Assembly (NCBI RefSeq): GCF_018127965.1
Contig: NZ_CP072350.1
Coordinates: forward strand, 930,001 to 994,000
Reading direction: 5' to 3'
Length of the DNA: 64,000 bases
Source: Prevotella melaninogenica
Lineage (GTDB): Bacteria > Bacteroidota > Bacteroidia > Bacteroidales > Bacteroidaceae
Below the pieces are notes generated by a model. The model was not told where the DNA came from, made no database searches, and saw nothing but the letters and a program-made list of their open reading frames with translations. Both the position numbers and the translations under genes were made by a program. Shown here piece by piece: positions 1 through 64,000 of this stretch. The stretch's first letter is position 1. The number at the start of each line of letters is the position of its first letter.

Positions 1-528
1 GTGCTCTTGGTGAATAGTGCTATTGATCATAGTCTTAACAGTCCGTTAGAGCATAGTCTTTTGAACGCAAACTTTGAAGCAAAGGACGTGAAAGGTAAGA
101 TGTTAAACAATCCAGAGGTACCTGCTTTGCAGAATGTCTTTAATATCTATTCGGGCATTTCATACATGAATATACTCACAACAGGGCAAGGTGTAGTTAT
201 ATTCCGTTCTTCTGCAGACATCAGTCAACTGAAACTTACTTATAAGTTTGGCAAGACAAGCGGTACACAGTATGGACTTCTACCAAAGCGTTATATCATT
301 GATGGTGTTGATTTCCTTCGTCATAAGGCAACAGGAACGGATGTTGGTGAGAAGCGACTTTACAATGACATTGATGCTGGTTATATAAGTATTAATGCCA
401 CAGCAGGTCTGTCGGGTGAGGTTGTTTATCGTAAGACAGCTTCTACAGCAGCAGGCGGACATAACATTCTCATGGATACAAATAATAGTACTAATGATTT
501 TGAGGTGTCAACATCGGTTACTCCATAA
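1..528 (+). CDS. C-terminal part of an exported DUF4876-like protein (5' end outside window)
   Basis: The reading frame is open from the first base of the window, so this is taken as the 3' part of a longer gene and the GTG at position 1 as an internal codon. The 175 visible residues have no catalytic motif. The tail, with a DAGY segment followed by an RKT element and a DTNNSTNDF motif, resembles the C-terminus of DUF4876 proteins of Bacteroidales; this family call is from memory. The gene ends 12 bp before an outer-membrane barrel gene on the same strand, suggesting one operon of an exported protein and its barrel partner. Substrate unknown. Confidence 0.5.
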   Translation: MLLVNSAIDHSLNSPLEHSLLNANFEAKDVKGKMLNNPEVPALQNVFNIYSGISYMNILTTGQGVVIFRSSADISQLKLTYKFGKTSGTQYGLLPKRYIIDGVDFLRHKATGTDVGEKRLYNDIDAGYISINATAGLSGEVVYRKTASTAAGGHNILMDTNNSTNDFEVSTSVTP

Positions 529-540
529 TATTAATTCCGT

Positions 541-2214
541 ATGTCATCGTCAATCATTACTTATATTAACGATCAGTTTATGAATACTTCACATATAGTT
601 TTAGGCTTATCCAAGCTTGCACAATCCTCACTGCGAAGAGGCTGGGGGAGGCTTTTCTTATTGCTGTTTACGCTCCCTACAATGGCACAAACGCCTTCTG
701 ACTCTCTTATGGATGAGGCTGAATATCGCTTTGCAAGTCTTACACAACTCTGGCATAATACAAACAACGCTTCAGGACTATCTCTTGATGATTCCTCAAA
801 CAGAGGATTTGCATCCGTAGGATTCAGTCATCGAGGTGGTGACTATCATCGTGTGCAGGAAGGGGGAGCAATGAATAACCTGCAGTTCTTTACGGAACGT
901 TATCAGAAAATAGGCAGATATCTTTACAGTTATGGTAAGGTAGATTTTAATCTTGGTCGTACAAAAGATCGTGCCTTTGCTGACCAATATCGCCCTTACA
1001 ACTCTAATCCTTACCAGTCGGGCAGTGCTATTGCTGGAAGTTACGACCATCAGAACTTTGATATTACGGCATCAGTGGGTACGGTTGGTTTCTCTGGATG
1101 GCGCTTCGGTATGCAGCTTAACTATCAGTTGGGCGACCTTTCCCGACTTCGTGACCCTCGTTCTCGTTCGCAACTTCTTGATTATCGACTGACACCAGCT
1201 GTTTCTTACACGATGGGAAACCATACACTCGGCTTGTCAGGTTACTATGATCGTCGTAAGGAGAAGATGGGTCCGTTGGTAACAGTACAGAGTGACGCTA
1301 CGTTGACCTATTACCTTCTCTCTGGTATGGAGAATGCAACTGGTACAATTGGTGGATATTCAAGTTTTAATCGTGAGTGGGTGAACCACCAATTAGGGAC
1401 AGAATTTGATTATGGATACCGTTCAGCACGCTTTCAGACATTGAATAGTTTTGGTATAAGTCGTGGTGAAGAGTATGCTTATGGTACTTATAAATATGAG
1501 CCAGGCAGATACTTTACTTACCGATACAACGCTCAATCACAAAATCGTTTGTACACGGGTACAATCTTACATCAAGCCGATTTCTGTCTGGATTGGCAGC
1601 AAAGCTATGCAAATGAATATCGTCAGCAGTTGATAATCAAGAATGATCCACAGATAGGAACGACTTCTTACACCTATGAGAAGCAATTAGAATTCCGCAA
1701 ACGCTATCAGGTTCGTACGTTCGACTTCGCTTTCCGCTATCGTGCTAACTTCATTAACACTACTTCAATAGCAGGGAGTCGATACTTGACATCTTCTATT
1801 AAAGGCTATACTGGCTTTTTAATTGATACGCATAAGGCAAGCAATCGTCATCTTTTGCCGCTATCATCGTCTGATTATAGCCGTGTGAACTTCCAATTAG
1901 AGCATGGTATCTCGCTGTTTAAGCAACGTCTTACAGCAGATGTAACTCTCGGTTATAGTCTTTCTACACGTGCTGACCTTGAATTGGCAGATGATACTTC
2001 CATCCTCGCAGAGCGTGTCTTACTGAAAGACTTACCTTATTATGATGCCAATCTCCTTCATGGAAGTCTACAGGTGATGTATCAGTTTCCACTGACTATA
2101 AAGAAATCGCGTGCTATGTGGTTTGTGAAAGCCTTTGGAGACTTTACTTCTGCCAATACTGCTGGACATCCAAACCTGTATAACATTGGTTTTAGTGTAG
2201 GTTTGTTTAACTGA
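541..2214 (+). CDS. Outer-membrane beta-barrel protein, DUF6850-like
   Basis: This 557-residue protein has an N-terminal hydrophobic stretch (about residues 39-48) ending in a plausible cleavage site after TMAQ. The rest is rich in alternating aromatic and polar residues typical of transmembrane beta strands and ends in a strand finishing GLFN. The pattern matches the DUF6850 outer-membrane proteins of Bacteroidales. No plug domain or TonB box is visible. ATG at 541 is the longest start; ATG at 580 is an alternative that keeps the signal peptide. It follows the DUF4876-like gene by 12 bp and is followed by a strong terminator. Function is otherwise unknown. Confidence 0.65.
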   Translation: MSSSIITYINDQFMNTSHIVLGLSKLAQSSLRRGWGRLFLLLFTLPTMAQTPSDSLMDEAEYRFASLTQLWHNTNNASGLSLDDSSNRGFASVGFSHRGGDYHRVQEGGAMNNLQFFTERYQKIGRYLYSYGKVDFNLGRTKDRAFADQYRPYNSNPYQSGSAIAGSYDHQNFDITASVGTVGFSGWRFGMQLNYQLGDLSRLRDPRSRSQLLDYRLTPAVSYTMGNHTLGLSGYYDRRKEKMGPLVTVQSDATLTYYLLSGMENATGTIGGYSSFNREWVNHQLGTEFDYGYRSARFQTLNSFGISRGEEYAYGTYKYEPGRYFTYRYNAQSQNRLYTGTILHQADFCLDWQQSYANEYRQQLIIKNDPQIGTTSYTYEKQLEFRKRYQVRTFDFAFRYRANFINTTSIAGSRYLTSSIKGYTGFLIDTHKASNRHLLPLSSSDYSRVNFQLEHGISLFKQRLTADVTLGYSLSTRADLELADDTSILAERVLLKDLPYYDANLLHGSLQVMYQFPLTIKKSRAMWFVKAFGDFTSANTAGHPNLYNIGFSVGLFN

Positions 2215-2261
2215 TATTGTAATCTGAGGAAGCATACTTCCTTATTCAAATGATATATTAT

Positions 2262-2306
2262 AACAATCCCGTGGTTTCTCTTTTGGAAATCACGGGATTG
2301 TTCTTT
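2262..2306 (+). terminator. Intrinsic terminator after the DUF6850-like gene
   Basis: The arms AACAATCCCGTG and CACGGGATTGTT form a 12-bp GC-containing stem followed by CTTTT, 48 bp after the stop of the barrel gene. Confidence 0.85.
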
Positions 2307-2387
2307 TGAGACTGACTTATAATACTTAAACAATATTTGAGTCATAAGATGCTATCATCTTGACAAGCTATTGTAAAGTAATAAGCC

Positions 2388-2440
2388 GTTAGCACCATTG
2401 GTGTTAAGCCTTCGCACCACATGTGCGGGGCGTTAGCACG
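2388..2440. repeat. Double-hairpin palindromic repeat (ATTGGTG family, copy 1)
   Basis: The word GTTAGCAC occurs at 2388 and again at 2432. Between them lie two hairpins: one around CACCATTGGTG (2389-2407) and one with CGCAC/GTGCG arms (2413-2427). Positions 2397-2415 match the last 19 bases of the window at 17 of 19 positions, and related words occur near 39956. Confidence 0.6.
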
Positions 2441-2465
2441 ATGATAAAAGAAGAGTTGATAGTCT

Positions 2466-2813
2466 TTAGTTTTTATGCTTACAAGGGCATATAGACTCGT
2501 CTTTGCTAAGTTTTTCGTAGTGTTCCTTACGTTTAGGATTCATCGGGAACCATCCTTTTAAGACACGCTTCTCCTGCGAGATGAGCTCACCAATTCCCCA
2601 AAGGAATGAAGCTCCAAGGACACCGAGTAGCGCAGACCAGAAGATACTTTGTACAAACAAGGCGGCTACACAGCAAGCAATACCCGCTATGAGCCATAGC
2701 CACCAAGGTTTTATACCAAAATAATACTCTGTTTTTATAACGAGTGGATGACAAAGTCCAATGATTAAAAACGTACATACAGCAAGGAGTATACCTTCAA
2801 AATTTAAATCCAT
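2466..2813 (-). CDS. DUF4491 family small membrane protein
   Basis: The protein has 115 residues with three hydrophobic segments (about residues 5-23, 37-53 and 56-75). A GIKPWW motif follows the first, and the tail is basic and Cys-containing (CPCKHKN). Size and layout fit the DUF4491 family of Bacteroidales, whose function is unknown. It is a single-gene unit, with a TATTTTTG -7 element about 95 bp upstream on the same strand. It points towards the preceding barrel gene. Confidence 0.7.
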   Translation of the reverse strand: MDLNFEGILLAVCTFLIIGLCHPLVIKTEYYFGIKPWWLWLIAGIACCVAALFVQSIFWSALLGVLGASFLWGIGELISQEKRVLKGWFPMNPKRKEHYEKLSKDESICPCKHKN

Positions 2814-2906
2814 TTATGTAAAATTTCAAGATTAAATATAATTCTTACATTGAGAAATATGCTATCGAACATATTATTCTTAGCAAAACCTCGGTTTATA
2901 TAGCTG

Positions 2907-2914
2907 CAAAAATA
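2907..2914 (-). promoter_or_regulatory. -7 promoter element for the DUF4491 gene
   Basis: The reverse strand reads TATTTTTG, matching the Bacteroidetes TAnnTTTG consensus, in the spacer shared with the divergent phosphohexomutase gene. Confidence 0.5.
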
Positions 2915-2958
2915 CAAAAAAAAATCTATTTGCAAGTGTCTTTCTCAGAATTATTGAT

Positions 2959-2966
2959 TACATTTG
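2959..2966 (+). promoter_or_regulatory. -7 promoter element for phosphohexomutase
   Basis: TACATTTG matches TAnnTTTG and lies 35 bp before the ATG at 3002. Confidence 0.6.
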
Positions 2967-3001
2967 CAAATACAAGTTGTAAATAAGAAAATACTTAAAT
3001 T

Positions 3002-4747
3002 ATGAACAATAACCAAACACTCATCGCACAATGCGAAGAGAAAGCAAGACAGTGGCTGTCTCCTGCTTTTGATGAAGAAACTCGTTCTGCCGTTGAGGCT
3101 ATGATTAACAATGACGATAAGGCTGACCTTATTGAGTCTTTTTATAAGGATTTAGAGTTTGGTACAGGTGGACTTCGTGGTATTATGGGCGCAGGTTCTA
3201 ATCGTATGAATATCTATACCGTCGGTATGGCAACTCAAGGCTTTGCTAATTATCTGAAGATTAACTTCAAGGATAAGGAGCAGATTAGTGTAGTTGTTTG
3301 CCACGACTGCCGTAACAATTCTCGTCTCTTTGCTGAGACCGTTGCTAATATCTTCTCAGCTAATGGCATAAAGGTTTATCTTTTTGATGATCTTCGTCCT
3401 ACACCAGAGTGTTCTTTTGCTATTCGTCATTTGAAGGCACAGGCAGGTGTGAATATTACTGCAAGTCATAATCCACGTGAGTACAATGGTTATAAGGCTT
3501 ATTGGGATGATGGTGCACAGGTACTTGCGCCACATGACAAGGGTATTATCGACGAAGTAAACAAGGTTAAGGTTGAGGATGTAAAGTTCGAAGGCAATAA
3601 GGCGTTGATTCAGATTATCGGCGAGGATGTTGATAAGGTTTATTTGGAGCAGGTAAAGACTATCAGCATTGACCCACAGGTAATCAAGAATCAGCATGAT
3701 CTTAAGATTGTCTATACTCCTCTGCATGGTGCTGGTCGCGTAATGATTCCACGTGCATTGGCTTCTTGGGGCTTTGACAATGTTCATTGTGTGAAGGAGC
3801 AGATGGTTAAAGATGGTAACTTCCCAACTGTTGACCGTCCAAACCCAGAGATAGCAGAGGCTTTGACACTTGGCTTGCGTGATGCAAAGGCTCTCGATGC
3901 TGATATCTTGATGGCTTCTGACCCAGATGCTGACCGTGTAGGTATGGCTTGTAAGAATAGTGATGGCGAGTGGGTACTGATTAATGGTAACCAAACCTGT
4001 CTTATTTTCTTGTGGTATATCATTACAAATCGTCAGGCTGTGGGCAAGATGAAGCCAACAGACTTTATCGTAAAGACTATTGTTACAACAGAGGTTATCC
4101 GCAAGATTGCAGAGAAACAGCACGTTGAGATGCGTGATTGCTACACTGGTTTCAAGTGGATTGCACGTGAGATTGCACTCTCTGAGGGTAAGCAGCAGTA
4201 TATCGGTGGTGGTGAGGAAAGCTACGGTTTCCTTGCAGAAGACTTTGTACGCGATAAGGATGCTGTAAGTGCTTGTGCTTTATTGGCTGAGATTTGTGCA
4301 TACGCAAAGGATCATGGTAAGACGTTATATGATATTCTTATGGATATCTATATGGAATATGGCTACAGCCACGAGTTTACTATCAATGTCGAGCGTCCGG
4401 GTAAGAGTGGTGCTGACGAGATTCAGCAGATGATGAAGAACTTCCGTTCTAATCCTCCTAAGGAGCTTGGCGGTAGTGTCATCGATGTTTATAAGGACTT
4501 CCAGAGTCTTGAGATTACAAAGGCTGACGGTTCTAAGGAGAAGATGGATATGCCTGATACAAGCAATGTTCTCCAGTGGTTCTGCACAGATGGTACTAAA
4601 GTTAGTGTACGTCCATCAGGTACTGAGCCAAAGATTAAGTTCTATCTTGAGATAAAGGATACAATGAATTCTGCTTTTGACTTCCCTGCTTGCGAGCAGC
4701 GTGCAGCTGTAAAGATTGAGGCTATTAAGAAGAGCTTGGGTTTGTAA
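3002..4747 (+). CDS. Phospho-sugar mutase (phosphoglucomutase/phosphomannomutase)
   Basis: This cytoplasmic enzyme of the alpha-D-phosphohexomutase superfamily (581 residues) interconverts hexose 1- and 6-phosphates. That activity feeds glycogen and nucleotide-sugar synthesis. All four signature sites are visible: the phosphoserine loop TASHNP (Ser155), the metal loop DPDADRVG (about residue 310), the sugar-binding GGEESYG, and the phosphate-binding RPSGTEPKIK near the C-terminus. Length fits the long eukaryote/Firmicutes-like subgroup. It has its own promoter and terminator. It could supply mannose 1-phosphate for the GDP-fucose genes at 32-34 kb, but whether glucose or mannose is preferred cannot be read from the sequence. 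Confidence 0.93.
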   Translation: MNNNQTLIAQCEEKARQWLSPAFDEETRSAVEAMINNDDKADLIESFYKDLEFGTGGLRGIMGAGSNRMNIYTVGMATQGFANYLKINFKDKEQISVVVCHDCRNNSRLFAETVANIFSANGIKVYLFDDLRPTPECSFAIRHLKAQAGVNITASHNPREYNGYKAYWDDGAQVLAPHDKGIIDEVNKVKVEDVKFEGNKALIQIIGEDVDKVYLEQVKTISIDPQVIKNQHDLKIVYTPLHGAGRVMIPRALASWGFDNVHCVKEQMVKDGNFPTVDRPNPEIAEALTLGLRDAKALDADILMASDPDADRVGMACKNSDGEWVLINGNQTCLIFLWYIITNRQAVGKMKPTDFIVKTIVTTEVIRKIAEKQHVEMRDCYTGFKWIAREIALSEGKQQYIGGGEESYGFLAEDFVRDKDAVSACALLAEICAYAKDHGKTLYDILMDIYMEYGYSHEFTINVERPGKSGADEIQQMMKNFRSNPPKELGGSVIDVYKDFQSLEITKADGSKEKMDMPDTSNVLQWFCTDGTKVSVRPSGTEPKIKFYLEIKDTMNSAFDFPACEQRAAVKIEAIKKSLGL

Positions 4748-4798
4748 TTGTCCATTTTTAGTCTTTGATAATATTTGCGAGGGCTTGATATTATAATT

Positions 4799-4846
4799 AA
4801 AACAGGAGTCTCTATAAATTTTTATTTGTGGAAACTCCTGTTTTTA
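4799..4846 (+). terminator. Intrinsic terminator after phosphohexomutase
   Basis: The arms AAAACAGGAGT and ACTCCTGTTTT enclose an A/T-rich loop, and the closing arm runs into a T tract. Confidence 0.85.
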
Positions 4847-4960
4847 TTGTTCTATGCTCTTCTTGTATATAAATCTTTGGATAGCTTTCTGTCTCTTTTA
4901 GCGGGCTACGCTATTTGATATTTTAGCCTTTTAAGTCATAGATTATTTAGTCTCTTGTAA

Positions 4961-5314
4961 ATGAAAAAGAGTGATATTGTTTCAATTATTCAAGATAATG
5001 ATATTTCCGAATATTATTCCTTGAAGCATTTAGGTATAGAAGGTTATGCTTTTCCAGATCAAGAAGCACTTAAAATAGTTCAACTATGCAAACTTTCATT
5101 GATTCCAATCTTAGGTGGTGATGTATATCGTTTGAATGATTCTATAATAGAGGTCTTAGATGATAATTGGTATTATGATAGGACTCTAAGTGAGTCATAT
5201 TATAATTACGTGCAAAACAGTTGTAATAAATCTGAGTCTTACATAAGGACTTACAAAAATCATTCTTGTGATAAACCTTTATTTTCCTTTGTCATAGGAG
5301 ATCAATTAAAATAA
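4961..5314 (+). CDS. Imm40-like immunity protein (orphan)
   Basis: The protein has 117 residues with no signal peptide or membrane segment, so it is probably cytosolic. The middle contains a helix (EALKIVQLCK) followed by IPILGGDVYRL. A GGDVY-type motif after an EAL-containing helix is the feature I associate with immunity protein 40 (Imm40) of polymorphic toxin systems; this rests on motif recall only. No toxin gene lies beside it: upstream is a housekeeping mutase and downstream is convergent clpC. The gene is more AT-rich than its neighbours, which suggests transfer. It could instead be an unrelated small protein. Confidence 0.5.
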   Translation: MKKSDIVSIIQDNDISEYYSLKHLGIEGYAFPDQEALKIVQLCKLSLIPILGGDVYRLNDSIIEVLDDNWYYDRTLSESYYNYVQNSCNKSESYIRTYKNHSCDKPLFSFVIGDQLK

Positions 5315-5483
5315 TCGAATACTTTTAGAAAAGGCAGTGCAGTTATTGGTTGATTAGGTGGTTCAGGCACAGTTTTAGAATGAAAGCTAAAGTAGAATTT
5401 GAACGCAGGGATTAGAAGTATCATTACAAAACAGCTGAGTGTTCTACATGTTTTTTCTTAAAAAAGATCCTTTTTTACCGTGT

Positions 5484-5663
5484 CTGTAACTTTCAGTCAA
5501 TCAATGTGTTGTAAAATAGCATAAGAAAAGGTGCTTAGTTAGACGCTAACTAAGCACCTTTAAGGCTTCAATTAAGCATCTTTTGAACGTCAATTAAGGC
5601 TTAATTGGAAAGCAACTAAGCGTCAATTCATTCTTTAAAGATGACTTTTATATTACAAATTTG
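5484..5663 (-). repeat. ~180-bp phased-palindrome element, copy A (reverse orientation)
   Basis: From left to right the copy has a cap region (5484-5520, starting CTGTAAC), then units at 5526-5546, 5547-5569, 5570-5591, 5592-5613 and from 5614, then a head containing TATTACAAAT (5651-5660). The first two units together form a perfect hairpin with 16-bp arms and a 3-base loop at 5527-5561. The copy fills the space between two convergent genes, where the hairpin could also terminate transcription. No gene is seen in 5315-5699. Confidence 0.8.
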
Positions 5664-5699
5664 GTAAGGGTAGGAGGTGATAATTCCTTCCCTTGGACT

Positions 5700-8243
5700 T
5701 TATTCAGCCGATACAATATCAAACTTTAGTTTCTCACTATCTTTCTCTTTAGATACTTCGATAGTGTCACCAGCCTTGATTTCGCCAGAGAGAATCAGTT
5801 CGCTCAGTCCGTCCTCGATATGGTTTTGGATAGCACGCTTCAATGGACGCGCACCAAACTGAACATCATATCCCTTGCTTGCAACGAACTCCTTAGCTTC
5901 ATCTGTTATCTCCATCTCGTAGCCTAATTCATGCACACGCTTGAACAAACCCTTGAGTTCAATGTTGATAATCTTCTTGATAGCTTCGAGGTCGAGTTGG
6001 TCGAAAGTGATAATCTCGTCCAAACGGTTGAGAAACTCTGGTGCGAACTGCTTGCTAAGACTTTTCTGAATGATAGCACGAGCACGCTCCTTGTCGCCCT
6101 CACTCTGTGAAAGGCCATTCAAGTTAGTAGCCTTAAAGCCGACACCCTGTCCGAATTCCTTCAGCTGACGTGTACCCGCATTTGATGTCATGATAATCAC
6201 CGTGTTGCGGAAGTCTATCAAACGACCGTTACCATCAGTCAATCGACCTTCATCGAGTACCTGCAAAAGCATGTTGAATACGTTACCATGTGCCTTCTCT
6301 ATCTCATCAAGTAAGACAATAGAGTAGGGATGACGGCGTACTTTCTCTGTCAACTGTCCGCCTTCATCATAGCCAACGTATCCTGGAGGCGCACCAACAA
6401 GGCGAGAGGTGTTGAAACTTTCTGTATATTCGCTCATATCAATGCGTATCAAAGCATTGGCAGAACCAAACATCATCTCAGCAAGTCGCTTGGCAAGATA
6501 AGTCTTACCCACACCCGTAGGACCTAAGAACATAAACGCACCGATAGGGTGGTTAGGGTCTTTCAAACCTACACGGTTACGCTGAATAGCCTTTACCATC
6601 TTGTCGATGGCTGCATCTTGTGCAATAACAACCTGCTTGAGTTCAGCATCCATATTCTTCAATCGGATGCCTTCTGCCTCCTGCATGCGCTGTACCGGTA
6701 CGCCTGTCATCATAGAGACAACATCAGCAATGGCTTCTTCATTGATTTCAACCTTATCTTCGGTATCACCTTTCTGCCATTTCTCCTGCTCCTCTTTGAG
6801 CGTCTTTTCCAATTCAGTCTGCTTATCACGGAAACTTGCAGCCAACTCAAAGTTCTGATTCTTTACAGCAGCTTGCTTCTTCTCTTGCGCTATTTCAATG
6901 TCTTTCTGAATATCGAGAATAGTCTGTGGCACCTTTACATGTTGCAGATGAATACGTGAACCTGCTTCGTCGATGATGTCTATCGCCTTATCAGGGAAGA
7001 ATCTATCAGTGATATATCTGTCTGCATACTTCACACAAGCCTTCAGCGCATCCTCTGTATAACTTACATGATGATGTGCTTCGTATCGATCTTTTATATT
7101 CTCAAGAATCTGTAATGTCTCTTCAACTGTTGTTGGCTCAACCTGTACCTTTTGGAAACGACGCTCTAAGGCACCGTCTTTCTCGATAGACTTACGATAT
7201 TCGTCAAGTGTCGTTGCACCGATACATTGTATAGTACCTCTTGCCAAGGCTGGTTTGAGGATATTAGCAGCATCCATTGAACCTGGTGAAGAACCTGCTC
7301 CGATGAGTGTGTGAATCTCATCAATAAAGACGATAATGTCTGGATTCTGTTCGATTTCCTTAATCAATGCACGGATACGCTCCTCAAATTGACCACGATA
7401 CTTTGTTCCAGCCACGACAGCTGTCAAGTCAAGTGTGATGACACGTTTGTTAAAGAGAATTGGAGAGGTGAGATGCTTCACAATAAGTTGTGCTAAACCC
7501 TCAACAATAGCACTCTTACCAACACCTGGTTCACCAATGAGAATAGGATTATTCTTCTTTCTTCTGCCAAGAATCTCACTGACACGCATAATCTCTTTCT
7601 CTCTACCTACAACAGGGTCGAGTTTTCCCTCGGTAGCTGCTTGAGTAAGATCGGTACCGAAACTATCGAGTACGGGTGTCTTTGATTTTGTACGTGGAGC
7701 CTGTGTTGTCTTGGCATTATTGCTGCCTTCCGACGATGAAGATGACATCATATCATCATCCATTTCTTCCTCGTCAGCCATTCCTATACCATTCTTTGGT
7801 TGGTTTGCGCGTTGTTGTAACATCGATATTGCGTTGTTATAATTGAATCCATTTTCTTCCATTACCTTCTTTGCACCATTATTAGAAGAATCATGCAATA
7901 TTGCAAGGAAGAGATGAAGGATATCTACTGTCTGTGCATGTTGTATACGTGCCTCAAGTACAGCTAATTTCAATATATTATTAGCCTGCTCGTTCAAAAG
8001 CATATCAGGCACATAAGAAGTTGGGTCAATTGTTTCCTCCTGAAGTCTTCTTTCTATTTCTTTCTTTATATTGTCTATATCAACCTTCCATTGGTTGAAT
8101 AGTTCCCATACTGGTCCTGACTTCTCTCTCAGAATGGCGAGCATGATATGCTCAGGAGCAACCGACTCACTTGTCAGTCGTTCTGCTTCCTCTCTGCTGA
8201 ATGAAAGTATTTCAGAGACCTTTGGGGAGAATTGATTCATCAT
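5700..8243 (-). CDS. clpC: ClpC-type AAA+ unfoldase subunit of Clp protease
   Basis: This 847-residue chaperone unfolds proteins for ClpP. It has N-terminal Clp repeats (about 1-145) and an acidic/serine-rich linker (about 160-185). The first AAA+ module has Walker A GEPGVGKS (about 238-244) and Walker B VFIDEIH. A UVR-like segment follows ([16 protein letters not shown]), then a second AAA+ module with GPTGVGKT, and the C-terminal D2-small domain. The middle UVR-like segment and overall length favour ClpC over ClpB or ClpA. It is a monocistronic minus-strand gene; the next minus-strand genes upstream end in their own terminator. Confidence 0.95.
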
Positions 8244-8324
8244 ATCCTAACCTTTCTTTTCTTTACTTGTATCTGTGGACAATATGTCCTGTATTAGTAG
8301 GGTTTTATAAACAAAAGGTGTGCC

Positions 8325-8370
8325 AAAAACAAAGAATCGGACATACATGGGTGTTGTAAGTCCGATTCTA
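8325..8370 (-). terminator. Intrinsic terminator of the starch synthase/DUF4270 operon
   Basis: On the minus strand, AGAATCGGAC and GTCCGATTCT form a 10-bp stem followed by TTTGTTTTT, 15 bp after the stop of the 43-aa ORF. Confidence 0.8.
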
Positions 8371-8384
8371 CATTTTATATTCTA

Positions 8385-8516
8385 TTACAGTGCCTCGTCG
8401 TCAGGCTTCTGAAGTTTCGCTTTGGGCTGTCGTCCCAAGTACTTTTTCTTACGAAGCCAAGCCGCCTTGCGCTGCTCATATTCCTCACGATGACGTTCCA
8501 AGAAGTTATCTGCCAT
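8385..8516 (-). CDS. Short conserved-looking basic protein (43 aa)
   Basis: The ORF encodes a 43-residue, highly charged peptide (starts MADNFLERHREEYEQ, then a Lys/Arg-rich middle and an acidic end). Its ATG overlaps the end of the DUF4270 gene by 11 bp (AATGGCAGATAA carries both the start and the upstream stop), implying translational coupling. A strong terminator follows directly. Similar short charged ORFs occur in Bacteroidales, but no function is known to me. The coupled start and tight terminator are the main support for it being real. Confidence 0.6.
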   Translation of the reverse strand: MADNFLERHREEYEQRKAAWLRKKKYLGRQPKAKLQKPDDEAL

Positions 8517-9951
8517 TGAACTTACCGTATATTATCGAAATCTGAATGTTCTTTCCAGTCGATGTGTTTCCCAATAACTTTGTGCTTGAGAGACCCATGT
8601 CGTGGGAAACCTTAGTAATAATTGTTTTCTGAGTGCTGCCTGAACCTTGTGTTACAGTCTGCAATTCAACTGGTACAATTACAACTTTACCCCATGCAGG
8701 CATCGATGTGTTGCGTGAGAAGAGGTTGATAATTCCCGAGATATTGTTGAACACATAGCTATTCGTTGTCTTGTTGTAACTTGCCAAGAACGAAGTCTTG
8801 TTGTCTGGTAGACGGTTGTTCGCAAAGAACGACTGTAGACTATCGGCAGCTACCATAACGACATTCTGTGGTATTCCAAACTGATAATAGGATGTTGTAC
8901 TATTGTTTTCTCGGTAGAGTACAACCTTAGCCGAGTTGATAGAATCGTTTGTATGTCCTGCCATAATGTCAGATACAGGGAGCGTTAACTTTGTGAACAA
9001 GCCTGCTGGAGTCTTAAGATAAGTATGACCAGACTCACTTGCTAACTGCTGTAACTTAGTATTGTCGTTAGAGAAGTTTGTCAACTGAAGGACCTCTTCA
9101 GTACTTACAAAGTTGGTTGATATCTCTGATACCTTGCCATTCTGCTTGTTCTTGAAGTAGATATTCAACTGTGCAATCTGTATATGTGCCATAGAACCAG
9201 AGCCACCATCAACCTTGAAGTAGAATCCTGGACATATTTCATGCAAGAAACGATAAGGATTACGGAATGCAGCAGGGTTCTGCTGATACTTGCGAAGCAG
9301 GTAAGTTCCGTAGTTGTTATATGTAACACCGCTCTTATCCTTATACTGTTTGTTTAGACGAACAATGATGTTACGGTTATAATTTCTTCCATTTCGGATG
9401 CTATCAGATTCTGTATAGTCTGCCAGTGTGAATGAACGTTTCTCCGCAATGCCACCCTGTGCAGCTGGACGAATATAGCCTTTTGCTTCTGGATCGAAGT
9501 TAGAGTAGTAGGTTACTCCTTCCTCAACAGGCTTTGAAAGTTCGTATGCTGTCAGCTTCATTTGGCTCAGAGAATCGCCGTAGTAGGTGCTGTAATACAG
9601 TCTTACATCACATGAATCAGCTATAATCTCATTGTTTGCATCGCGACTCATGATAGAGTCCTTTGCTGGCAACTCAAAATTACTAAGCACATGGAACTGA
9701 GACATCAGGTTACCTGTAACAGTTGTATTTGTTTCAGGGTCAACCATTCTGCCCAAATATCCAGTTGAAGAACGTGCTATAACACTGCCAGCAACCATTG
9801 TTTCAGAAGCTACGCTGAAGGTGTCTGCCTTTATAGAAAGTTTGTCGCCATTGTCGATAAGTGAGCCTCCAAGGGTATCTGTAGTATCATCACATGATAC
9901 CATTCCGATACAAGCTGCAAGCATACAGGCTGCAATGAATTTCTTTCTCAT
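8506..9951 (-). CDS. DUF4270 family lipoprotein
   Basis: This is a 481-residue exported lipoprotein. The signal peptide ends in a lipobox-like GMVSC with Cys20, followed by the acidic DDTTDTLGGSLID typical of DUF4270 proteins. The body is beta-rich, with segments predicted to resemble adhesin or carbohydrate-binding folds; no catalytic motif is seen. It lies 33 bp after the short starch synthase gene and overlaps the 43-aa ORF. This gene order (starch synthase, DUF4270) recurs in Bacteroidales by my recollection, although a functional link to glycogen is unproven. Confidence 0.85.
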   Translation of the reverse strand: MRKKFIAACMLAACIGMVSCDDTTDTLGGSLIDNGDKLSIKADTFSVASETMVAGSVIARSSTGYLGRMVDPETNTTVTGNLMSQFHVLSNFELPAKDSIMSRDANNEIIADSCDVRLYYSTYYGDSLSQMKLTAYELSKPVEEGVTYYSNFDPEAKGYIRPAAQGGIAEKRSFTLADYTESDSIRNGRNYNRNIIVRLNKQYKDKSGVTYNNYGTYLLRKYQQNPAAFRNPYRFLHEICPGFYFKVDGGSGSMAHIQIAQLNIYFKNKQNGKVSEISTNFVSTEEVLQLTNFSNDNTKLQQLASESGHTYLKTPAGLFTKLTLPVSDIMAGHTNDSINSAKVVLYRENNSTTSYYQFGIPQNVVMVAADSLQSFFANNRLPDNKTSFLASYNKTTNSYVFNNISGIINLFSRNTSMPAWGKVVIVPVELQTVTQGSGSTQKTIITKVSHDMGLSSTKLLGNTSTGKNIQISIIYGKFNGR

Positions 9952-9984
9952 TTAGAATATCTTAATTGTATGAATCTAAGTGTA

Positions 9985-10794
9985 TCAGAACAATTTATTA
10001 TAAAATTCTGAATACTTCTCCTTTAGTTCAGCATCATCGATAGCATGTTCCAAAAGCTGCTTATCGTGAGTCTTAGCATAGTTGATAAGATTAGCGTGAG
10101 CTTTGTCGCTGGTACCAATGACACCGTCTGAATAGTCGATAGCCAGTTTACCTAACTCCATGAAATCGAAGTCGTCACCATAGTTCTTCAAGTGTTTAGC
10201 TTTCGCCTCACGGAACTCAAGACAATGCTTAAAGTTCGTTCCCAAGCTGTCTTGTGGCTGTTCTGCGAAGAGTGAAGTCACAACCTTTGAATTGGCAAAC
10301 TGTGGCTCATCTTTGTAGGCAGTCTTTACATAGAATGGGATAACAGAAGACATCCAACCCTGGCAATGAATTACATCAGGAGCCCATCTTAGCTTCTTTA
10401 CTGTCTCCAATACGCCTCTTGCAAAGAAGATAGCACGCTCGCCGTTGTCAGGATAGTCGTTGCCCAATTCGTCCTTTGTCATTGCAGGACGCTTTTGGAA
10501 ATAATCTTCATTATCAATGAAATAAACCTGTATACGTGTCTGCGGAATACTTGCCACCTTGATAATCAATGGATGGTCGGTATCGTCTATAATCAAGTTC
10601 ATACCTGAAAGGCGAATAACCTCGTGCAACTGCCCTCTACGTTCGTTTATATTTCCCCATCTTGGCATGAATGTACGGATCTCAAATCCAGCTTCTTGCA
10701 TGATGTGTGGCATTTCTGAGCCATAGAAAGACATCTCTGTCTCAGGCACATATGGCATGATTTCTTGATTAACAAATAATACTTTTTTTCCCAT
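9985..10794 (-). CDS. Short glycogen/starch synthase-like protein (GT5 N-terminal domain only)
   Basis: The protein is 269 residues. It begins KKVLFVNQEIMPYVPETEM and contains PDVIHCQGWMSS, matching the N-terminal Rossmann domain of GT5 glycogen synthases. A full GlgA has about 480 residues, and the C-terminal nucleotide-sugar-binding domain is absent. The KxGGL loop of classical GlgA is replaced by ETEMSFYGSEMP. Stand-alone proteins of this size are common in Bacteroidales, so this is a family form rather than a truncation here. Catalytic activity alone is doubtful. It is first in an operon with DUF4270, with a promoter at 10880-10887. Confidence 0.8.
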   Translation of the reverse strand: MGKKVLFVNQEIMPYVPETEMSFYGSEMPHIMQEAGFEIRTFMPRWGNINERRGQLHEVIRLSGMNLIIDDTDHPLIIKVASIPQTRIQVYFIDNEDYFQKRPAMTKDELGNDYPDNGERAIFFARGVLETVKKLRWAPDVIHCQGWMSSVIPFYVKTAYKDEPQFANSKVVTSLFAEQPQDSLGTNFKHCLEFREAKAKHLKNYGDDFDFMELGKLAIDYSDGVIGTSDKAHANLINYAKTHDKQLLEHAIDDAELKEKYSEFYNKLF

Positions 10795-10879
10795 TCTTTA
10801 TGTTAGAATTTTTGTTTCTGCAACTATTGCAAGCAAACGCATAGAATGTTAGTCTTTTCTGGGCGCAGCTTATCTTCTG

Positions 10880-10887
10880 CAAAGGTA
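10880..10887 (-). promoter_or_regulatory. -7 promoter element for the starch synthase operon
   Basis: The reverse strand reads TACCTTTG (TAnnTTTG), giving a leader of roughly 80 nt. Confidence 0.6.
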
Positions 10888-11023
10888 CGAAAAAAAAATG
10901 AGATAACTCCTGCTTTCGGCTGAAAACAAATAAAAAGTAGGGCATGTTGAGATTATTTAATTAAAATCTCGTCTATTTAATTATTTTGTTGTTACTTTGC
11001 ATCGATTTTAATTTTAGAGACTG

Positions 11024-11875
11024 ATGAAAGTTATCCAAAAGATTGTTGAACTTCAGAACGAACTTTTCTCTTGTCGCAAGGAAAACAAAACTATTGGATT
11101 AGTTCCTACGATGGGTGCGTTGCATGATGGTCATGCGTCACTTGTGAAACAAAGCGTCAAGGAGAATGATATAACAGTCGTTTCTGTTTTTCTTAATCCT
11201 ACCCAGTTTAATGATAAGGGAGATTTAGAACGTTATCCTCGCACATTAGAGGCTGATTGTAAGCTTATTGAAGCTTGTGGAGCAGACTATGTCTTTGCCC
11301 CATCTGTTGAAGAAATCTACCCCAAACCAGATAATCGTCAATACGAGTTTCCACCACAATCTACAGTGATGGAGGGTGCAAAACGCCCTGGTCATTTCAA
11401 TGGTGTTTGCCAAGTTGTCAGCAGATTATTCTATATTGTTCATCCAGACAAAGCCTATTTTGGTGAGAAAGATTGGCAGCAGATAGCTGTTATCAAACGT
11501 CTTGTTGACTTCATTGGCATGAAGGACGAAATAACGATAGTGGAGTGTCCAATTATACGTGATGCGGATGGTTTGGCTATGAGTTCACGCAATATGCTAT
11601 TGACAGCCGACGAGCGTGCTATAGCACCGAAGATCTACGAGGCATTAAGTCAAAGTGTAGCGTTCTCTAAGACCCATACTGTAGCAGAAACACGTGAAAA
11701 AGTCATTGCCGATATCAATGCAGTAGACGGACTTGAGGTAGAATATTTTGAGATTGTAGATGGCAACACGCTTCTTGAAGTAAATACATGGGAAGCGTAT
11801 GTTGTAGGTTGTATTACTGTTTATTGTGGCCATACGCCTATCCGACTTATTGACCACATAAAATACAGAGGATAA
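11024..11875 (+). CDS. panC: Pantothenate synthetase (pantoate-beta-alanine ligase)
   Basis: The enzyme joins pantoate to beta-alanine with ATP, the last step of vitamin B5 synthesis. Length (283) is normal. Visible motifs are [14 protein letters not shown] (HxGH-type adenylation site), FLNPTQF, the KDWQQ segment, and the KMSKS-like AMSSRN. It sits 9 bp before panD, which makes the beta-alanine co-substrate, so the two form an operon. Upstream is a near-consensus TTACTTTG box and a GAGATT/AATCTC inverted repeat (10951-10972). Confidence 0.97.
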
Positions 11876-11884
11876 TAAGAAAAG

Positions 11885-12229
11885 ATGCAGATAGAAGTAT
11901 TAAAAAGTAAGTTGCACTGTGCTACTGTCACAGAGGCAAATCTTCATTATATGGGTAGTATTACTATTGATGAAGACTTGTTGGATGCTGCTAATATGAT
12001 AGCAGGTGAGAAGGTTCAAATTGTGAATAACAATAATGGTGAACGCTTTGAGACCTATATTATTAAGGGAGAAAGAGGCTCTGGCTGTATCTGCCTTAAT
12101 GGTGCAGCAGCTCGCAAGGTTGTAGTAGGGGATGAGGTAATTATCATCTCTTATGCATTGATGGATTTTGAAGAAGCAAAAACCTTCAAGCCTTCAATTG
12201 TATTTCCAAAGGAAGGCAACAAGTTATAA
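11885..12229 (+). CDS. panD: Aspartate 1-decarboxylase precursor
   Basis: This pyruvoyl-dependent enzyme makes beta-alanine from aspartate. The 114-residue proenzyme has the self-cleavage site Gly24-Ser25 (in YMGSITID); Ser25 becomes the pyruvoyl group. Tyr57-region [12 protein letters not shown] and the NGAAAR motif are as in the family. It is co-transcribed with panC (9 bp gap). Confidence 0.97.
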
Positions 12230-12309
12230 ACAGATAGAAAAGGGTATCAGTCAGAGGATAAACCCTTTGGCTTTGTAAGTGTAGGACGTATCGTCCTTAC
12301 TGTTATAAG

Positions 12310-12427
12310 CACACAATCACATTTCTTCTTTCAATGTAAGGCAAGGAGATTATTTATTAATAAGGTGTAACTCAATAATAGATATTCCTCTTTCCTACTT
12401 GGAAAAGGAAATGTTATTGTGTGTTTT
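12310..12427 (+). terminator. Long structured region, probable terminator after panD
   Basis: CACACAATcACATTTC (12310-12325) pairs with GAAATGTtATTGTGTG (12407-12422), followed by TTTTT. The ~80-base loop contains a smaller hairpin around TTTCC/GGAAA. The region 12230-12542 holds no gene. Confidence 0.45.
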
Positions 12428-12458
12428 TCTATGTCCTATATTTTGATGTACTATTATC

Positions 12459-12493
12459 AAAAAAGCGAGGGTATGTTGTAATGACACACCCTC
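12459..12493 (-). terminator. Intrinsic terminator after the biotin carrier gene
   Basis: On the minus strand GAGGGTGTGT and ACATACCCTC form the stem, followed by GCTTTTTTG, about 50 bp after the carrier stop codon. Confidence 0.8.
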
Positions 12494-12542
12494 TTAAGAA
12501 AATGATAATAGCATCAGTGACGAATGTCAACTGATAGCAGAA

Positions 12543-12968
12543 TTATTCAATAACAACCAATGGGTCGTCCTCAAGCACAGCCTGACCGACCTTCACAGCA
12601 ATAGCAGTTACCTTGCCATCCTTCTCAGCTTCGATGTTGTTCTGCATCTTCATAGCCTCGAGGACAACAACAGTATCACCAGCCTTTACCTCCTGACCAA
12701 CAGTCACCTCAACAGATGTGATGGTTCCTGGAAGTGGAGCCTTAACAGCTGCAGAACTGTTGATAGCAACAGCAGGAGTAGCCTCCTCACTTGCCTCAGC
12801 AGCAGCTGGCTTACCAAGCTCAACCTTCTTCTCTGGTTCAGCAGGCTGCTCCATTTGTACTGCATACTGCTCGCCGTTGACAGATACTTCTGCAACATTC
12901 TCAGCATTAATCTCACCAATCTCGACTTTATATTCCTTGCCGTCGATAGTATATTTGAATTCTTTCAT
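12543..12968 (-). CDS. Biotin carboxyl carrier protein of an acyl-CoA decarboxylase/carboxylase
   Basis: The protein has 141 residues. An N-terminal domain (FKYTIDGKEYKVEI) is followed by a Pro/Ala/Glu-rich linker (about 45-75) and a C-terminal biotinyl domain. That domain carries the EAMKM motif, whose Lys is biotinylated. It carries CO2 between the carboxyltransferase (mmdA homologue) and its partner. It is last in a three-gene minus-strand cluster, 9 bp after the 49-aa gene. In most Bacteroidales a membrane beta subunit gene follows; here a terminator follows instead. Confidence 0.93.
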   Translation of the reverse strand: MKEFKYTIDGKEYKVEIGEINAENVAEVSVNGEQYAVQMEQPAEPEKKVELGKPAAAEASEEATPAVAINSSAAVKAPLPGTITSVEVTVGQEVKAGDTVVVLEAMKMQNNIEAEKDGKVTAIAVKVGQAVLEDDPLVVIE

Positions 12969-12977
12969 TGTTGTCTA

Positions 12978-13127
12978 TTATGGTTTCTTTGTCATTATCT
13001 CGAACTTAGCATCCCACATTGTTTGCTTTGGCAGAATAGTGATAAAGCCTGGTTCGTTATCGTGAACATTGTTTCCGGCAAACTCATAGAGTGCCATTGC
13101 AATAGCTGCATATACGTTCTTATCCAT
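12978..13127 (-). CDS. MmdE/OadG-C-terminus-like small decarboxylase subunit (49 aa)
   Basis: The short gene lies between the carboxyltransferase gene (17 bp) and the biotin carrier gene (9 bp). Its 49-residue product starts MDKNVYAAIAMALYEFAG and ends with a W-containing basic segment. This resembles the C-terminal assembly segment of sodium-pump decarboxylase delta/epsilon subunits (such as Veillonella MmdD/MmdE), where an AAI-A helix is followed by a Trp motif. There is no transmembrane helix, unlike full OadG/MmdD. Its role would be to hold the carboxyltransferase in the complex; this is inference from position and a weak motif match. Confidence 0.65.
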   Translation of the reverse strand: MDKNVYAAIAMALYEFAGNNVHDNEPGFITILPKQTMWDAKFEIMTKKP

Positions 13128-13144
13128 AGTCGCGTGCCTCCTTA

Positions 13145-14710
13145 TTACATTGGCATACAGCCATGCTTCTTAGCTGGTAAGTCTTGCTTCTTATGAGCCA
13201 ACTGAGCCAAGCCACGGCAGATGCGGAAACGAGTGTTACGTGGCTCAATAACATCATCGATGTAGCCGAACTGAGCAGCCTGATATGGATTAGCAAACTT
13301 CTCTGAGTACTCCTCTTCCTTTTCAGCAAGGAACTGCTTAACGTCGCCACCCTGCTCTTTAACTTCCTTAGCTTCTCTACCACAGAGAACGGCAACAGCA
13401 CCAGATGCACCCATAACGGCAATCTCTGCGCTTGGCCATGCAAAGTTGAGGTCAGAACGGAGCTGCTTACAACCCATAACGATATGTGAACCACCATAGC
13501 TCTTACGCAGTGTGATAGTAATCTTTGGAACTGTAGCCTCACCGTAAGCATAGAGCAACTGTGCACCATGAAGGATTACAGCGTTATACTCCTGACCAGT
13601 ACCTGGGAGGAAACCTGGTACGTCAACAAGTGAAACGATTGGAATATTGAAAGCATCGCAGAAACGAACGAAGCGCGCACCCTTACGGCTTGCGTTGGTA
13701 TCTAATACTCCGGCATATGCTGATGGCTGGTTAGCTACGATACCAACACTCTGACCATTGAAACGAGCGAAACCAGTGATGATGTTCTTAGCAAACTTTG
13801 GCTGAACCTCGAAGAACTCTCCGTTGTCAGTTACAGCCTGAATTACCTTGTACATATCGTATGCCTGGTTTGGATCGTCTGGGATAATCTCGTTCAAGAG
13901 GTCTTCCTTGCGGTCGATAGGGTCGGTGCACTCTACACGTGGTGCTTCCTCACGGTTGTTTGAAGGAATGTAAGAAAGGAGCTTCTTGATAAGGTCCATT
14001 GCCTCTTCCTCAGTCTTAGCTGTGAAACTTGTTACACCGCTCTTTGAAGCGTGAACGCTTGCACCACCAAGGTGTTCTGCGTCGATATCTTCACCAGTTA
14101 CGGTCTTAACAACCTTAGGACCAGTCAAGAACATGTAACTTGTCTGCTCCTTCATGATGATGAAGTCTGTCAATGCTGGAGAGTAAACTGCACCACCGGC
14201 ACATGGACCAAGGATGCTTGAGATCTGTGGGATAACACCAGAAGCGAGGATATTACGCTCGAAGATTTCGCCGTAACCTGCCAAAGCAGAGATACCCTCC
14301 TGGATACGTGCGCCACCAGAGTCGTTCATACAGATGACTGGTGCACCGTTGGTCATAGCCATATCCATTACCTTGCAGATTTTCTGAGCCATTGTTTCAG
14401 AAAGTGAACCTCCGTTTACGGTGAAGTCCTGCGCATAGAGGTAGACGAGACGACCGTCGATAGTTGCTGAACCAGCAACAACACCATCACCGAGGTACTG
14501 CTTCTTCTCCATACCGAAGTTATGACAACGATGGAGTTTGAACATATCGTATTCCTCGAAGCTGCCTTTGTCAACCAGCATTTCAATACGCTCACGTGCA
14601 GTATACTTTCCGCGCTCATGCTGCTTGTCGATGGCTTTCTGACCACCACCTAAGCGTGCTAACTCGCGCTTCTCCACGAGTGCCTTGATCTTTTCTGTTT
14701 GCTTACTCAT
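13145..14710 (-). CDS. mmdA: Acyl-CoA carboxyltransferase subunit (methylmalonyl-CoA decarboxylase alpha/propionyl-CoA carboxylase beta type)
   Basis: This is a 521-residue protein with the two crotonase-like domains of biotin-dependent carboxyltransferases. The N-terminal acyl-CoA site includes NDSGGARIQEG and GPCAGGAVYSPALTDF. The C-terminal site includes VDVPGFLPGTGQE and SYGGSHIVMG. It transfers the carboxyl group of (S)-methylmalonyl-CoA to biotin, or the reverse. The following small-subunit and carrier genes indicate the succinate-to-propionate decarboxylase pathway. Neither methylmalonyl-CoA epimerase nor the membrane beta subunit is adjacent, so the complex must be completed elsewhere or this is a soluble carboxylase. 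Confidence 0.92.
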   Translation of the reverse strand: MSKQTEKIKALVEKRELARLGGGQKAIDKQHERGKYTARERIEMLVDKGSFEEYDMFKLHRCHNFGMEKKQYLGDGVVAGSATIDGRLVYLYAQDFTVNGGSLSETMAQKICKVMDMAMTNGAPVICMNDSGGARIQEGISALAGYGEIFERNILASGVIPQISSILGPCAGGAVYSPALTDFIIMKEQTSYMFLTGPKVVKTVTGEDIDAEHLGGASVHASKSGVTSFTAKTEEEAMDLIKKLLSYIPSNNREEAPRVECTDPIDRKEDLLNEIIPDDPNQAYDMYKVIQAVTDNGEFFEVQPKFAKNIITGFARFNGQSVGIVANQPSAYAGVLDTNASRKGARFVRFCDAFNIPIVSLVDVPGFLPGTGQEYNAVILHGAQLLYAYGEATVPKITITLRKSYGGSHIVMGCKQLRSDLNFAWPSAEIAVMGASGAVAVLCGREAKEVKEQGGDVKQFLAEKEEEYSEKFANPYQAAQFGYIDDVIEPRNTRFRICRGLAQLAHKKQDLPAKKHGCMPM

Positions 14711-14824
14711 AATTTGAATTTATTTTCTTATTTATAGCTTCTTAATAAATTATTTTTTATCATCTGTTTCTTCCTGCCCATCTACTTTGTAGGAGCAAAA
14801 AGGCTCTTATTACAGAATCAAATG

Positions 14825-14832
14825 CAAAATTA
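14825..14832 (-). promoter_or_regulatory. -7 promoter element for the mmdA cluster
   Basis: The reverse strand reads TAATTTTG, about 115 bp upstream of the mmdA start, leaving a long AT-rich leader. Confidence 0.55.
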
Positions 14833-15055
14833 CTAAAAAGGTGGAGATAGTTATCTTCACCTCTTTAAATATTGTTAAGGTTTTAGGTTTAATGACTTCT
14901 ATTTCTATCTAATAACTTTGGTTTGTTGGAGAAAGTTTAGGTTTAATAGTCAAGAATTATGTGTTACAAACTCTTATGATAGTGATCAATCGCGATAAAG
15001 AATAAATTATTTTAGTAGGATGTTCAAACGCAAGTAATACATTACTATTTTTGCT

Positions 15056-15236
15056 ACTTTGTAATAAAAAATCAAACATCGAAAACTTAAAGATGCTCTT
15101 TTGGCTTCTAAAAGATGTCCAATTGAATTGCAAAAGGTGCCCTTTTGGAGTCTTACTAACGCCCTTTTGAAGTCCAATTAATCACATTTATAAAATTAGT
15201 TTTGTAACTCGTTGTGCATTAGTAAGTTATAAAATC
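15056..15236 (+). repeat. ~180-bp phased-palindrome element, copy B
   Basis: Head ACTTTGTAATAAAAAATCA (15056-15074); units at 15089-15109, 15110-15131, 15132-15154, 15155-15175 and 15176-15197 (21, 22, 23, 21, 22 bp); cap from 15200 (TTTTGTAACTCGTTG... ending TTATAAAATC). It is the closest relative of copy C, with the same unit-length series. Confidence 0.85.
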
Positions 15237-15415
15237 CGTTTGAAAGCACATGTTTTGAGGAAATTCTGGGTTTTTTCTTCTTGCTTTTGTTATAATATTT
15301 CAATCTCGTTAGGTTGTTGTTTTATAACTTATTTGGATGTTATCTTTATTTTGTTAGGTATCTTCTGAAATAAGATTATTCTTTGTTTTTAACCCTGTTA
15401 TCTCCTTAATGATAA

Positions 15416-15453
15416 AAAAAGGAGTTATGATTTTTGTTTCATAACTCCTTTTT
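15416..15453 (-). terminator. Intrinsic terminator after ygiQ
   Basis: The arms AAAAAGGAGTTATGA and TCATAACTCCTTTTT form a long stem just downstream of the ygiQ stop codon at 15461; it is T-rich on both strands. Confidence 0.85.
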
Positions 15454-15460
15454 CATAACT

Positions 15461-17464
15461 TTATTTTTGTCTGCGACGATGGTTACCAGAAAAGTTTGGG
15501 TTGAAACTCTTTGGCTGTTTACCATTTTGCTTAGCAGATTTTCTACGATTCTCTGTTGGTTTTTCCTCTCTTCCCTTCCGTTTTTTGTTTGGAATGTCGG
15601 GAGTACTTCCAATTGCCTTAGGATCATAAACCGCACGTGGGTGTCGCTTCGGAACATTGTCATAGAGCTTAGCAATCAAGTCACTACGTCCAATGCGGTG
15701 AAGCTCTCGCTCAATATCTCGTCGTGCTTCAGGCTTATACCAGAAGAAGAATTGACGCTGTGCAAGTTTCTCCTTTGGTGTCTTTGCTGAGAAGATTGGT
15801 TCGAGTGTGTAAGGATCATACCCCGTGTACCATGCCTCTGTAGAAACAGTCATTGGGGTAGGGGTGAAGTCCTGCACTTGTTCCAAGTGGAAGTCAAGGT
15901 CTTTTGTCAGTACCGCCAACTCTGCCATATCCTCTTCCTGGCAGCCAGGATGAGACGATATGAAGTAAGGAATAATCTGCTGTCGCATATTCTCCTCACG
16001 GTTGATGCGGTCAAAAATCTTCTTGAATGCATAGAATTGTTGGAACGAAGGTTTACGCATCAGATTTAGAACGCGGTCTGAAGTATGCTCTGGTGCAACC
16101 TTCAATCGTCCACTCACATGTCGTGTTATCAACTCACGAGTATATTGTCTGGCAGCTTCATTACTCTTTTCGTCCTTACTCTTGTGCAGAAGTAGGTCAT
16201 AACGTACACCAGAACCGATAAAACTCTTCTTGATTCCTGGTAGTTCATCGACAGCATGATAGATTTCAAGCAGTTTAGTGTGGTCGGTTTCAAGGTTAGG
16301 ACATATCTCTGGATTCACACAGCTCGGTCGTTTGCAATGCTCGCAAGCCTTCTGGTTCTTACCTGCCATACCATACATATTAGCTGATGGACCACCGAGG
16401 TCGGAGAGATAACCTTTGAAGTCGGGCATCTGTATAACCTGCTTTACTTCCTTTAAGATACTCTCTTTCGAGCGACAGCTAATAAACTTACCCTGATGTG
16501 CAGAAATAGTACAGAATGAACAGCCACCAAAGCATCCGCGATGAATGTTCACACTGTGCTTAATCATCTCATAGGCAGGGATAGTCTTACCACGATACTT
16601 CGGATGTGGCTCGCGTGTATATGGTAGGTCGTAGGCTGCATCTACCTCCTCTGTTGTCATGGTAGGATAGGGTGGATTAACAACGGCATAAACATTGTCA
16701 ACAGCCTGCAGAATACGTTGTGCGTGCTTCTTGTTTGACTCTTCTTCTATATGTTTGAAGTTTTCTGCTTGATATTTTTTGTTGTGTAAGCAAGACTCGT
16801 GGGAATGAAGTACAATATCACTCTCTTTTATTCCGTCAGGAATCTCTGATTCTTTACAAAGATATACGGTCTGTGGAATATGCTTCAAGTCTTTAATGTT
16901 AGCACCATTTTCCAACTCTTGTGCTATGCTAACCACCTGTTTTTCGCCCATACCATAGATAATCATGTCGGCACGTGCATCGCAGAGAATGGACTTACGA
17001 ACACAATCTTTCCAATAGTCGTAATGAGTAAGACGACGTAATGAAGCCTCGATGCCGCCTAAGACGATAGGAACATCGGGATAGAGCTGTCTGAGGATAT
17101 TAGAGTAAACAATGCTTGGATACTCTGGGCGCAGGTTGGGTCTGCCATCAGGTGAATAGGCATCGTCTGATCGTAGACGACGATTGGCAGTGTATTTGTT
17201 CACCATCGAGTCCATTGCGCCGGGTGAGATACCAAAGTAGAGACGTGGACGGCCTAATTTTTTGAAGTCTCGGAAGTCGCCATGCCAGTCAGGTTGTGGA
17301 ACGATAGCCACCTTATAGCCAGCTGCCTCAAGTGTTCTACCAATGACAGCAGCACCAAAAGCAGGATGGTCTATATAGGCATCACCCGAAAAGAGGATAA
17401 TGTCTAACTGATCCCACCCACGGAGTTCTACCTCCTTCTTTGTGGTAGGGAGGAAGTCTGTCAA
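15461..17464 (-). CDS. YgiQ family radical SAM protein (5' end uncertain)
   Basis: This is a 667-residue protein. After LPTTKKEVELRGWDQLDIIL comes a B12-binding-like N-terminal region, then the radical SAM cluster motif CFGGCSFC, and a basic low-complexity tail (about 610-667). YgiQ proteins are [4Fe-4S]/SAM enzymes of unknown substrate. The frame has only a TTG start at 17464, yet it stays open 32 codons further upstream without ATG or GTG, and that extension looks coding. One extra A in the A5 run near 17550 would join it to a TTG-initiated frame beginning SSQKENRRPASSIK. The true start therefore probably lies near 17590, behind a frameshift or base undercall. Confidence 0.85.
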   Translation of the reverse strand: MTDFLPTTKKEVELRGWDQLDIILFSGDAYIDHPAFGAAVIGRTLEAAGYKVAIVPQPDWHGDFRDFKKLGRPRLYFGISPGAMDSMVNKYTANRRLRSDDAYSPDGRPNLRPEYPSIVYSNILRQLYPDVPIVLGGIEASLRRLTHYDYWKDCVRKSILCDARADMIIYGMGEKQVVSIAQELENGANIKDLKHIPQTVYLCKESEIPDGIKESDIVLHSHESCLHNKKYQAENFKHIEEESNKKHAQRILQAVDNVYAVVNPPYPTMTTEEVDAAYDLPYTREPHPKYRGKTIPAYEMIKHSVNIHRGCFGGCSFCTISAHQGKFISCRSKESILKEVKQVIQMPDFKGYLSDLGGPSANMYGMAGKNQKACEHCKRPSCVNPEICPNLETDHTKLLEIYHAVDELPGIKKSFIGSGVRYDLLLHKSKDEKSNEAARQYTRELITRHVSGRLKVAPEHTSDRVLNLMRKPSFQQFYAFKKIFDRINREENMRQQIIPYFISSHPGCQEEDMAELAVLTKDLDFHLEQVQDFTPTPMTVSTEAWYTGYDPYTLEPIFSAKTPKEKLAQRQFFFWYKPEARRDIERELHRIGRSDLIAKLYDNVPKRHPRAVYDPKAIGSTPDIPNKKRKGREEKPTENRRKSAKQNGKQPKSFNPNFSGNHRRRQK

Positions 17465-17674
17465 CTGAAATCTTGAAGGTCTTGTGGTTTTTGCTTCATT
17501 CTTAACAGCAGCCTCTCTATCTTGTCGCTGTGTAGGTGTTGTCTTTTTATGCTGCTTGCAGGTCTTCTATTTTCTTTTTGTGAACTCAAATGTTTTTGTT
17601 TTTAAATGAATTTCTTTTTAAGTATGTTACTTGTTTTCAAGAAATTGAACTTTACTATTATTCCTTCTTTATGA

Positions 17675-18004
17675 TTAAAGGACTTCACTGTTCTCTTCTT
17701 CAGCGTCTTGGTGTGTTAAGACCCACTCCTTGAAGAGTGTAACAAGATTTTTAAGTCCGATAGCTTTCATGTTTTGATTATAAATAACATCAAGACATAA
17801 GTCTAACAAGTCTTTATCTTTACCAGGTTCAGACTCGAGAAGTCCACGAACATTGAATTTCAGTTTGTCGAGGATATCCTCGTCAATAATACCATTGGAA
17901 TCAATCAGTCCAGAGAGAAGTGAATATTTCTTTATTGTCTCAAGATGGCTGTCTGTAATCTCAATGCTTCGTGTTCCCGAAGCGTTTGCTTGAATTTTAT
18001 ACAT
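17675..18004 (-). CDS. Uncharacterised 109-aa protein
   Basis: Not recognised. The protein is acidic, with no signal peptide or membrane segment. The N-terminus is beta-like (MYKIQANASGTRSIEITDSH), followed by a mainly helical body and an EEENSEVL tail. It follows the amidase gene by 38 bp on the same strand and probably is the last gene of that operon. No motif gives a function. Confidence 0.65.
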   Translation of the reverse strand: MYKIQANASGTRSIEITDSHLETIKKYSLLSGLIDSNGIIDEDILDKLKFNVRGLLESEPGKDKDLLDLCLDVIYNQNMKAIGLKNLVTLFKEWVLTHQDAEEENSEVL

Positions 18005-18042
18005 AGTCTTTACGCTTTTAGATTATTCCAATTTCTTTGTTA

Positions 18043-20631
18043 TTATTTCTTCATTAAGAAGTTGACAATACCCTTCATGATACTGTTACGCGTAGGAGCA
18101 TCCTTGATACACTCGAATGGGAAGGATAGTGTGAAAACACTGTTGTCAGTTCCTTTATATGCCACAGCTGCTGTTTTGCCATCTGCATAAGTTAAGGTGC
18201 TGAAAGCATTGTCAACAGGAAGAATATAGTCTGGTGTATAAGCACCGTAATGTTGCTCGTTGATAGTTCGATAAACATCGAATGACATTCCCATACCACT
18301 TACTACAGAGTTATAATTGTCATAGTTTGCCCCATCAAATGTAATCTTGAGGTTGTTTTTCAACCAATCTTGCTCATCAACACCCTGCATATCGGATGCA
18401 AGATAAGAACCACTGACAAAGAGTTTGCCACGATTATTCAGATACTTCGTCAACTGTTGACGAAGTGCAAGCTTAAAAGTCTTGTAATAATACAAGCTAT
18501 GCCCGTCATCCTTCTCATTGCCAAGGAGTAAGTCAACCATTGCATACTTGGAAAGGTTCACCTCACCATACTCTACAGCCTTACTGTTACAGCTGACGAC
18601 ATTGTATTTTCCTGCATGGCGTAATGCCTCTGCATGGTCTTTGACATAGTTGAAGTCATTACCAGCAATAACCTTACCTACGAGTTCTTCGCCACCATAA
18701 CCTAAGGCACTTGGACCTTCTTTGCCCATCATTGCCTTGTTGAAGTTGGCTTGTCTTCCTGTCCATCCAGCCACAGGACCATAGCTAAGACCTGGGTCTG
18801 CTTCAAGGTCGAAGCCCTGCTCGGTGCTTGTATTAACAACAGCTGGAGAAGAAAGGCGACTGAAAGCATTGACAATGAGAATTGTCTGAGTTGCACCTTC
18901 ATTGTGTAAGGCTGAAAGAACTTCTGTTGGGAAACTCTCACCACCACGGTTACAAGCCGTTACCTTAAAGTTGTAGACAACGCCAGGTAGCAATTCTATG
19001 TCAAAATAAGGATTGCGAACGTTCATACCATTGTCAAAACCTCTTGTTCCCATCGCAACATACACGTTATAGGAAGTAGGGGTTGCGGTAGGTTCACTGG
19101 CATCCGTAGTTGGTCTCCATTGCAATCTCACCTTGTTTGCTGATACATATTCTATCTTGAAGTTATTTGGTGCAAGTGGTTGAACAGTATAAGTCTTACC
19201 GTGCATGTTAGCTTCATATTTCAAGATAGTCTTATATACGGAACGTGCAAAGGTGAATTTGAAGTTAGGATCTTGACCTAATTTAATGTCGGGGAAGTTT
19301 TGATGAGAGAGTGTCTCAAGGATAGCAGAAGGAACTTCAGGTAATCGCGTTTCGCTATAGTTGCGATCCCACACTGAACGAGTTGTCCAATTGATGTGGA
19401 AAGCATTGTCCAAATCCTTCTTTACGTTGGCTACCAACTGTTCTGCAAAGGTCTTTGAGACCTTACGTGAAAGTCCATCTCCCAATGTTTTATTACCGTC
19501 TTGCGTAGTACAGATTCCCAAGGTTCCTACGTAACTATCATCAGTTTTAACTCCGGCATCGCTATGTATAGCCAACGTAAGTTCGATAGGTACTTTCTTA
19601 CCATCTTTCTTTTCAGGCAGATAACAAGAACCTCCAGCGAGCCAATTCGTCATCAAGGAACGGCAGTTGATGTCGTCGTTATAGTCATTAGAGCCATTAC
19701 TCTTGCTGACTACACTCCAAGGTGCGCCAGCCCATTGTACTGAGTATCTTGCACCTTCAAGGAAACGAGGTAAACCACTCACTGTTCCACCACGAACAAT
19801 GTTACCCATACCACTACCAAAGCGTACTGCGTCAGTAGTTACAATACCTCTATGCGAGCTATGATTAGTCAGTACAACAGAGTTATTGATACTGTTTCCC
19901 TTATCAAACTCAAAAGTACCAAGATAAACCCAAGTGCCACCACCCATACGCTGGTTTACTCGGAAATGCGTTTCTTGTCCTTTATGGAAAACAATATACT
20001 CTGCCGCTTCCACACTCTTCTTCTGTGTCTGATAGCTTACATATACGGCATAGCGCCCTGTTTCTGGGAAAGTAGGTTGGTAGACAACAGAGCTAATCTT
20101 ACTGTTGCGCTTTCTTGCCTTTACTTGTCGAGCCGTACCTGCTGTAAATGGATTCTCACCATCATTATAACTTCCATAATGTTGTGCGAATCCTTTATCC
20201 GAAGTGGTCGCCCACTTCTTCTTCATACTCTCTTCCTTGTAGTTGGTGCGACTATCGTTATCAACTATAATTTCATTCTTCTGCCAATCTCTTTCACGGG
20301 GTGTAAAGACAATTGCTCCTGCGTTTTCAAGCATAGGAATGAGATAAGGAAGAACTATTGTTTGTGTGTATAGGTCCTCAGTAGTACCGAATAGAATTGG
20401 TCTTTGCCATCTCCATCCACCTTTCTTCGCATCGTAATATCTTCCATGCGATGACCATACAGAAAGATGTTTATTCTGTAATCCCTCTGTTATTTCATTA
20501 GGCCGAGAAACATTCTTCACCCATGGTGCATCTTCATAATCAGTCTTCCCCCATGTTGACTTACCCGCTTGTGCAAAAGTGTTTGCAAACGACATTGCAA
20601 GAAGGGCTGTACACAGCAATCTTATCTTCAT
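18043..20631 (-). CDS. Exported Amidase_3-type N-acetylmuramoyl-L-alanine amidase with inserted golvesin-like domain
   Basis: This 862-residue protein has a signal peptide (1-20, cleavage after NTFA). The amidase fold is split. The first part (about 50-115) has SSHGRYYD (His62) and Glu85. A golvesin C-terminal-like beta domain (about 125-275, YQPTFPETGRYAVYVSY) interrupts it. The second part (about 340-475) has LAIHSDAG (His356) and the AILETLSHQN catalytic Glu439. These match the zinc and Glu ligands of Amidase_3. A fibronectin III-like domain (about 485-575) and an uncharacterised C-terminal domain (about 590-862) follow. Similar Bacteroidales proteins are often labelled xanthan lyase because of the golvesin part. 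Predicted role: cleavage of peptidoglycan stem peptides in the periplasm. It is coupled (TAATG) to the acyltransferase gene. Confidence 0.8.
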   Translation of the reverse strand: MKIRLLCTALLAMSFANTFAQAGKSTWGKTDYEDAPWVKNVSRPNEITEGLQNKHLSVWSSHGRYYDAKKGGWRWQRPILFGTTEDLYTQTIVLPYLIPMLENAGAIVFTPRERDWQKNEIIVDNDSRTNYKEESMKKKWATTSDKGFAQHYGSYNDGENPFTAGTARQVKARKRNSKISSVVYQPTFPETGRYAVYVSYQTQKKSVEAAEYIVFHKGQETHFRVNQRMGGGTWVYLGTFEFDKGNSINNSVVLTNHSSHRGIVTTDAVRFGSGMGNIVRGGTVSGLPRFLEGARYSVQWAGAPWSVVSKSNGSNDYNDDINCRSLMTNWLAGGSCYLPEKKDGKKVPIELTLAIHSDAGVKTDDSYVGTLGICTTQDGNKTLGDGLSRKVSKTFAEQLVANVKKDLDNAFHINWTTRSVWDRNYSETRLPEVPSAILETLSHQNFPDIKLGQDPNFKFTFARSVYKTILKYEANMHGKTYTVQPLAPNNFKIEYVSANKVRLQWRPTTDASEPTATPTSYNVYVAMGTRGFDNGMNVRNPYFDIELLPGVVYNFKVTACNRGGESFPTEVLSALHNEGATQTILIVNAFSRLSSPAVVNTSTEQGFDLEADPGLSYGPVAGWTGRQANFNKAMMGKEGPSALGYGGEELVGKVIAGNDFNYVKDHAEALRHAGKYNVVSCNSKAVEYGEVNLSKYAMVDLLLGNEKDDGHSLYYYKTFKLALRQQLTKYLNNRGKLFVSGSYLASDMQGVDEQDWLKNNLKITFDGANYDNYNSVVSGMGMSFDVYRTINEQHYGAYTPDYILPVDNAFSTLTYADGKTAAVAYKGTDNSVFTLSFPFECIKDAPTRNSIMKGIVNFLMKK

Positions 20632-21191
20632 TATCCGTTTAATTCTCCTATCGTAAACAATTCTGGATGTTTACCCTTAAAGTCTTTGAAATACAATTTG
20701 ATTTCCTTCATATCCTGTTCCAAATCGCCCGATGGTGTTATAACCTTTGAACACTCTATTAGCTTCCTTTCATAATCTAATCCGTAGAGGTAGATAGGTA
20801 GTTGTGCTTTCAGTGCAATATAATAAAAGCCCTTCTTCCATTCAGGGTTTAGACTTCTGGTTCCTTCGGGAGTAATACAAAGCTGGAACTTGTTAGCCTT
20901 TATGGCATAGTCGGCTAATCGGTCGGTCATACTTGTCTTCTTATCACGCCATACAGGGATTCCTCCGAGTTTGCGAAAGATAGGACCAAGCGGCCAGAAA
21001 AACCATTCCTTCTTCATAAGGAAATTACTCTTCTGTTGCTCAGCTCTTGCGTAAAGTTGACCAATTAGGAAATCATAATTACTTGTGTGAGGTGCAAGAC
21101 AAATAATAGCTTTGTCAGGCAATGTAAACCTAACATCCTTCTTCCACCCCATAAAACTATAAAGAAGCCACTTTGATATACCCTGTAACAT
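20631..21191 (-). CDS. PlsC-like 1-acylglycerol-3-phosphate acyltransferase
   Basis: The protein has 186 residues with the acyltransferase motif APHTSNYDF (an HxxxxD variant, HTSNYD) and the downstream PEGTR motif that binds the phosphate of the acceptor. It is a membrane-associated lipid acyltransferase, shorter than typical PlsC (about 240). Substrate could be lysophosphatidate or another lipid. It shares TAATG overlaps with both neighbours: its stop with the amidase start, and its start with the stop of the 90-aa gene. Confidence 0.85.
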   Translation of the reverse strand: MLQGISKWLLYSFMGWKKDVRFTLPDKAIICLAPHTSNYDFLIGQLYARAEQQKSNFLMKKEWFFWPLGPIFRKLGGIPVWRDKKTSMTDRLADYAIKANKFQLCITPEGTRSLNPEWKKGFYYIALKAQLPIYLYGLDYERKLIECSKVITPSGDLEQDMKEIKLYFKDFKGKHPELFTIGELNG

Positions 21192-21463
21192 TATGCAAGG
21201 TTATTGAGTTGATCAACAATCTCATTGACTTCTTTACTAAACTTGTCTTTCAAGTCTTTGAAATATACTTTGGCAGGCATACCCGGCTGAACGTGAGATA
21301 CGCGTCTGATGTAATTGCTGTGCATTACCAAAATAGAAGTGAGGATAGCCTCAGTATTGTCATTATCACGATTTTCGCCATAGAGAGATGCTGCGATGCC
21401 CTCTGTAAACAAATCACCACAAATATAATTGATGGTGCGTTTCAAATCTCTTTTGTTGCTCAT
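21191..21463 (-). CDS. Uncharacterised 90-aa helical protein
   Basis: Not recognised with certainty. It is a mainly helical cytosolic protein with a basic start (MSNKRDLKRTINYICGDLFTE) and a helix containing FSKEVNEIVDQLNNLA at the end. It is first in a four-gene minus-strand operon, coupled by TAATG to the acyltransferase. A TATCTTTG promoter element lies about 36 bp upstream (21499-21506). Confidence 0.65.
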   Translation of the reverse strand: MSNKRDLKRTINYICGDLFTEGIAASLYGENRDNDNTEAILTSILVMHSNYIRRVSHVQPGMPAKVYFKDLKDKFSKEVNEIVDQLNNLA

Positions 21464-21498
21464 ATTAATCCTAAATAGCTATATTTTATATTTTCGTT

Positions 21499-21506
21499 CA
21501 AAGATA
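21499..21506 (-). promoter_or_regulatory. -7 promoter element for the amidase/acyltransferase operon
   Basis: The reverse strand reads TATCTTTG (TAnnTTTG), in the spacer shared with divergent pfp. Confidence 0.6.
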
Positions 21507-21600
21507 AATAAAAAAATAGAAAAGCAAGACTTTCTTACATAAAAATAGAGTTAAATTTTTAATTTAGCATCTTTTCCTTTCTATTATCGGATAAAAAAGG

Positions 21601-21608
21601 TAAATTTG
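21601..21608 (+). promoter_or_regulatory. -7 promoter element for pfp
   Basis: TAAATTTG matches TAnnTTTG, 56 bp before the ATG. Confidence 0.6.
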
Positions 21609-21664
21609 CAGAGTAGTAAAGACATTAAATAAATTATTATATTCAAATCATTTAAATTAAACAC

Positions 21665-23308
21665 ATGGAAATTAGCGCATTGCAGAAGGAAAGAGCAGGC
21701 TATCAGCCAAAGTTGCCTAAGGCTCTTCAGGGTGCAGTAAAGGTGCAGGAAGGTGCTCCTACACAGAGTGTTGACAATCAAGAGGATATCAAGAAGTTAT
21801 TCCCTAACACGTATGGAATGCCTCTCGTTGAGTTTGTTCCAGCTGATTCGGCTAACAATGCTAAGATTAACGTTGGTATTATTCTTTCAGGTGGTCAGGC
21901 TCCTGGTGGTCACAACGTTATCTCTGGTCTCTTTGACGAGGTTAAGAAGTTGAACCCAGAGAACCGTCTTTATGGTTTCCTTATGGGTCCTGGTGGTCTT
22001 GTTGACCACAACTATATCGAGATTACCGCTGAGAATCTTCAAGCTTACCGCAACACTGGTGGCTTCGATATGATTGGTTCAGGTAGAACAAAGCTTGAGA
22101 AGGAAGAACAGTTTGAGAAGGGTCTTGAGGTTCTTCGTAAGTTGGATATCAAGGCTGTTGTAATCATCGGTGGTGACGACTCTAACACTAATGCTTGTGT
22201 ATTGGCTGAATACTATGCTGCTAAGCAGTATGGTGTACAGGTTATTGGTTGCCCTAAGACTATCGATGGTGACTTGAAGAATGATCAGATTGAGACTTCT
22301 TTCGGTTTCGATACAGCAACAAAGACTTACTCTGAGCTTATCGGTAACATCGAGCGTGACTGTAACTCTGCTCGTAAGTACTGGCATTTCATCAAGTTGA
22401 TGGGTCGTTCTGCATCTCACATCGCTCTTGAGTGTGCTTTGCAGACTCAGCCAAACATCTGCTTGGTATCTGAGGAAATTGAATCTAAGGATCAGACTTT
22501 GAATGATATCGTTGAGTATATCGCAGGTGTTGTTGCTTACCGTGCAGAGCAGGGTAACAACTTCGGTGTTGTTTTGATTCCAGAAGGTCTTATCGAGTTT
22601 ATCCCTGCTATCGGTCGTTTGATTCAGGAGTTGAATGATTTGCTCGCAGCTCATGGTGCTGATTATTTGAACCTTGACAAGGATGCACAGCGTAAGTATA
22701 TCCTTGAGCACCTCTCTGCAGAGAACAAGGCTACATTTGAGACACTTCCAGAGGGCGTTGCTCGTCAGCTTTCTCTCGACCGTGACCCACACGGAAACGT
22801 ACAGGTATCTCTCATCGAGACTGAGAAACTCATCTCTGAGATGGTTGCTGCTAAGCTTGATCAGTGGAAGAAGGAAGGTAAGTATGCTGGTAAGTTCTCT
22901 CCTTTGCACCACTTCTTTGGTTACGAGGGCCGTTGTGCAGCCCCTTCTAACTTCGATGCAGACTACTGCTATGCACTTGGTTCATCAGCAGCTCAGTTGA
23001 TTGCTAACGGTAAGACAGGTTATATGGCTATCGTTAAGAATACTACAGCGCCTGCTGATCAGTGGAAGGCAGGAGGTGTGCCAATCACTATGATGATGAA
23101 CATGGAGAGACGTAATGGTGAGATGAAGCCTGTTATTCGTAAGGCACTCGTTGAACTTGATGGTGCTCCATTCAAGACATTTGCTGCTCAGCGTGAGAAG
23201 TGGGCTAAGGAAACATGCTATGTTTATCCTGGTCCTATCCAGTACTGGGGCCCTTCTTCAGTATGTGATCAGACTACTAAGACTCTCGAATTAGAGCAGG
23301 CTAAGTAA
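21665..23308 (+). CDS. pfp: Diphosphate-fructose-6-phosphate 1-phosphotransferase
   Basis: This is a PPi-dependent phosphofructokinase (547 residues) of glycolysis, reversible and cytosolic. The nucleotide/PPi site reads [11 protein letters not shown], and GGDDSNTNA carries the Asp that marks PPi rather than ATP use. The catalytic PKTIDGD is intact. Length fits the long PFP beta-like class. Codon use is strongly biased, as expected of a highly expressed gene. It has its own promoter and terminator. Confidence 0.96.
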
Positions 23309-23321
23309 TAGTATATTCATA

Positions 23322-23366
23322 AAGAAGAGATAGGGGATAACTATATCCTCTGTTTCTTCTTTTGTT
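23322..23366 (+). terminator. Intrinsic terminator after pfp
   Basis: An AAGAAGAGATAGGGGATA arm pairs imperfectly with TATCCTCTGTTTCTTC across a 4-base loop, followed by TTTTG. Confidence 0.7.
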
Positions 23367-23586
23367 TTTATACAATCTCTTGTCTTCTTCTGACCTTTAT
23401 GTTTGAGTAGTTGGTAAATGTTTTAAATTATCCCTTTGATTTTCAATCTATTATTATAGCATTCATACGAGAATAAAAGCACATGAATACAACTGTAAGT
23501 AGTGCTTAATTGTTTTCATTTTTGTTGTCTATTTAATCTAAAGAAACAACATGTTTTGAACTCATTTAGTGTAGTGTGCTAATTTA

Positions 23587-23667
23587 TTTTCATGAAAATA
23601 ATTATTTATTTCACGTAAATAAATCTTTCTCTTCATGATAAGAAATCCTTTTTTTCATGAAAAGAAA
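23587..23667. repeat. Array of four CATG/CACG-centred palindromes at 21-22 bp spacing
   Basis: TTTTCATGAAAA (23587), TTTCACGTAAA (23609), TTCATGATAAGAA (23632) and TTTTCATGAAAAGAAA (23652). The central CATG/CACG tetramers start at 23591, 23612, 23634 and 23656, i.e. spacings of 21, 22 and 22 bp. The array lies about 65-140 bp upstream of the GH25 lysozyme start. A related word (ATTTCTTATCACGTGGATAAAT) occurs alone near 58695. Confidence 0.75.
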
Positions 23668-23728
23668 CCCTGAAAGTCCAATATATATAGATGTAAAGTA
23701 GAACTTAAAATTATCCAAAAGTAAGAAA

Positions 23729-24607
23729 ATGTTTATCTCCAAAGCGTTTCATTCAATACTAAAGACTTGGATTCAGATGCCAAGTTGGATGCGTTGGGCT
23801 GGAGGATTGTGTCTTGCTGTAGGGTATAGTTTTCTGTTTTACTTCTTTTTTGTATCACCTACAGGTTTTAGATGGCGTGCTATTTATGGTGATCCAGATT
23901 ATCCTGAAGGTTATACGATTTATGGTATTGATGTAAGCCGTTATCAAGGTACGATTAACTGGAATAGACTTAGAAATGCGCTGATAGACCGTTTGCCTAT
24001 CCGTTTTGTTATTATCAAGTCAACGGAGGGCGATAGTCATATTGATGCTAAGTTTCGTGAGAACTTCTCCAATGCGAAGGAGTATGGTTTTATACGTGGT
24101 GTTTATCATTTCTGGAGTAATAAGTCGTCAGCACGTCGTCAGGCTTATTTCTTCCTTGCCATGGTTCATCTGCAGCCGGGAGATTTACCACCTGTGCTTG
24201 ATGTGGAACATAAACCAAAGAATATCAGTACAGAAGAGTTCCAGCAGAATATTCTGACATGGCTACATATAGTAGAAGATAGGTATCATGTGAAACCTAT
24301 CATCTATACCTATTATAAGTTCAAAGACCAATACCTTTCTGATTCTCGCTTTGATGATTATCCTTATTGGATAGCTCACTATTATGTTAATCAGATGGAG
24401 TATCAAGGTGCTTGGAAATTCTGGCAGCATACCGATGCTGGAAGGCTGCCAGGTATTAAGGGATATGTAGACTTAGACATCTACAATGGTAGCTTCTATG
24501 ACTTACAGCAACTACTTATCCAAGATGATGTTACTGACGCTCAAGTAGTAGGCAGCACCAATCGTGATTCAACAAACGTTGATTCTCTTTCAGACCGAGT
24601 TCATTAG
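23729..24607 (+). CDS. GH25 family lysozyme (muramidase), membrane-anchored
   Basis: The protein has 292 residues. A transmembrane segment (about 26-45) is followed by a GH25 domain beginning IYGIDVSRYQG (catalytic-site Asp). It continues through FVIIKSTEG and PPVLDVEHKP, the DxE catalytic pair, to the FWQHTD and VDLDIYNG motifs. It hydrolyses the beta-1,4 bond between MurNAc and GlcNAc on the periplasmic side. The 3' end overlaps prmA, which is convergent, by 77 bp; the last ~25 residues lie outside the GH25 fold. A promoter region with a palindrome array lies upstream. Confidence 0.9.
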   Translation: MFISKAFHSILKTWIQMPSWMRWAGGLCLAVGYSFLFYFFFVSPTGFRWRAIYGDPDYPEGYTIYGIDVSRYQGTINWNRLRNALIDRLPIRFVIIKSTEGDSHIDAKFRENFSNAKEYGFIRGVYHFWSNKSSARRQAYFFLAMVHLQPGDLPPVLDVEHKPKNISTEEFQQNILTWLHIVEDRYHVKPIIYTYYKFKDQYLSDSRFDDYPYWIAHYYVNQMEYQGAWKFWQHTDAGRLPGIKGYVDLDIYNGSFYDLQQLLIQDDVTDAQVVGSTNRDSTNVDSLSDRVH

Positions 24608-25400
24608 CTTTCTGAAGGATAGCTTCTGCATCCTGCTCATAAAATCCACTCAGAATAATCTTTGAATCAGTTGTCATAACACTGACAAACTCGTCTATAT
24701 CTTCAAGGATAATGTTACGGTTGATATTTGCTAAGATGACATCAAAGACACCACTCACGTGTGACAAGACTCGCTTGTCACCTTCAAGCACCTCTAATTC
24801 TACACCATTTAGTTTGGCATTGTGTTCGGCATTTCGTACACTCCATTCATCAATGTCATAGCTTACAACTTCTTTTGCACCGCACTTTGCTGCAACAATG
24901 CCTAAAATACCTGTACCACAACCACAATCAAGAACTCTCTTTTCTTTGAGGTCTTGGTTTAGTAGTAACGAAACAATCATCTGTGTTGTCTCATGTGTAC
25001 CTGTTCCAAATGCTTGTTGTGCATCAATGACAATCTTCATTGGGATTGTTTCAAGTTGAGGATAGGTTGCAGCGACCTCTTCTTCCATATTCTTGCAGAT
25101 GATAGCACAGCGGTTGTCAATGATAATAGGGGCGAAACCTGCTTTCTCCCATTCCTCATTCCAGTTCTTATCCTCAGCTTGAGCAGCCTCGAAAGAAACT
25201 TTTACGTCTGGAATTGGCAAGTTCTGCATGGTCTCAGTGAGTGTTTCTTCATTGAAAAGGTCTTCTTGGCAGTAGCCAACGAGTCCGTCTGGTTCGTCTG
25301 TGAAAGAATCAAATCCAACTTCAGCTGCAAGAGCTGCAATAATGTCTCTTACATCCTGAGAATCAGGTTCTGCCGTAAACTTTACTTGTATATATTTCAT
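24531..25400 (-). CDS. prmA: Ribosomal protein L11 methyltransferase
   Basis: This SAM-dependent enzyme trimethylates ribosomal protein L11. The 289-residue protein has an N-terminal substrate-recognition domain and a C-terminal Rossmann methyltransferase domain with motif I VLDCGCGTGILGI, preceded by QAFGTGTHETT. Motif IV is ILANINRNI (NPxxx-like). It is monocistronic, with a TAATTTTG -7 element at 25432-25439, and is convergent with the GH25 gene with a 77-bp overlap. Confidence 0.94.
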   Translation of the reverse strand: MKYIQVKFTAEPDSQDVRDIIAALAAEVGFDSFTDEPDGLVGYCQEDLFNEETLTETMQNLPIPDVKVSFEAAQAEDKNWNEEWEKAGFAPIIIDNRCAIICKNMEEEVAATYPQLETIPMKIVIDAQQAFGTGTHETTQMIVSLLLNQDLKEKRVLDCGCGTGILGIVAAKCGAKEVVSYDIDEWSVRNAEHNAKLNGVELEVLEGDKRVLSHVSGVFDVILANINRNIILEDIDEFVSVMTTDSKIILSGFYEQDAEAILQKANELGLKENQRLLNHDWCCLLLERQ

Positions 25401-25431
25401 CTTGGTGTTAAATTTCTACTGCAAAATTATA

Positions 25432-25439
25432 AAAAATAG
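25432..25439 (-). promoter_or_regulatory. -7 promoter element for prmA
   Basis: The reverse strand reads TAATTTTG, about 32 bp upstream of the ATG. Confidence 0.6.
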
Positions 25440-25471
25440 GGAAAAACCTACCATGGATTAGGGAAAATCCG

Positions 25472-25479
25472 TATATTTG
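25472..25479 (+). promoter_or_regulatory. -7 promoter element for the Tyr/Gly-rich protein and porin genes
   Basis: TATATTTG matches TAnnTTTG and lies about 88 bp upstream of the ATG at 25568. Confidence 0.6.
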
Positions 25480-25567
25480 CAAGGAAAGTTATCTTATTTT
25501 TGCACTATAAAGATTGTGTACAAACATTATCTTGGTGTTAAAACAAGTGTGAATTAAAAAAAGGTAT

Positions 25568-26614
25568 ATGAAACGTTCAGTATTACTTTCGGTTTTATTT
25601 GGAGCTATGCCGTTGCTATCAATGGCACAAGATGACCTTTATTTTACCCCGTCAAAGGCGGATCAGTCTGCTTATCAACAGAGTAAAGTGGAGGAGGACC
25701 GCCCTGTTTATTATAGCGGTATTGGTAAGTCTAATGACGAATACAATCGTCGTGGTAAGTATAATTATAAGAAAATAGGAGTTGATTCTCTTGGAAACGA
25801 TATCTTTATGTCTCGTATCTCTACGTTGCATGGCGACTCTGTAGTGTTAGATACTATCTATGGAGGTTTCACTCGTCAGTACGAAAGTGATAACGATGAC
25901 TTTGCTTATAGCAGAAGAATGAGTCGCTTCGATGGCTTCTGGGGTGGTTATTATGACCCATGGTTTGCAGGTCGCTCTTCGTTCTATGTAGGATGGGGAT
26001 GGCGTTCACCTTATTATGGTGGCTGGTATGACAGATGGGATGATCCATGGTCTTATGGTTATTATGGTGGCTATCCTTACTATAGCTATTATGGTGGTTA
26101 TCCATATTATGGCTACTACGGCGGTTATCCATACTATTATGGTTATGCTGACTATGGTTGGTACAACCCATGGAGCAGATATTATGGCTATTATGGTGGC
26201 TATCCTTACTATGGTTATAGAAGAGGTGGCTACTATGCTTACAATGGTCATACGGGTACAGCTAATCACTGGGGTAACTCTCCAAGAGACTTTGGTTCTC
26301 AAGCAAGGAGTGGTTCCTATGACAACGGACGCTCATCTTACTCAAATCGTCGTGGCAATGTAAACCAGTATGGTAACAATGCATCTCAGAGTAATGATAT
26401 GAGAAGTTACTATGACCGCTTTGGTGGCGCACGTCAGAATGGTTTTGAGAATCAGACACGCTCTTATTCTCAGCCAGAGCGCTCTACATTCTCACAGCCT
26501 TCACCAAGCTCATTTGGTGGTGCAAGAGGTGGTGGTAGCTTCGGTGGCTCATATTCTGGAGGTGGAGGCAGTAGCTCTGGTGGCTCACGCAGTGCCTTCG
26601 GTAGTCATAGATAG
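25568..26614 (+). CDS. Exported Tyr/Gly-rich low-complexity protein
   Basis: The protein has 348 residues with a signal peptide ending SMAQ (1-21). The N-terminal part (22-115) is ordinary. Then comes an aromatic region (about 120-225) built on 9-residue YYGGYPYYG-type repeats encoded by 27-bp DNA repeats (about 26060-26219). An Asn/Arg/Ser-rich stretch and a Gly/Ser-rich tail (about 310-340) follow. No enzyme motif is present. Tyr-Gly-rich repeats suggest a surface, matrix or amyloid-like structural protein; this is inference. It lies 42 bp upstream of a FadL-type porin gene on the same strand and probably is co-transcribed. Confidence 0.75.
   Translation: MKRSVLLSVLFGAMPLLSMAQDDLYFTPSKADQSAYQQSKVEEDRPVYYSGIGKSNDEYNRRGKYNYKKIGVDSLGNDIFMSRISTLHGDSVVLDTIYGGFTRQYESDNDDFAYSRRMSRFDGFWGGYYDPWFAGRSSFYVGWGWRSPYYGGWYDRWDDPWSYGYYGGYPYYSYYGGYPYYGYYGGYPYYYGYADYGWYNPWSRYYGYYGGYPYYGYRRGGYYAYNGHTGTANHWGNSPRDFGSQARSGSYDNGRSSYSNRRGNVNQYGNNASQSNDMRSYYDRFGGARQNGFENQTRSYSQPERSTFSQPSPSSFGGARGGGSFGGSYSGGGGSSSGGSRSAFGSHR
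26060..26219 (+). repeat. 27-bp coding repeats (YYGGYPYYG units)
   Basis: TATTATGGTGGCTATCC-type units start at 26060, 26087 and 26114 and recur from about 26186, giving near-identical nonapeptides. Copy number could vary by slippage or recombination. Confidence 0.7.
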
Positions 26615-26656
26615 TATTTTGGATAATGAATGTTTAATTAATAAAGAAAATCAGAA

Positions 26657-28270
26657 ATGAAGAGTAAATATATTTTCTTTGCTGTTTCGTTGTTTGCTGC
26701 TTTGTCTGCAAATGCACAGGAGACATACGAGAATGCTAAGTTAGCAGGAGAGGACTTGAATGGTACTGCACGCTACGTCGGTATGGGTGGAGCCATGGAA
26801 GCCTTGGGTGCTGATATTTCTACTATCGGTTCTAACCCAGCTGGTATCGGTTTGTTCCGTCACAGCAATGTTAGTCTCAGTGCTGGTCTTCTTATGCAAT
26901 CAGATGGTAAGGAGTTCTCTAATGGTAAGAAGACTAATTTGAGTTTCGACCAGATTGGTGGTGTCTATACTACTCGTACTGGTCAGAAGTCATTCCTTAA
27001 CTTTGGTTTTAACTATCATAAGAGCAAGAACTTTGATTATATCCTTAATGCTGCAGGCTCTTTGAATGGAAGTTCACAGAATAAGCAGTCATATATTAAA
27101 GGCATACTCGGTGATGAGAACAATGGAGGATTCTATGTTGGTAAGAATAAAGATGGTCAGAATATTGGCTATGTAAATGCTACATCATCGAATGTTGCAT
27201 ACACTTGGAGTCAGATTGATAACCTTTATTGGAATTCATTGATTCCAAGTAGTGCTGGAGTTTTCAACTATGAGAAAGCTACTGGTTATACTTTAGACCG
27301 CGCGCATACTGGCTATATTGGTAACTATGACTTTGCTGTGAGTGGAAACCTCAATGACAGGGTTTATCTCGGTTTGACATTTGGTATGAAGGATGTTAAT
27401 TATAAGGGATACAGTGAGTATCGTGAGAACTTAAACAATGCTGGTGGTATACTTGTTCGTGATGAGAGAAAGGTAACGGGTTCAGGTTTTGATATCACAG
27501 CAGGTGTAATTGTTCGCCCAGTAGCTGAGTCTCCATTTAGAATTGGTGCATACGTGAAGTCTCCAACATGGTATGACTTAACAACATCAAATACTACAGG
27601 GCTTGTTTACGCTCAGGGTACAAAAAATAAGGAATCTTACATTAGCAACTCATACGATTTCAAGATGTGGACACCATGGAAGTTTGGCTTCTCTCTTGGT
27701 CACACTATTGGTAATAACATTGCTTTGGGTGCCACTTATGAATATGAAAACTATGCTAATATTAATAGCAGAGTTAACAATGGTGGCTATTATGATTATT
27801 ACTATGATCAGTATTACGAGTCATCAATCCCTGACAAGAATATGAATGCACACACTAAGGAGGTTCTGAAGGGTGTTAGCACATTGAAGTTAGGTATTGA
27901 GTACAAGCCTGTAAGCAATGTTGCTTTGCGTATGGGTTATAACTATGTTGGTGCAAAGTATGCGAGTGATCGTCAGAAAGATCCAGGTCTTGCTTCTTTA
28001 GGTACAGCGTATTCTTCAACAACAGACTACACAAACTGGGGCGAAATTAATCGCTTCACATTAGGTGTTGGTTATCAGGTTAAGAAGTTTAACATAGACT
28101 TGGCTTATCAGTATAGTGCACAGAAAGGTTCTTTTGCTCCATTCTCTAATGTAAAAGACATTACTTACACATCTGGTACTACAAAAATAACGGAGTCTAA
28201 CATTGCTTCAAACACTGATGTTAAGAATAATAGAAGTCAGTTACTCCTTACATTGGGTTATCGTTTCTAA
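26657..28270 (+). CDS. OmpP1/FadL/TodX family outer-membrane transporter
   Basis: The protein has 537 residues with a signal peptide ending ANAQ (1-20). It then has a FadL-type start with TARYVGMGGAMEALGADISTIGSNPAGIGLF, the conserved hatch/N-terminal motif of the family. Beta strands fill the rest and the last residue of the final strand is aromatic (TLGYRF). It is likely a channel for hydrophobic compounds; Bacteroidales homologues are sometimes named hemin receptors without evidence. It follows the Tyr/Gly-rich gene by 42 bp, and a terminator follows. Confidence 0.9.
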   Translation: MKSKYIFFAVSLFAALSANAQETYENAKLAGEDLNGTARYVGMGGAMEALGADISTIGSNPAGIGLFRHSNVSLSAGLLMQSDGKEFSNGKKTNLSFDQIGGVYTTRTGQKSFLNFGFNYHKSKNFDYILNAAGSLNGSSQNKQSYIKGILGDENNGGFYVGKNKDGQNIGYVNATSSNVAYTWSQIDNLYWNSLIPSSAGVFNYEKATGYTLDRAHTGYIGNYDFAVSGNLNDRVYLGLTFGMKDVNYKGYSEYRENLNNAGGILVRDERKVTGSGFDITAGVIVRPVAESPFRIGAYVKSPTWYDLTTSNTTGLVYAQGTKNKESYISNSYDFKMWTPWKFGFSLGHTIGNNIALGATYEYENYANINSRVNNGGYYDYYYDQYYESSIPDKNMNAHTKEVLKGVSTLKLGIEYKPVSNVALRMGYNYVGAKYASDRQKDPGLASLGTAYSSTTDYTNWGEINRFTLGVGYQVKKFNIDLAYQYSAQKGSFAPFSNVKDITYTSGTTKITESNIASNTDVKNNRSQLLLTLGYRF

Positions 28271-28293
28271 GAAGAAACTTAGTAAATAATAAG

Positions 28294-28328
28294 AAAGGTA
28301 AAAGGGTTCATTCTCTTTTACCTTTTTT
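28294..28328 (+). terminator. Intrinsic terminator after the FadL-type gene
   Basis: AAAGGTAAAAG pairs with CTTTTACCTTT across a short loop and runs into TTTTTT. Confidence 0.85.
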
Positions 28329-28332
28329 GTTG

Positions 28333-28510
28333 TTTTGTCAAAATAAATCCTCATTAGCATTTTTAATAACCATGAATAGCATTCTAATTAAGCCTTAATT
28401 GACTTGTTAAAGATGCTCTTTAAGATGCTAACTAACGCCCTTTTGAAAGCTAATTAAGCACCTTTTTTTGTACAACTTTATAACGTCTTGATAACTAATG
28501 AGTTATTAGA
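28333..28510 (+). repeat. ~180-bp phased-palindrome element, copy D
   Basis: Head TTTTGTCAAAATAAATCC (28333-28350); units 28386-28408, 28409-28429, 28430-28451 and 28452-28473; cap CTTTATAACGTCTTGATAAC from 28476 to about 28510. It lies between convergent genes, starting directly at the terminator of the porin gene. No gene is seen in 28271-28691. Confidence 0.85.
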
Positions 28511-28691
28511 GTATTGGAAAATGCTTCTATTTCTTGTTTTTAAACAGAAATATCCGTAAGTTGTGTAAATATATTTCATTACTGAAGATGTTTGGGTTTA
28601 AGATGGAATATGCTTATAATAAGCCGTGAGAAACCTCTAATAAACTATCGTATGTCGCCTATGGTTTCCTCTATTACTTATAAATGAGCGC

Positions 28692-28889
28692 TTATAGTGT
28701 TCCAACTTCTGATAGGATTTCAGCTACATCTTCAGGTGTGTTGAATAGGATTCCTTCTTCCAGTTCTTCATCAGATAACTGGTCAAGAAGTTCCTTGGCA
28801 GACGATTCATCAAAACGAGCCGTCCCCTTGGCGTTGGTTTTTGCAAGCAAAATACTGAGTATTTGCTGCCGGTATTCTTCGATTGACAT
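28692..28889 (-). CDS. Uncharacterised 65-aa acidic protein
   Basis: Not recognised. The protein is helical and acidic (MSIEEYRQQILSILL..., ending EDVAEILSEVGTL), without signal or membrane segment. It lies 43 bp downstream of yaaA on the same strand and is probably co-transcribed with it. The composition and the clean downstream position support a real gene. Confidence 0.6.
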   Translation of the reverse strand: MSIEEYRQQILSILLAKTNAKGTARFDESSAKELLDQLSDEELEEGILFNTPEDVAEILSEVGTL

Positions 28890-28932
28890 TTTTGTACTAT
28901 TAGGTTTGGTTGTTTGACGACGAAATGTTTGC

Positions 28933-29697
28933 TTATGTCCTTAATATAAAGTGTGGATGCTCCTCATCTCCATAATCGGGTTGATAGGTGAAACCATCAA
29001 GTTCAAAGTCAAGCAAATCGTCGTATGATGTCAGCTGGTTGCGTATTATATAACTTGTCATCGCACCGCGGCAGCTCTTGGCATAGACATTGATAGCTTT
29101 CAGCTGGCTGCCCTGATCCACCATAAAGAAGGGATGTATGACACGTGCTTCTTTCTTCAGCCGCTTCCAATCAAAGAGATGTTTGAACTCTTCTGCGGCA
29201 AGATATACAAGAATTCCGTCATCAGCTTTCAAGGTTTTAATGAGCATATCGGTAAGAAGTGGTCTCCAGTAATCAAATATATTCTTTCCTTCTGCTGACG
29301 GAAGTTTGGTCTTACCTTCCAGACGGTAGGGATGTATGAGGTCTAACGGTCGTAATAGTCCGTAAAGGAAACTTGTTATCCAGAGGTGTTTGTCCGCATA
29401 AAGAAAGTCATTCAGGCTGTATTCCTCTGCTTTCAAGTACTTATAAGCCTGACCGTAATAGGCAAGAAGTGCCGGGAGATAAGCATCCTCGTTGAAGAAG
29501 TCTTGATAGCGAAGCTTGTTCTCCAATGCTATTTTATCATTACACTTTAATTCTTTTGCAAGATTTTTAACGGAGAGTTCTCCGAGCTCTAATGCCATCT
29601 GTCTCGCTTCCTTATGGAAACGAGGCAGGTGTGTATCTGGGGTTTGTACCTTTGTGGTACTGTTCATTATCTTAGCGGATGCTAATAGAATCTGCAT
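28933..29697 (-). CDS. yaaA: Peroxide stress protein YaaA (UPF0246)
   Basis: The protein has 254 residues matching the YaaA/DUF328 family along its length: MQILLASAKIM at the start, LYGLLRPLDLIHPYRLEG in the middle, and INVYAKSCRGAM before the C-terminus. In E. coli YaaA limits free iron during peroxide stress and binds DNA. It is in the cytosol and followed closely by the 65-aa gene. Confidence 0.93.
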   Translation of the reverse strand: MQILLASAKIMNSTTKVQTPDTHLPRFHKEARQMALELGELSVKNLAKELKCNDKIALENKLRYQDFFNEDAYLPALLAYYGQAYKYLKAEEYSLNDFLYADKHLWITSFLYGLLRPLDLIHPYRLEGKTKLPSAEGKNIFDYWRPLLTDMLIKTLKADDGILVYLAAEEFKHLFDWKRLKKEARVIHPFFMVDQGSQLKAINVYAKSCRGAMTSYIIRNQLTSYDDLLDFELDGFTYQPDYGDEEHPHFILRT

Positions 29698-29844
29698 TTG
29701 ATTGGAAACTTAAGAGGTTAAGTATTTTAATTGAATTAAGACAATATTGTTATTCATGAAATATGTTCTGGAGTTTGAGGAGTTATGCTATTGCAAGAAG
29801 TTACTTTTCAAACAAAGATATATGAACATAACTCCTCCGAACTC

Positions 29845-31959
29845 TTAATATTTCAATCCCATATTATAAAGGATAAAGCCGTAGATGTCAGCCTGCTCTT
29901 CCAACTGCTTAGACAAAGGCTTACCACTTCCGTGGCCTGCCTTGGTATCAATGCGAATGAGTGTTGGTGTGTTGGCAGCATTGTCAGCCTGCAGGGTAGC
30001 TGCAAACTTAAATGAGTGCGCAGGTACAACACGGTCGTCATGGTCGGCTGTTGTTACCAAAGTTGCTGGATACTTTGTGCCAGGACGGAGATTGTGGAGT
30101 GGAGAATAAGCGTGAAGATACTCAAACATCTCCTTTGAATCTTCGCTTGTTCCATAGTCTGGAGCCCAGTTCCAACCAATAGTAAACTTATGATAGCGCA
30201 ACATATCCATTACTCCTACCTGTGGAATACATACTTTAAAGAGGTCAGGACGCTGTGTCATGCAAGCTCCTATAAGTAAACCACCATTTGAACCGCCAAC
30301 AATAGCGAGGTAGTCTTTACTTGTATACTTGTTTTCGATAAGCCACTCACCAGCTGCAATGAAATCATCAAAAACATTCTGTTTCTGCATCTTAGTACCA
30401 GCTATGTGCCAATCCTCACCATACTCACTGCCACCTCGTAGGGATGCTTGAGCGTAGATTCCACCATTTTCGATGAAAGGAATACGTACAGAAGAGAAGT
30501 AAGGGGTTAAAGCTATGTTGAAACCACCGTAAGCATAGAGGAATACTGGATTCTTACCATTGCGCTTCAAACCTTTCTTATAGGTGATAAAGAGAGGTAT
30601 CTTTGTTCCGTCCTTACTTGGATAGAACACCTGTTCGCAGACATAATCAGACTCCTTGAACTTAACCTTTGGTGCAGCATACACCTTACTGTTAGTTGTG
30701 GCGAGGTCATACTGATAGATGGTGGTTGGTACGGTGAAAGATGAGAAGGAGTAGAATACTTCCTTCTGGTCCTTTTCTCCATAGAAACTTGCGCTGCCCA
30801 ATGTAGGAAGTTTTATCTCAGAGAGTTGCTTTCCATCCATAGAATAAACGTAAGCGTGGCTGGAAGCATCTTTCATATAGTTCAGAATCATCTTGCCATC
30901 AGCAAAGGTAACACCTTCAAGCATGTCCTTAGACTCTGGTACAAGTGTTTTCCACTCGCTGAAACCTGGGTGCTTAAGGTCAGTAACCATTAGTCGGTTC
31001 TTTGGTGCACCATCGTTTGTAAGGAAGTACATCTTGTCACCAATAGTTTCAACTAAACTATATTGCAAGTCAAGATTTGATGTCATCTGAATGAATTGGC
31101 TATTAGGCTGGCGGAGATCACGTACGTAGACAATGTTACCTGAGCCTGCGCCGCTCTCATATAGGAACATCATGGTTTCTTCTTCATTGACACTTACAGC
31201 ATAGAAGCGCATTGGATTTGCTGGATTCTGATAGAAGAGAATATCCTCAGACTGTGGGGTACCAATCTTGTGATAGTAGATTTTCTGGATAGAATTCACA
31301 TTACTAAACTCATGTCCCTTCTGTGGAGCATCGTAAGCACTGTAATAGAATCCGTCACCTTGCCATGATGCGCCAGAAAACTTTGCCCAAGTAATATAGT
31401 CATCAAGCAGTTTTCCGGTCTTGACATCCATAATATAGAACTCTTGCCAGTCGCTTCCGCTGCGAGAGATAGAGTAGGTTGCATACTTACCGTTGTGTGA
31501 GAAGTAGATACCCTTCAGTGCAACGGTTCCGTCTGATGACAATTGGTTAGGGTTAAGGAAAACACGTGCGTTCTTCTCATCCCCAAGACGGTCCATAATG
31601 TAGAGTACACTTTGGTTCTGAAGACCATCATTTTTGTAGAAAAGCCACTTACCTATAGATTTGATATAGGAAGGAGCCGATACCTTCTCATAGTTCGCCA
31701 ACTCCTTCATACGATTGAAGAGTTTCGCTCGGAATGGAATACGAGAAAGATACTCTTGTGTAACCTTGTTCTCAGCAGCTACCCATTCAGCGGTAGCTTT
31801 GGAACTGTCATTCTCTAATGGACGATAAGGATCGGCAACTTGAACACCAAAATAGGTGTCTACAGTTCCGTCCTTAGGAGCTTGTGGATACGTTAGCTTC
31901 TGTGCCATCATGCTTGTAGCAGACAATAATGCTGCGGTTAGTAATACTTGTTTCTTCAT
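29845..31959 (-). CDS. Prolyl oligopeptidase family serine peptidase (exported)
   Basis: This S9A peptidase cleaves after proline in short peptides. The best start is ATG at 31959, giving 704 residues with a signal peptide ending MMAQ; the frame stays open upstream to 32091 but that would bury the signal. An N-terminal beta-propeller (about 60-420) is followed by an alpha/beta hydrolase domain with GGSNGGLL (catalytic Ser), the DHDDRVVP segment (Asp) and KAGHGSGK (His). Predicted to be periplasmic. It lies 107 bp after fcl with a 9-bp repeat array between. Confidence 0.92.
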   Translation of the reverse strand: MKKQVLLTAALLSATSMMAQKLTYPQAPKDGTVDTYFGVQVADPYRPLENDSSKATAEWVAAENKVTQEYLSRIPFRAKLFNRMKELANYEKVSAPSYIKSIGKWLFYKNDGLQNQSVLYIMDRLGDEKNARVFLNPNQLSSDGTVALKGIYFSHNGKYATYSISRSGSDWQEFYIMDVKTGKLLDDYITWAKFSGASWQGDGFYYSAYDAPQKGHEFSNVNSIQKIYYHKIGTPQSEDILFYQNPANPMRFYAVSVNEEETMMFLYESGAGSGNIVYVRDLRQPNSQFIQMTSNLDLQYSLVETIGDKMYFLTNDGAPKNRLMVTDLKHPGFSEWKTLVPESKDMLEGVTFADGKMILNYMKDASSHAYVYSMDGKQLSEIKLPTLGSASFYGEKDQKEVFYSFSSFTVPTTIYQYDLATTNSKVYAAPKVKFKESDYVCEQVFYPSKDGTKIPLFITYKKGLKRNGKNPVFLYAYGGFNIALTPYFSSVRIPFIENGGIYAQASLRGGSEYGEDWHIAGTKMQKQNVFDDFIAAGEWLIENKYTSKDYLAIVGGSNGGLLIGACMTQRPDLFKVCIPQVGVMDMLRYHKFTIGWNWAPDYGTSEDSKEMFEYLHAYSPLHNLRPGTKYPATLVTTADHDDRVVPAHSFKFAATLQADNAANTPTLIRIDTKAGHGSGKPLSKQLEEQADIYGFILYNMGLKY

Positions 31960-32000
31960 ATAGTAAAGATTTGAATGAATGTTCGTTGTTTGCGATTGGG

Positions 32001-32054
32001 TGGACTTATTAGTCAAATTAGGCTTATTGGGCTGATATGCCCAATATGCCCAAT
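32001..32054. repeat. Six degenerate 9-bp tandem units (TRGNCTTAT-like)
   Basis: Units TGGACTTAT, TAGTCAAAT, TAGGCTTAT, TGGGCTGAT, ATGCCCAAT, ATGCCCAAT run without gaps from 32001. The TTGGGC/GCCCAA pair within makes a hairpin (32026-32045). The array lies in the fcl-peptidase spacer. Confidence 0.6.
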
Positions 32055-32066
32055 CAATGATATAAA

Positions 32067-33269
32067 TTACTTTAAGCTCTCTTGATACCACTCGTAGAGT
32101 TTCTCAACACCATCTTCAATTTCCACTTTGTGCGTCCAACCAAGGCTGTGCAACTTCTCAACATCAATGAGTTTACGTGGTGTACCATTTGGTTTCTCGG
32201 CATCCCAGATGATGTCTCCTTCAAAGTGAACGGTCTTCTTGACAAGTTCTGCAAGTTCTTTGATAGTAAGTTCCTTACCAGTACCAACATTGATATGACA
32301 GTTACGAATCTCACCTAAAGATGGGATAGCACCACCACGACCCTCAGAGTTGTTGCGGTCAACTGCTCCATCAATCTTTGCGCCGTAGAAAACACTTGAA
32401 TATTTCTCTATGCCAATGATATCTTTGAAGTCTACATTTAATAAGACGTGAACGCTGGCATCAGCCATATCCTCACTCCAAAGGAATTCGCGCAATGGAC
32501 TTCCGTCACCCCATAGGGTCACCTTATTATTCTCAATGCCATAGAAAGCGAGTGCTTTCAAGATGCGCTCTTCTGTATTCTTACCATCAACATTACCTTC
32601 ACCAATCTCTGCACGCAGTTTATCAGTTGGATTGATAGGACGCTTATCCATATCATTACGGATAGCATCCCAGTTGTTTTCGTGAATAAGTTTCGCAAGA
32701 TAAATCTTGCGCATCATAGCTGGCATCACATGAGAGTTCTCCAAATGGAAGTTATCGTTAGGGCCATAGAGGTTTGTTGGCATGACAGCTATGTAATTAG
32801 TACCATACTGAAGGTTATAGCTTTCACACATCTTAAGACCTGCTATCTTTGCAATAGCATACTCCTCGTTGCTATATTCCAGTGGAGAAGTCAGCAAACA
32901 ATCCTCGCGCATTGGTTGTGGTGCGTTCTTTGGATAGATACATGTACTTCCAAGGAAGAGAAGTTTCTCTACCTTATGCAGGTAGCTCTGCTCAATAACA
33001 TTGCATTGCATCTTCATATTCTGCATGATGAAGTCTGCACGATAGAGATAATTTGCCATAATACCTCCAACGAATGCAGCAGCAAGGACAACGGCATCTG
33101 GTTTCTCTTCATCAAAGAAACGCTTCACAGCCTGCTGATCTGTCAAATCTAATTCTTTATGGCTTCGTCCAATGAGATTTGTATATCCTCGTTGAAGGAG
33201 GTTATTCCATATTGCTGAGCCAACTAATCCATTGTGTCCAGCAATGTATATTTTACTATTTTTGTTCAT
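32067..33269 (-). CDS. fcl: GDP-L-fucose synthase
   Basis: This NADPH-dependent epimerase/reductase converts GDP-4-keto-6-deoxymannose to GDP-L-fucose. ATG at 33269 is preferred (400 residues) because the Rossmann motif IAGHNGLVGSA then lies at residues 8-18; a longer frame to 33338 is open. The catalytic YxxxK appears as EYAIAKIAG. An insert of about 40 residues (around 280-320, containing GAVDRNNSEGRGG) makes it longer than E. coli WcaG, as in many Bacteroidetes. It follows gmd (129 bp gap) in the same transcription unit. Confidence 0.94.
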   Translation of the reverse strand: MNKNSKIYIAGHNGLVGSAIWNNLLQRGYTNLIGRSHKELDLTDQQAVKRFFDEEKPDAVVLAAAFVGGIMANYLYRADFIMQNMKMQCNVIEQSYLHKVEKLLFLGSTCIYPKNAPQPMREDCLLTSPLEYSNEEYAIAKIAGLKMCESYNLQYGTNYIAVMPTNLYGPNDNFHLENSHVMPAMMRKIYLAKLIHENNWDAIRNDMDKRPINPTDKLRAEIGEGNVDGKNTEERILKALAFYGIENNKVTLWGDGSPLREFLWSEDMADASVHVLLNVDFKDIIGIEKYSSVFYGAKIDGAVDRNNSEGRGGAIPSLGEIRNCHINVGTGKELTIKELAELVKKTVHFEGDIIWDAEKPNGTPRKLIDVEKLHSLGWTHKVEIEDGVEKLYEWYQESLK

Positions 33270-33398
33270 TGCGTGTTTGTTGAATAGACGAAAAAAAGTA
33301 ATAATAGCTGATAGTAAGCGATTATTTGGAATCGCCAACTATCAGCATAAGCGGTAATTATCCCTCTCTATAAGAGGGGAGGGAAGGATGAAGCGTTC

Positions 33399-34490
33399 TT
33401 ACTTAACGATACCCTTCTCCAAATACTCTTCAAGGTTTGTTCTAACCTTCTCAGCTGCACCCTCAGAAGCAACCTTAGCCATGTCGCTGTCTACCATAAT
33501 GTTGACAAGCTCTTCAAAACTTGTACTGTTAGGATTCCAACCGAGTTTCGCCTTTGCCTTTGTTGGGTCTCCCCAGAGATTGACAACGTCAGTAGGACGA
33601 TAGAAGTCTGGACTAACCTCAATAAGAACCTTACCGGTAGCCTTATCAATACCTTTCTCATTCATATCCTCTCCTTGGAATTCGAGCTCAATGCCTACAC
33701 GCTTGAAAGCATAATAGCAGAAATCACGTACGCTATGCTGAACACCAGTAGCAATAACGAAGTCCTCTGGCTTCTCCTGCTGGAGGATCAACCACATACA
33801 CTCAACGTAATCCTTGGCATAGCCCCAGTCACGAAGAGAACCAAGATTACCCAAATAGAGTTTTTCCTGCTTACCCTGCTTGATACGTGCAGCAGCAAGT
33901 GTAATCTTACGAGTAACGAAAGTCTCACCACGACGCTCACTTTCGTGGTTGAAGAGGATACCAGAGCAACAATACATGTTGTAAGCCTCACGATACTCCT
34001 TTGTAATCCAGAAGCCATACTGTTTAGCTACAGCGTATGGGCTGTAAGGATGGAATGGGGTGTTTTCGTTCTGTGGAACTTCCTCAACCTTTCCATATAA
34101 CTCAGAAGTAGAAGCCTGATAGATACGACAAGTTTCTGTCATACCCAACTGGCGAACTGATTCTAAGATACGTAATACACCAACAGCATCAACGTCAGCA
34201 GTAAATTCAGGAGAATCGAAACTTACCTGTACGTGACTCTGTGCTGCAAGGTTATAAATCTCATCAGGACGCACTTTACTGATTACGCCAAGGATACTCA
34301 TAGAGTCACCAAGGTCTGCATAATGCAAGTGGAAGTGTGGACGACCTTCCAAATGAGCAATACGCTCGCGGAAATCTACTGATGAACGACGAATAGTACC
34401 ATGTACATCATAACTTTTTTCGAGTAATAATTCTGCCAAATAGGAACCATCCTGGCCTGTAATACCCGTAATAAGTGCTTTTTTCTGCAT
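33399..34490 (-). CDS. gmd: GDP-mannose 4,6-dehydratase
   Basis: This 363-residue short-chain dehydrogenase makes GDP-4-keto-6-deoxymannose, the substrate of fcl. The NADP motif is [14 protein letters not shown], the catalytic region has [16 protein letters not shown] and the YAVAKQYG (YxxxK) motif. It is first gene of a gmd-fcl(-peptidase) unit with a well-formed promoter at 34531-34563. It supplies GDP-fucose for capsular or glycoprotein glycans. Confidence 0.96.
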
Positions 34491-34530
34491 TGTATTTTTA
34501 TGATGATATTATTGTTTTCTTATAATAGGA

Positions 34531-34563
34531 CAAAGATACAAAATAATATTAATAATTAGTCAA
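34531..34563 (-). promoter_or_regulatory. gmd promoter
   Basis: The minus strand has TTGAC, about 20 bp, then TATCTTTG (CAAAGATA at 34531-34538), matching the Bacteroidetes TTG-N20-TAnnTTTG layout; the leader is about 35 nt. Confidence 0.7.
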
Positions 34564-34748
34564 TTTAAGGATAATAAACTTCAAAATTATATTTAATTTA
34601 TTTTCAAGGAGATATTCAATCCTAATAATTGTTAGGTCATTATTGATATGATTATTTGCAAATTATAATGTTCTTGTTTTGAATTTTGTTTACATTTTTG
34701 TTTGTGTTTTACGCTGATACAAGTCATAAAAAGAGAATTTTACTTAGC

Positions 34749-34930
34749 TTTGTAACTCTTTTATTTCGAGAGTCTTACATAATTGAATTTGAAAAGGTGC
34801 TTGTTTGGCTTCTAAAAGGGCGTTAATAAGACCTCAAAAGAGCACCTTTTACAAGCCTAAAGGGCGTCTTTTCGAAGCTAAAAGAGCATCTATTAATAAG
34901 GTGGCGTTTGAAAAATATTTACATAAAAGG
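34749..34930 (-). repeat. ~180-bp phased-palindrome element, copy E (reverse orientation)
   Basis: Cap starting CTTTGTAACTC at 34749; units 34792-34813, 34814-34835, 34836-34858, 34859-34879 and 34880-34901 (22, 22, 23, 21, 22 bp); head around AAATATTTACATAAAAGG (to 34930). Confidence 0.85.
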
Positions 34931-35139
34931 TTTTGGTTAGTATCAAGACTGTGATTTCATTCTAATATGTTTGTTAAATCACTACTTCTTTCATGCTTAC
35001 TAAACTTGATACATCTTATAATAATACGCATATAAACTTCAACTCAAATGTAGTCATTAGATCGCAATACTCATACTCTTACTGTATATTATTCCATAAT
35101 ATAATCTGTTTAGGCTATAATGATTGATTTTGGTTAAAT

Positions 35140-35172
35140 AAAAAAGTCCACTCTAAAAAGAATGGACTTTTG
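35140..35172 (-). terminator. Intrinsic terminator after hcp
   Basis: AAAAGTCCA (35142-35150) pairs with TGGACTTTT (35163-35171), A/T tracts on both sides, just beyond the hcp stop codon. Confidence 0.8.
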
Positions 35173-35195
35173 GTTTTAATAAGTGGTTATTTGGT

Positions 35196-36848
35196 TTATC
35201 CTACCATGTTCTTGAGGTCTTCTTCAACAGATGTGATACCACCAAGACCGAAGTTCTCAACCAATACTTTCAGAACGTTTGGAGAAACGAAGGCTGGCAA
35301 TGTAGGACCAATATGAATATTCTTAATGCCAAGGTAGAGTAGGGCAAGCAGAACGATAACGGCTTTCTGCTCATACCATGCAATATTGAACTCGATTGGA
35401 AGGTCATTGATGTCATTTGCACCAAAAATCTCTTTCAGCTTCAAGGCAACAACTGCCCATGAATAAGAGTCATTACACTGTCCTGCATCCAATACACGTG
35501 GGATTCCATTGATATCGCCAAGGTTCAACTTGTTATATTTGAACTTAGCACAACCACTGGTTAAGATGACTGTATCCTTTGGCAACTGAGCTGCAAACTC
35601 TGTATAGTAGTCACGGCTCTTCATACGGCCATCACATCCACTCATTACGACAAACTTGCGGATAGCACCACTCTTAACAGCCTCAACAACCTGATCAGCC
35701 AAAGCAAATACCTGTGCATGAGCAAATCCACCGATGATCTCACCCTGTTCGATAGCTGTTGGAGCCTTACAAGTCTTAGCAATTTCGATTACCTCAGAGA
35801 AGTCCTTGTGACCGTTCTCATCAGCAAGGATATGCTTCCAACCTGGGAAACCTGTTGCGTTTGTTGTGAATACACGATCCTTATAGCTTGCCTTTGGTGA
35901 AGGAGGAACAATACAGTTGGTTGTGAAGACGATAGGACCATTGAATGTTTCAAACTCTTCCTTCTGCTTCCACCATGCATTACCATAGTTTCCAACGAGG
36001 TGCTTGTACTTCTTCAACTGTGGATAATAGTGAGCTGGGAGCATCTCTCCATGGGTGTAAACATCTACGCCTGTTCCCTCTGTCTGCTCCAAAAGCTGCT
36101 CAATATCCTTCAAGTCATGACCAGAGATAAGAATACCTGGGCGGCTACCAGTACCAATATTTACCTTTGTAAGTTCTGGATTACCGTATGTCTGAGTGTT
36201 AGCCTTGTCAAGTAATGCCATTGCATCAACACCGAACTTGCCTGTTTCCATAACTGTAGCTAACAATGTATCCATGTCTGCTGTTGGGTTAGAAATGGTA
36301 GCAAGTGCCTTTTCCATGAATGCAATAATTTCTTCATTACGCTCATTGAGACGTGATGCGTGCTCATAGTAAGCTGCCATACCCTTCAAACCGAGTACTG
36401 TCAACTCCTTCAATGAACGGAGGTCTTCATTCTCTGTACGGAGAACGCCCTCACGATCGCCCTCAGCTTCATAGTCTGCTTTCTCACCACCCCAGTTTAC
36501 TTCCTGGTAGTTAGGTAATGTTACATTGTTCTCTTTTGCAAGTGCGAGCAACTCACGTTTGATACGTACACCGTTGTCCACCTTATTTAATATAGCCTGA
36601 TCATCAAAGTTTGCATTGGTGATAGTTGCAAAAAGTGCATCTACAATATAATCACCAACTTCCTGGTTTGTTTTAATACCTGCATTGCGAAGTGAGTCTG
36701 AAATCGTAGCTACACCTCTTACAACACCAAGTAACAAATCTTGCCAACGGCTTGTCTCAGCTTTTTTACCGCAAACACCTTGAATGGTACATCCTGTACC
36801 CTTTGCTGTTTCCTGACATTGGAAACAGAACATTTTGTTCTCTGCCAT
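35196..36848 (-). CDS. hcp: Hybrid-cluster protein (hydroxylamine reductase/NO reductase)
   Basis: The protein has 550 residues. The N-terminal iron-sulfur motif is Cys8-x2-Cys11-x8-Cys20-x5-Cys26. Downstream Cys-containing segments such as [14 protein letters not shown] and AGQCNDSYS supply the hybrid Fe-S-O cluster. Hcp protects anaerobes from nitric oxide and hydroxylamine. It is monocistronic, with a TAATTTTG -7 element and a Crp/Fnr-like palindrome about 40 bp upstream of the expected transcription start, and divergent from an AraC-type regulator gene. Confidence 0.95.
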
Positions 36849-36892
36849 GTTTTTTTGTTTTATATATTATTTCTATAATGTTATTATGGGTG

Positions 36893-36936
36893 CAAAATTA
36901 TAGATAAAAAAAAGCCAATAAGGTAACATATGTGAC
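36893..36936 (-). promoter_or_regulatory. hcp promoter with Crp/Fnr-family-like operator
   Basis: The -7 element is CAAAATTA at 36893-36900 (reverse TAATTTTG). GTAACATATGTGAC at 36923-36936 is a 14-bp near-palindrome with one mismatched pair. With a start point near 36889 its centre falls at about -40.5, the position used by class II Crp/Fnr activators. An HcpR-like regulator is a candidate; none is encoded next to it. Confidence 0.5.
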
Positions 36937-37156
36937 GGTTAAAGGTTAAAAAACAATAAATCTAACTATGCGATGTTTTTTATCTATAATATCACTTTGA
37001 TGTAAAGAAGAGCGTAAAAGATAAAAATCGGAAACGCTTTGTATGAAAAGATGTTAAGGTGATGTTTGTAAATATATTCTACATGTATATATTGGAATGT
37101 AATAAAGTATTTGCGAAATTTAATAACTAATAGATATTAAAAAACTTGCCATAAAC

Positions 37157-37187
37157 TTGACATTCTTAATTAAATATGTTATATTTG
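37157..37187 (+). promoter_or_regulatory. Promoter of the AraC-type regulator/DPP III unit
   Basis: TTG (37157-37159), 20 bp, then TATATTTG (37180-37187): an exact match to the Bacteroidetes layout, 40 bp before the ATG. Confidence 0.75.
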
Positions 37188-37227
37188 CAGTGTAATAACA
37201 GAATAGGTAACTAAAAATACACGGATT

Positions 37228-37686
37228 ATGGCTAAGTACAATTTAATAGAAAAAAAAGAGAAGGTAGCCGCCTACCGTAGTTTGGTCAGTCCGCAATTAA
37301 TGGATGAGTTAAAGGAGAAGATTCTTAATATCATTCTTATTCAGCAGCGTTACAAAGACAAGAATTATTCTGCCAAGCAACTTGCTGAGGACTTAGGAAC
37401 TAATACGCGCTACATCTCGGCTGTAGTTAATGTGCGATTCCACATGAACTACACGTCATTTGTTAACAAATTCCGAATAGAGGAAGCAATGGCTCTTTTG
37501 GTTGATAAGCGTTATCAAGAACTGAATATGGAAGATATCAGTGATATGGTAGGCTTCTCTAATAGGCAGTCTTTCTATGCTTCTTTCTACAAATTAAATG
37601 GTGTTACACCTCGTGACTACAGAATGCGCCATTTGGCACAACCCTCTTCAGAAGAAGTGCGTTTGAAAAAACCACTTAAGAAATGA
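37228..37686 (+). CDS. Short AraC-type HTH regulator
   Basis: The protein has 152 residues. The second half is an AraC DNA-binding domain with two helix-turn-helix units: YSAKQLAEDLGTNTRYISAVVN and LNMEDISDMVGFSNRQSFYASFYKLNGVTPRDYR. The N-terminal 35 residues are too short for a sugar or ligand sensor, so regulation may be by partner protein or level. It lies 11 bp before the DPP III gene (operon) and is divergent from hcp. Confidence 0.88.
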   Translation: MAKYNLIEKKEKVAAYRSLVSPQLMDELKEKILNIILIQQRYKDKNYSAKQLAEDLGTNTRYISAVVNVRFHMNYTSFVNKFRIEEAMALLVDKRYQELNMEDISDMVGFSNRQSFYASFYKLNGVTPRDYRMRHLAQPSSEEVRLKKPLKK

Positions 37687-37697
37687 TTTAAAACAAA

Positions 37698-39689
37698 ATG
37701 ATAGAATCGATAGGAGAAGAAGCTTTTAACTTTCAGGATGAACGGTTTGCCGATATACAAATGTTACGATATCGGCTTCCGGATTTCGAATCACTGACAA
37801 TTCGGCAAAAACAGTTAATTTATTGCTTGTCAGAAGCAACACTATTTGGACGTGATATAACGTTTGACCAATTTGGCAAATACAACCTTCGTATTAGGAA
37901 AACTTTAGAGGCTGTCTATTTGAACTTCAATGTTGATAGGTTAGAACATAATTTTCGTGCTTTAGAAGAATATCTGAAGCACGTTTGGTTTGCCAGTGGT
38001 ATTTATCATCATTATGCTTGCGACAAATTCTCACCTTTATTTACGGAAGACTTTTTTCGCAATGAAGTCTTAGCAATTGATTCTAAGTTGCTTCCACTTA
38101 ATGACGGAGAGAGTGTTACTTCTTTACTTAACGAATTGTGTCCAGTAATCTTTGATCCAACGATTCTTCCCAAGCGGGTTGATAAGGCAGATGGTAAAGA
38201 TATTGTACGCTCTTCTGCTTGCAATTATTATGACGGAGTTTCGCAGCATGAAGTTGAAGAATTCTATGCTAAGTTAAAGAAAGATGGTCCAACAAATGAA
38301 GCTCCATCCTATGGATTAAATTCTACTCTTGTAAAAGAAGGCGATTCTATCCGTGAGGATGTATGGAAGATTGATGGCAAATATGGTGCAGCAATCGAAA
38401 AGATTGTATATTGGTTGAATCGTGCAAAAGACTTTGTTGAAAACGACCAACAGCTTCATGTTATAAATCTGTTGATTCGCTATTATGAAACAGGTGACCT
38501 TCATGATTTTGATATCTACTCTATTGAGTGGTTACGTGAGCAAGAAGGTAGAATAGACTTTATTAATGGTTTTATAGAAGTTTATGGTGACCCAATGGGA
38601 TTGAAAGGTTCTTGGGAAGGCATAGTCGAATATAAAGACCTTGAAGCAACTCATCGTACGCAGGCTATATCAGCCAACGCACAATGGTTTGAAGACCATT
38701 CGCCTGTTGATCCTCAGTTTCGTAAGGCTATTGTGAAAGGTGTCACAGCCAATGTTATATGTGCAGCAATGTTAGGAGGAGACGAATATCCTGCTTCTGC
38801 TATTGGAATTAATTTACCAAATGCAGACTGGATTCGTGCAGAACATGGCTCAAAGAGTGTCACGATTTCAAATCTTACTCATGCATACGATATGGCTGCT
38901 AAGGGTAACGGATTCCGTGAGGAGTTTGTTATTGATGCTGACACTTGTAAGTTGTTGGATTTATATGCGGATAAAACAGATAATCTTCATACTGATCTTC
39001 ATGAGTGTTTAGGTCATGGTAGTGGACGATTATTACCTGGTACTGACCCTGATGCGCTGAAGAATTATGGTAATACAATTGAAGAAGCACGTGCTGACCT
39101 CTTTGGATTATATTATATAGCTGATCAGAAACTTTTAGAACTTGGACTCTTAGACAGTAAAGAGGCATACAAGGCACAGTATTACAGCTATATGATGAAT
39201 GGGTTGCTCACACAGCAAGTTCGCATAAAACCAGGAAAGCAGATAGAAGAGTCGCATATGCAGAATCGTGCACTCATTGCACAATGGGCAATGGAGTTAG
39301 GCAAAGAGAATAATGTTGTAGAACTTATTACTTGTGAGGATAAGATCACAAGTGAATCTAAAACATATGTTCGCATTAACGATTATGATGCTTTACGCAA
39401 CATTTTTGCTTATCAACTCGCTGAAATACAGCGTATAAAGAGTGAAGGTGACTTTGAGGCTGCACGAATGTTAGTAGAGAAGTATGCTATTAATCTCGAC
39501 CCAGTACTTCATGCAGAAGTTCTTCGTAGGTATGAGGATTTGAATATTGCACCTTATAAAGGATTTATCAATCCTATTCTTAAACCAGTTTATAATGAAC
39601 TTGGTGAGACGATAGATGTTGTCGTTGATTATTCTGAGTCTTACACAGAACAAATGTTACGTTACTCTCGAGACTATCAAACTCTTTAA
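37698..39689 (+). CDS. Dipeptidyl-peptidase III (M49)
   Basis: This zinc exopeptidase removes dipeptides from the N-terminus of oligopeptides. The protein has 663 residues without a signal peptide. The zinc motif HECLGH is at 435-440 and the second motif EEARAD at 462-467. The Cys in HECLGH, instead of the Leu of human DPP III, matches the Bacteroides thetaiotaomicron form. It is co-transcribed with the AraC-type gene, and a terminator lies 80 bp after the stop. Confidence 0.95.
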   Translation: MIESIGEEAFNFQDERFADIQMLRYRLPDFESLTIRQKQLIYCLSEATLFGRDITFDQFGKYNLRIRKTLEAVYLNFNVDRLEHNFRALEEYLKHVWFASGIYHHYACDKFSPLFTEDFFRNEVLAIDSKLLPLNDGESVTSLLNELCPVIFDPTILPKRVDKADGKDIVRSSACNYYDGVSQHEVEEFYAKLKKDGPTNEAPSYGLNSTLVKEGDSIREDVWKIDGKYGAAIEKIVYWLNRAKDFVENDQQLHVINLLIRYYETGDLHDFDIYSIEWLREQEGRIDFINGFIEVYGDPMGLKGSWEGIVEYKDLEATHRTQAISANAQWFEDHSPVDPQFRKAIVKGVTANVICAAMLGGDEYPASAIGINLPNADWIRAEHGSKSVTISNLTHAYDMAAKGNGFREEFVIDADTCKLLDLYADKTDNLHTDLHECLGHGSGRLLPGTDPDALKNYGNTIEEARADLFGLYYIADQKLLELGLLDSKEAYKAQYYSYMMNGLLTQQVRIKPGKQIEESHMQNRALIAQWAMELGKENNVVELITCEDKITSESKTYVRINDYDALRNIFAYQLAEIQRIKSEGDFEAARMLVEKYAINLDPVLHAEVLRRYEDLNIAPYKGFINPILKPVYNELGETIDVVVDYSESYTEQMLRYSRDYQTL

Positions 39690-39771
39690 TGGGATAGAGT
39701 GTATTTATATACTATTATTTGAATGCGATAAATAAAGCTATTCCTGAATAGAGATAAAATAGTAAGAAAAT

Positions 39772-39804
39772 AAAAGCAGGATACTCCTTGGTATCCTGCT
39801 TTTA
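39772..39804 (+). terminator. Intrinsic terminator after DPP III
   Basis: AAAAGCAGGATAC and GTATCCTGCTTTT form a 13-bp stem with a 6-base loop. Confidence 0.9.
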
Positions 39805-39911
39805 TTATTTACATATACTGTTCTGTAAATGTTGTCCACATGAAATTAGTGTTCTACTATATATCATAATGAACCTCTTATTTTACTTTTAGTTGATGTA
39901 TTTATGTTCGG

Positions 39912-39966
39912 CACAATACGTGTTGAGGGTCAGCACGTATTGTGTTATTGGTAAACACCAATGGTG
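39912..39966. repeat. Palindromic repeat with CACCAATGGTG core (ATTGGTG family, copy 2)
   Basis: CACAATACGTG (39912-39922) and CACGTATTGTG (39934-39944) are perfect 11-bp inverted arms. CACCAATGGTGCGAAG follows at 39956; its reverse complement shares CTTCGCAC and CACCATTGGTG with the repeat at 2388-2440. Confidence 0.55.
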
Positions 39967-40163
39967 CGAAGTACTAAATACAATTCAATTTGCTAACAAA
40001 GTTGAATCAACTTTACGTTAGGAAAAAGCTACACTACTATAAGCAAGCAAAGTTTACTTGATGAGTTGATTTACCCTTTCATTGATAATGCAATATTATC
40101 CATTTAAAAGAAACTCCTCATGAAAGCGTATGCTATTTAACTTTTACTGAACAGTACTATTAC

Positions 40164-42455
40164 TTATAATGCGTTCTTTTTCACTTTCTCCACATAAGCA
40201 TCAATAGCCGCAATGGCTGTGATGTTCACGATGTCACGTACAGAGCACTCGAAATCAGTGAAGTGAATTGGCTTATTAAGACCCATCTGAATAGGACCAA
40301 TAACCTCTGCTTCTGGACTCAATGCCTGCAAAAGTTTATAACCACTATTGGCAGAAGACAAGTCAGGGAAGATAAGCGTGTTAACATCTAATCCTTTCAA
40401 GCGAGTGAATGGGAACTTCTCATCACGTAGTTCTTTGTTTAATGCAAAGTTAACCTGCATTTCACCGTCAATCGCCATATCAGGATACTCCTTTTGCAAC
40501 TTTTCAACAGCAGTATGTACCTTTAATGGAGAACCTTCCTTATCAGAACCAAAGTTAGAGTAGGAGAGCATTGCGATAGCAGCTTTATCATTGAAGAAAC
40601 TAACAGAGTTAGCAGCTAACTTTGCAATGTCAGCCAACACTTCAGCGTCAGGATGACGATTAATAAGTGTATCTGCTATGTAGAATACACCCTTCTTCGT
40701 ATTTAAAATATGCATAGTACCAAAGTGTTTGTACTCTGGACGAATACCAATAATATCCTTTGCTACCTTAATCGTATTACTATATTTGGTATATAGACCA
40801 GTGATAAACGCATCAGCATCACCATTCTCAACCATTGACATACCGAAATAGTTACGCTCATACATCTTATCATATGCTTCCTCAAAGGTATAACCCTCAC
40901 GTGCACGCTTCTCTGCTAAGTGCTTTGCATAAGTAGCACGACGTCCCTGCTCCTTATCCGCACGCATGTCAACAATCTCAATATCTGAAATATCAAGTTT
41001 CAAACGGTTGGCAACACGATTTAGACGGTCAGGGTTTCCTAATAAGATAGGAACACAAATTCCCTCTTGTTTAGCTTGTACAGCAGCTTTCATCATAGTC
41101 TGGTGACCACCTTCTGCAAATACAATACGTTGTGGGTGCTGTGCAGCAGTGGCATGGAGCGTATGTGTCAACTTTGTTTCCTGACCTAACATCTGAAGCA
41201 GGTGCTGCTTGTAAGCCTTGAAATCCTTGATAGGAGTGCGTGCTACACCACTGTCCATAGCAGCCTTAGCAACAGCTGCACTAACTTCCGTAATCAGTCG
41301 TGGGTCAACTGGTTTTGGGATAAAGTATTTAGGACCGAATGTAAGATCATTTACATGATAAACCTGATTAACAACGTCTGGTACTGTCTGTTTTGCTAAA
41401 TCAGCAATCGCATGGACAGCAGCCATCTTCATTTCCTCATTGATAGCCTTGGCATGAACATCCAATGCACCACGGAAAATGTATGGGAAACCAATCACAT
41501 TATTAATTTGGTTAGGATAGTCTGAACGGCCAGTTGACATGATTACGTCTGGACGTGCTGCAATAGCATCATCGTATGATATCTCAGGAACAGGATTAGC
41601 CAATGCAAAGACGATAGGATTCTCATTCATTGAACGAATCATATCCTGTGTCAGAATATTACCCTTTGATAATCCAACAAATACGTCAGCCCCCTTAATA
41701 GCTTCCTCCAAAGTGTGAACATCTCGACGGTCAGTAGCGAAGAGAGCCTTCTGTGGTGTAAGGTTCTTTAAATCAGAAGTAATAACCCCCTTTGAATCGA
41801 GCATTACTATATTCTCTTTCTTTAGACCTAAAGCCATATACAGCTTAGTACATGAAATAGCTGCGGCACCTGCACCATTAACAACTAACTTTACATCAGC
41901 AATGTTCTTGCCAGCTACCTCCAGTGCATTCTTCAAACCAGCAGCAGAGATGATAGCAGTTCCGTGCTGGTCATCATGCATGACAGGAATGTCAAGTGTC
42001 TTCTTTAGACGCTCCTCAATAGCAAAGCATTCAGGCGCCTTAATATCCTCAAGATTGATACCACCAAAGGATGGAGCAATCTTTTCTACAGCTTCACAAA
42101 ACTTATCTGGGTCCTGTTCGTCTACTTCTATGTCGAAAACATCAATACCACCATATATCTTAAACAGCAAGCCCTTACCTTCCATAACAGGCTTACCACT
42201 CATAGCACCGATGTTACCCAATCCTAAAACAGCTGTACCATTACTGATAACAGCAACCAAATTTCCTTTGTCGGTGTATTTATATACGTCGTCTGGATTT
42301 TGCTGAATCTCTAAGCATGGGTATGCCACGCCAGGCGAATATGCCAGACTAAGGTCAGTCTGTGTACTATAAGGTTTTGTAGGCGTTACTTCAATTTTGC
42401 CAGGACGGCCGTTGTTATGATATTCCAAAGCGGCTTCTTTTGTTACCTTGACCAT
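40164..42455 (-). CDS. maeB: NADP-type malic enzyme with C-terminal phosphotransacetylase-like domain
   Basis: This enzyme decarboxylates malate to pyruvate. The 763-residue protein has an N-terminal malic domain (YSPGVAYPCLEI, GTAVLGLGNIGA), an NAD(P) domain (VVNGAGAAAISC) and a C-terminal phosphate acetyltransferase-like domain from about residue 430 (IVFAEGGHQTMMKAA). That domain is regulatory in MaeB and lacks a known separate role here. It is monocistronic, with a TAACTTTG -7 element at 42502-42509, and divergent from a TetR gene. Confidence 0.95.
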   Translation of the reverse strand: MVKVTKEAALEYHNNGRPGKIEVTPTKPYSTQTDLSLAYSPGVAYPCLEIQQNPDDVYKYTDKGNLVAVISNGTAVLGLGNIGAMSGKPVMEGKGLLFKIYGGIDVFDIEVDEQDPDKFCEAVEKIAPSFGGINLEDIKAPECFAIEERLKKTLDIPVMHDDQHGTAIISAAGLKNALEVAGKNIADVKLVVNGAGAAAISCTKLYMALGLKKENIVMLDSKGVITSDLKNLTPQKALFATDRRDVHTLEEAIKGADVFVGLSKGNILTQDMIRSMNENPIVFALANPVPEISYDDAIAARPDVIMSTGRSDYPNQINNVIGFPYIFRGALDVHAKAINEEMKMAAVHAIADLAKQTVPDVVNQVYHVNDLTFGPKYFIPKPVDPRLITEVSAAVAKAAMDSGVARTPIKDFKAYKQHLLQMLGQETKLTHTLHATAAQHPQRIVFAEGGHQTMMKAAVQAKQEGICVPILLGNPDRLNRVANRLKLDISDIEIVDMRADKEQGRRATYAKHLAEKRAREGYTFEEAYDKMYERNYFGMSMVENGDADAFITGLYTKYSNTIKVAKDIIGIRPEYKHFGTMHILNTKKGVFYIADTLINRHPDAEVLADIAKLAANSVSFFNDKAAIAMLSYSNFGSDKEGSPLKVHTAVEKLQKEYPDMAIDGEMQVNFALNKELRDEKFPFTRLKGLDVNTLIFPDLSSANSGYKLLQALSPEAEVIGPIQMGLNKPIHFTDFECSVRDIVNITAIAAIDAYVEKVKKNAL

Positions 42456-42501
42456 AGTTAATCTTTTACTTTTAATATTACAAAAATGTATATTTGACTT
42501 A

Positions 42502-42509
42502 CAAAGTTA
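42502..42509 (-). promoter_or_regulatory. -7 promoter element for maeB
   Basis: The reverse strand reads TAACTTTG, about 47 bp upstream of the ATG. Confidence 0.6.
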
Positions 42510-42552
42510 GTAAAATCCACTCTAAAACAGATGCCATTATGAAAGTTTTTTG

Positions 42553-42560
42553 TAATTTTG
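42553..42560 (+). promoter_or_regulatory. -7 promoter element for the TetR gene
   Basis: TAATTTTG lies 18 bp before the ATG at 42579; the leader is very short. Confidence 0.55.
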
Positions 42561-42578
42561 TCGCAAAAATAAAGTTTA

Positions 42579-43172
42579 ATGTATAATACAGCTACAGAAA
42601 CCACTTATCGGCAAGAACTTAAAGAGAAGATTCTCATTACTGCCATAAACCTTTTCCATAAGCATGGAATAAGGAGTGTCAAGATGGATGATATTGCCAA
42701 TGAACTTAAGATTTCAAAACGTACACTCTATGAAATATACAGCAATAAGGAAGAACTGCTATTAGAAGTGGTACGACATGATAAGCAAAGAGAGAAACGT
42801 CGGATGGACGAGATAGGCAGAACTGGATCGAATGTAATTAATATAATTAATATAATTATAGAAGTATGCCGTTTCCGTTTAAAAGAGTTTAGTCAGATTA
42901 ACCCTCTCTTCTTTGAAGAAATACATAAATATCCAGAGTTATTGGCTTATGTCCGTAGGTTGCATGATGAAAGAGAAACCGATGCTCATGCTTTTATTCA
43001 GCGTGGTATAGATGAAGGTTTGTTCCTTCCTAATTTAAATTATAATATTGTACGTACAATGACAGTTGCTTTGCAGAATACTATTATGAATCAATATCTT
43101 TATAAGAAATATGATATAAGGAACTGGCACATGTTAGTATATTATTCTTTATACGCGCTTATTGCACAATGA
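42579..43172 (+). CDS. TetR/AcrR family transcriptional regulator
   Basis: The protein has 197 residues. The N-terminal HTH (about 16-62) reads ILITAINLFHKHGIRSVKMDDIANELKISK..TLYEIYSNKEEL-like, as in TetR proteins; the C-terminal ligand domain is not assigned. It lies 121 bp upstream of the SGNH/MBOAT pair on the same strand and might control it, although it could equally act on itself or on divergent maeB. Confidence 0.9.
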   Translation: MYNTATETTYRQELKEKILITAINLFHKHGIRSVKMDDIANELKISKRTLYEIYSNKEELLLEVVRHDKQREKRRMDEIGRTGSNVINIINIIIEVCRFRLKEFSQINPLFFEEIHKYPELLAYVRRLHDERETDAHAFIQRGIDEGLFLPNLNYNIVRTMTVALQNTIMNQYLYKKYDIRNWHMLVYYSLYALIAQ

Positions 43173-43293
43173 AAGGTGTTAAGATGTTGGATGAAGAACT
43201 AAATTCTCTTCCTTTGTCATAAAGTGAATAATCAACATACTATGTTTTTCTGCATTTCAAAAGTGATGCATTTAGGTAAAAGATAATTAGTAA

Positions 43294-44696
43294 ATGAAAG
43301 ATAATACATATAAGACATTGCTGCTAACATTATTAGTAGCATTGTTTCTTTTTCTGCTTCATTTTCTTCCTACCTTCAAGATAGGAGATGCGAAGCTTCG
43401 AGAGATAGACATTCTGAGTGATCTTGCACAAAAGAAGAAAGTACTTGAAGACGTCATTCCTTCCCCAAAGAAACCTTCAGCTATTGTTGCTTACGATAAA
43501 GATGGAAAGGTTATAGATTTTAAGGAAGAATGGCCTAAGGGTACAGAGCGTATTGTTGATTATTCTGCAGGTAAACCTGGTGGACTTGATCATTTCTATA
43601 GTCAACTTAACTTGTTGGCTCAGAAGCAGGCAGTTGGTCGTCCTGTTCGTATTGCCTATTTTGGTGATTCATATATAGAAGGAGACATCTTATTAGCTGA
43701 TTTACGTGAAGACCTTCAGAAGCAGTATGGTGGTTATGGCGTAGGTTGGATAGACGCTGGTAATGATCTTGACCAATACAAGCATACAGTGGATAATAAA
43801 TTCACGGGACTTACCGAACATATGGTTAAGAAACCTGCAAGTTATGATGTTAATCAAGCTGGTATTGCGGAGCGTTACTATACAATGAATGGACAAGCTA
43901 CTATGTCTTATGCTCCTTTCTCATTGTCTCATGACTACAGTCGAACTGAGAAATGGGCAAGCACATGGCTTTACCTTCGTTCAAGGGGGGGGCAAACGTA
44001 ACCTTTGAGATTGATGGTGGTAAGACAAGTACGCAGCGTGTCAATCCGTCGGCAGCAGTACAAGCAGTAAAGATGGATGGTGTTACTTCTCATGCAACAA
44101 TAAAGGTGAATGGTTCTAATACAGTTCTCTTTGGTACATCACAAGAGGGACGCGAAGGAATTGTTGTTGACAACTTCAGTATGCGTGGCTCTTCTGGAAC
44201 ATCATTGGCAAAACTTCCAGAACAGATGTTGAAGGAATTTGCCCTTGTTCGTCCGTATGATCTTATTGTATTTCAGTTTGGTGTCAATGCTGTAGATGCA
44301 GAGACAACTCCTGAACGATTGAAGAAGTATATGGCTGACATGAAGCTTGTTGTAGACCTCTTCCATAAGTGTTTCCCAGAAACGAGTATTCTTATTGTTA
44401 GTAGTCCTGACCGTGGCTCAAAGACTTCACCTGATGGTACAATGAAAGGTGTTGAAATGTTGGTGGGCTATCAAGAACAACTTGCTGCCGATTGCCATGT
44501 CGGCTTCTATAATCTTTTCCGTGCTATGGGTGGTCCAGGTACGATGATGCGCATCGTAGACGAACAGAGTATGGGTACAAAGGATTATGTACACATTAAT
44601 TATAAAGGTGGTAAATATGTCAGTCAGCGTATTTTCAAGTCTATCGTAGCAGGACAGAAGAATTATACAAGACGTGAGAAATTAGCTGAAGAGTAA
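43294..44696 (+). pseudogene. SGNH/GDSL hydrolase-like protein, frameshifted at a G8 tract
   Basis: Two overlapping frames (43294-44001 and 43953-44696) together encode one protein of about 468 residues. The first part has a transmembrane segment (about 9-26) and the SGNH block I YFGDSYIEGD. The second has FQFGVNAVD (block III-like) and KDYVHINYKGG (catalytic Asp/His). The frames meet at eight G residues (43985-43992); nine or six would give one frame. It forms a pair with the following MBOAT gene, as in alginate- or peptidoglycan-type O-acetylation systems, where the periplasmic SGNH protein passes the acetyl group to the glycan. It could be phase-variable, mutated or miscalled. Confidence 0.85.
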
Positions 44697-44723
44697 GTAT
44701 TGATTAGTACAACATACAAACAG

Positions 44724-46271
44724 ATGGATTTAAGTAATTTGTTCAGCCAGTTCATGGCTATATTAAAAATCTTCCTACAGAATATAGAGTCATATGTCTC
44801 AGGCCTTGATATTACAAAGGTAGCTGATATCCTGCTCTATAATCCACGCGAACCGCTCCTTTTCTCATCAGGTGCATTCCTTTTCATCTTCCTTGTCTTT
44901 ATGTTAGGTTATTACTGTCTGCGAAACAAGGTTGATACAAGACTTCTCTTTGTGACGCTCTTCTCTTATTATTTCTTTTATAAGAGTAGTAGCTTCTATT
45001 TCCTATTGTTACTTATCGTAACAGTCAGCGACTTCTATATTGCAAGACGTGTTGCTAAGGGAAAGCATCCTAAGTTGTGGTTGGCTTTGACACTGTTGAT
45101 AGACCTTGGATTGTTGGCTTACTTTAAGTATACCAACTTCTTTGCAGGAATGGTAACGCAGATGATAGGTGGAAACTTCCAACCTTGGGATATCTTCTTA
45201 CCAGTAGGAATTAGCTTCTACACTTTTAAGACAATTTCATACGTTGTAGACGTATACAGAAAGAAGACTGAACCAATGGAGTCACTTCTTGACTATGCGT
45301 TCTACGTCAGCTTCTTCCCAACACTTCTCGCTGGTCCGATAACGCGTGCAACAGACTTTGGTCCACAGATTCGCAAACCATTACATATCAGCCGTGAGAT
45401 GTTTGCTCAGGGAGTATTCTTTATTATCATAGGTCTCTTTAAGAAAGCAGTCATCTCTGATTATATCTCACAGAACTTTGTAGATCGTATCTTTGATAAC
45501 CCAACACTCTTCTCTGGTGGTGAGGTTCTTCTTGGTCTTTATGGCTATTGTATTCAGATTTACTGCGACTTCTCTGGCTATTCTGATATGGCTATTGGTA
45601 TTGCGTTGCTACTTGGATTTAAGATTCCAATGAACTTCAATGCACCACTTACAGCCGATTCCATGACTGATTTCTGGCGTCGTTGGCATATTTCGCTTTC
45701 AACTTGGATTCGTGATTATGTCTATATCTCACTTGGTGGAAACAAGAAGGGAACGCTTCGTATGTATTTCAATCAGATGGTAGCTATGACTGCCTGCGGT
45801 CTTTGGCATGGAGCTTCGCTGAACTTCATTGTTTGGGGTGTCTTGCATGGTGCATTGGTTTGTGTACATAAGTTCTGGTCACAGACTGTTTTGAAGCACG
45901 ATCGTCGTTATCATCCATCTGGTCTTCGTCGTTTTATTTCTGTATTTATCACCTTCCACGTTCTCTGTTTCACATGGTTGTTCTTCCGTTGCAAGGACTT
46001 TGATGCAGTGTGGGTTATGGTAAAGCAAATGTTTACGAAGTTCAATCCTTCTGTACTTCCTGACGTCTTCATGGGGTATAAGTATGTATTCTTGCTGATG
46101 ATATTTGCGCTTCTGACACATTGGATTCCAGACTCATGGCAGAACCGTTGTGTTCGTATCTTAGAGAAGGGTGGTGTCTTACTCTCTGCAATCGTAATTA
46201 CGATTGTTATCTTTATTATTATGCAGGTAAAGAGTTCTGATATACAGCCATTTATTTACTTCCAGTTCTAA
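44724..46271 (+). CDS. MBOAT family membrane O-acyltransferase
   Basis: The protein has 515 residues from the ATG at 44724; the frame extends to a TTG at 44700 but the ATG is preferred. It is polytopic, with about 10-11 hydrophobic segments. The family motif DFWRRWHISLSTWIRDYVY and the catalytic His region LWHGASLNFIVWGVLHG are intact. It resembles AlgI/PatA-type proteins that move acetyl groups across the inner membrane. It lies directly after the SGNH gene, so both likely acylate one extracellular or periplasmic polymer. The polymer is unknown. Confidence 0.93.
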   Translation: MDLSNLFSQFMAILKIFLQNIESYVSGLDITKVADILLYNPREPLLFSSGAFLFIFLVFMLGYYCLRNKVDTRLLFVTLFSYYFFYKSSSFYFLLLLIVTVSDFYIARRVAKGKHPKLWLALTLLIDLGLLAYFKYTNFFAGMVTQMIGGNFQPWDIFLPVGISFYTFKTISYVVDVYRKKTEPMESLLDYAFYVSFFPTLLAGPITRATDFGPQIRKPLHISREMFAQGVFFIIIGLFKKAVISDYISQNFVDRIFDNPTLFSGGEVLLGLYGYCIQIYCDFSGYSDMAIGIALLLGFKIPMNFNAPLTADSMTDFWRRWHISLSTWIRDYVYISLGGNKKGTLRMYFNQMVAMTACGLWHGASLNFIVWGVLHGALVCVHKFWSQTVLKHDRRYHPSGLRRFISVFITFHVLCFTWLFFRCKDFDAVWVMVKQMFTKFNPSVLPDVFMGYKYVFLLMIFALLTHWIPDSWQNRCVRILEKGGVLLSAIVITIVIFIIMQVKSSDIQPFIYFQF

Positions 46272-46291
46272 TTGGCTCTTTATATAAAAGG

Positions 46292-46341
46292 CAGCGCATA
46301 GAGTTAAACTAAATATTAGATTAACTGTATGCGCTGTTTTA
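46292..46341 (+). terminator. Intrinsic terminator after the MBOAT gene
   Basis: CAGCGCATA (46292-46300) plus AGTTAA pair with TTAACT plus TATGCGCTG (46328-46336), followed by TTTTATTT. Confidence 0.8.
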
Positions 46342-46449
46342 TTTGCTCCTTATAATCTACGTTGATAGCTTTCTTCATCTTGTAAAAATACTTACACAAG
46401 ATTGACTAGTTTTGCTCCAAATAAGCAAAATATTAGTCATAATATGGAC

Positions 46450-46627
46450 CTTTGCAACTAACAGACTATCAGCAAATTATAAAATAGCTTGGTAAAAGGT
46501 GCTTAGTTTGCCTTCAAAAGGGCGTTAACAGCATCGCAAAAGGGCGTCTTTAGGAAGCCAATTAAGCCTTAATTCGAACGCAATTAAGCCTTGTTTAAAA
46601 ATAAAGATATGATTTTTATTACAAAAC
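46450..46627 (-). repeat. ~180-bp phased-palindrome element, copy F (reverse orientation)
   Basis: Cap from 46450 (TTTGCAACTAAC... ending TTATAAAATAG); units 46494-46515, 46516-46537, 46538-46559, 46560-46581 and 46582-46603, all 22 bp; head GATTTTTATTACAAAAC ending at 46627. The unit AATTAAGCCTTAATT (46560) is a perfect 7-1-7 palindrome. Confidence 0.85.
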
Positions 46628-46800
46628 GAGGATTGTTAACTTTAAAAGATGATGTGAAGAAGTAACTAAAAGTAGACTTGTTGTTTTAGATGAATGTCAT
46701 TAGTGTTATTGTTATAAATAGGTGTAATCGTTGCTAATTTCGCTTTTTTTTATTAAGTTTGCATAATAACTCCTACTTTTTTCTGAAATAAGGAACCATA

Positions 46801-48146
46801 ATGAAGATAGATATAAAAAGCATCAAGTACTTCTTAACTGTTGGTATGTTCATGAAAACTGAGCATAGTTCAAAACATAGAAACATGCTAATTAAACAGC
46901 TTCAGAAGTTTTATCTTGCTGTCAAATTCTTTTTGTACGCGATCATGCTGCTGCTACGGCACAACTTTCGTTTTCTACGATAATGGCAATTGTGCCAATA
47001 GCATCTATGATTTTTGCTATTGCAAATGGCTTTGGTTTTGGGCAGTTCCTCGAAAAACAGTTTCGTGAAATGTTGTCTGCACAACCCGAAGCGGCTACTT
47101 GGCTGTTAAAGCTTACGCAATCTTACCTTGTTCATGCTAAAACAGGACTCTTTATTGGAATAGGACTGATGATAATGCTTTATAGTGTTTTCTCTCTGAT
47201 CAGAACGGTAGAGACTGCTTTTGATAATATATGGCAGGTTAAAGATAGTCGCCCTCTTAGTAGGATAGTCATAGACTATACGGCTCTAATGTTTCTCGTA
47301 CCTATTAGCATTATTATTCTTTCGGGACTGAGTATCTATTTCTATAGCTTTGTTGAGAACCTAAATGGTTTACGCCTTCTCGGTACGATTGCGAGTTTTT
47401 CACTTCGTTATCTCGTACCATGGGCTATTCTTACCCTTATGTTCATTGTGCTTTATGTTTTCATGCCCAATGCGAAGGTTAAGATTACGAAGACTATTGG
47501 TCCTGCGATGATAGCCAGTATCGCTATGCTCTGTTTGCAAGCCGTTTATATACACGGACAGATTTTCCTTACAAGCTATAATGCCATTTATGGTTCGTTT
47601 GCAGCACTTCCGCTGTTTATGTTGTGGATACTTGCATCGTGGTATATCTGTCTATTCTGTGCAGAACTCTGTTATTTTAATCAAAATTTAGAGTACTATG
47701 AGTGTCTGATAGATACAGAAGATATGTGTCATAATGACCTTTTAATACTGTGTGCGACAGTCTTGAGCCATATCTGTCAACGTTTTGCAAATGATCAAAA
47801 GCCTCAGACTGCATTACAAATAAAGACAGAAACGCATATTCCTATTCGTGTGATGACGGATATTCTCTATAGATTAAAAGAGGTAAATCTTATTTCAGAG
47901 AACTTTTCACCTACTTCTGATGAAGTAACTTATACGCCTACGCACGATACAAATAACATAACAGTAGGTGAAATGATTGCTCGTTTAGAGTCTACTCCTG
48001 TATCTGATTTTGCCCTTTTAGGTTTCTCTCCTAAAAAAGTATGGAACCATGATGTATATAATAGGGTGGGAAGTATACGCGAGGCTTATCTTAATGAGTT
48101 GAAATCAATCAATATTAAAGAACTAATAAGCTGTTCAGAGGATTAA
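46801..48146 (+). pseudogene. YihY/BrkB family membrane protein, frameshifted near codon 45
   Basis: Frame 1 (46801-46983) encodes the cytosolic N-terminus through LAVKFF. The second frame, open before its ATG at 46983, supplies RDHAAATAAQLSFSTIMAIVPIASMIF, the conserved first membrane region. An extra T in the T5 run at 46930-46934 joins them into a product of about 448 residues. This is a six-helix YihY-type membrane domain plus a C-terminal cytosolic extension (about residues 300-448) with a winged-helix-like look. YihY function is unknown (formerly misnamed RNase BN). As written, the gene can only make a product lacking the first ~60 residues. A base undercall is the simplest explanation. 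Confidence 0.8.
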
Positions 48147-48672
48147 GATATTATCTTCGATTTAGTGGTATACTTCATTGAATGTTTTTGAGATGGATAA
48201 TATTGTAACACTAAACCATTTGATATTCTCTTCCAAACGAATGTGATAACATAATAAAAGAGCCAGTTCTGTAATAGAAAACTGGCTCTTTATTATACTA
48301 TAAAATCTTGTTTAGTATCTGAAATATGATTTTTGTTACAAATCCTGAGTGATGTTTCAATGACAAAAACTGACAAAGGCATTATCTTCTATATTTAATG
48401 AGGTTTTTCAAGACTTTGTTATTTCGATTTGTTAAGACAATAAAGTCAAAGTATATAAAAAATAAAAGTCCCAGACTGTTGGTCCAGGACTGAAAGATTA
48501 CTTGTCTCACGACAACTAATCTTCTAACCTTAATAATCTAATACCATGAAAAACACGTTGCAAAGATATCTAAATCTTGTTATATTTCCAAATATATAAT
48601 GTTAAATAAGGTAAATGTTAAAATTTTGTCTTCTAACTTTTGAAATATCTCTACATTTGTGCCTTTACTGGT
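48147..48672. other. 526-bp spacer between convergent yihY and the GH125 gene
   Basis: The spacer holds the yihY terminator, an isolated ATATGATTTTTGTTACAAA sequence (48324-48342) matching the head of the ~180-bp elements, and a short AGTCC/GGACT hairpin near 48468-48491. No gene is seen. Confidence 0.55.
48257..48295 (+). terminator. Intrinsic terminator after yihY
   Basis: AAAGAGCCAGTT and AACTGGCTCTTT form a 12-bp stem followed by ATTAT. Confidence 0.85.
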
Positions 48673-50145
48673 CTATTTTATACTATTGAGCAAACCAAGT
48701 TTGCCATCGTTTACTAACTTAACGATGAGTTCACCGAATAAAGTATTTTGCCATGCAAACCACTCACGTGTAAAATTGTTAGCATCATCCTTATAAAAAC
48801 TCTCGTGGATAAAGCCTGTTCCAGCATCAGTATTCATTAACATTTCAATGCACTGCCGAATTTCCTTATCATCTTTCGACGTGAAAGCTCGCATCATGAT
48901 AGACATTGGCCATATCATATCGTTACCAATATGTGGACCACCAATACCTTCGCCAGCCTTACCACGATGGAAATAAGGATTATCCTCACTCCATACATAA
49001 CGGCGAGTATTCTGATAGATTGGGTCGTCTACGCTTACATCACCAAGATATGGCATTGCTAACAGACTTGGTACATTCGCATCATCCATCAGAAAGTAGC
49101 TACCAAAGCCATCAACTTCGTAAGCATATATTTTACCATATTTCGGATGTTCATATACTGCATACTTTTGCAGAGCATCGCTGACCTCGTTGGCAAGATT
49201 GGTACATTGTGTTGCAAGTGCAGTATTCTTATTTACTTTGGTCAAAATCTCTGCTGCTTTGCGAAGAGAAGATACTGCCATAAAGTTTGATGGGACAAGG
49301 AATTGTAATGTTGTCGCATCGTCTGAAGGGCGAAAGGCAGAAGCAATCAGTCCTACAGGCTTAACTGGTGCTCCCCAACCTGCATTGTTCATTGTGTCAA
49401 GTGCGCGGTCTGTGACTCGTAAGAACTTATAGGTTCCTCTGCCGTCTTTCTTCTGCTGCTCGCGGAAAGTCTTTAGAATGTTCTCTACTGCCTTAACCCA
49501 TTCTGGACCAAAAACACTTGTATCGCCTGTTACTTTCCAATATTCATATGCAAGGCGGATAGGGTAACAGAGTGAGTCAATCTCAAACTTACGTTCGTGT
49601 AACTCCGGTTTCATATCTGTTTCATCGGTCATCCAACGGCCATTTGGGTCTGGCTTATGATTGAAGGCATTAGCGTATGGATCGATGTTGATGCATTTAA
49701 ACTGGCGATTAATCACACCAGCTAACATCTTCTTCAGTTTTTTATCCTTTCCTGCTAACTGTACGTATGGCCACACCTGTGCGCCCGAGTCACGAAGCCA
49801 CATGGCAGGAATATCACCTGTATAAACATAAGTATCAGGTGTTCCATCAGCTTCCTCACCATAGTGAACAGTAGTATCGAGTGTGTTTGGGAAGCAATTC
49901 TCAAACATCCATGCCAAACGTTTATTGGTTAACTTCTTTATAATATTCTGTATTTCCTTCTCAACAGCTTCTGAGCGGAAAAGTCTTTCTGTTTCTTTAG
50001 GACGTTTCGAGATGAAAGTCACTGCATCTGCAGGGCAGGTGAGTTGGTTTGCTGATACCTTATTAATATTGTCAGCATTGATTGGTTGCGCCTGTAATAC
50101 CATAAGCGCAACGAATGTTGATGTGATATAGGTTATCTTTCTCAT
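48673..50145 (-). CDS. GH125 family exo-alpha-1,6-mannosidase
   Basis: The protein has 490 residues with a signal peptide (1-24, ending INA). The family pattern is clear: YVYTGDIPAMWLRDSGAQVWPY near 105-130, WMTDETDMKPELHERKFEIDSLCYP, and a C-terminal GPHIGNDMIWPMSIMMRAF. GH125 enzymes cleave alpha-1,6-mannose from N-glycan or related glycans by an inverting mechanism. Location is likely periplasmic. The gene lies 16 bp after the DegT aminotransferase gene on the same strand, so it may end that operon even though it acts on glycan degradation. Confidence 0.93.
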   Translation of the reverse strand: MRKITYITSTFVALMVLQAQPINADNINKVSANQLTCPADAVTFISKRPKETERLFRSEAVEKEIQNIIKKLTNKRLAWMFENCFPNTLDTTVHYGEEADGTPDTYVYTGDIPAMWLRDSGAQVWPYVQLAGKDKKLKKMLAGVINRQFKCINIDPYANAFNHKPDPNGRWMTDETDMKPELHERKFEIDSLCYPIRLAYEYWKVTGDTSVFGPEWVKAVENILKTFREQQKKDGRGTYKFLRVTDRALDTMNNAGWGAPVKPVGLIASAFRPSDDATTLQFLVPSNFMAVSSLRKAAEILTKVNKNTALATQCTNLANEVSDALQKYAVYEHPKYGKIYAYEVDGFGSYFLMDDANVPSLLAMPYLGDVSVDDPIYQNTRRYVWSEDNPYFHRGKAGEGIGGPHIGNDMIWPMSIMMRAFTSKDDKEIRQCIEMLMNTDAGTGFIHESFYKDDANNFTREWFAWQNTLFGELIVKLVNDGKLGLLNSIK

Positions 50146-50161
50146 ACGTTATGATTTAGTT

Positions 50162-51258
50162 TTATTGATACATATTGATGCTGTCAATAATCTGATAAAC
50201 TTCTTCATCAGTCATTGTCGGATTGCAAGGGAGGGAGAGTTCTTGGTGATGGATGAACTCTGTAATAGGATAATGTTGCTCGTTCCATTCTTTATAAGCC
50301 TCTTGCTGATGTGGTGGAATGGGGTAGTGTATCATCGTTTCAATACCATTATCTTTGAGATATTGTTGCAAACGATTACGAGATGGACAGAGAATAGGGA
50401 ATATGTGATAAACATTATCTCTGTCATTATCCTTTATCAATCTTATTTGTGGGTTGTTAATGCCCTCTAAGTATGCTTTAGCAATCTGCTTTCTACGTTG
50501 GTTTTCTTTATCAAGATAGGGAAGTTTTACATTGAGAACGGCAGCTTGAATTTCATCCATACGGCTATTCTTTCCCTTGAAGGAAAACTCATATTTGCGT
50601 GTAGATCCATAGTTGGCAAGGCTACGAATAGTCTGTGCCAACTGTTCATTATCGGTTGTCACAGCTCCAGCATCACCTAAGGCACCAAGATTCTTGCCTG
50701 GATAAAAGCTATGTGCGGCTGCATTTCCAAGACTTCCTGTACGTTTGTTACCAAAGTGACAGCCGTGCGCTTGCGCATTATCTTCAAGCAGTAAGAGGTT
50801 ATGGTGTTTACAAATGTCGCCAATGAAAGGCATATAGGCACATCTTCCATAAAGGTGTACAAGCATAATGGCACGTGTACGAGAGGTGATAGCTTGTTCA
50901 ATCTGTTTCTCATCAATCTCTAAAGTGTTGATATCCGGTTCTACAAGGATAGGGGTAAGGTGGTTTTCGGTGATGGAAAGGATAGTTGCTATATATGTAT
51001 TGGCTGGAACTATAACCTCATCACCTTCTTTGAGAAGTCCTAACTCTATATAGGCACGGAAGATAAGACAGAGTGCATCAAGCCCATTACCACATGTTAC
51101 ACAGTACTTTGTACCAATGTATTGTGCATAATTCTTTTCAAATAAAGCTATATGCTCCCCCTGCAGATACCAGCCAGAACGTAGTACCTGATTAACAGCT
51201 GTAGTAATCTCTGATTCATGTAATGCTGTTATTTTTGAAGTGAGAGATAGTTTATCAT
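50162..51258 (-). pseudogene. DegT/DnrJ/EryC1 sugar aminotransferase (FdtB-type), frameshifted at codon 9
   Basis: This is a PLP-dependent aminotransferase that would put the 3-amino group on dTDP-3-keto-6-deoxyhexose. The frame from ATG at 51258 reads MINYLSLQK then stops. The remaining protein ([20 protein letters not shown] with the PLP-region Asp, [16 protein letters not shown] with the PLP Lys, to 50162) is open in the next frame with no start codon. One extra A in the A5 run at 51232-51236 restores a 366-residue protein. The 234-residue piece starting at 50866 is not credible as the native product. It sits with fdtA, the GNAT gene and rmlB. Confidence 0.85.
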
Positions 51259-51304
51259 GTTTATTCTTTAATGAAGTAGGTTGAGTATGGTCGGGATCTT
51301 TATA

Positions 51305-52264
51305 TTACTCTATGATAGTATCTGTTTCCCACTCATAACAGTCATAGCATACACCTCGTCCTCCAAAGCCTTCTTTTTGGAAAATAAGCGTTGTGTTTAG
51401 AATCTTTCCTTCCTCTTCTGTGCTTTTACCAAAGTCAAAGAAGCCCTTATGATTGGCATATACATTATTAAGAATATAGTCAAAGAGAAGATCGATAGCC
51501 CCAAGCCTTTTCCCTTCTGGAGATGCTGAGATATACTGTGAATGAACGACTCGTGGCATTTCATAGATGATAGTACCCCCAATAGCTATCCCTTTGTCAT
51601 TATATGCCATGAATAGTCTAATCGAGTTAGGGAACCGACTGTGGAGTAAAGTTAACTCTTCAAGGGAGTGTACAGGGTGAGTAGCATACTTATTGGTGAG
51701 GTTCTTATCGAGAATATCCCAAAAAGTTGCAAGGTCTTGACTCTCCCGAACTGTCACACCAGCACGTTTGGCCTTCCTAACTCCACTTCGACGACTCTCA
51801 TTGAACTTTATACGTGAATCGAAAGGAATAGTACTTGATATGTCACGAGCCGTTAGTTGTGCATGACAAATATATGTTAGCGCATAGAGATCTTCCTCGG
51901 CAGGATGACAATGGTATATCCATGGCGTAGGTTTATAGATAACTCTTTTTACTCCAAAATGGTAAAGATATTCATTAATCTTTATGAATACCTCGCAAAT
52001 CTCTGCTGTAGTAGCCTGTTTCTTTGTTATAAGTCCACCGTAAGTTAATCCTTGATGAGAGTAAAGTGTGTCGCCTAAACGATTAGCAGGTAAGAGTGCA
52101 TAGAGCTGCCCTTTTCGATAAATCATCAGCGAAGCATCCTGAAATCTATCGGCATGATAATCCATATAAGAACGATTGAAGAGGAATGTTCCTTGTCGTG
52201 AATCCTCAATAAACCCGTTCCACTCTTGTACTTGTTCTTGCGTGTATTGCTTTACTTCAAACAT
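51305..52264 (-). CDS. GNAT/FemAB-like N-acyltransferase
   Basis: The protein has 319 residues with two GNAT-like halves; the C-terminal half has RLFMAYNDKGIAIGGTIIYEM and FDFGKSTEEEGKILN, as in Acetyltransf_6-type proteins. It lies between the aminotransferase (46 bp) and fdtA genes, so it probably N-acylates the 3-amino sugar. Canonical FdtC/QdtC is a left-handed beta-helix protein, so this would be a non-homologous substitute; that role is inferred from position. Confidence 0.75.
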   Translation of the reverse strand: MFEVKQYTQEQVQEWNGFIEDSRQGTFLFNRSYMDYHADRFQDASLMIYRKGQLYALLPANRLGDTLYSHQGLTYGGLITKKQATTAEICEVFIKINEYLYHFGVKRVIYKPTPWIYHCHPAEEDLYALTYICHAQLTARDISSTIPFDSRIKFNESRRSGVRKAKRAGVTVRESQDLATFWDILDKNLTNKYATHPVHSLEELTLLHSRFPNSIRLFMAYNDKGIAIGGTIIYEMPRVVHSQYISASPEGKRLGAIDLLFDYILNNVYANHKGFFDFGKSTEEEGKILNTTLIFQKEGFGGRGVCYDCYEWETDTIIE

Positions 52265-52343
52265 TATATTTTAGAATTGCATAAAAGAAGATACTCTAAA
52301 CGGTCTTCTTTTATCCTTTTATATCTAATCTATGGTTTTACTT

Positions 52344-52769
52344 TTATCCTTTCTTAGAACACTTATAGTTAAGAAACTCTGTGTATTCACGGATATAATC
52401 ATCCTCTTCGAAAGGATCTTCTGCCAAAACAAGGCATACGGCTCCTGATGAAAAATCATCGAGCGTACGCCATGTATCAGTCTCAACTAAGAGTCCTTGA
52501 TAAGGATGATTCAAGAGGAAAGATTGCTTATCACGCCCATTATCGAGGGTAACCGTGAAGGAACCGCTAACGGCAATGATGAATTCTCGGCAATGTTTAT
52601 GGGTATGACCACCACGGCAAGCACCTGAAGGTACATCGTATGTCCAATAAACACGAGAAATGTTGAAAGGAATATCTTTCATTCCCTCAGCAATAGAGAG
52701 GTTACCACGTGGGTCCACCATCTTTTGTAAGGAGATAATCTTTCCTATTGAAGCTTCTGTTTTTTCCAT
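52344..52769 (-). CDS. fdtA: dTDP-4-keto-6-deoxyglucose 3,4-ketoisomerase (FdtA/QdtA family)
   Basis: The protein has 141 residues in one cupin domain. It starts with a DPRGNLSIAEG motif and contains VPSGACRGGHTHKHCREF, where the two His are the catalytic pair of FdtA-type isomerases; a WRTLDDFSSGAVCLVLA motif follows. It moves the keto group from C4 to C3 of the RmlB product. FdtA (giving Fuc3NAc) and QdtA (giving Qui3NAc) cannot be told apart here. It is 79 bp upstream of the GNAT gene. Confidence 0.88.
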   Translation of the reverse strand: MEKTEASIGKIISLQKMVDPRGNLSIAEGMKDIPFNISRVYWTYDVPSGACRGGHTHKHCREFIIAVSGSFTVTLDNGRDKQSFLLNHPYQGLLVETDTWRTLDDFSSGAVCLVLAEDPFEEDDYIREYTEFLNYKCSKKG

Positions 52770-52796
52770 TCTTACAGCCTTTAGACTATTCAGTCT

Positions 52797-53978
52797 TTAT
52801 TTCTTCATATAGGGATCAGTACCCAACACGGTTGCGGCAACACGCTTAGTTTTATCACGAAGTGCATCCATATCTGTTCCTACTTCTCCATAACAGAGTG
52901 CTACACCCATACGACGACCCACGTGAGCAATTGGTTTACCGAAGATACGTAGGCATGTTCTATCTTCGTTGCAAGCATCTAATAGGTTGTATGATAAAGG
53001 TTTGTCAGTCTCAATAGGAGAAAGAATTACAGCAGAACAACCTGCATGTTCAAGGTGGATAGCAGGGATTGGGAGTCCCATTACAGCACGGAAATGAAGT
53101 TCAAACTCGCTGAAGTTAGTGGTATGTGCCAATGTGACCATACCTGTATCATGTGGACGAGGTGATAATTCAGAGAAGATAACTTCTCCTTTCTTTGTCA
53201 AGAAGAATTCTACTCCCCAAATACCACATCCTGTTAGTGCGCGTGTTACTTCATTGGCAATATGTTCTGCCTGTCGTAATGATTCTTCAGAGATAGCGTA
53301 TGGTTGCCAACTTTCACGGTAATCACCCCCTTTCTGTATGTGTCCGATTGGTGGGCAAAAGAGGGTAGGACCATTCTTCTGTGTCACTGTAAGTAGCGTG
53401 AACTCACTCTCAAACTGAATAAACTCTTCAATAATAACTTCTTTTACATCGCCACGTGCGCCATCCATAGCATTATGAAAAGCTTTTTCAAGTTCTTCAT
53501 CATTGTGAACATAGCTCTGACCGTGTCCACTTGAACTCATTAAAGGCTTAACAACACATGGGAAACCAATCTCGTCAGCAGCAGCTTTGAACTCATCATA
53601 TGTCTTTGCATAGAAGTATTTGGCTGTTCTTAAACCCAAGTCACGTGCTGCAAGGTCGCGTATGGCACGACGATTCATGGTGAAGTTTACTGCGCGTGCT
53701 GATGGAGCAACTTGTATTCCACGTTCTTCATAATCAAACAAACGTTCAGTTCTGATTGCTTCAATCTCTGGAATGATTAGGTCAGGTTTGTGCTTATCTA
53801 CAACAGCATCAAGTGCATTACCATCAAGCATGTCTATTACTTCCGACTCATCAGCTACCTGCATGGCTGGCGCATTCTCATAACTATCGCAAGCAATGAC
53901 ATATTGTCCAGTGCGTTTAGCCGCAATAACGAACTCTTTGCCCAGTTCACCTGAGCCTAATAACAAGATTTTTTTCAT
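52797..53978 (-). CDS. purT: Formate-dependent phosphoribosylglycinamide formyltransferase
   Basis: This ATP-grasp enzyme of purine synthesis uses formate and ATP to formylate GAR. The 393 residues have the N-terminal GSGELGKE nucleotide-fold motif, an ATP-grasp core ([27 protein letters not shown]) and a C-terminal [10 protein letters not shown]. It lies between fdtA (27 bp) and rmlB (102 bp), an unusual place for a purine gene. Confidence 0.96.
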
Positions 53979-54019
53979 TTGAAGATGTGTTGTCTATCTT
54001 TTGATTGTGAGAAGGTTTT

Positions 54020-54057
54020 ACACCCTCGCCGTATAATAAAGAGTTAGACGAGGGTGT
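54020..54057. other. Hairpin in the rmlB-purT gap
   Basis: ACACCCTCG and CGAGGGTGT form a perfect 9-bp stem with a 20-base loop. There is no T tract directly after it on either strand, so it is only a weak terminator candidate. Confidence 0.5.
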
Positions 54058-54080
54058 GAGATTATATTTTAGTAGATTTA

Positions 54081-55235
54081 TTATCTTCCTTTTTTTGTGT
54101 ACATCATGTCATAGTACTTTTGGTAATCTCCAGAAGTAACCTCTTGAATCCAGTCTTGATGCTCTAAGTTCCAACGGATAGTTTTTACAATACCGGCAGC
54201 AAACATTGTTTCAGGATACCAACCTAACTCATTCTTTATCTTTGTTGGGTCAATGGCATAACGTGCATCATGACCAAGACGGTCTGGGACATGTGTGATT
54301 AACTCTTCATTTATCCAGCTAATATCAATGTCACCATTTGCGGTTTTGACCTGCTTCTTGAGGATAGTACGGAGATTCTTATCCTCTGCCATCATGTCAT
54401 GGATAGTCTTTATTGTGAGTTTAACGATGTCGATATTCTTCATTTCATTATGTCCACCAACATTGTAAACTTCACCTACACGACCTTCACGTACAACTAT
54501 ATCAATAGCTTTGCAATGATCCTCTACATACAACCAGTCGCGTACATTCAAACCCTCACCATATACTGGGAGTTTCTTTCCCTCGAGGATGTTATTGATA
54601 ATTAATGGAATCAACTTTTCTGGGAAGTGGTAAGGACCATAGTTGTTTGAACAACGTGTAATACTGATAGGCATATGATAAGTGTCGTGATAAGCCATTA
54701 CAAAATGGTCAGCACTTGTCTTGCTGGCAGAATATGGGCTATGTGGGCAGAGTGGAGTCTCCTCTGTAAAGTAGCCTTCTGCTCCCAATGAACCATACAC
54801 CTCGTCTGTTGATACCTGATGATAACGCTTTCCTTCTTTCCATGTTGGATAACCCTGTTCGTCCTTACCTGTCACCCATGCACGACGTGCAGCATCCATG
54901 AGGTTCTGTGTACCGAGAATGTTTACTGAAAGGAACAACTGTGGGTCTTCAATTGAACGGTCAACATGACTTTCAGCTGCAAAGTTTACGAGGTAGTCAA
55001 TATCATATTCAGCAAAGAGTTTGTCGGCAAGTTCACGATCACGAATGTCACCCTTTACAAAGATGCAACGCTCGTTATCAATATCATCTTTGATAGTACC
55101 GAGATTACCTGCATATGTAAGTGCATCGAGGACGATAACTTTAATATCTTCATTCACATACTTCTTATGAAGTAAATACTTAATGTAGTTTGCACCGATA
55201 AAACCAGCAGCACCAGTTACTAAATAAGTTTTCAT
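54081..55235 (-). CDS. rmlB: dTDP-glucose 4,6-dehydratase
   Basis: The protein has 384 residues, slightly longer than the usual 350. The NAD motif VTGAAGFIGANY, FAAESHVDRS, STDEVYGSLG and the catalytic YSASKTSADHF (YxxxK) are intact. It makes dTDP-4-keto-6-deoxyglucose, the FdtA substrate. rmlA (dTDP-glucose pyrophosphorylase) is not in the window. It is first of the sugar genes in this minus-strand run. Confidence 0.96.
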   Translation of the reverse strand: MKTYLVTGAAGFIGANYIKYLLHKKYVNEDIKVIVLDALTYAGNLGTIKDDIDNERCIFVKGDIRDRELADKLFAEYDIDYLVNFAAESHVDRSIEDPQLFLSVNILGTQNLMDAARRAWVTGKDEQGYPTWKEGKRYHQVSTDEVYGSLGAEGYFTEETPLCPHSPYSASKTSADHFVMAYHDTYHMPISITRCSNNYGPYHFPEKLIPLIINNILEGKKLPVYGEGLNVRDWLYVEDHCKAIDIVVREGRVGEVYNVGGHNEMKNIDIVKLTIKTIHDMMAEDKNLRTILKKQVKTANGDIDISWINEELITHVPDRLGHDARYAIDPTKIKNELGWYPETMFAAGIVKTIRWNLEHQDWIQEVTSGDYQKYYDMMYTKKGR

Positions 55236-55331
55236 ATCTATGTTATTTAAAATGTTTGTTATTCTTTTGGGTAAGTTTTAATAGTTTTTTATTGTAATCG
55301 AATCTTGATATTGTTCTTTTACAATTCAGAT

Positions 55332-55844
55332 TTATTTATTTTCTTGTTGTTTATTTCCTAATGTTATAACCTCGCAATCAGTAAATTTATCACCTTCGAT
55401 GGTTAATCTCACTAAAGTTCTATCTTTATGCCATCCGCGAAGACCAGCTGCACCTGGATTGATATGAAGTAGGTTTAGTGTCTTGTCGAATTGTATTTTG
55501 AGGATATGTGAATGTCCATCAACAAAAAGGTTGGGTGGAGAAGCATAGAGCATACTCTGTACTGAACGGTCATAACGTCCAGGATAACCTCCAATATGTT
55601 TAAGTAGCACGTCAACATCCTCGCATTTAAAGCGCAGAACATCCCGATAGCGGTTGCGCATAGTGTAATCATCTATATTCCCACATACAGCGTGAAAGAT
55701 GGGTTTCATTGCCTCAAACTTATCCGCAACTTCTAATGAACCTATATCACCTGCGTGCCATATCTCATCACATTCCCCAAGATAGTATTCGTATTTATCA
55801 TCCCAGTAGCCATGAGTATCAGAGATTATACCGATTCGTTTCAT
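55332..55844 (-). CDS. YfcE-type metallophosphoesterase
   Basis: The protein has 170 residues with the calcineurin-like metal motifs: SDTHGYWDDK (DxH), HAGDIGS (GD), VCGNIDDY (GNxD) and DGHSH. It is probably a phosphodiesterase of unknown substrate. It follows the cytidylate kinase-like gene with a TAATG overlap, so both are translationally coupled. Confidence 0.9.
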   Translation of the reverse strand: MKRIGIISDTHGYWDDKYEYYLGECDEIWHAGDIGSLEVADKFEAMKPIFHAVCGNIDDYTMRNRYRDVLRFKCEDVDVLLKHIGGYPGRYDRSVQSMLYASPPNLFVDGHSHILKIQFDKTLNLLHINPGAAGLRGWHKDRTLVRLTIEGDKFTDCEVITLGNKQQENK

Positions 55845-56464
55845 TAAATACCTTTCCTTTTGATAAAATCTGCTATCAGATCCTTTGTTTTTTCTAAGCC
55901 AAGTATACTGGCATCAATGCAAAGGTCATAACTTTCAGCATGCCCCCAAACCTTTGTTGTGTAATAGTTATAGTATTTGGCACGCTCGCTTTCACCATTT
56001 TCAATAAACTTACGAGCTTCTTCTTTTGAACATCCACGTCGCTCACATACATTAGCAATACGAGTGTCCATTGAAGCTGTTATAAAGATATTGATTGTGT
56101 TTGGATTATCGCGTAATACGTAATCTGCTGTTCTACCAACAAATACACAGCGTGGGTTCTGCTTCGCTACTTCACGAATGGCATCACTTTGGAACTGATA
56201 AAGACTTTCCTGTGAGAAATTACTCTTATAAAAGTCATTGTCACCTAAAAGAGGAAGGTGTATATGAAAGTGTCCTTTCATAAATCCTTTTTGCTCGTCG
56301 TTTTGCTCAAAGAACTTCTCTGAAAACCCACTTTCCTTAGCTGCAATGTTAAGGATCTCACGGTCATAGTATTGGCAATCGAATTCTTCAGCAAGCATCT
56401 TAGCGATAATATGACCACCACTGCCAATCTGACGACCAACGTTTATGATTAGTTCCTTTTCCAT
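55844..56464 (-). CDS. Cytidylate kinase-like family protein
   Basis: The protein has 206 residues. It starts with a modified P-loop (INVGRQIGSGGHIIAKML) followed by YDREIL, the pattern of the cytidylate kinase 2 family rather than Cmk itself. FVGRTADYVL and the Lys/Arg lid region are present. Its nucleotide substrate is unverified. It lies 15 bp after the MATE gene and overlaps the phosphoesterase start (TAATG). Confidence 0.88.
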   Translation of the reverse strand: MEKELIINVGRQIGSGGHIIAKMLAEEFDCQYYDREILNIAAKESGFSEKFFEQNDEQKGFMKGHFHIHLPLLGDNDFYKSNFSQESLYQFQSDAIREVAKQNPRCVFVGRTADYVLRDNPNTINIFITASMDTRIANVCERRGCSKEEARKFIENGESERAKYYNYYTTKVWGHAESYDLCIDASILGLEKTKDLIADFIKRKGI

Positions 56465-56479
56465 ATTTAGATTCTTTAT

Positions 56480-57856
56480 TTATGAATTTAAGTTTTGATT
56501 GTTCACACTTTGTTTTTTCAACCGACGCATATAAGCTATCATAATGATAGCTGCAACTAATGATGCCAAGAAGTCACTTGAAGGCAATGATGCCCATACA
56601 CCATTTAAGTTGAAGAAATGTGGTAGGATAACAAGTAATGGAATTAAGAATAGTAATTGGCGAGAAAGAGATAAGAAAATGCTTATCTTTACTTTACCAA
56701 TACACTGAAAGAAGTTTGTTACAACCATCTGAAATCCCACGACAGGATACATCATCATGTTTATTTGAATAGCCTTAATTGCTTGGCGAATTAATTCTGG
56801 GTCCTTTGTGAACATACGTGCACAGTAATATGGAGCTAAATGAGCAATTAGCCAACCTGTAACCATTATCCCTGTTGCAGCAAAGATAGTAAGTTTCAAT
56901 ACACGCATAAGTCTATCAGTCTGCTGTGAACCATAGTTATATCCTGCTATAGGCTGCATACCTTGGTCTAATCCGATGACAAACATTACAAATATCATAG
57001 CCACACTATAAGCTATGCCGAATGCTCCAACAGCCATATCACCACCGTATCTGACAAGTTGATTATTCATAAAGATAACCACAATGCAAGCACAAACATT
57101 CATCAAGAATGGGGAAATACCAATAGAGATGATATTTTCTACCAAATGTCTTTTAAGGCGATAGATTCCACGCTTTAAATGTAAAATCTCATCTTTGTTA
57201 GTCAACTGCTTCATCTGCCAGCATAATGCCAATGCTTGAGATAAGACTGTGGCGAAAGCGGCACCACGAATTCCCCAGCCCCAGAGTCTGATAAAGATAA
57301 AGTCTAAGACTATATTCATCAAGACTGTGAAAATCGTAGCCATCATTGCCTGACGAGGTTTTGATGCAGCACGAAGTACAGCATTCATTCCAAAGTACAT
57401 GTGAGAGATGACATTTCCCGCCAAAATAACCTCCATAAAACTACGGGCATAGGGGATTGTAGCGTCACTTGCACCAAAGAATCGCAAGATTGGGTCAAGA
57501 AAGATAAGGCAGATAATACCAAATGCACTTCCTATAATCAAATTAAGCGTTACTGTATTACCGAGGATATTTTCTGCGGTTTCATAGTCACGCTGACCTA
57601 ACTTCACACTGATAGACGTAGATGCTCCTATTCCTACAGCTGCACCAAAGGCTGCACCAAGATTGATAAAAGGGAAAGTAATAGCTAAACCTGATATAGC
57701 CAATGGTCCTACAATCTGACCAATGAATATTCGGTCTACTATGTTATAGAGTGAGGCTGCTATCATCGCTATAATTGCTGGGAACGCATATTGTGCCAAC
57801 AATTTACCAACAGGTTTGGTACCTAACTCTAAAGTTGCATTCTTATTATCCATCAA
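56480..57856 (-). CDS. MATE family multidrug efflux transporter
   Basis: The protein has 458 residues with about 12 hydrophobic segments in two repeated halves, starting LGTKPVGKLLAQYAFPAIIAMIAASLYNIVDRIFIG. It exports cationic drugs, metabolites or lipid-linked precursors by H+ or Na+ antiport; substrate unknown. It is first gene of the MATE/cytidylate kinase-like/phosphoesterase operon, with a TACATTTG element 53 bp upstream (57909-57916). Confidence 0.93.
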   Translation of the reverse strand: MMDNKNATLELGTKPVGKLLAQYAFPAIIAMIAASLYNIVDRIFIGQIVGPLAISGLAITFPFINLGAAFGAAVGIGASTSISVKLGQRDYETAENILGNTVTLNLIIGSAFGIICLIFLDPILRFFGASDATIPYARSFMEVILAGNVISHMYFGMNAVLRAASKPRQAMMATIFTVLMNIVLDFIFIRLWGWGIRGAAFATVLSQALALCWQMKQLTNKDEILHLKRGIYRLKRHLVENIISIGISPFLMNVCACIVVIFMNNQLVRYGGDMAVGAFGIAYSVAMIFVMFVIGLDQGMQPIAGYNYGSQQTDRLMRVLKLTIFAATGIMVTGWLIAHLAPYYCARMFTKDPELIRQAIKAIQINMMMYPVVGFQMVVTNFFQCIGKVKISIFLSLSRQLLFLIPLLVILPHFFNLNGVWASLPSSDFLASLVAAIIMIAYMRRLKKQSVNNQNLNS

Positions 57857-57908
57857 AATTCTATTACTTGTCTACGAATGAATGGAATTCCTCCTTATAC
57901 TATGCTTG

Positions 57909-57916
57909 CAAATGTA
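57909..57916 (-). promoter_or_regulatory. -7 promoter element for the MATE operon
   Basis: The reverse strand reads TACATTTG (TAnnTTTG). Confidence 0.6.
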
Positions 57917-58269
57917 CAAAAAAAAAATGAGAAAACCTATTTGTAGCGTAATGAATTGTAGGTTTATAAAACCTATTATTGCTATTTTTTAGGGTCTTCA
58001 GTATTTTGGAGTGATAAAGTTTGCCACTTAAGGTTAGGTTTCTGACGAAATGTCACACGGAGAAAAGGAAAGAACGGAAGATTATTAAAACAAAGCAATG
58101 TAGTTATCAAGAATCTGTACGCTATACCTTCGTCGCTCTTTGTGCCGTCGGCACCTCCGTGACATTGCGTTTACCTCCGTCCCCTCCGTGACTCCGTGTG
58201 CCTATTATATAAGACTTTTAGTTTGTCACTCCATATTTCGGAAGAACCACAATTTATTCCTATGTCATT

Positions 58270-58455
58270 TATTTTGTAAACTATTTTCGTACAGTTCAAA
58301 ACCAATACATGCTCTTTTGGCTTCTAAAAGACGCCCAATTGGCTTGCAAAAGGTGCCCTTTAAGCCCCTTACTAACGCCCTTTTGACGTCCTATTAATCA
58401 TCTTTTCTCGTGCTACTTTATAACTAATTGATTCCCTGTTGGTTGCAGACTTGCT
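58270..58455 (+). repeat. ~180-bp phased-palindrome element, copy C
   Basis: Head TATTTTGTAAACTATTTTC (58270-58288); units 58305-58325, 58326-58347, 58348-58370, 58371-58391 and 58392-58413 (21, 22, 23, 21, 22 bp); cap ACTTTATAACTAATTGAT from 58415. Unit lengths equal those of copy B, and the unit at 58371-58391 differs from its counterpart in B at one position. Confidence 0.88.
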
Positions 58456-58737
58456 TCTTATATGTGTTTTTGCCGTTAGTTATAGAGGCTTTCTTTGAAA
58501 TTATGTAATGATTTTTCAATCTCTTGTCAGCAGATTTTCGATGTCTTAAAATGAGAAGTCTTCAATGACGGAGGGTGATTATAAGATAGATAGATGACTG
58601 TTTTAGCTATGCTTTTGTTTGATAAGTAACCTCGGTTCTTCCGTTAACGCAATACGAAAAGCGTCCACACATTTAACGGAAGGACTAAAAAAATGATTTC
58701 TTATCACGTGGATAAATAGACAAAAATGGTTTTAAGG

Positions 58738-58907
58738 CTGAATAAACAAGTTTATAATTTATAAAATACTTCAATCTAATTAGCTTTAATGATATCAATT
58801 AAATTACTCATAGATAGTTGTTTAATATATGAACTTATCCTTCAAAACAAGTAACTAAACTACTTGTAAACTCGCCAACTTGTCTACTTATAAACTTGTT
58901 TATTCAG
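58738..58907. repeat. 170-bp unit bounded by a perfect 20-bp inverted repeat, with 8-bp tandem array inside
   Basis: The 20 bases at 58738-58757 (CTGAATAAACAAGTTTATAA) are exactly inverted at 58888-58907, 130 bp apart. The right side contains five 8-bp units (ACTTGTAA, ACTCGCCA, ACTTGTCT, ACTTATAA, ACTTGTTT; 58862-58901). The unit ends 11 bp before the pyrI stop codon and may serve as its terminator structure. Confidence 0.75.
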
Positions 58908-58918
58908 TAACTGGCAGA

Positions 58919-59374
58919 CTATACCAGTTCAACCTTCTCCATTTCCTGCTCTTTGTCGCAGTAATGACATTTAAGAATACCATGTTCCTTGTCGACAACA
59001 TGGAAGATAGTGTCCATAGGTTCATTATTAGTGATACACTTTGGATTATTGCATCTTACAATGCTCCGAAGCTCATCCGGTGTCACAACCTTCTTCTTCT
59101 CTACCACTTCATAGTCATTAATGATGTTCAACACCACGTTCGGTGCCACGACCGACAAACGAGAAATTTCATCATCGGTAAAGAACTTATCGCTCACCTT
59201 GATGATTCCCTTTGTGCCTACCATCTTCGATGAGAAGTTGAAACCAATAGTGACAGGTGTGGAGAGCTTCTGGAGCTGTAATAGGTTCACAACCTGAAAA
59301 GTCTTCTCTGCTGGAATATGATCTATAACGGTGCCGCTCTCAATAGCAGCTACCAGACGTTCTTTCTTTGACAT
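58919..59374 (-). CDS. pyrI: Aspartate carbamoyltransferase regulatory subunit
   Basis: The protein has 151 residues. The N-terminal nucleotide-binding domain ([24 protein letters not shown]) and the C-terminal zinc domain with four Cys (CNNPKC and CHYC) are both intact. It binds the catalytic PyrB trimer and carries ATP/CTP regulation of pyrimidine synthesis. It is separated from pyrB by two lipoprotein genes, which is unusual, since pyrBI are normally adjacent. Confidence 0.95.
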
Positions 59375-59476
59375 AATGATATGAGCCTCACTCCGTCTCC
59401 TTGATATGAAGGAATGCCTGACAGGGTATTTGTGGGCAGTTTTCTTTGTTCACTCATAGGCATTATGAGTCTATTT

Positions 59477-59902
59477 CTATTTTTCTTGGGTGATTTCTAC
59501 TCTATCTACGACATCATCTGCTCTTAACCAAAAGTTTACTTTACGTTTTTTACCTGTGGTGTTAGGCTCGATGGTAATCGTGAGTGTGTTGCCTGTTAAT
59601 TCTGCAGTGTACCATCTTCCCACCATACCGGTGCTGATAACCTTATTCCCATATTGTGCTGCAGATTCTTCAACAGCCATATTTGCAAATCGCAGAGTTT
59701 GGTAGTCAGCGCATACTAACTTATAGGTACCTCCTTCAGCAGGAACTGTTATGTTTCTTGGATCACCTGTATAGTCTGTAGTCCACTTAAAAGTCGCTCT
59801 GTGGAGTTCATCAACTGTATCCTTGCTACAGCTGAATAGGGTGGACAAAAGAACCAGTAACAATGCTGCAGATGTTATATTCTTAAGTTTATTCATGCTC
59901 AT
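59477..59902 (-). CDS. Small lipoprotein with BACON-like beta domain (paralogue 1)
   Basis: The protein has 141 residues. The signal peptide ends in a lipobox (STLFSC, Cys25). The rest is one beta domain with EGGTYKLVCADY near the start and RADDVVDRVEITQ at the end; the EGG start and ITQ end recall BACON/Ig-like domains of Bacteroidetes. It is a paralogue of the neighbouring gene at 59944, sharing AEGGTY, PNTTGK-RK and the final TQ-K. It sits between pyrB and pyrI. Its function is unknown, possibly binding at the cell surface. Confidence 0.75.
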   Translation of the reverse strand: MSMNKLKNITSAALLLVLLSTLFSCSKDTVDELHRATFKWTTDYTGDPRNITVPAEGGTYKLVCADYQTLRFANMAVEESAAQYGNKVISTGMVGRWYTAELTGNTLTITIEPNTTGKKRKVNFWLRADDVVDRVEITQEK

Positions 59903-59943
59903 TAAATGGATATAGTTATTTAGATATTATGAGTATATTGCAT

Positions 59944-60360
59944 TTATTTCTGTGTTACTTCTACATGATCGAATACATCGCCAGCCGTCACAACGATAGA
60001 TAGTTTGCGTTCTTTACCTGTTGTGTTGGGGAGAAGAGTAATATAAAAAGTATTCTCTTTCGCTAACACATCGTACCAATCATATTTAATATGACGAAAA
60101 TCTTGCTCTTTACTTGAACCAAAGATGGTTGTGTCTTGAGATGTAACGTTATCAATCCATGGTCCCCCATAGTTGGTACATTTTAATTGATAAGTTCCAC
60201 CTTCTGCTGTAGCAGTAATCTTTCTTGGGTTTCCAGGTCGGTCTGATGTCCACTTCATAGGAGTCCAACGACCATCTTCAGAGTTTAGTTCGCAGCTGAA
60301 TAGGGTGGACAAAACTATCAGTAGCAAAGCGGCAAACGTACTCTTTTTTAATTTACTCAT
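59944..60360 (-). CDS. Small lipoprotein with BACON-like beta domain (paralogue 2)
   Basis: The protein has 138 residues. It has the same plan as its neighbour: lipobox STLFSC (Cys23), AEGGTYQLKCTNY, PNTTGKERK and a closing VFDHVEVTQK. The middle sections differ strongly, so the duplication is old or the variable part is under diversifying change. It lies 22 bp after the pyrB stop and 41 bp before paralogue 1. Confidence 0.75.
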   Translation of the reverse strand: MSKLKKSTFAALLLIVLSTLFSCELNSEDGRWTPMKWTSDRPGNPRKITATAEGGTYQLKCTNYGGPWIDNVTSQDTTIFGSSKEQDFRHIKYDWYDVLAKENTFYITLLPNTTGKERKLSIVVTAGDVFDHVEVTQK

Positions 60361-60382
60361 GTTCGTAAAATTGAAAAGGTTA

Positions 60383-61330
60383 TTATTCTAAAATTGTCTT
60401 ATCGTTCTTCACCTCTTCCATAGATATACCAAGACAATGACAGAAGATTGCCTCACGCGCAAAAAGACCATTACGAGCCTGTTCTATATAGTAAGCATGT
60501 GAACTATCATCAACATCGTATGCAATCTCATTCACACGTGGAAGCGGATGAAGAATCTTCATATTCGGACGAGCCAATGAGAGCATATCACGACGAAGAA
60601 TATAAACATTCTTTACACGTTCATATTCCATTAAATCAGAGAAGCGTTCTTTCTGTACGCGTGTCATATAGATAATATCTGCGTTAGCAATCACTTCTGG
60701 AGTGAAATCCTCATGCTCTTCGAAGTGGATGTTATGCTCACGACAATACACCTTATACTCCTCTGGCATAGCGAGTTCCTTTGGTGCAATAAAGTGAAAG
60801 GTTGGGTTGAAATGACGCATGGCCATAAGAAGAGAATGAACGGTTCTACCGTATTTAAGATCGCCTACAAGATAGATGTTTAGATTCTCCAGTGTTCCTT
60901 GTGTCTGATTAATTGTATAAAGGTCGAGCAAGCATTGTGAAGGATGTTGATGTGCTCCGTCGCCAGCATTAATGATAGGCACTGGAGCCACTTCAGAAGC
61001 ATATTGTGCTGCACCTTCTATGTAATGTCGCATAACAATTGCATCGGCATAATTAGAGACCATGAGGATGGTGTCTTTAAGTGTTTCGCCCTTGCTGACA
61101 CTTGAAACCTTTGCATCGGTAAAGCCAATAACACGTGCACCGAGTCGGTTAGCTGCTGTTTCAAAACTAAGTCGGGTACGTGTAGAAGGCTCATAGAAGA
61201 GTGTTGCGATAACCTTACCTTTGAGTAGTTCTCGGTTTGGATGTTTCTCAAACTCTTGAGCCATTTCTATAAGGTAGAGTAGTTGCTCACGGTCTAACCC
61301 TTGGATATTCACAAAGTTATGCTTTTCCAT
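60383..61330 (-). CDS. pyrB: Aspartate carbamoyltransferase catalytic subunit
   Basis: The protein has 315 residues. The carbamoyl phosphate-binding motif [13 protein letters not shown] is intact, as are [11 protein letters not shown] and the C-terminal HPLPRVNEI. It catalyses the committed step of pyrimidine synthesis with PyrI as regulatory partner. A near-consensus -7 box (TACCTTTA, at 61365-61372) lies upstream on the minus strand. Confidence 0.96.
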
Positions 61331-61466
61331 ATTTGTTTTGTGATGTTTTAGTTCTTTTCTGTTGGTAAAGGTACATTATTATTTTCTAATCAACGAACTA
61401 TAGAAAGGGAAATATCCACCTATAACAAAAAATATCTATTTATTTTGCTTATCCATTGATTTACAT

Positions 61467-61474
61467 TATCTTTG
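61467..61474 (+). promoter_or_regulatory. -7 promoter element for the class A PBP gene
   Basis: TATCTTTG matches TAnnTTTG; it decides the start, because the TTG inside it (61472) would be an upstream in-frame initiation codon but is part of the promoter. Confidence 0.7.
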
Positions 61475-61492
61475 CATAATATTTTCACAATT

Positions 61493-63796
61493 ATGAGAAG
61501 ACACTTTGTACATTTCCTCTGGGGGTCACTTCTTGCCATCTTGGGCTTGGTCTTCGTATTCTTCATATCTGTATGGAACGGATGGGTAGGGTACATGCCT
61601 AATATGGATGAATTGTCTAACCCTATAGATAAGTTTGCTTCGCAAGTCTATTCTTCAGACCAGCAACTTATCGGTACTTGGAACGCGGATAACAATAATC
61701 GTGTGGCAATCGACTATAATGGTCTGTCGCCACACCTTGTTCATGCCCTTGTTGCGACAGAAGATGAGCGCTTCTATGAACATTCAGGTGTTGACTTTAT
61801 AGCCCTTGGACGTGCTGTCGTAAAGCGTGGTGTGATGGGACAGACAAGTGCTGGAGGTGGTTCTACAATCACACAGCAGCTTGCTAAACAGCTTTTCTCT
61901 GAGAAAGCACACAGCACAGTAGAACGTCTTTTGCAGAAGCCTATTGAGTGGATTATTGCAGTGAAGTTGGAACGTTACTTCACGAAGGAAGAGATACTTG
62001 CTATGTATTTCAATTATTTTGACTTCCTTCATAATGCTGTTGGTATCAAGCGAGCTGCTAATGTCTATTTCAATAAAGAACCACGTAAGTTGACGGTGAC
62101 TGAGTCTGCTATGTTAGTAGGACTTTGCAAGAACCCTTCAATGTTTAATCCTCTTCGTCATCCAGAGCGTTGTTTGCAACGTCGCAACGTTGTTTTAATG
62201 CAGATGGTTAAGTCTGGCTATGTAACGAAGGATGAATATAAAGAATTGTCACAGCGTCCTTTAGGACTTCATTTTACGAAGTCAAAGCCAGTGAGTGGTG
62301 CAGGTGATTATTTCCAAGCATTCCTTCGTCAATACATGATGGCAAAGAAACCGGAGCGTGAGAATTATCAGTCATGGCAGAATCGTCAGTTTGTTCTTGA
62401 TTCTATTGCCTGGGAGCAGGATCCACTTTATGGCTGGTGTAATAAGAATACGAAGCGTAATGGTGAGCCTTATAATGTGAATACTGATGGTTTACGTATC
62501 TACACGACCATTGATACACGTATGCAGCAGTATGCTGAAGAGTCTGTGCGCAAGCATGTAGGTGGATACTTACAGTCACAGTTCAATCAGGCTATGCGTT
62601 ACAAGAAGAATGCGCCGTTCTCATCTAATATATCACGTCGTACGATTAAAGAGATATTGAATCGCTCCTGTCGCCAGACACTACGCTATCAGCGTTTGAA
62701 AGAGCAGGGGGCTACCCCTGATGAGATTAGACGCAGTTTCCGTACACCACATGAGATGACGCTTTTTACATACCATGGTGACATTGATACGGTGATGACG
62801 CCAATCGATTCAATACGTTACTATAAGTCATTCCTCCGTTCAGCCTTTGTTAGTATGGACCCACATACGGGCGCTGTTAAGGCTTATGTTGGTGGTATTG
62901 ATTATCAACATTTCAAGTATGATGTGGTGATGGGTGGTCGTCGTCAAGTTGGTTCAACTATAAAACCATTCCTTTATGCACTTGCAATGCAGAATGGTAT
63001 GACCCCTTGTACACTTGCTCCAAACGTACAGCGTACTTATGGTGGATGGACACCTCGCAATGGTTCACATGCTCGTTATGGTCAAGAGGTTCCTTTGCGC
63101 TGGGCTTTACAACAGTCTAACAACTGGATTTCAGCGTATTTGATTAACCTCCTCGGTCCGTCTCAGTTCGTAAACATTCTACATGACTTTGGATTGAACA
63201 ATCCTGATATTGATAAGAATACAAGTCCAGTGTTATGTCTTGGACCTTGTGAGGCTTCTGTTGGTGAGATGGCAAGTGCCTATACAACGTTTGCTAATGG
63301 TGGTATTCGTTGTGCTCCACTCTTTGTAACAAAGATTGAAGACAGCCATGGTAACGTCATTGCTAAGTTCCAACCATTGATGACAGAAGTTATTTCAGAG
63401 GTAAGTTCTTATCAGATGATTGATATGTTGCGTGCCGTTATTCAAGGTGGTACAGGTAGTCGTTTGCGTTACGCTTACCATCTTACAGCTGATATTGGTG
63501 GAAAGACGGGTACAACAAACAATAACTCGGATGGTTGGTTTATGGGTATTACACCAGAACTTGTCAGTGGTTGCTGGGTTGGTGGTGAAGACCGTGATAT
63601 CCACTTCGACCATACATCAATAGGTCAAGGTGCTACAACTGCCTTGCCTGTATGGGCTTACTTTATGCAGCGTGTCTATGCTGACAAGCGATTAGGATAT
63701 AATCAAAGCACAAAGTTTGCTATTCCAGCTAAGTTTAATCCTTGTGAGACGGCTGACACTATCAATGTTAATGGTATACAAGAAGAGTACTTCTAA
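61493..63796 (+). CDS. Class A penicillin-binding protein (transglycosylase/transpeptidase)
   Basis: This bifunctional peptidoglycan polymerase has 767 residues from ATG 61493. The N-terminal membrane anchor is followed by the GT51 domain with ATEDERFYEHSGVD and GGSTITQQLAKQLF. The transpeptidase domain has the SxxK motif in GSTIKPFLYA, the SxN motif as SNNW and the KTGTT motif. Length and domain order fit PBP1A. It acts in the periplasm, anchored to the inner membrane. It has its own promoter, and a terminator lies 39 bp after the stop. Confidence 0.96.
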   Translation: MRRHFVHFLWGSLLAILGLVFVFFISVWNGWVGYMPNMDELSNPIDKFASQVYSSDQQLIGTWNADNNNRVAIDYNGLSPHLVHALVATEDERFYEHSGVDFIALGRAVVKRGVMGQTSAGGGSTITQQLAKQLFSEKAHSTVERLLQKPIEWIIAVKLERYFTKEEILAMYFNYFDFLHNAVGIKRAANVYFNKEPRKLTVTESAMLVGLCKNPSMFNPLRHPERCLQRRNVVLMQMVKSGYVTKDEYKELSQRPLGLHFTKSKPVSGAGDYFQAFLRQYMMAKKPERENYQSWQNRQFVLDSIAWEQDPLYGWCNKNTKRNGEPYNVNTDGLRIYTTIDTRMQQYAEESVRKHVGGYLQSQFNQAMRYKKNAPFSSNISRRTIKEILNRSCRQTLRYQRLKEQGATPDEIRRSFRTPHEMTLFTYHGDIDTVMTPIDSIRYYKSFLRSAFVSMDPHTGAVKAYVGGIDYQHFKYDVVMGGRRQVGSTIKPFLYALAMQNGMTPCTLAPNVQRTYGGWTPRNGSHARYGQEVPLRWALQQSNNWISAYLINLLGPSQFVNILHDFGLNNPDIDKNTSPVLCLGPCEASVGEMASAYTTFANGGIRCAPLFVTKIEDSHGNVIAKFQPLMTEVISEVSSYQMIDMLRAVIQGGTGSRLRYAYHLTADIGGKTGTTNNNSDGWFMGITPELVSGCWVGGEDRDIHFDHTSIGQGATTALPVWAYFMQRVYADKRLGYNQSTKFAIPAKFNPCETADTINVNGIQEEYF

Positions 63797-63834
63797 ACGA
63801 TAATATTTATCTTTAGATGTTGATAGATATAATA

Positions 63835-63871
63835 GAAAACAGGGACACCCGATGAGGTGTCCCTATTTTCT
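63835..63871 (+). terminator. Intrinsic terminator after the class A PBP gene
   Basis: GAAAACAGGGACACC and GGTGTCCCTATTTTC form a 14-15 bp stem (one mismatch) around a 6-base loop. Confidence 0.9.
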
Positions 63872-63981
63872 TATGCCTGTTGTGAATCATACCAAATCAA
63901 TAAAGATACTTTCTTATAACTTCTAACAATAAGTTCTTACTTATTTATTTATAGATGATAGGGTGTTTAACACTTATTACA

Positions 63982-64000
63982 ATTGGTGCTAAGCCTCCGC
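63982..64000. repeat. Palindromic repeat, ATTGGTG family copy 3 (cut by window end)
   Basis: ATTGGTGCTAAGCCTCCGC matches 2397-2415 at 17 of 19 positions; the continuation lies outside the window. Confidence 0.55.

What the first reader, a model, noticed from the sequence alone, without database searches (positions are those of the whole stretch)
5484..58455. Family of six oriented ~180-bp intergenic elements made of phased 22-bp palindromic units
Copies A-F at 5484-5663, 15056-15236, 28333-28510, 34749-34930, 46450-46627 and 58270-58455 are each about 178-186 bp long. All have the same order: a TTTTGTAAnAAAA-type head, four or five units of 21-23 bp, the word AAGCACCTTTT or AATCATCTTTT, about 9 bp, then a TTTATAAC-N3-TTGAT cap. 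B, C and D run forward; A, E and F are reverse complements. Unit series repeat (B and C 21-22-23-21-22, E 22-22-23-21-22). Each unit is a degenerate 15-bp dyad such as AAAAGGTGCCCTTTT or AATTAAGCCTTAATT, so half-sites swap while spacing is kept at two helical turns. None lies between divergent genes; all are next to at least one gene 3' end. That is more order than decayed repeats would keep. They could be binding arrays for a dimeric nucleoid or chromosome-organising protein, mobile MITE-like units, or processed RNA hairpins. The function is inference.
Basis: seen in the sequence. Interest (0 to 1): 0.88.

Follow-up and report, generated by a model that had tools for sequence, protein, structure and literature searches.

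The report
Spaced DNA-bending repeats between Prevotella genes
The six repeats are real copies of a roughly 246-base element scattered between genes in this Prevotella genome, related in design to a repeat already reported from Prevotella intermedia, and their rigid spacing, phased curved-DNA array and a probable bending-protein site suggest that they assemble a protein-DNA structure, although what they do for the cell is untested.

Summary
Real, but redrawn. The window lies in a two-contig Prevotella genome. A profile finds six strong copies in the window; at least 162 were found in the genome. Each element is ~246 bp, not ~180: end motif TTTTGTAA-N2-AT-N-TTTCA, five 22-bp units, a cap, and the end motif again. 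Head-to-tail length is 246±1 bp in 36 of 37 core-only copies although the longest linker is nearly randomised. The cap carries a match (0-1 mismatch) to the recalled IHF consensus YAANNNNTTGATW at one fixed offset in 92 of 106 copies. RNA-hairpin readings are not supported. Of 106 copies examined, 17 have both ends of a MITE (mostly 586 or 652 bp, 8-bp target duplications) and 40 more part of its flanks, so part of the spread is transposition. Similar 22-bp arrays, with species-specific words where looked at, are abundant in 15 of 100 Prevotella genomes, including one whose elements match PINSR (Naito 2015) in length and position. So PINSR looks like one branch of a wider class. Best reading: a nucleoprotein-assembly element that works like E. 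coli RIB/BIME repeats. Function untested.

The parts
5414..5660 (-). Copy A, whole element (head 5641-5660, array 5526-5625, IHF-like site 5499-5511 exact, tail 5414-5431); span 247
15057..15302 (+). Copy B, whole element (head 15057-15076, array 15091-15190, tail 15285-15302; IHF-like site degenerate, best 3 mismatches); span 246
28333..28578 (+). Copy C, whole element (head 28333-28352, array 28367-28466, IHF-like site 28481-28493 exact, tail 28561-28578); span 246
34680..34926 (-).
46382..46626 (-). Copy E, whole element (head 46607-46626, array 46494-46593, IHF-like site 46467-46479 one mismatch, weak tail 46382-46399, PWM 3.4); span 245
58272..58518 (+).
58519..58686 (+). Right flank of the MITE that carries copy F, with its right inverted-repeat end (58670-58686, two mismatches); flank homology on the left begins only at consensus position 147, so the left MITE end is missing or too diverged

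Best explanation
A dispersed, non-coding, intergenic element of the PINSR kind that most likely works as DNA. Shown from sequence: a fixed ~246-bp frame made of a head motif, five 22-bp units, a cap with an IHF-consensus match and an inverted TTGTAAC/GTTACAA pair, and a tail motif that repeats the head. Inferred: the 22-bp array with A/T tracts every 11 bp is bent or wrapped by a protein; an IHF/HU-family protein bends the cap; the end motifs are held on set faces of the helix, so one nucleoprotein complex forms at intergenic sites, with an excess where genes converge, in the manner of E. coli RIB/BIME repeats (IHF, gyrase). Also shown: in this genome a MITE with 8-bp target duplications contains the element and has multiplied it.
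For: Sharp ends and repeated end motif in 40 core-only copies. Length 246±1 in 36 of 37 copies while linker 3 has 34% pairwise identity against 28% outside and 75% in the array. Tail motif at one offset in 88 of 106 copies (101 of 106 within ±1), IHF-like site at one offset in 92 of 106. IHF consensus with 0-1 mismatches in 32 of 40 core-only and 63 of 66 other copies against about 5 and 6% in shuffles; in the conservation profile the specified bases stand out and the N4 positions are at 0.7, 0.5, 0 and 0 bits. G/C pattern peaks at 11-11.25 bp; predicted bend 100 degrees against 47±24 for dinucleotide shuffles, 24 of 40 core-only copies above the shuffles' 95th percentile. Similar arrays with other words in other Prevotella. 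Convergent gaps 35 of 106 against 13 of 124 element-free gaps, p=4e-5. Seven HU/IHF-family (PF00216) matches in the genome. None of 106 copies lies in a called ORF.
Against: No binding data. The subtype is rare in near relatives: G026 (P. veroralis by matching contig coordinates, YgiQ 89%) has 13 model matches, four above 70 bits, and G003 nine, two above 70 bits (where at most 28 candidates per genome were scored); their generic pattern counts are 6 and 17. So it is not essential. Downstream of ygiQ no such array was seen in 19 relatives, and in G003 the ygiQ-mmdA gap is kept and empty. The IHF-like site is weak or absent in G012 (1 of 9 at 0-1 mismatch), in most single-species examples (4 of 16), and degenerate in window copies B and D. 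The bending test is partly circular for species found by the A4/T4 pattern. The wedge values and the IHF consensus are recalled, not from a call. The convergent preference weakens against gaps of 100 bp or more (p=0.012). The neutral indel rate against which constant length is judged was not measured.
Confidence: 0.5

Rival explanations
1. A selfish non-autonomous mobile element: the array and end motifs are recognition sites for an unknown transposase or recombinase, and the fixed spacing is needed for its movement, not for the cell.
For: At least 162 copies here against 13 and 9 model matches in two near relatives (at most 28 candidates scored each); unit words are homogeneous inside a genome and differ between the species looked at; of the genomes examined at ygiQ only the window's has an array; a subset demonstrably moves inside a MITE.
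Against: No excess of flanking duplications and no shared head/tail sequence around core-only copies; near-random linkers with unchanged length in almost every copy suggest upkeep at each site rather than recent copying from few masters. No autonomous partner with the MITE ends: opposed end pairs less than 6 kb apart are at most 792 bp long.
Confidence: 0.33
2. An RNA element: transcribed hairpins acting as terminators, mRNA stabilisers or small RNAs.
For: Copy A has a perfect 16-bp hairpin (fold z -4.8); enrichment between convergent genes. Some pairs exceed shuffles: u1 right arm with u2 left arm (2 of 1000 core-only, 0 of 1000 all copies), whole u1-u2 (0 of 1000) and u3-u4 (1 of 1000) in all copies.
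Against: Seven other folded strands give z of about -1 to -2 and different shapes; the remaining long-range unit pairs do not exceed shuffles, and relatedness of copies may explain those that do; the cap stem does not covary; no Rfam match at gathering score.
Confidence: 0.08
3. Simply decayed copies of the MITE found here.
For: 17 of 106 copies have both MITE end regions and 40 more at least part of a flank; 3 of 40 core-only copies have an end-like site within the 1 kb examined, reversed control 0.
Against: Outside the 246-bp frame core-only copies fall at once to background identity while the frame keeps its length. No MITE-end-like site (up to 3 mismatches) in the 1-kb loci of 16 G108, 14 G010 and 9 G012 elements.
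Confidence: 0.07

Closest known systems
[quoted passage not shown] section 3.4 read in full, other passages)
   Same: Intergenic, non-coding, high copy number (177/184 there, at least 162 here). G108 elements have head, four 22-bp units, cap and tail at fixed offsets (~185 bp) and one lies downstream of a tnaA-like gene, as reported for PINSR. The tnaA match is below the family's curated cut-off, and the tnaA-like gene of G017 has no such array nearby.
   Different: Here five units, ~246 bp, other unit words, end motifs in direct instead of inverted order, and a subset inside a MITE. The section calls PINSR group-specific by PCR and mentions no internal units or protein site; searches show similar arrays across the genus.
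E. coli RIB/RIP and BIME repeats (PMC2817692, PMC1525189, PMC6379681: passages read; Boccard & Prentki 1993 seen only as a reference)
   Same: Dispersed extragenic repeats with an IHF site (RIB/BIME-1) or gyrase binding (BIME-2), described at 3' ends of transcription units.
   Different: No REP palindrome or GTAG tag was recognised by eye; built on 22-bp phased units; binding untested.
BrickBuilt MITE of Porphyromonas gingivalis (PMC4596501; abstract and passages read)
   Same: Intergenic MITE that carries a short-period tandem repeat; Bacteroidales.
   Different: 23-nt repeats of variable number (18 full repeats in one), ends GAGACCTTTGCA; here 22-bp pitch, constant number, ends GGTTCTTCCGTTAAATG.
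E. coli gyrase motif (PMC6379681, passages read)
   Same: ~130-bp motif with phased ~10-bp G/C variation; here ~110 bp of phased G/C variation.
   Different: Peak at 11-11.25 bp; no central cleavage motif tested; that paper reports gyrase sites negatively associated with IHF-occupied sites.
Plasmid iterons (recalled)
   Same: Several direct ~22-bp units phased on the helix.
   Different: Well over 100 chromosomal copies; no linked Rep gene was looked for.

Membership tests
PINSR | Intergenic, non-coding, well over 100 copies per genome | tested here: met
   0 of 106 copies in a called ORF; at least 162 copies
PINSR | 188-bp length and published consensus | tested here: not met
   Window family is ~246 bp. 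The PINSR consensus is in a figure and could not be compared; G108 elements (~185 bp, one downstream of a tnaA-like gene) are identified with PINSR by inference
PINSR | Restricted to the P. intermedia/nigrescens group | tested here: not met
   Generic 22-bp pattern: 15 of 100 genus genomes have 17 or more matches and at least five times control; not every one was inspected by eye
PINSR | No terminal inverted repeats | tested here: inconclusive
   3 of 40 core-only and 43 of 66 other copies have a MITE-end-like site in the 1 kb examined. In G108 the element's own end motifs lie inverted
MITE | Terminal inverted repeats and target duplication | tested here: inconclusive
   Subset: met; 17 end pairs, 13 held with flanks, 6 with an exact 8-bp duplication, one more exact with a 1-base shift and the other six with 1-3 mismatches. 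Core-only copies: not met
BrickBuilt | 23-nt tandem repeat of variable number, TIR GAGACCTTTGCA | tested here: not met
   22-bp pitch, constant unit number, different ends
RIB/BIME | IHF consensus inside the repeat | tested here: met
   0-1 mismatch in 95 of 106 copies of this genome; consensus recalled
RIB/BIME | IHF or gyrase binds it | not testable with these tools
   needs EMSA, ChIP-seq or Topo-seq
RIB/BIME | Built from REP palindromes, RAYT association | not tested
   No REP was recognised by eye; no RAYT search was run
RNA hairpin / terminator | Conserved covarying stem | tested here: not met
   exceptions u1-u2 and, in all copies, u3-u4
Rfam family | Match at gathering score | tested here: not met
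   0 matches in the window

The most novel reading that the evidence does not exclude
Across Prevotella there is one class of chromosomal element whose frame (end motifs, 22-bp phased array, IHF-like cap, fixed length) is kept while the 7-bp word inside each unit is rewritten from species to species at well over a hundred sites at once. That implies a sequence-specific architectural protein whose binding word turns over together with its whole genomic set of sites, or a curvature-only function in which the word is free to drift by concerted copying.
Probability: 0.25. Interest if true: 0.85.

Novelty: new variant of a known kind. Interest (0 to 1): 0.62.

Why it matters
It turns a repeat reported as a group-specific curiosity (PINSR) into a genus-wide class with a defined frame, gives a testable protein (an IHF/HU-family member) and a testable DNA property (curvature and fixed helical spacing), and shows a MITE carrying and amplifying such an element. 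If the protein reading holds, Bacteroidales would have a counterpart to the RIB/BIME repeats of enterobacteria, and the species-specific words would make co-evolution of a chromosome-wide site set directly measurable.

Tried and rejected
RNA hairpins or terminators: not supported by folds and covariation, with the exceptions told above. Regular chromosomal spacing: gap variation equals random on both contigs, for the 150 listed copies. End motifs as target duplications: head and tail of one copy are no more alike than those of different copies. Each unit a dyad: true for unit 3, partly for 1-2, false for 4-5. BrickBuilt membership: different pitch and ends. Autonomous partner of the MITE: none among opposed end pairs under 6 kb at up to two mismatches. 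Shared positions between species: downstream of ygiQ none of 19 relatives shows such an array; G100 scores highest (26) with a 22-bp tandem of another kind, and the score could miss strongly diverged arrays, though the profile also found nothing in the G026 and G003 ygiQ loci. Downstream of the clpC-like gene, of 18 relatives looked at, G108, G017 and G012 have arrays as copy A does; G026 reaches 27 but the profile finds nothing there; not tested against an expectation. Literature: 'PINSR' with Prevotella gives one paper; three other term sets give none; one search lists two, of which PMC5771137 passages were read and the other was not opened; RepRanger (PMC12306157) has no Prevotella in its main text. 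The library holds open-licence papers only; two searches gave long lists of which only PINSR, BrickBuilt and PMC5771137 were opened.
Full report
WHAT IS THERE. The window is G000:C2:930001-994000 of a 3.22-Mb genome in two contigs of 1.86 and 1.36 Mb. Its YgiQ protein is 89% identical to that of Prevotella veroralis DSM 19559 and P. multiformis, so it is a Prevotella; P. melaninogenica is my inference from size and two large contigs, no call names it. Copy B used as a BLAST query gives 40 matches in the genome, the number scored. A sequence-only model of 21 copies gives 150 matches, again the number scored, and six strong ones in the window. With A and C, which score below that list, and ten more found by a cap pattern, there are at least 162 copies. 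Four of the six window copies are in the list of 150, which suggests roughly 220 in all.

ORIENTATION AND LIMITS. The array strand is + for B, C, F and - for A, D, E. I held 106 copies with flanks, a sample weighted to high scorers, MITE-end hits and part of the low scorers. Forty of these have no homology to MITE flanks by a strict rule; 49 by a looser one. In the forty, information content is near zero until a head motif TTTTGTAATAATTTTTCACA, then present through array, cap and a second motif TTTTGTAAATATATTTCA, and near zero again after it. With PWMs trained on 35 copies outside the window, 7 of 8 tail hits and 8 of 12 head hits in the window are at elements; copy E's tail is missed. Spans in the window are 245-247 bp.

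SPACING. In 37 of the 40 core-only copies (three dropped for weak motif scores) head-to-tail length is 246 (22), 247 (10), 245 (4) and 244 (1). Pairwise identity is 75% in the array, 55-57% in head, cap and tail, 47, 39 and 34% in the three linkers and 28% outside. A linker that has nearly lost its sequence but not its length points to a constraint on spacing; this is inference, since I measured no neutral indel rate. In the P. intermedia-like genome G108, head and tail each lie at one offset in 15 of 16 copies.

THE ARRAY. Five units of 22 bp: A/T-rich stretches every 11 bp with G/C-richer 7-mers between. Unit 3 is a dyad, units 4-5 are not. Complementarity inside a copy mostly does not exceed that between copies. 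Exceptions: right arm of unit 1 with left arm of unit 2 (2 of 1000 shuffles in core-only, 0 of 1000 in all copies), whole units 1-2 (0 of 1000) and 3-4 (1 of 1000) in all copies, and weaker ones at about 2%; relatedness of copies could cause these. The G/C pattern peaks at 11-11.25 bp in all five groups tested; predicted bend is about 100 degrees in core-only copies against 47±24 for dinucleotide shuffles. For groups found by the A4/T4 pattern this is partly circular.

THE CAP. The conservation profile reads C A A, four weakly or not conserved positions (0.7, 0.5, 0, 0 bits), T T G A T A: the IHF consensus YAANNNNTTGATW as I recall it. Matches with 0-1 mismatch: 32 of 40 core-only, 63 of 66 others, 13 of 16 in G108; shuffles about 5, 6 and 14%. 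It is weaker elsewhere: 8 of 14 in G010 (shuffles 19%), 1 of 9 in G012, 4 of 16 single-species examples. The site starts at offset 114 in 92 of 106 copies. The genome has seven HU/IHF-family matches. A cap pattern gives 158 genome matches against 3 for its reverse; of the 100 that the tool listed, 90 fall at known cores and the other ten also have arrays.

THE MITE. Seventy-eight sites match GGTTCTTCCGTTAAATG within two mismatches, one for the reversed pattern. Seventeen opposed pairs of 569-696 bp remain after nested alternatives are dropped. Thirteen were held with flanks: six have an exact 8-bp duplication, one more is exact with a one-base shift, and six have 1-3 mismatches. The MITE consensus of 586 bp contains the whole element. 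No transposase-sized pair was found under 6 kb. End-like sites lie within the 1 kb examined in 43 of 66 other copies, 3 of 40 core-only copies and 0 of 39 loci of three other species.

ELSEWHERE. The model matches 30 of 100 genus genomes, own included, at most 28 candidates scored in each. Near relatives have few copies of this subtype, with the tail motif in four of four inspected and spans of 242-246 bp in three (the fourth, 255, has no clear head). A generic pattern of two A4G-N5-CT4 units, two mismatches allowed, hits 48 of 100; 15 have at least 17 matches and at least five times the reversed control (for example 440 against 1 in G108, 392 against 0 in G102); the own genome is less clean, 59 against 27. 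In 198 genomes of the order, own included, G264 (17 against 1) and G220 (9 against 0, a different tandem) stand out. The species inspected have their own 7-bp words. In the 80 named ygiQ loci, 12 arrays against 5 in reversed sequence is little above control.

GENES. 48 co-directional, 35 convergent, 23 divergent of 106; element-free gaps 85, 13, 26. Convergent excess p=4e-5, or 0.012 against gaps of at least 100 bp.

KNOWN. PINSR (PMC4755523; section 3.4 read in full, and passages) is a 188-bp intergenic repeat, 177 and 184 copies, said to lack inverted ends and to be specific to one group by PCR. G108 elements fit it in length and in position downstream of a tnaA-like gene (below that family's cut-off), though the tnaA-like gene of G017 has no array nearby. 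The window family is a sister design, not PINSR itself. BrickBuilt differs. RIB/BIME is the nearest functional likeness (passages).

VERDICT. Real; partly as described; new variant of a known kind. Mechanism: nucleoprotein assembly, 0.5; selfish mobile element, 0.33.

Noticed in passing
window 48641-48658 (-): A lone end-motif match (AAATGTAGAGATATTTCA, tail PWM 16.6) with no array found nearby; a possible solo end.
   Followed up: no
window 26053-26218: Imperfect 27-bp-spaced coding repeats (TTATGGTTATTATGGTGGCTATCC), a Tyr/Gly-rich stretch inside an ORF.
   Followed up: no
window 59829-59920 and 60293-60384: 92-bp direct repeat, 76% identical, at the starts of two neighbouring small ORFs: probably a tandem gene duplication.
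   Followed up: no
window 2905, 10878, 57907: Repeated TGCAAAnnTACnAAAAAAAA; reads as a Bacteroidetes-type promoter element on the other strand (recalled consensus).
   Followed up: no
L239, L240, L253 (G017, G108, G012) and window copy A: Arrays with different species-specific words lie just downstream of the same clpC-like gene.
   Followed up: partly
G264 (order, family f76), L176: 22-bp AAAAGTTAGACTTTT arrays outside the genus, 17 pattern matches against 1 control; possibly the same class.
   Followed up: partly
L237 (G003), downstream of the clpC-like gene: A different short tandem repeat (GTTAACTTAAAGTACGAGTGTAG, about 23-24 bp) in the gap where copy A lies in the window.
   Followed up: no
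L227 (G100), downstream of ygiQ: A 22-bp tandem of another sequence kind (AAAAAGTTTGCTGGTGAGCAGA).
   Followed up: no
G000:C1:307741-308010 and C1:558892-559047: Two of seven HU/IHF-family matches lie within 500 bp of an element; not tested against chance.
   Followed up: no
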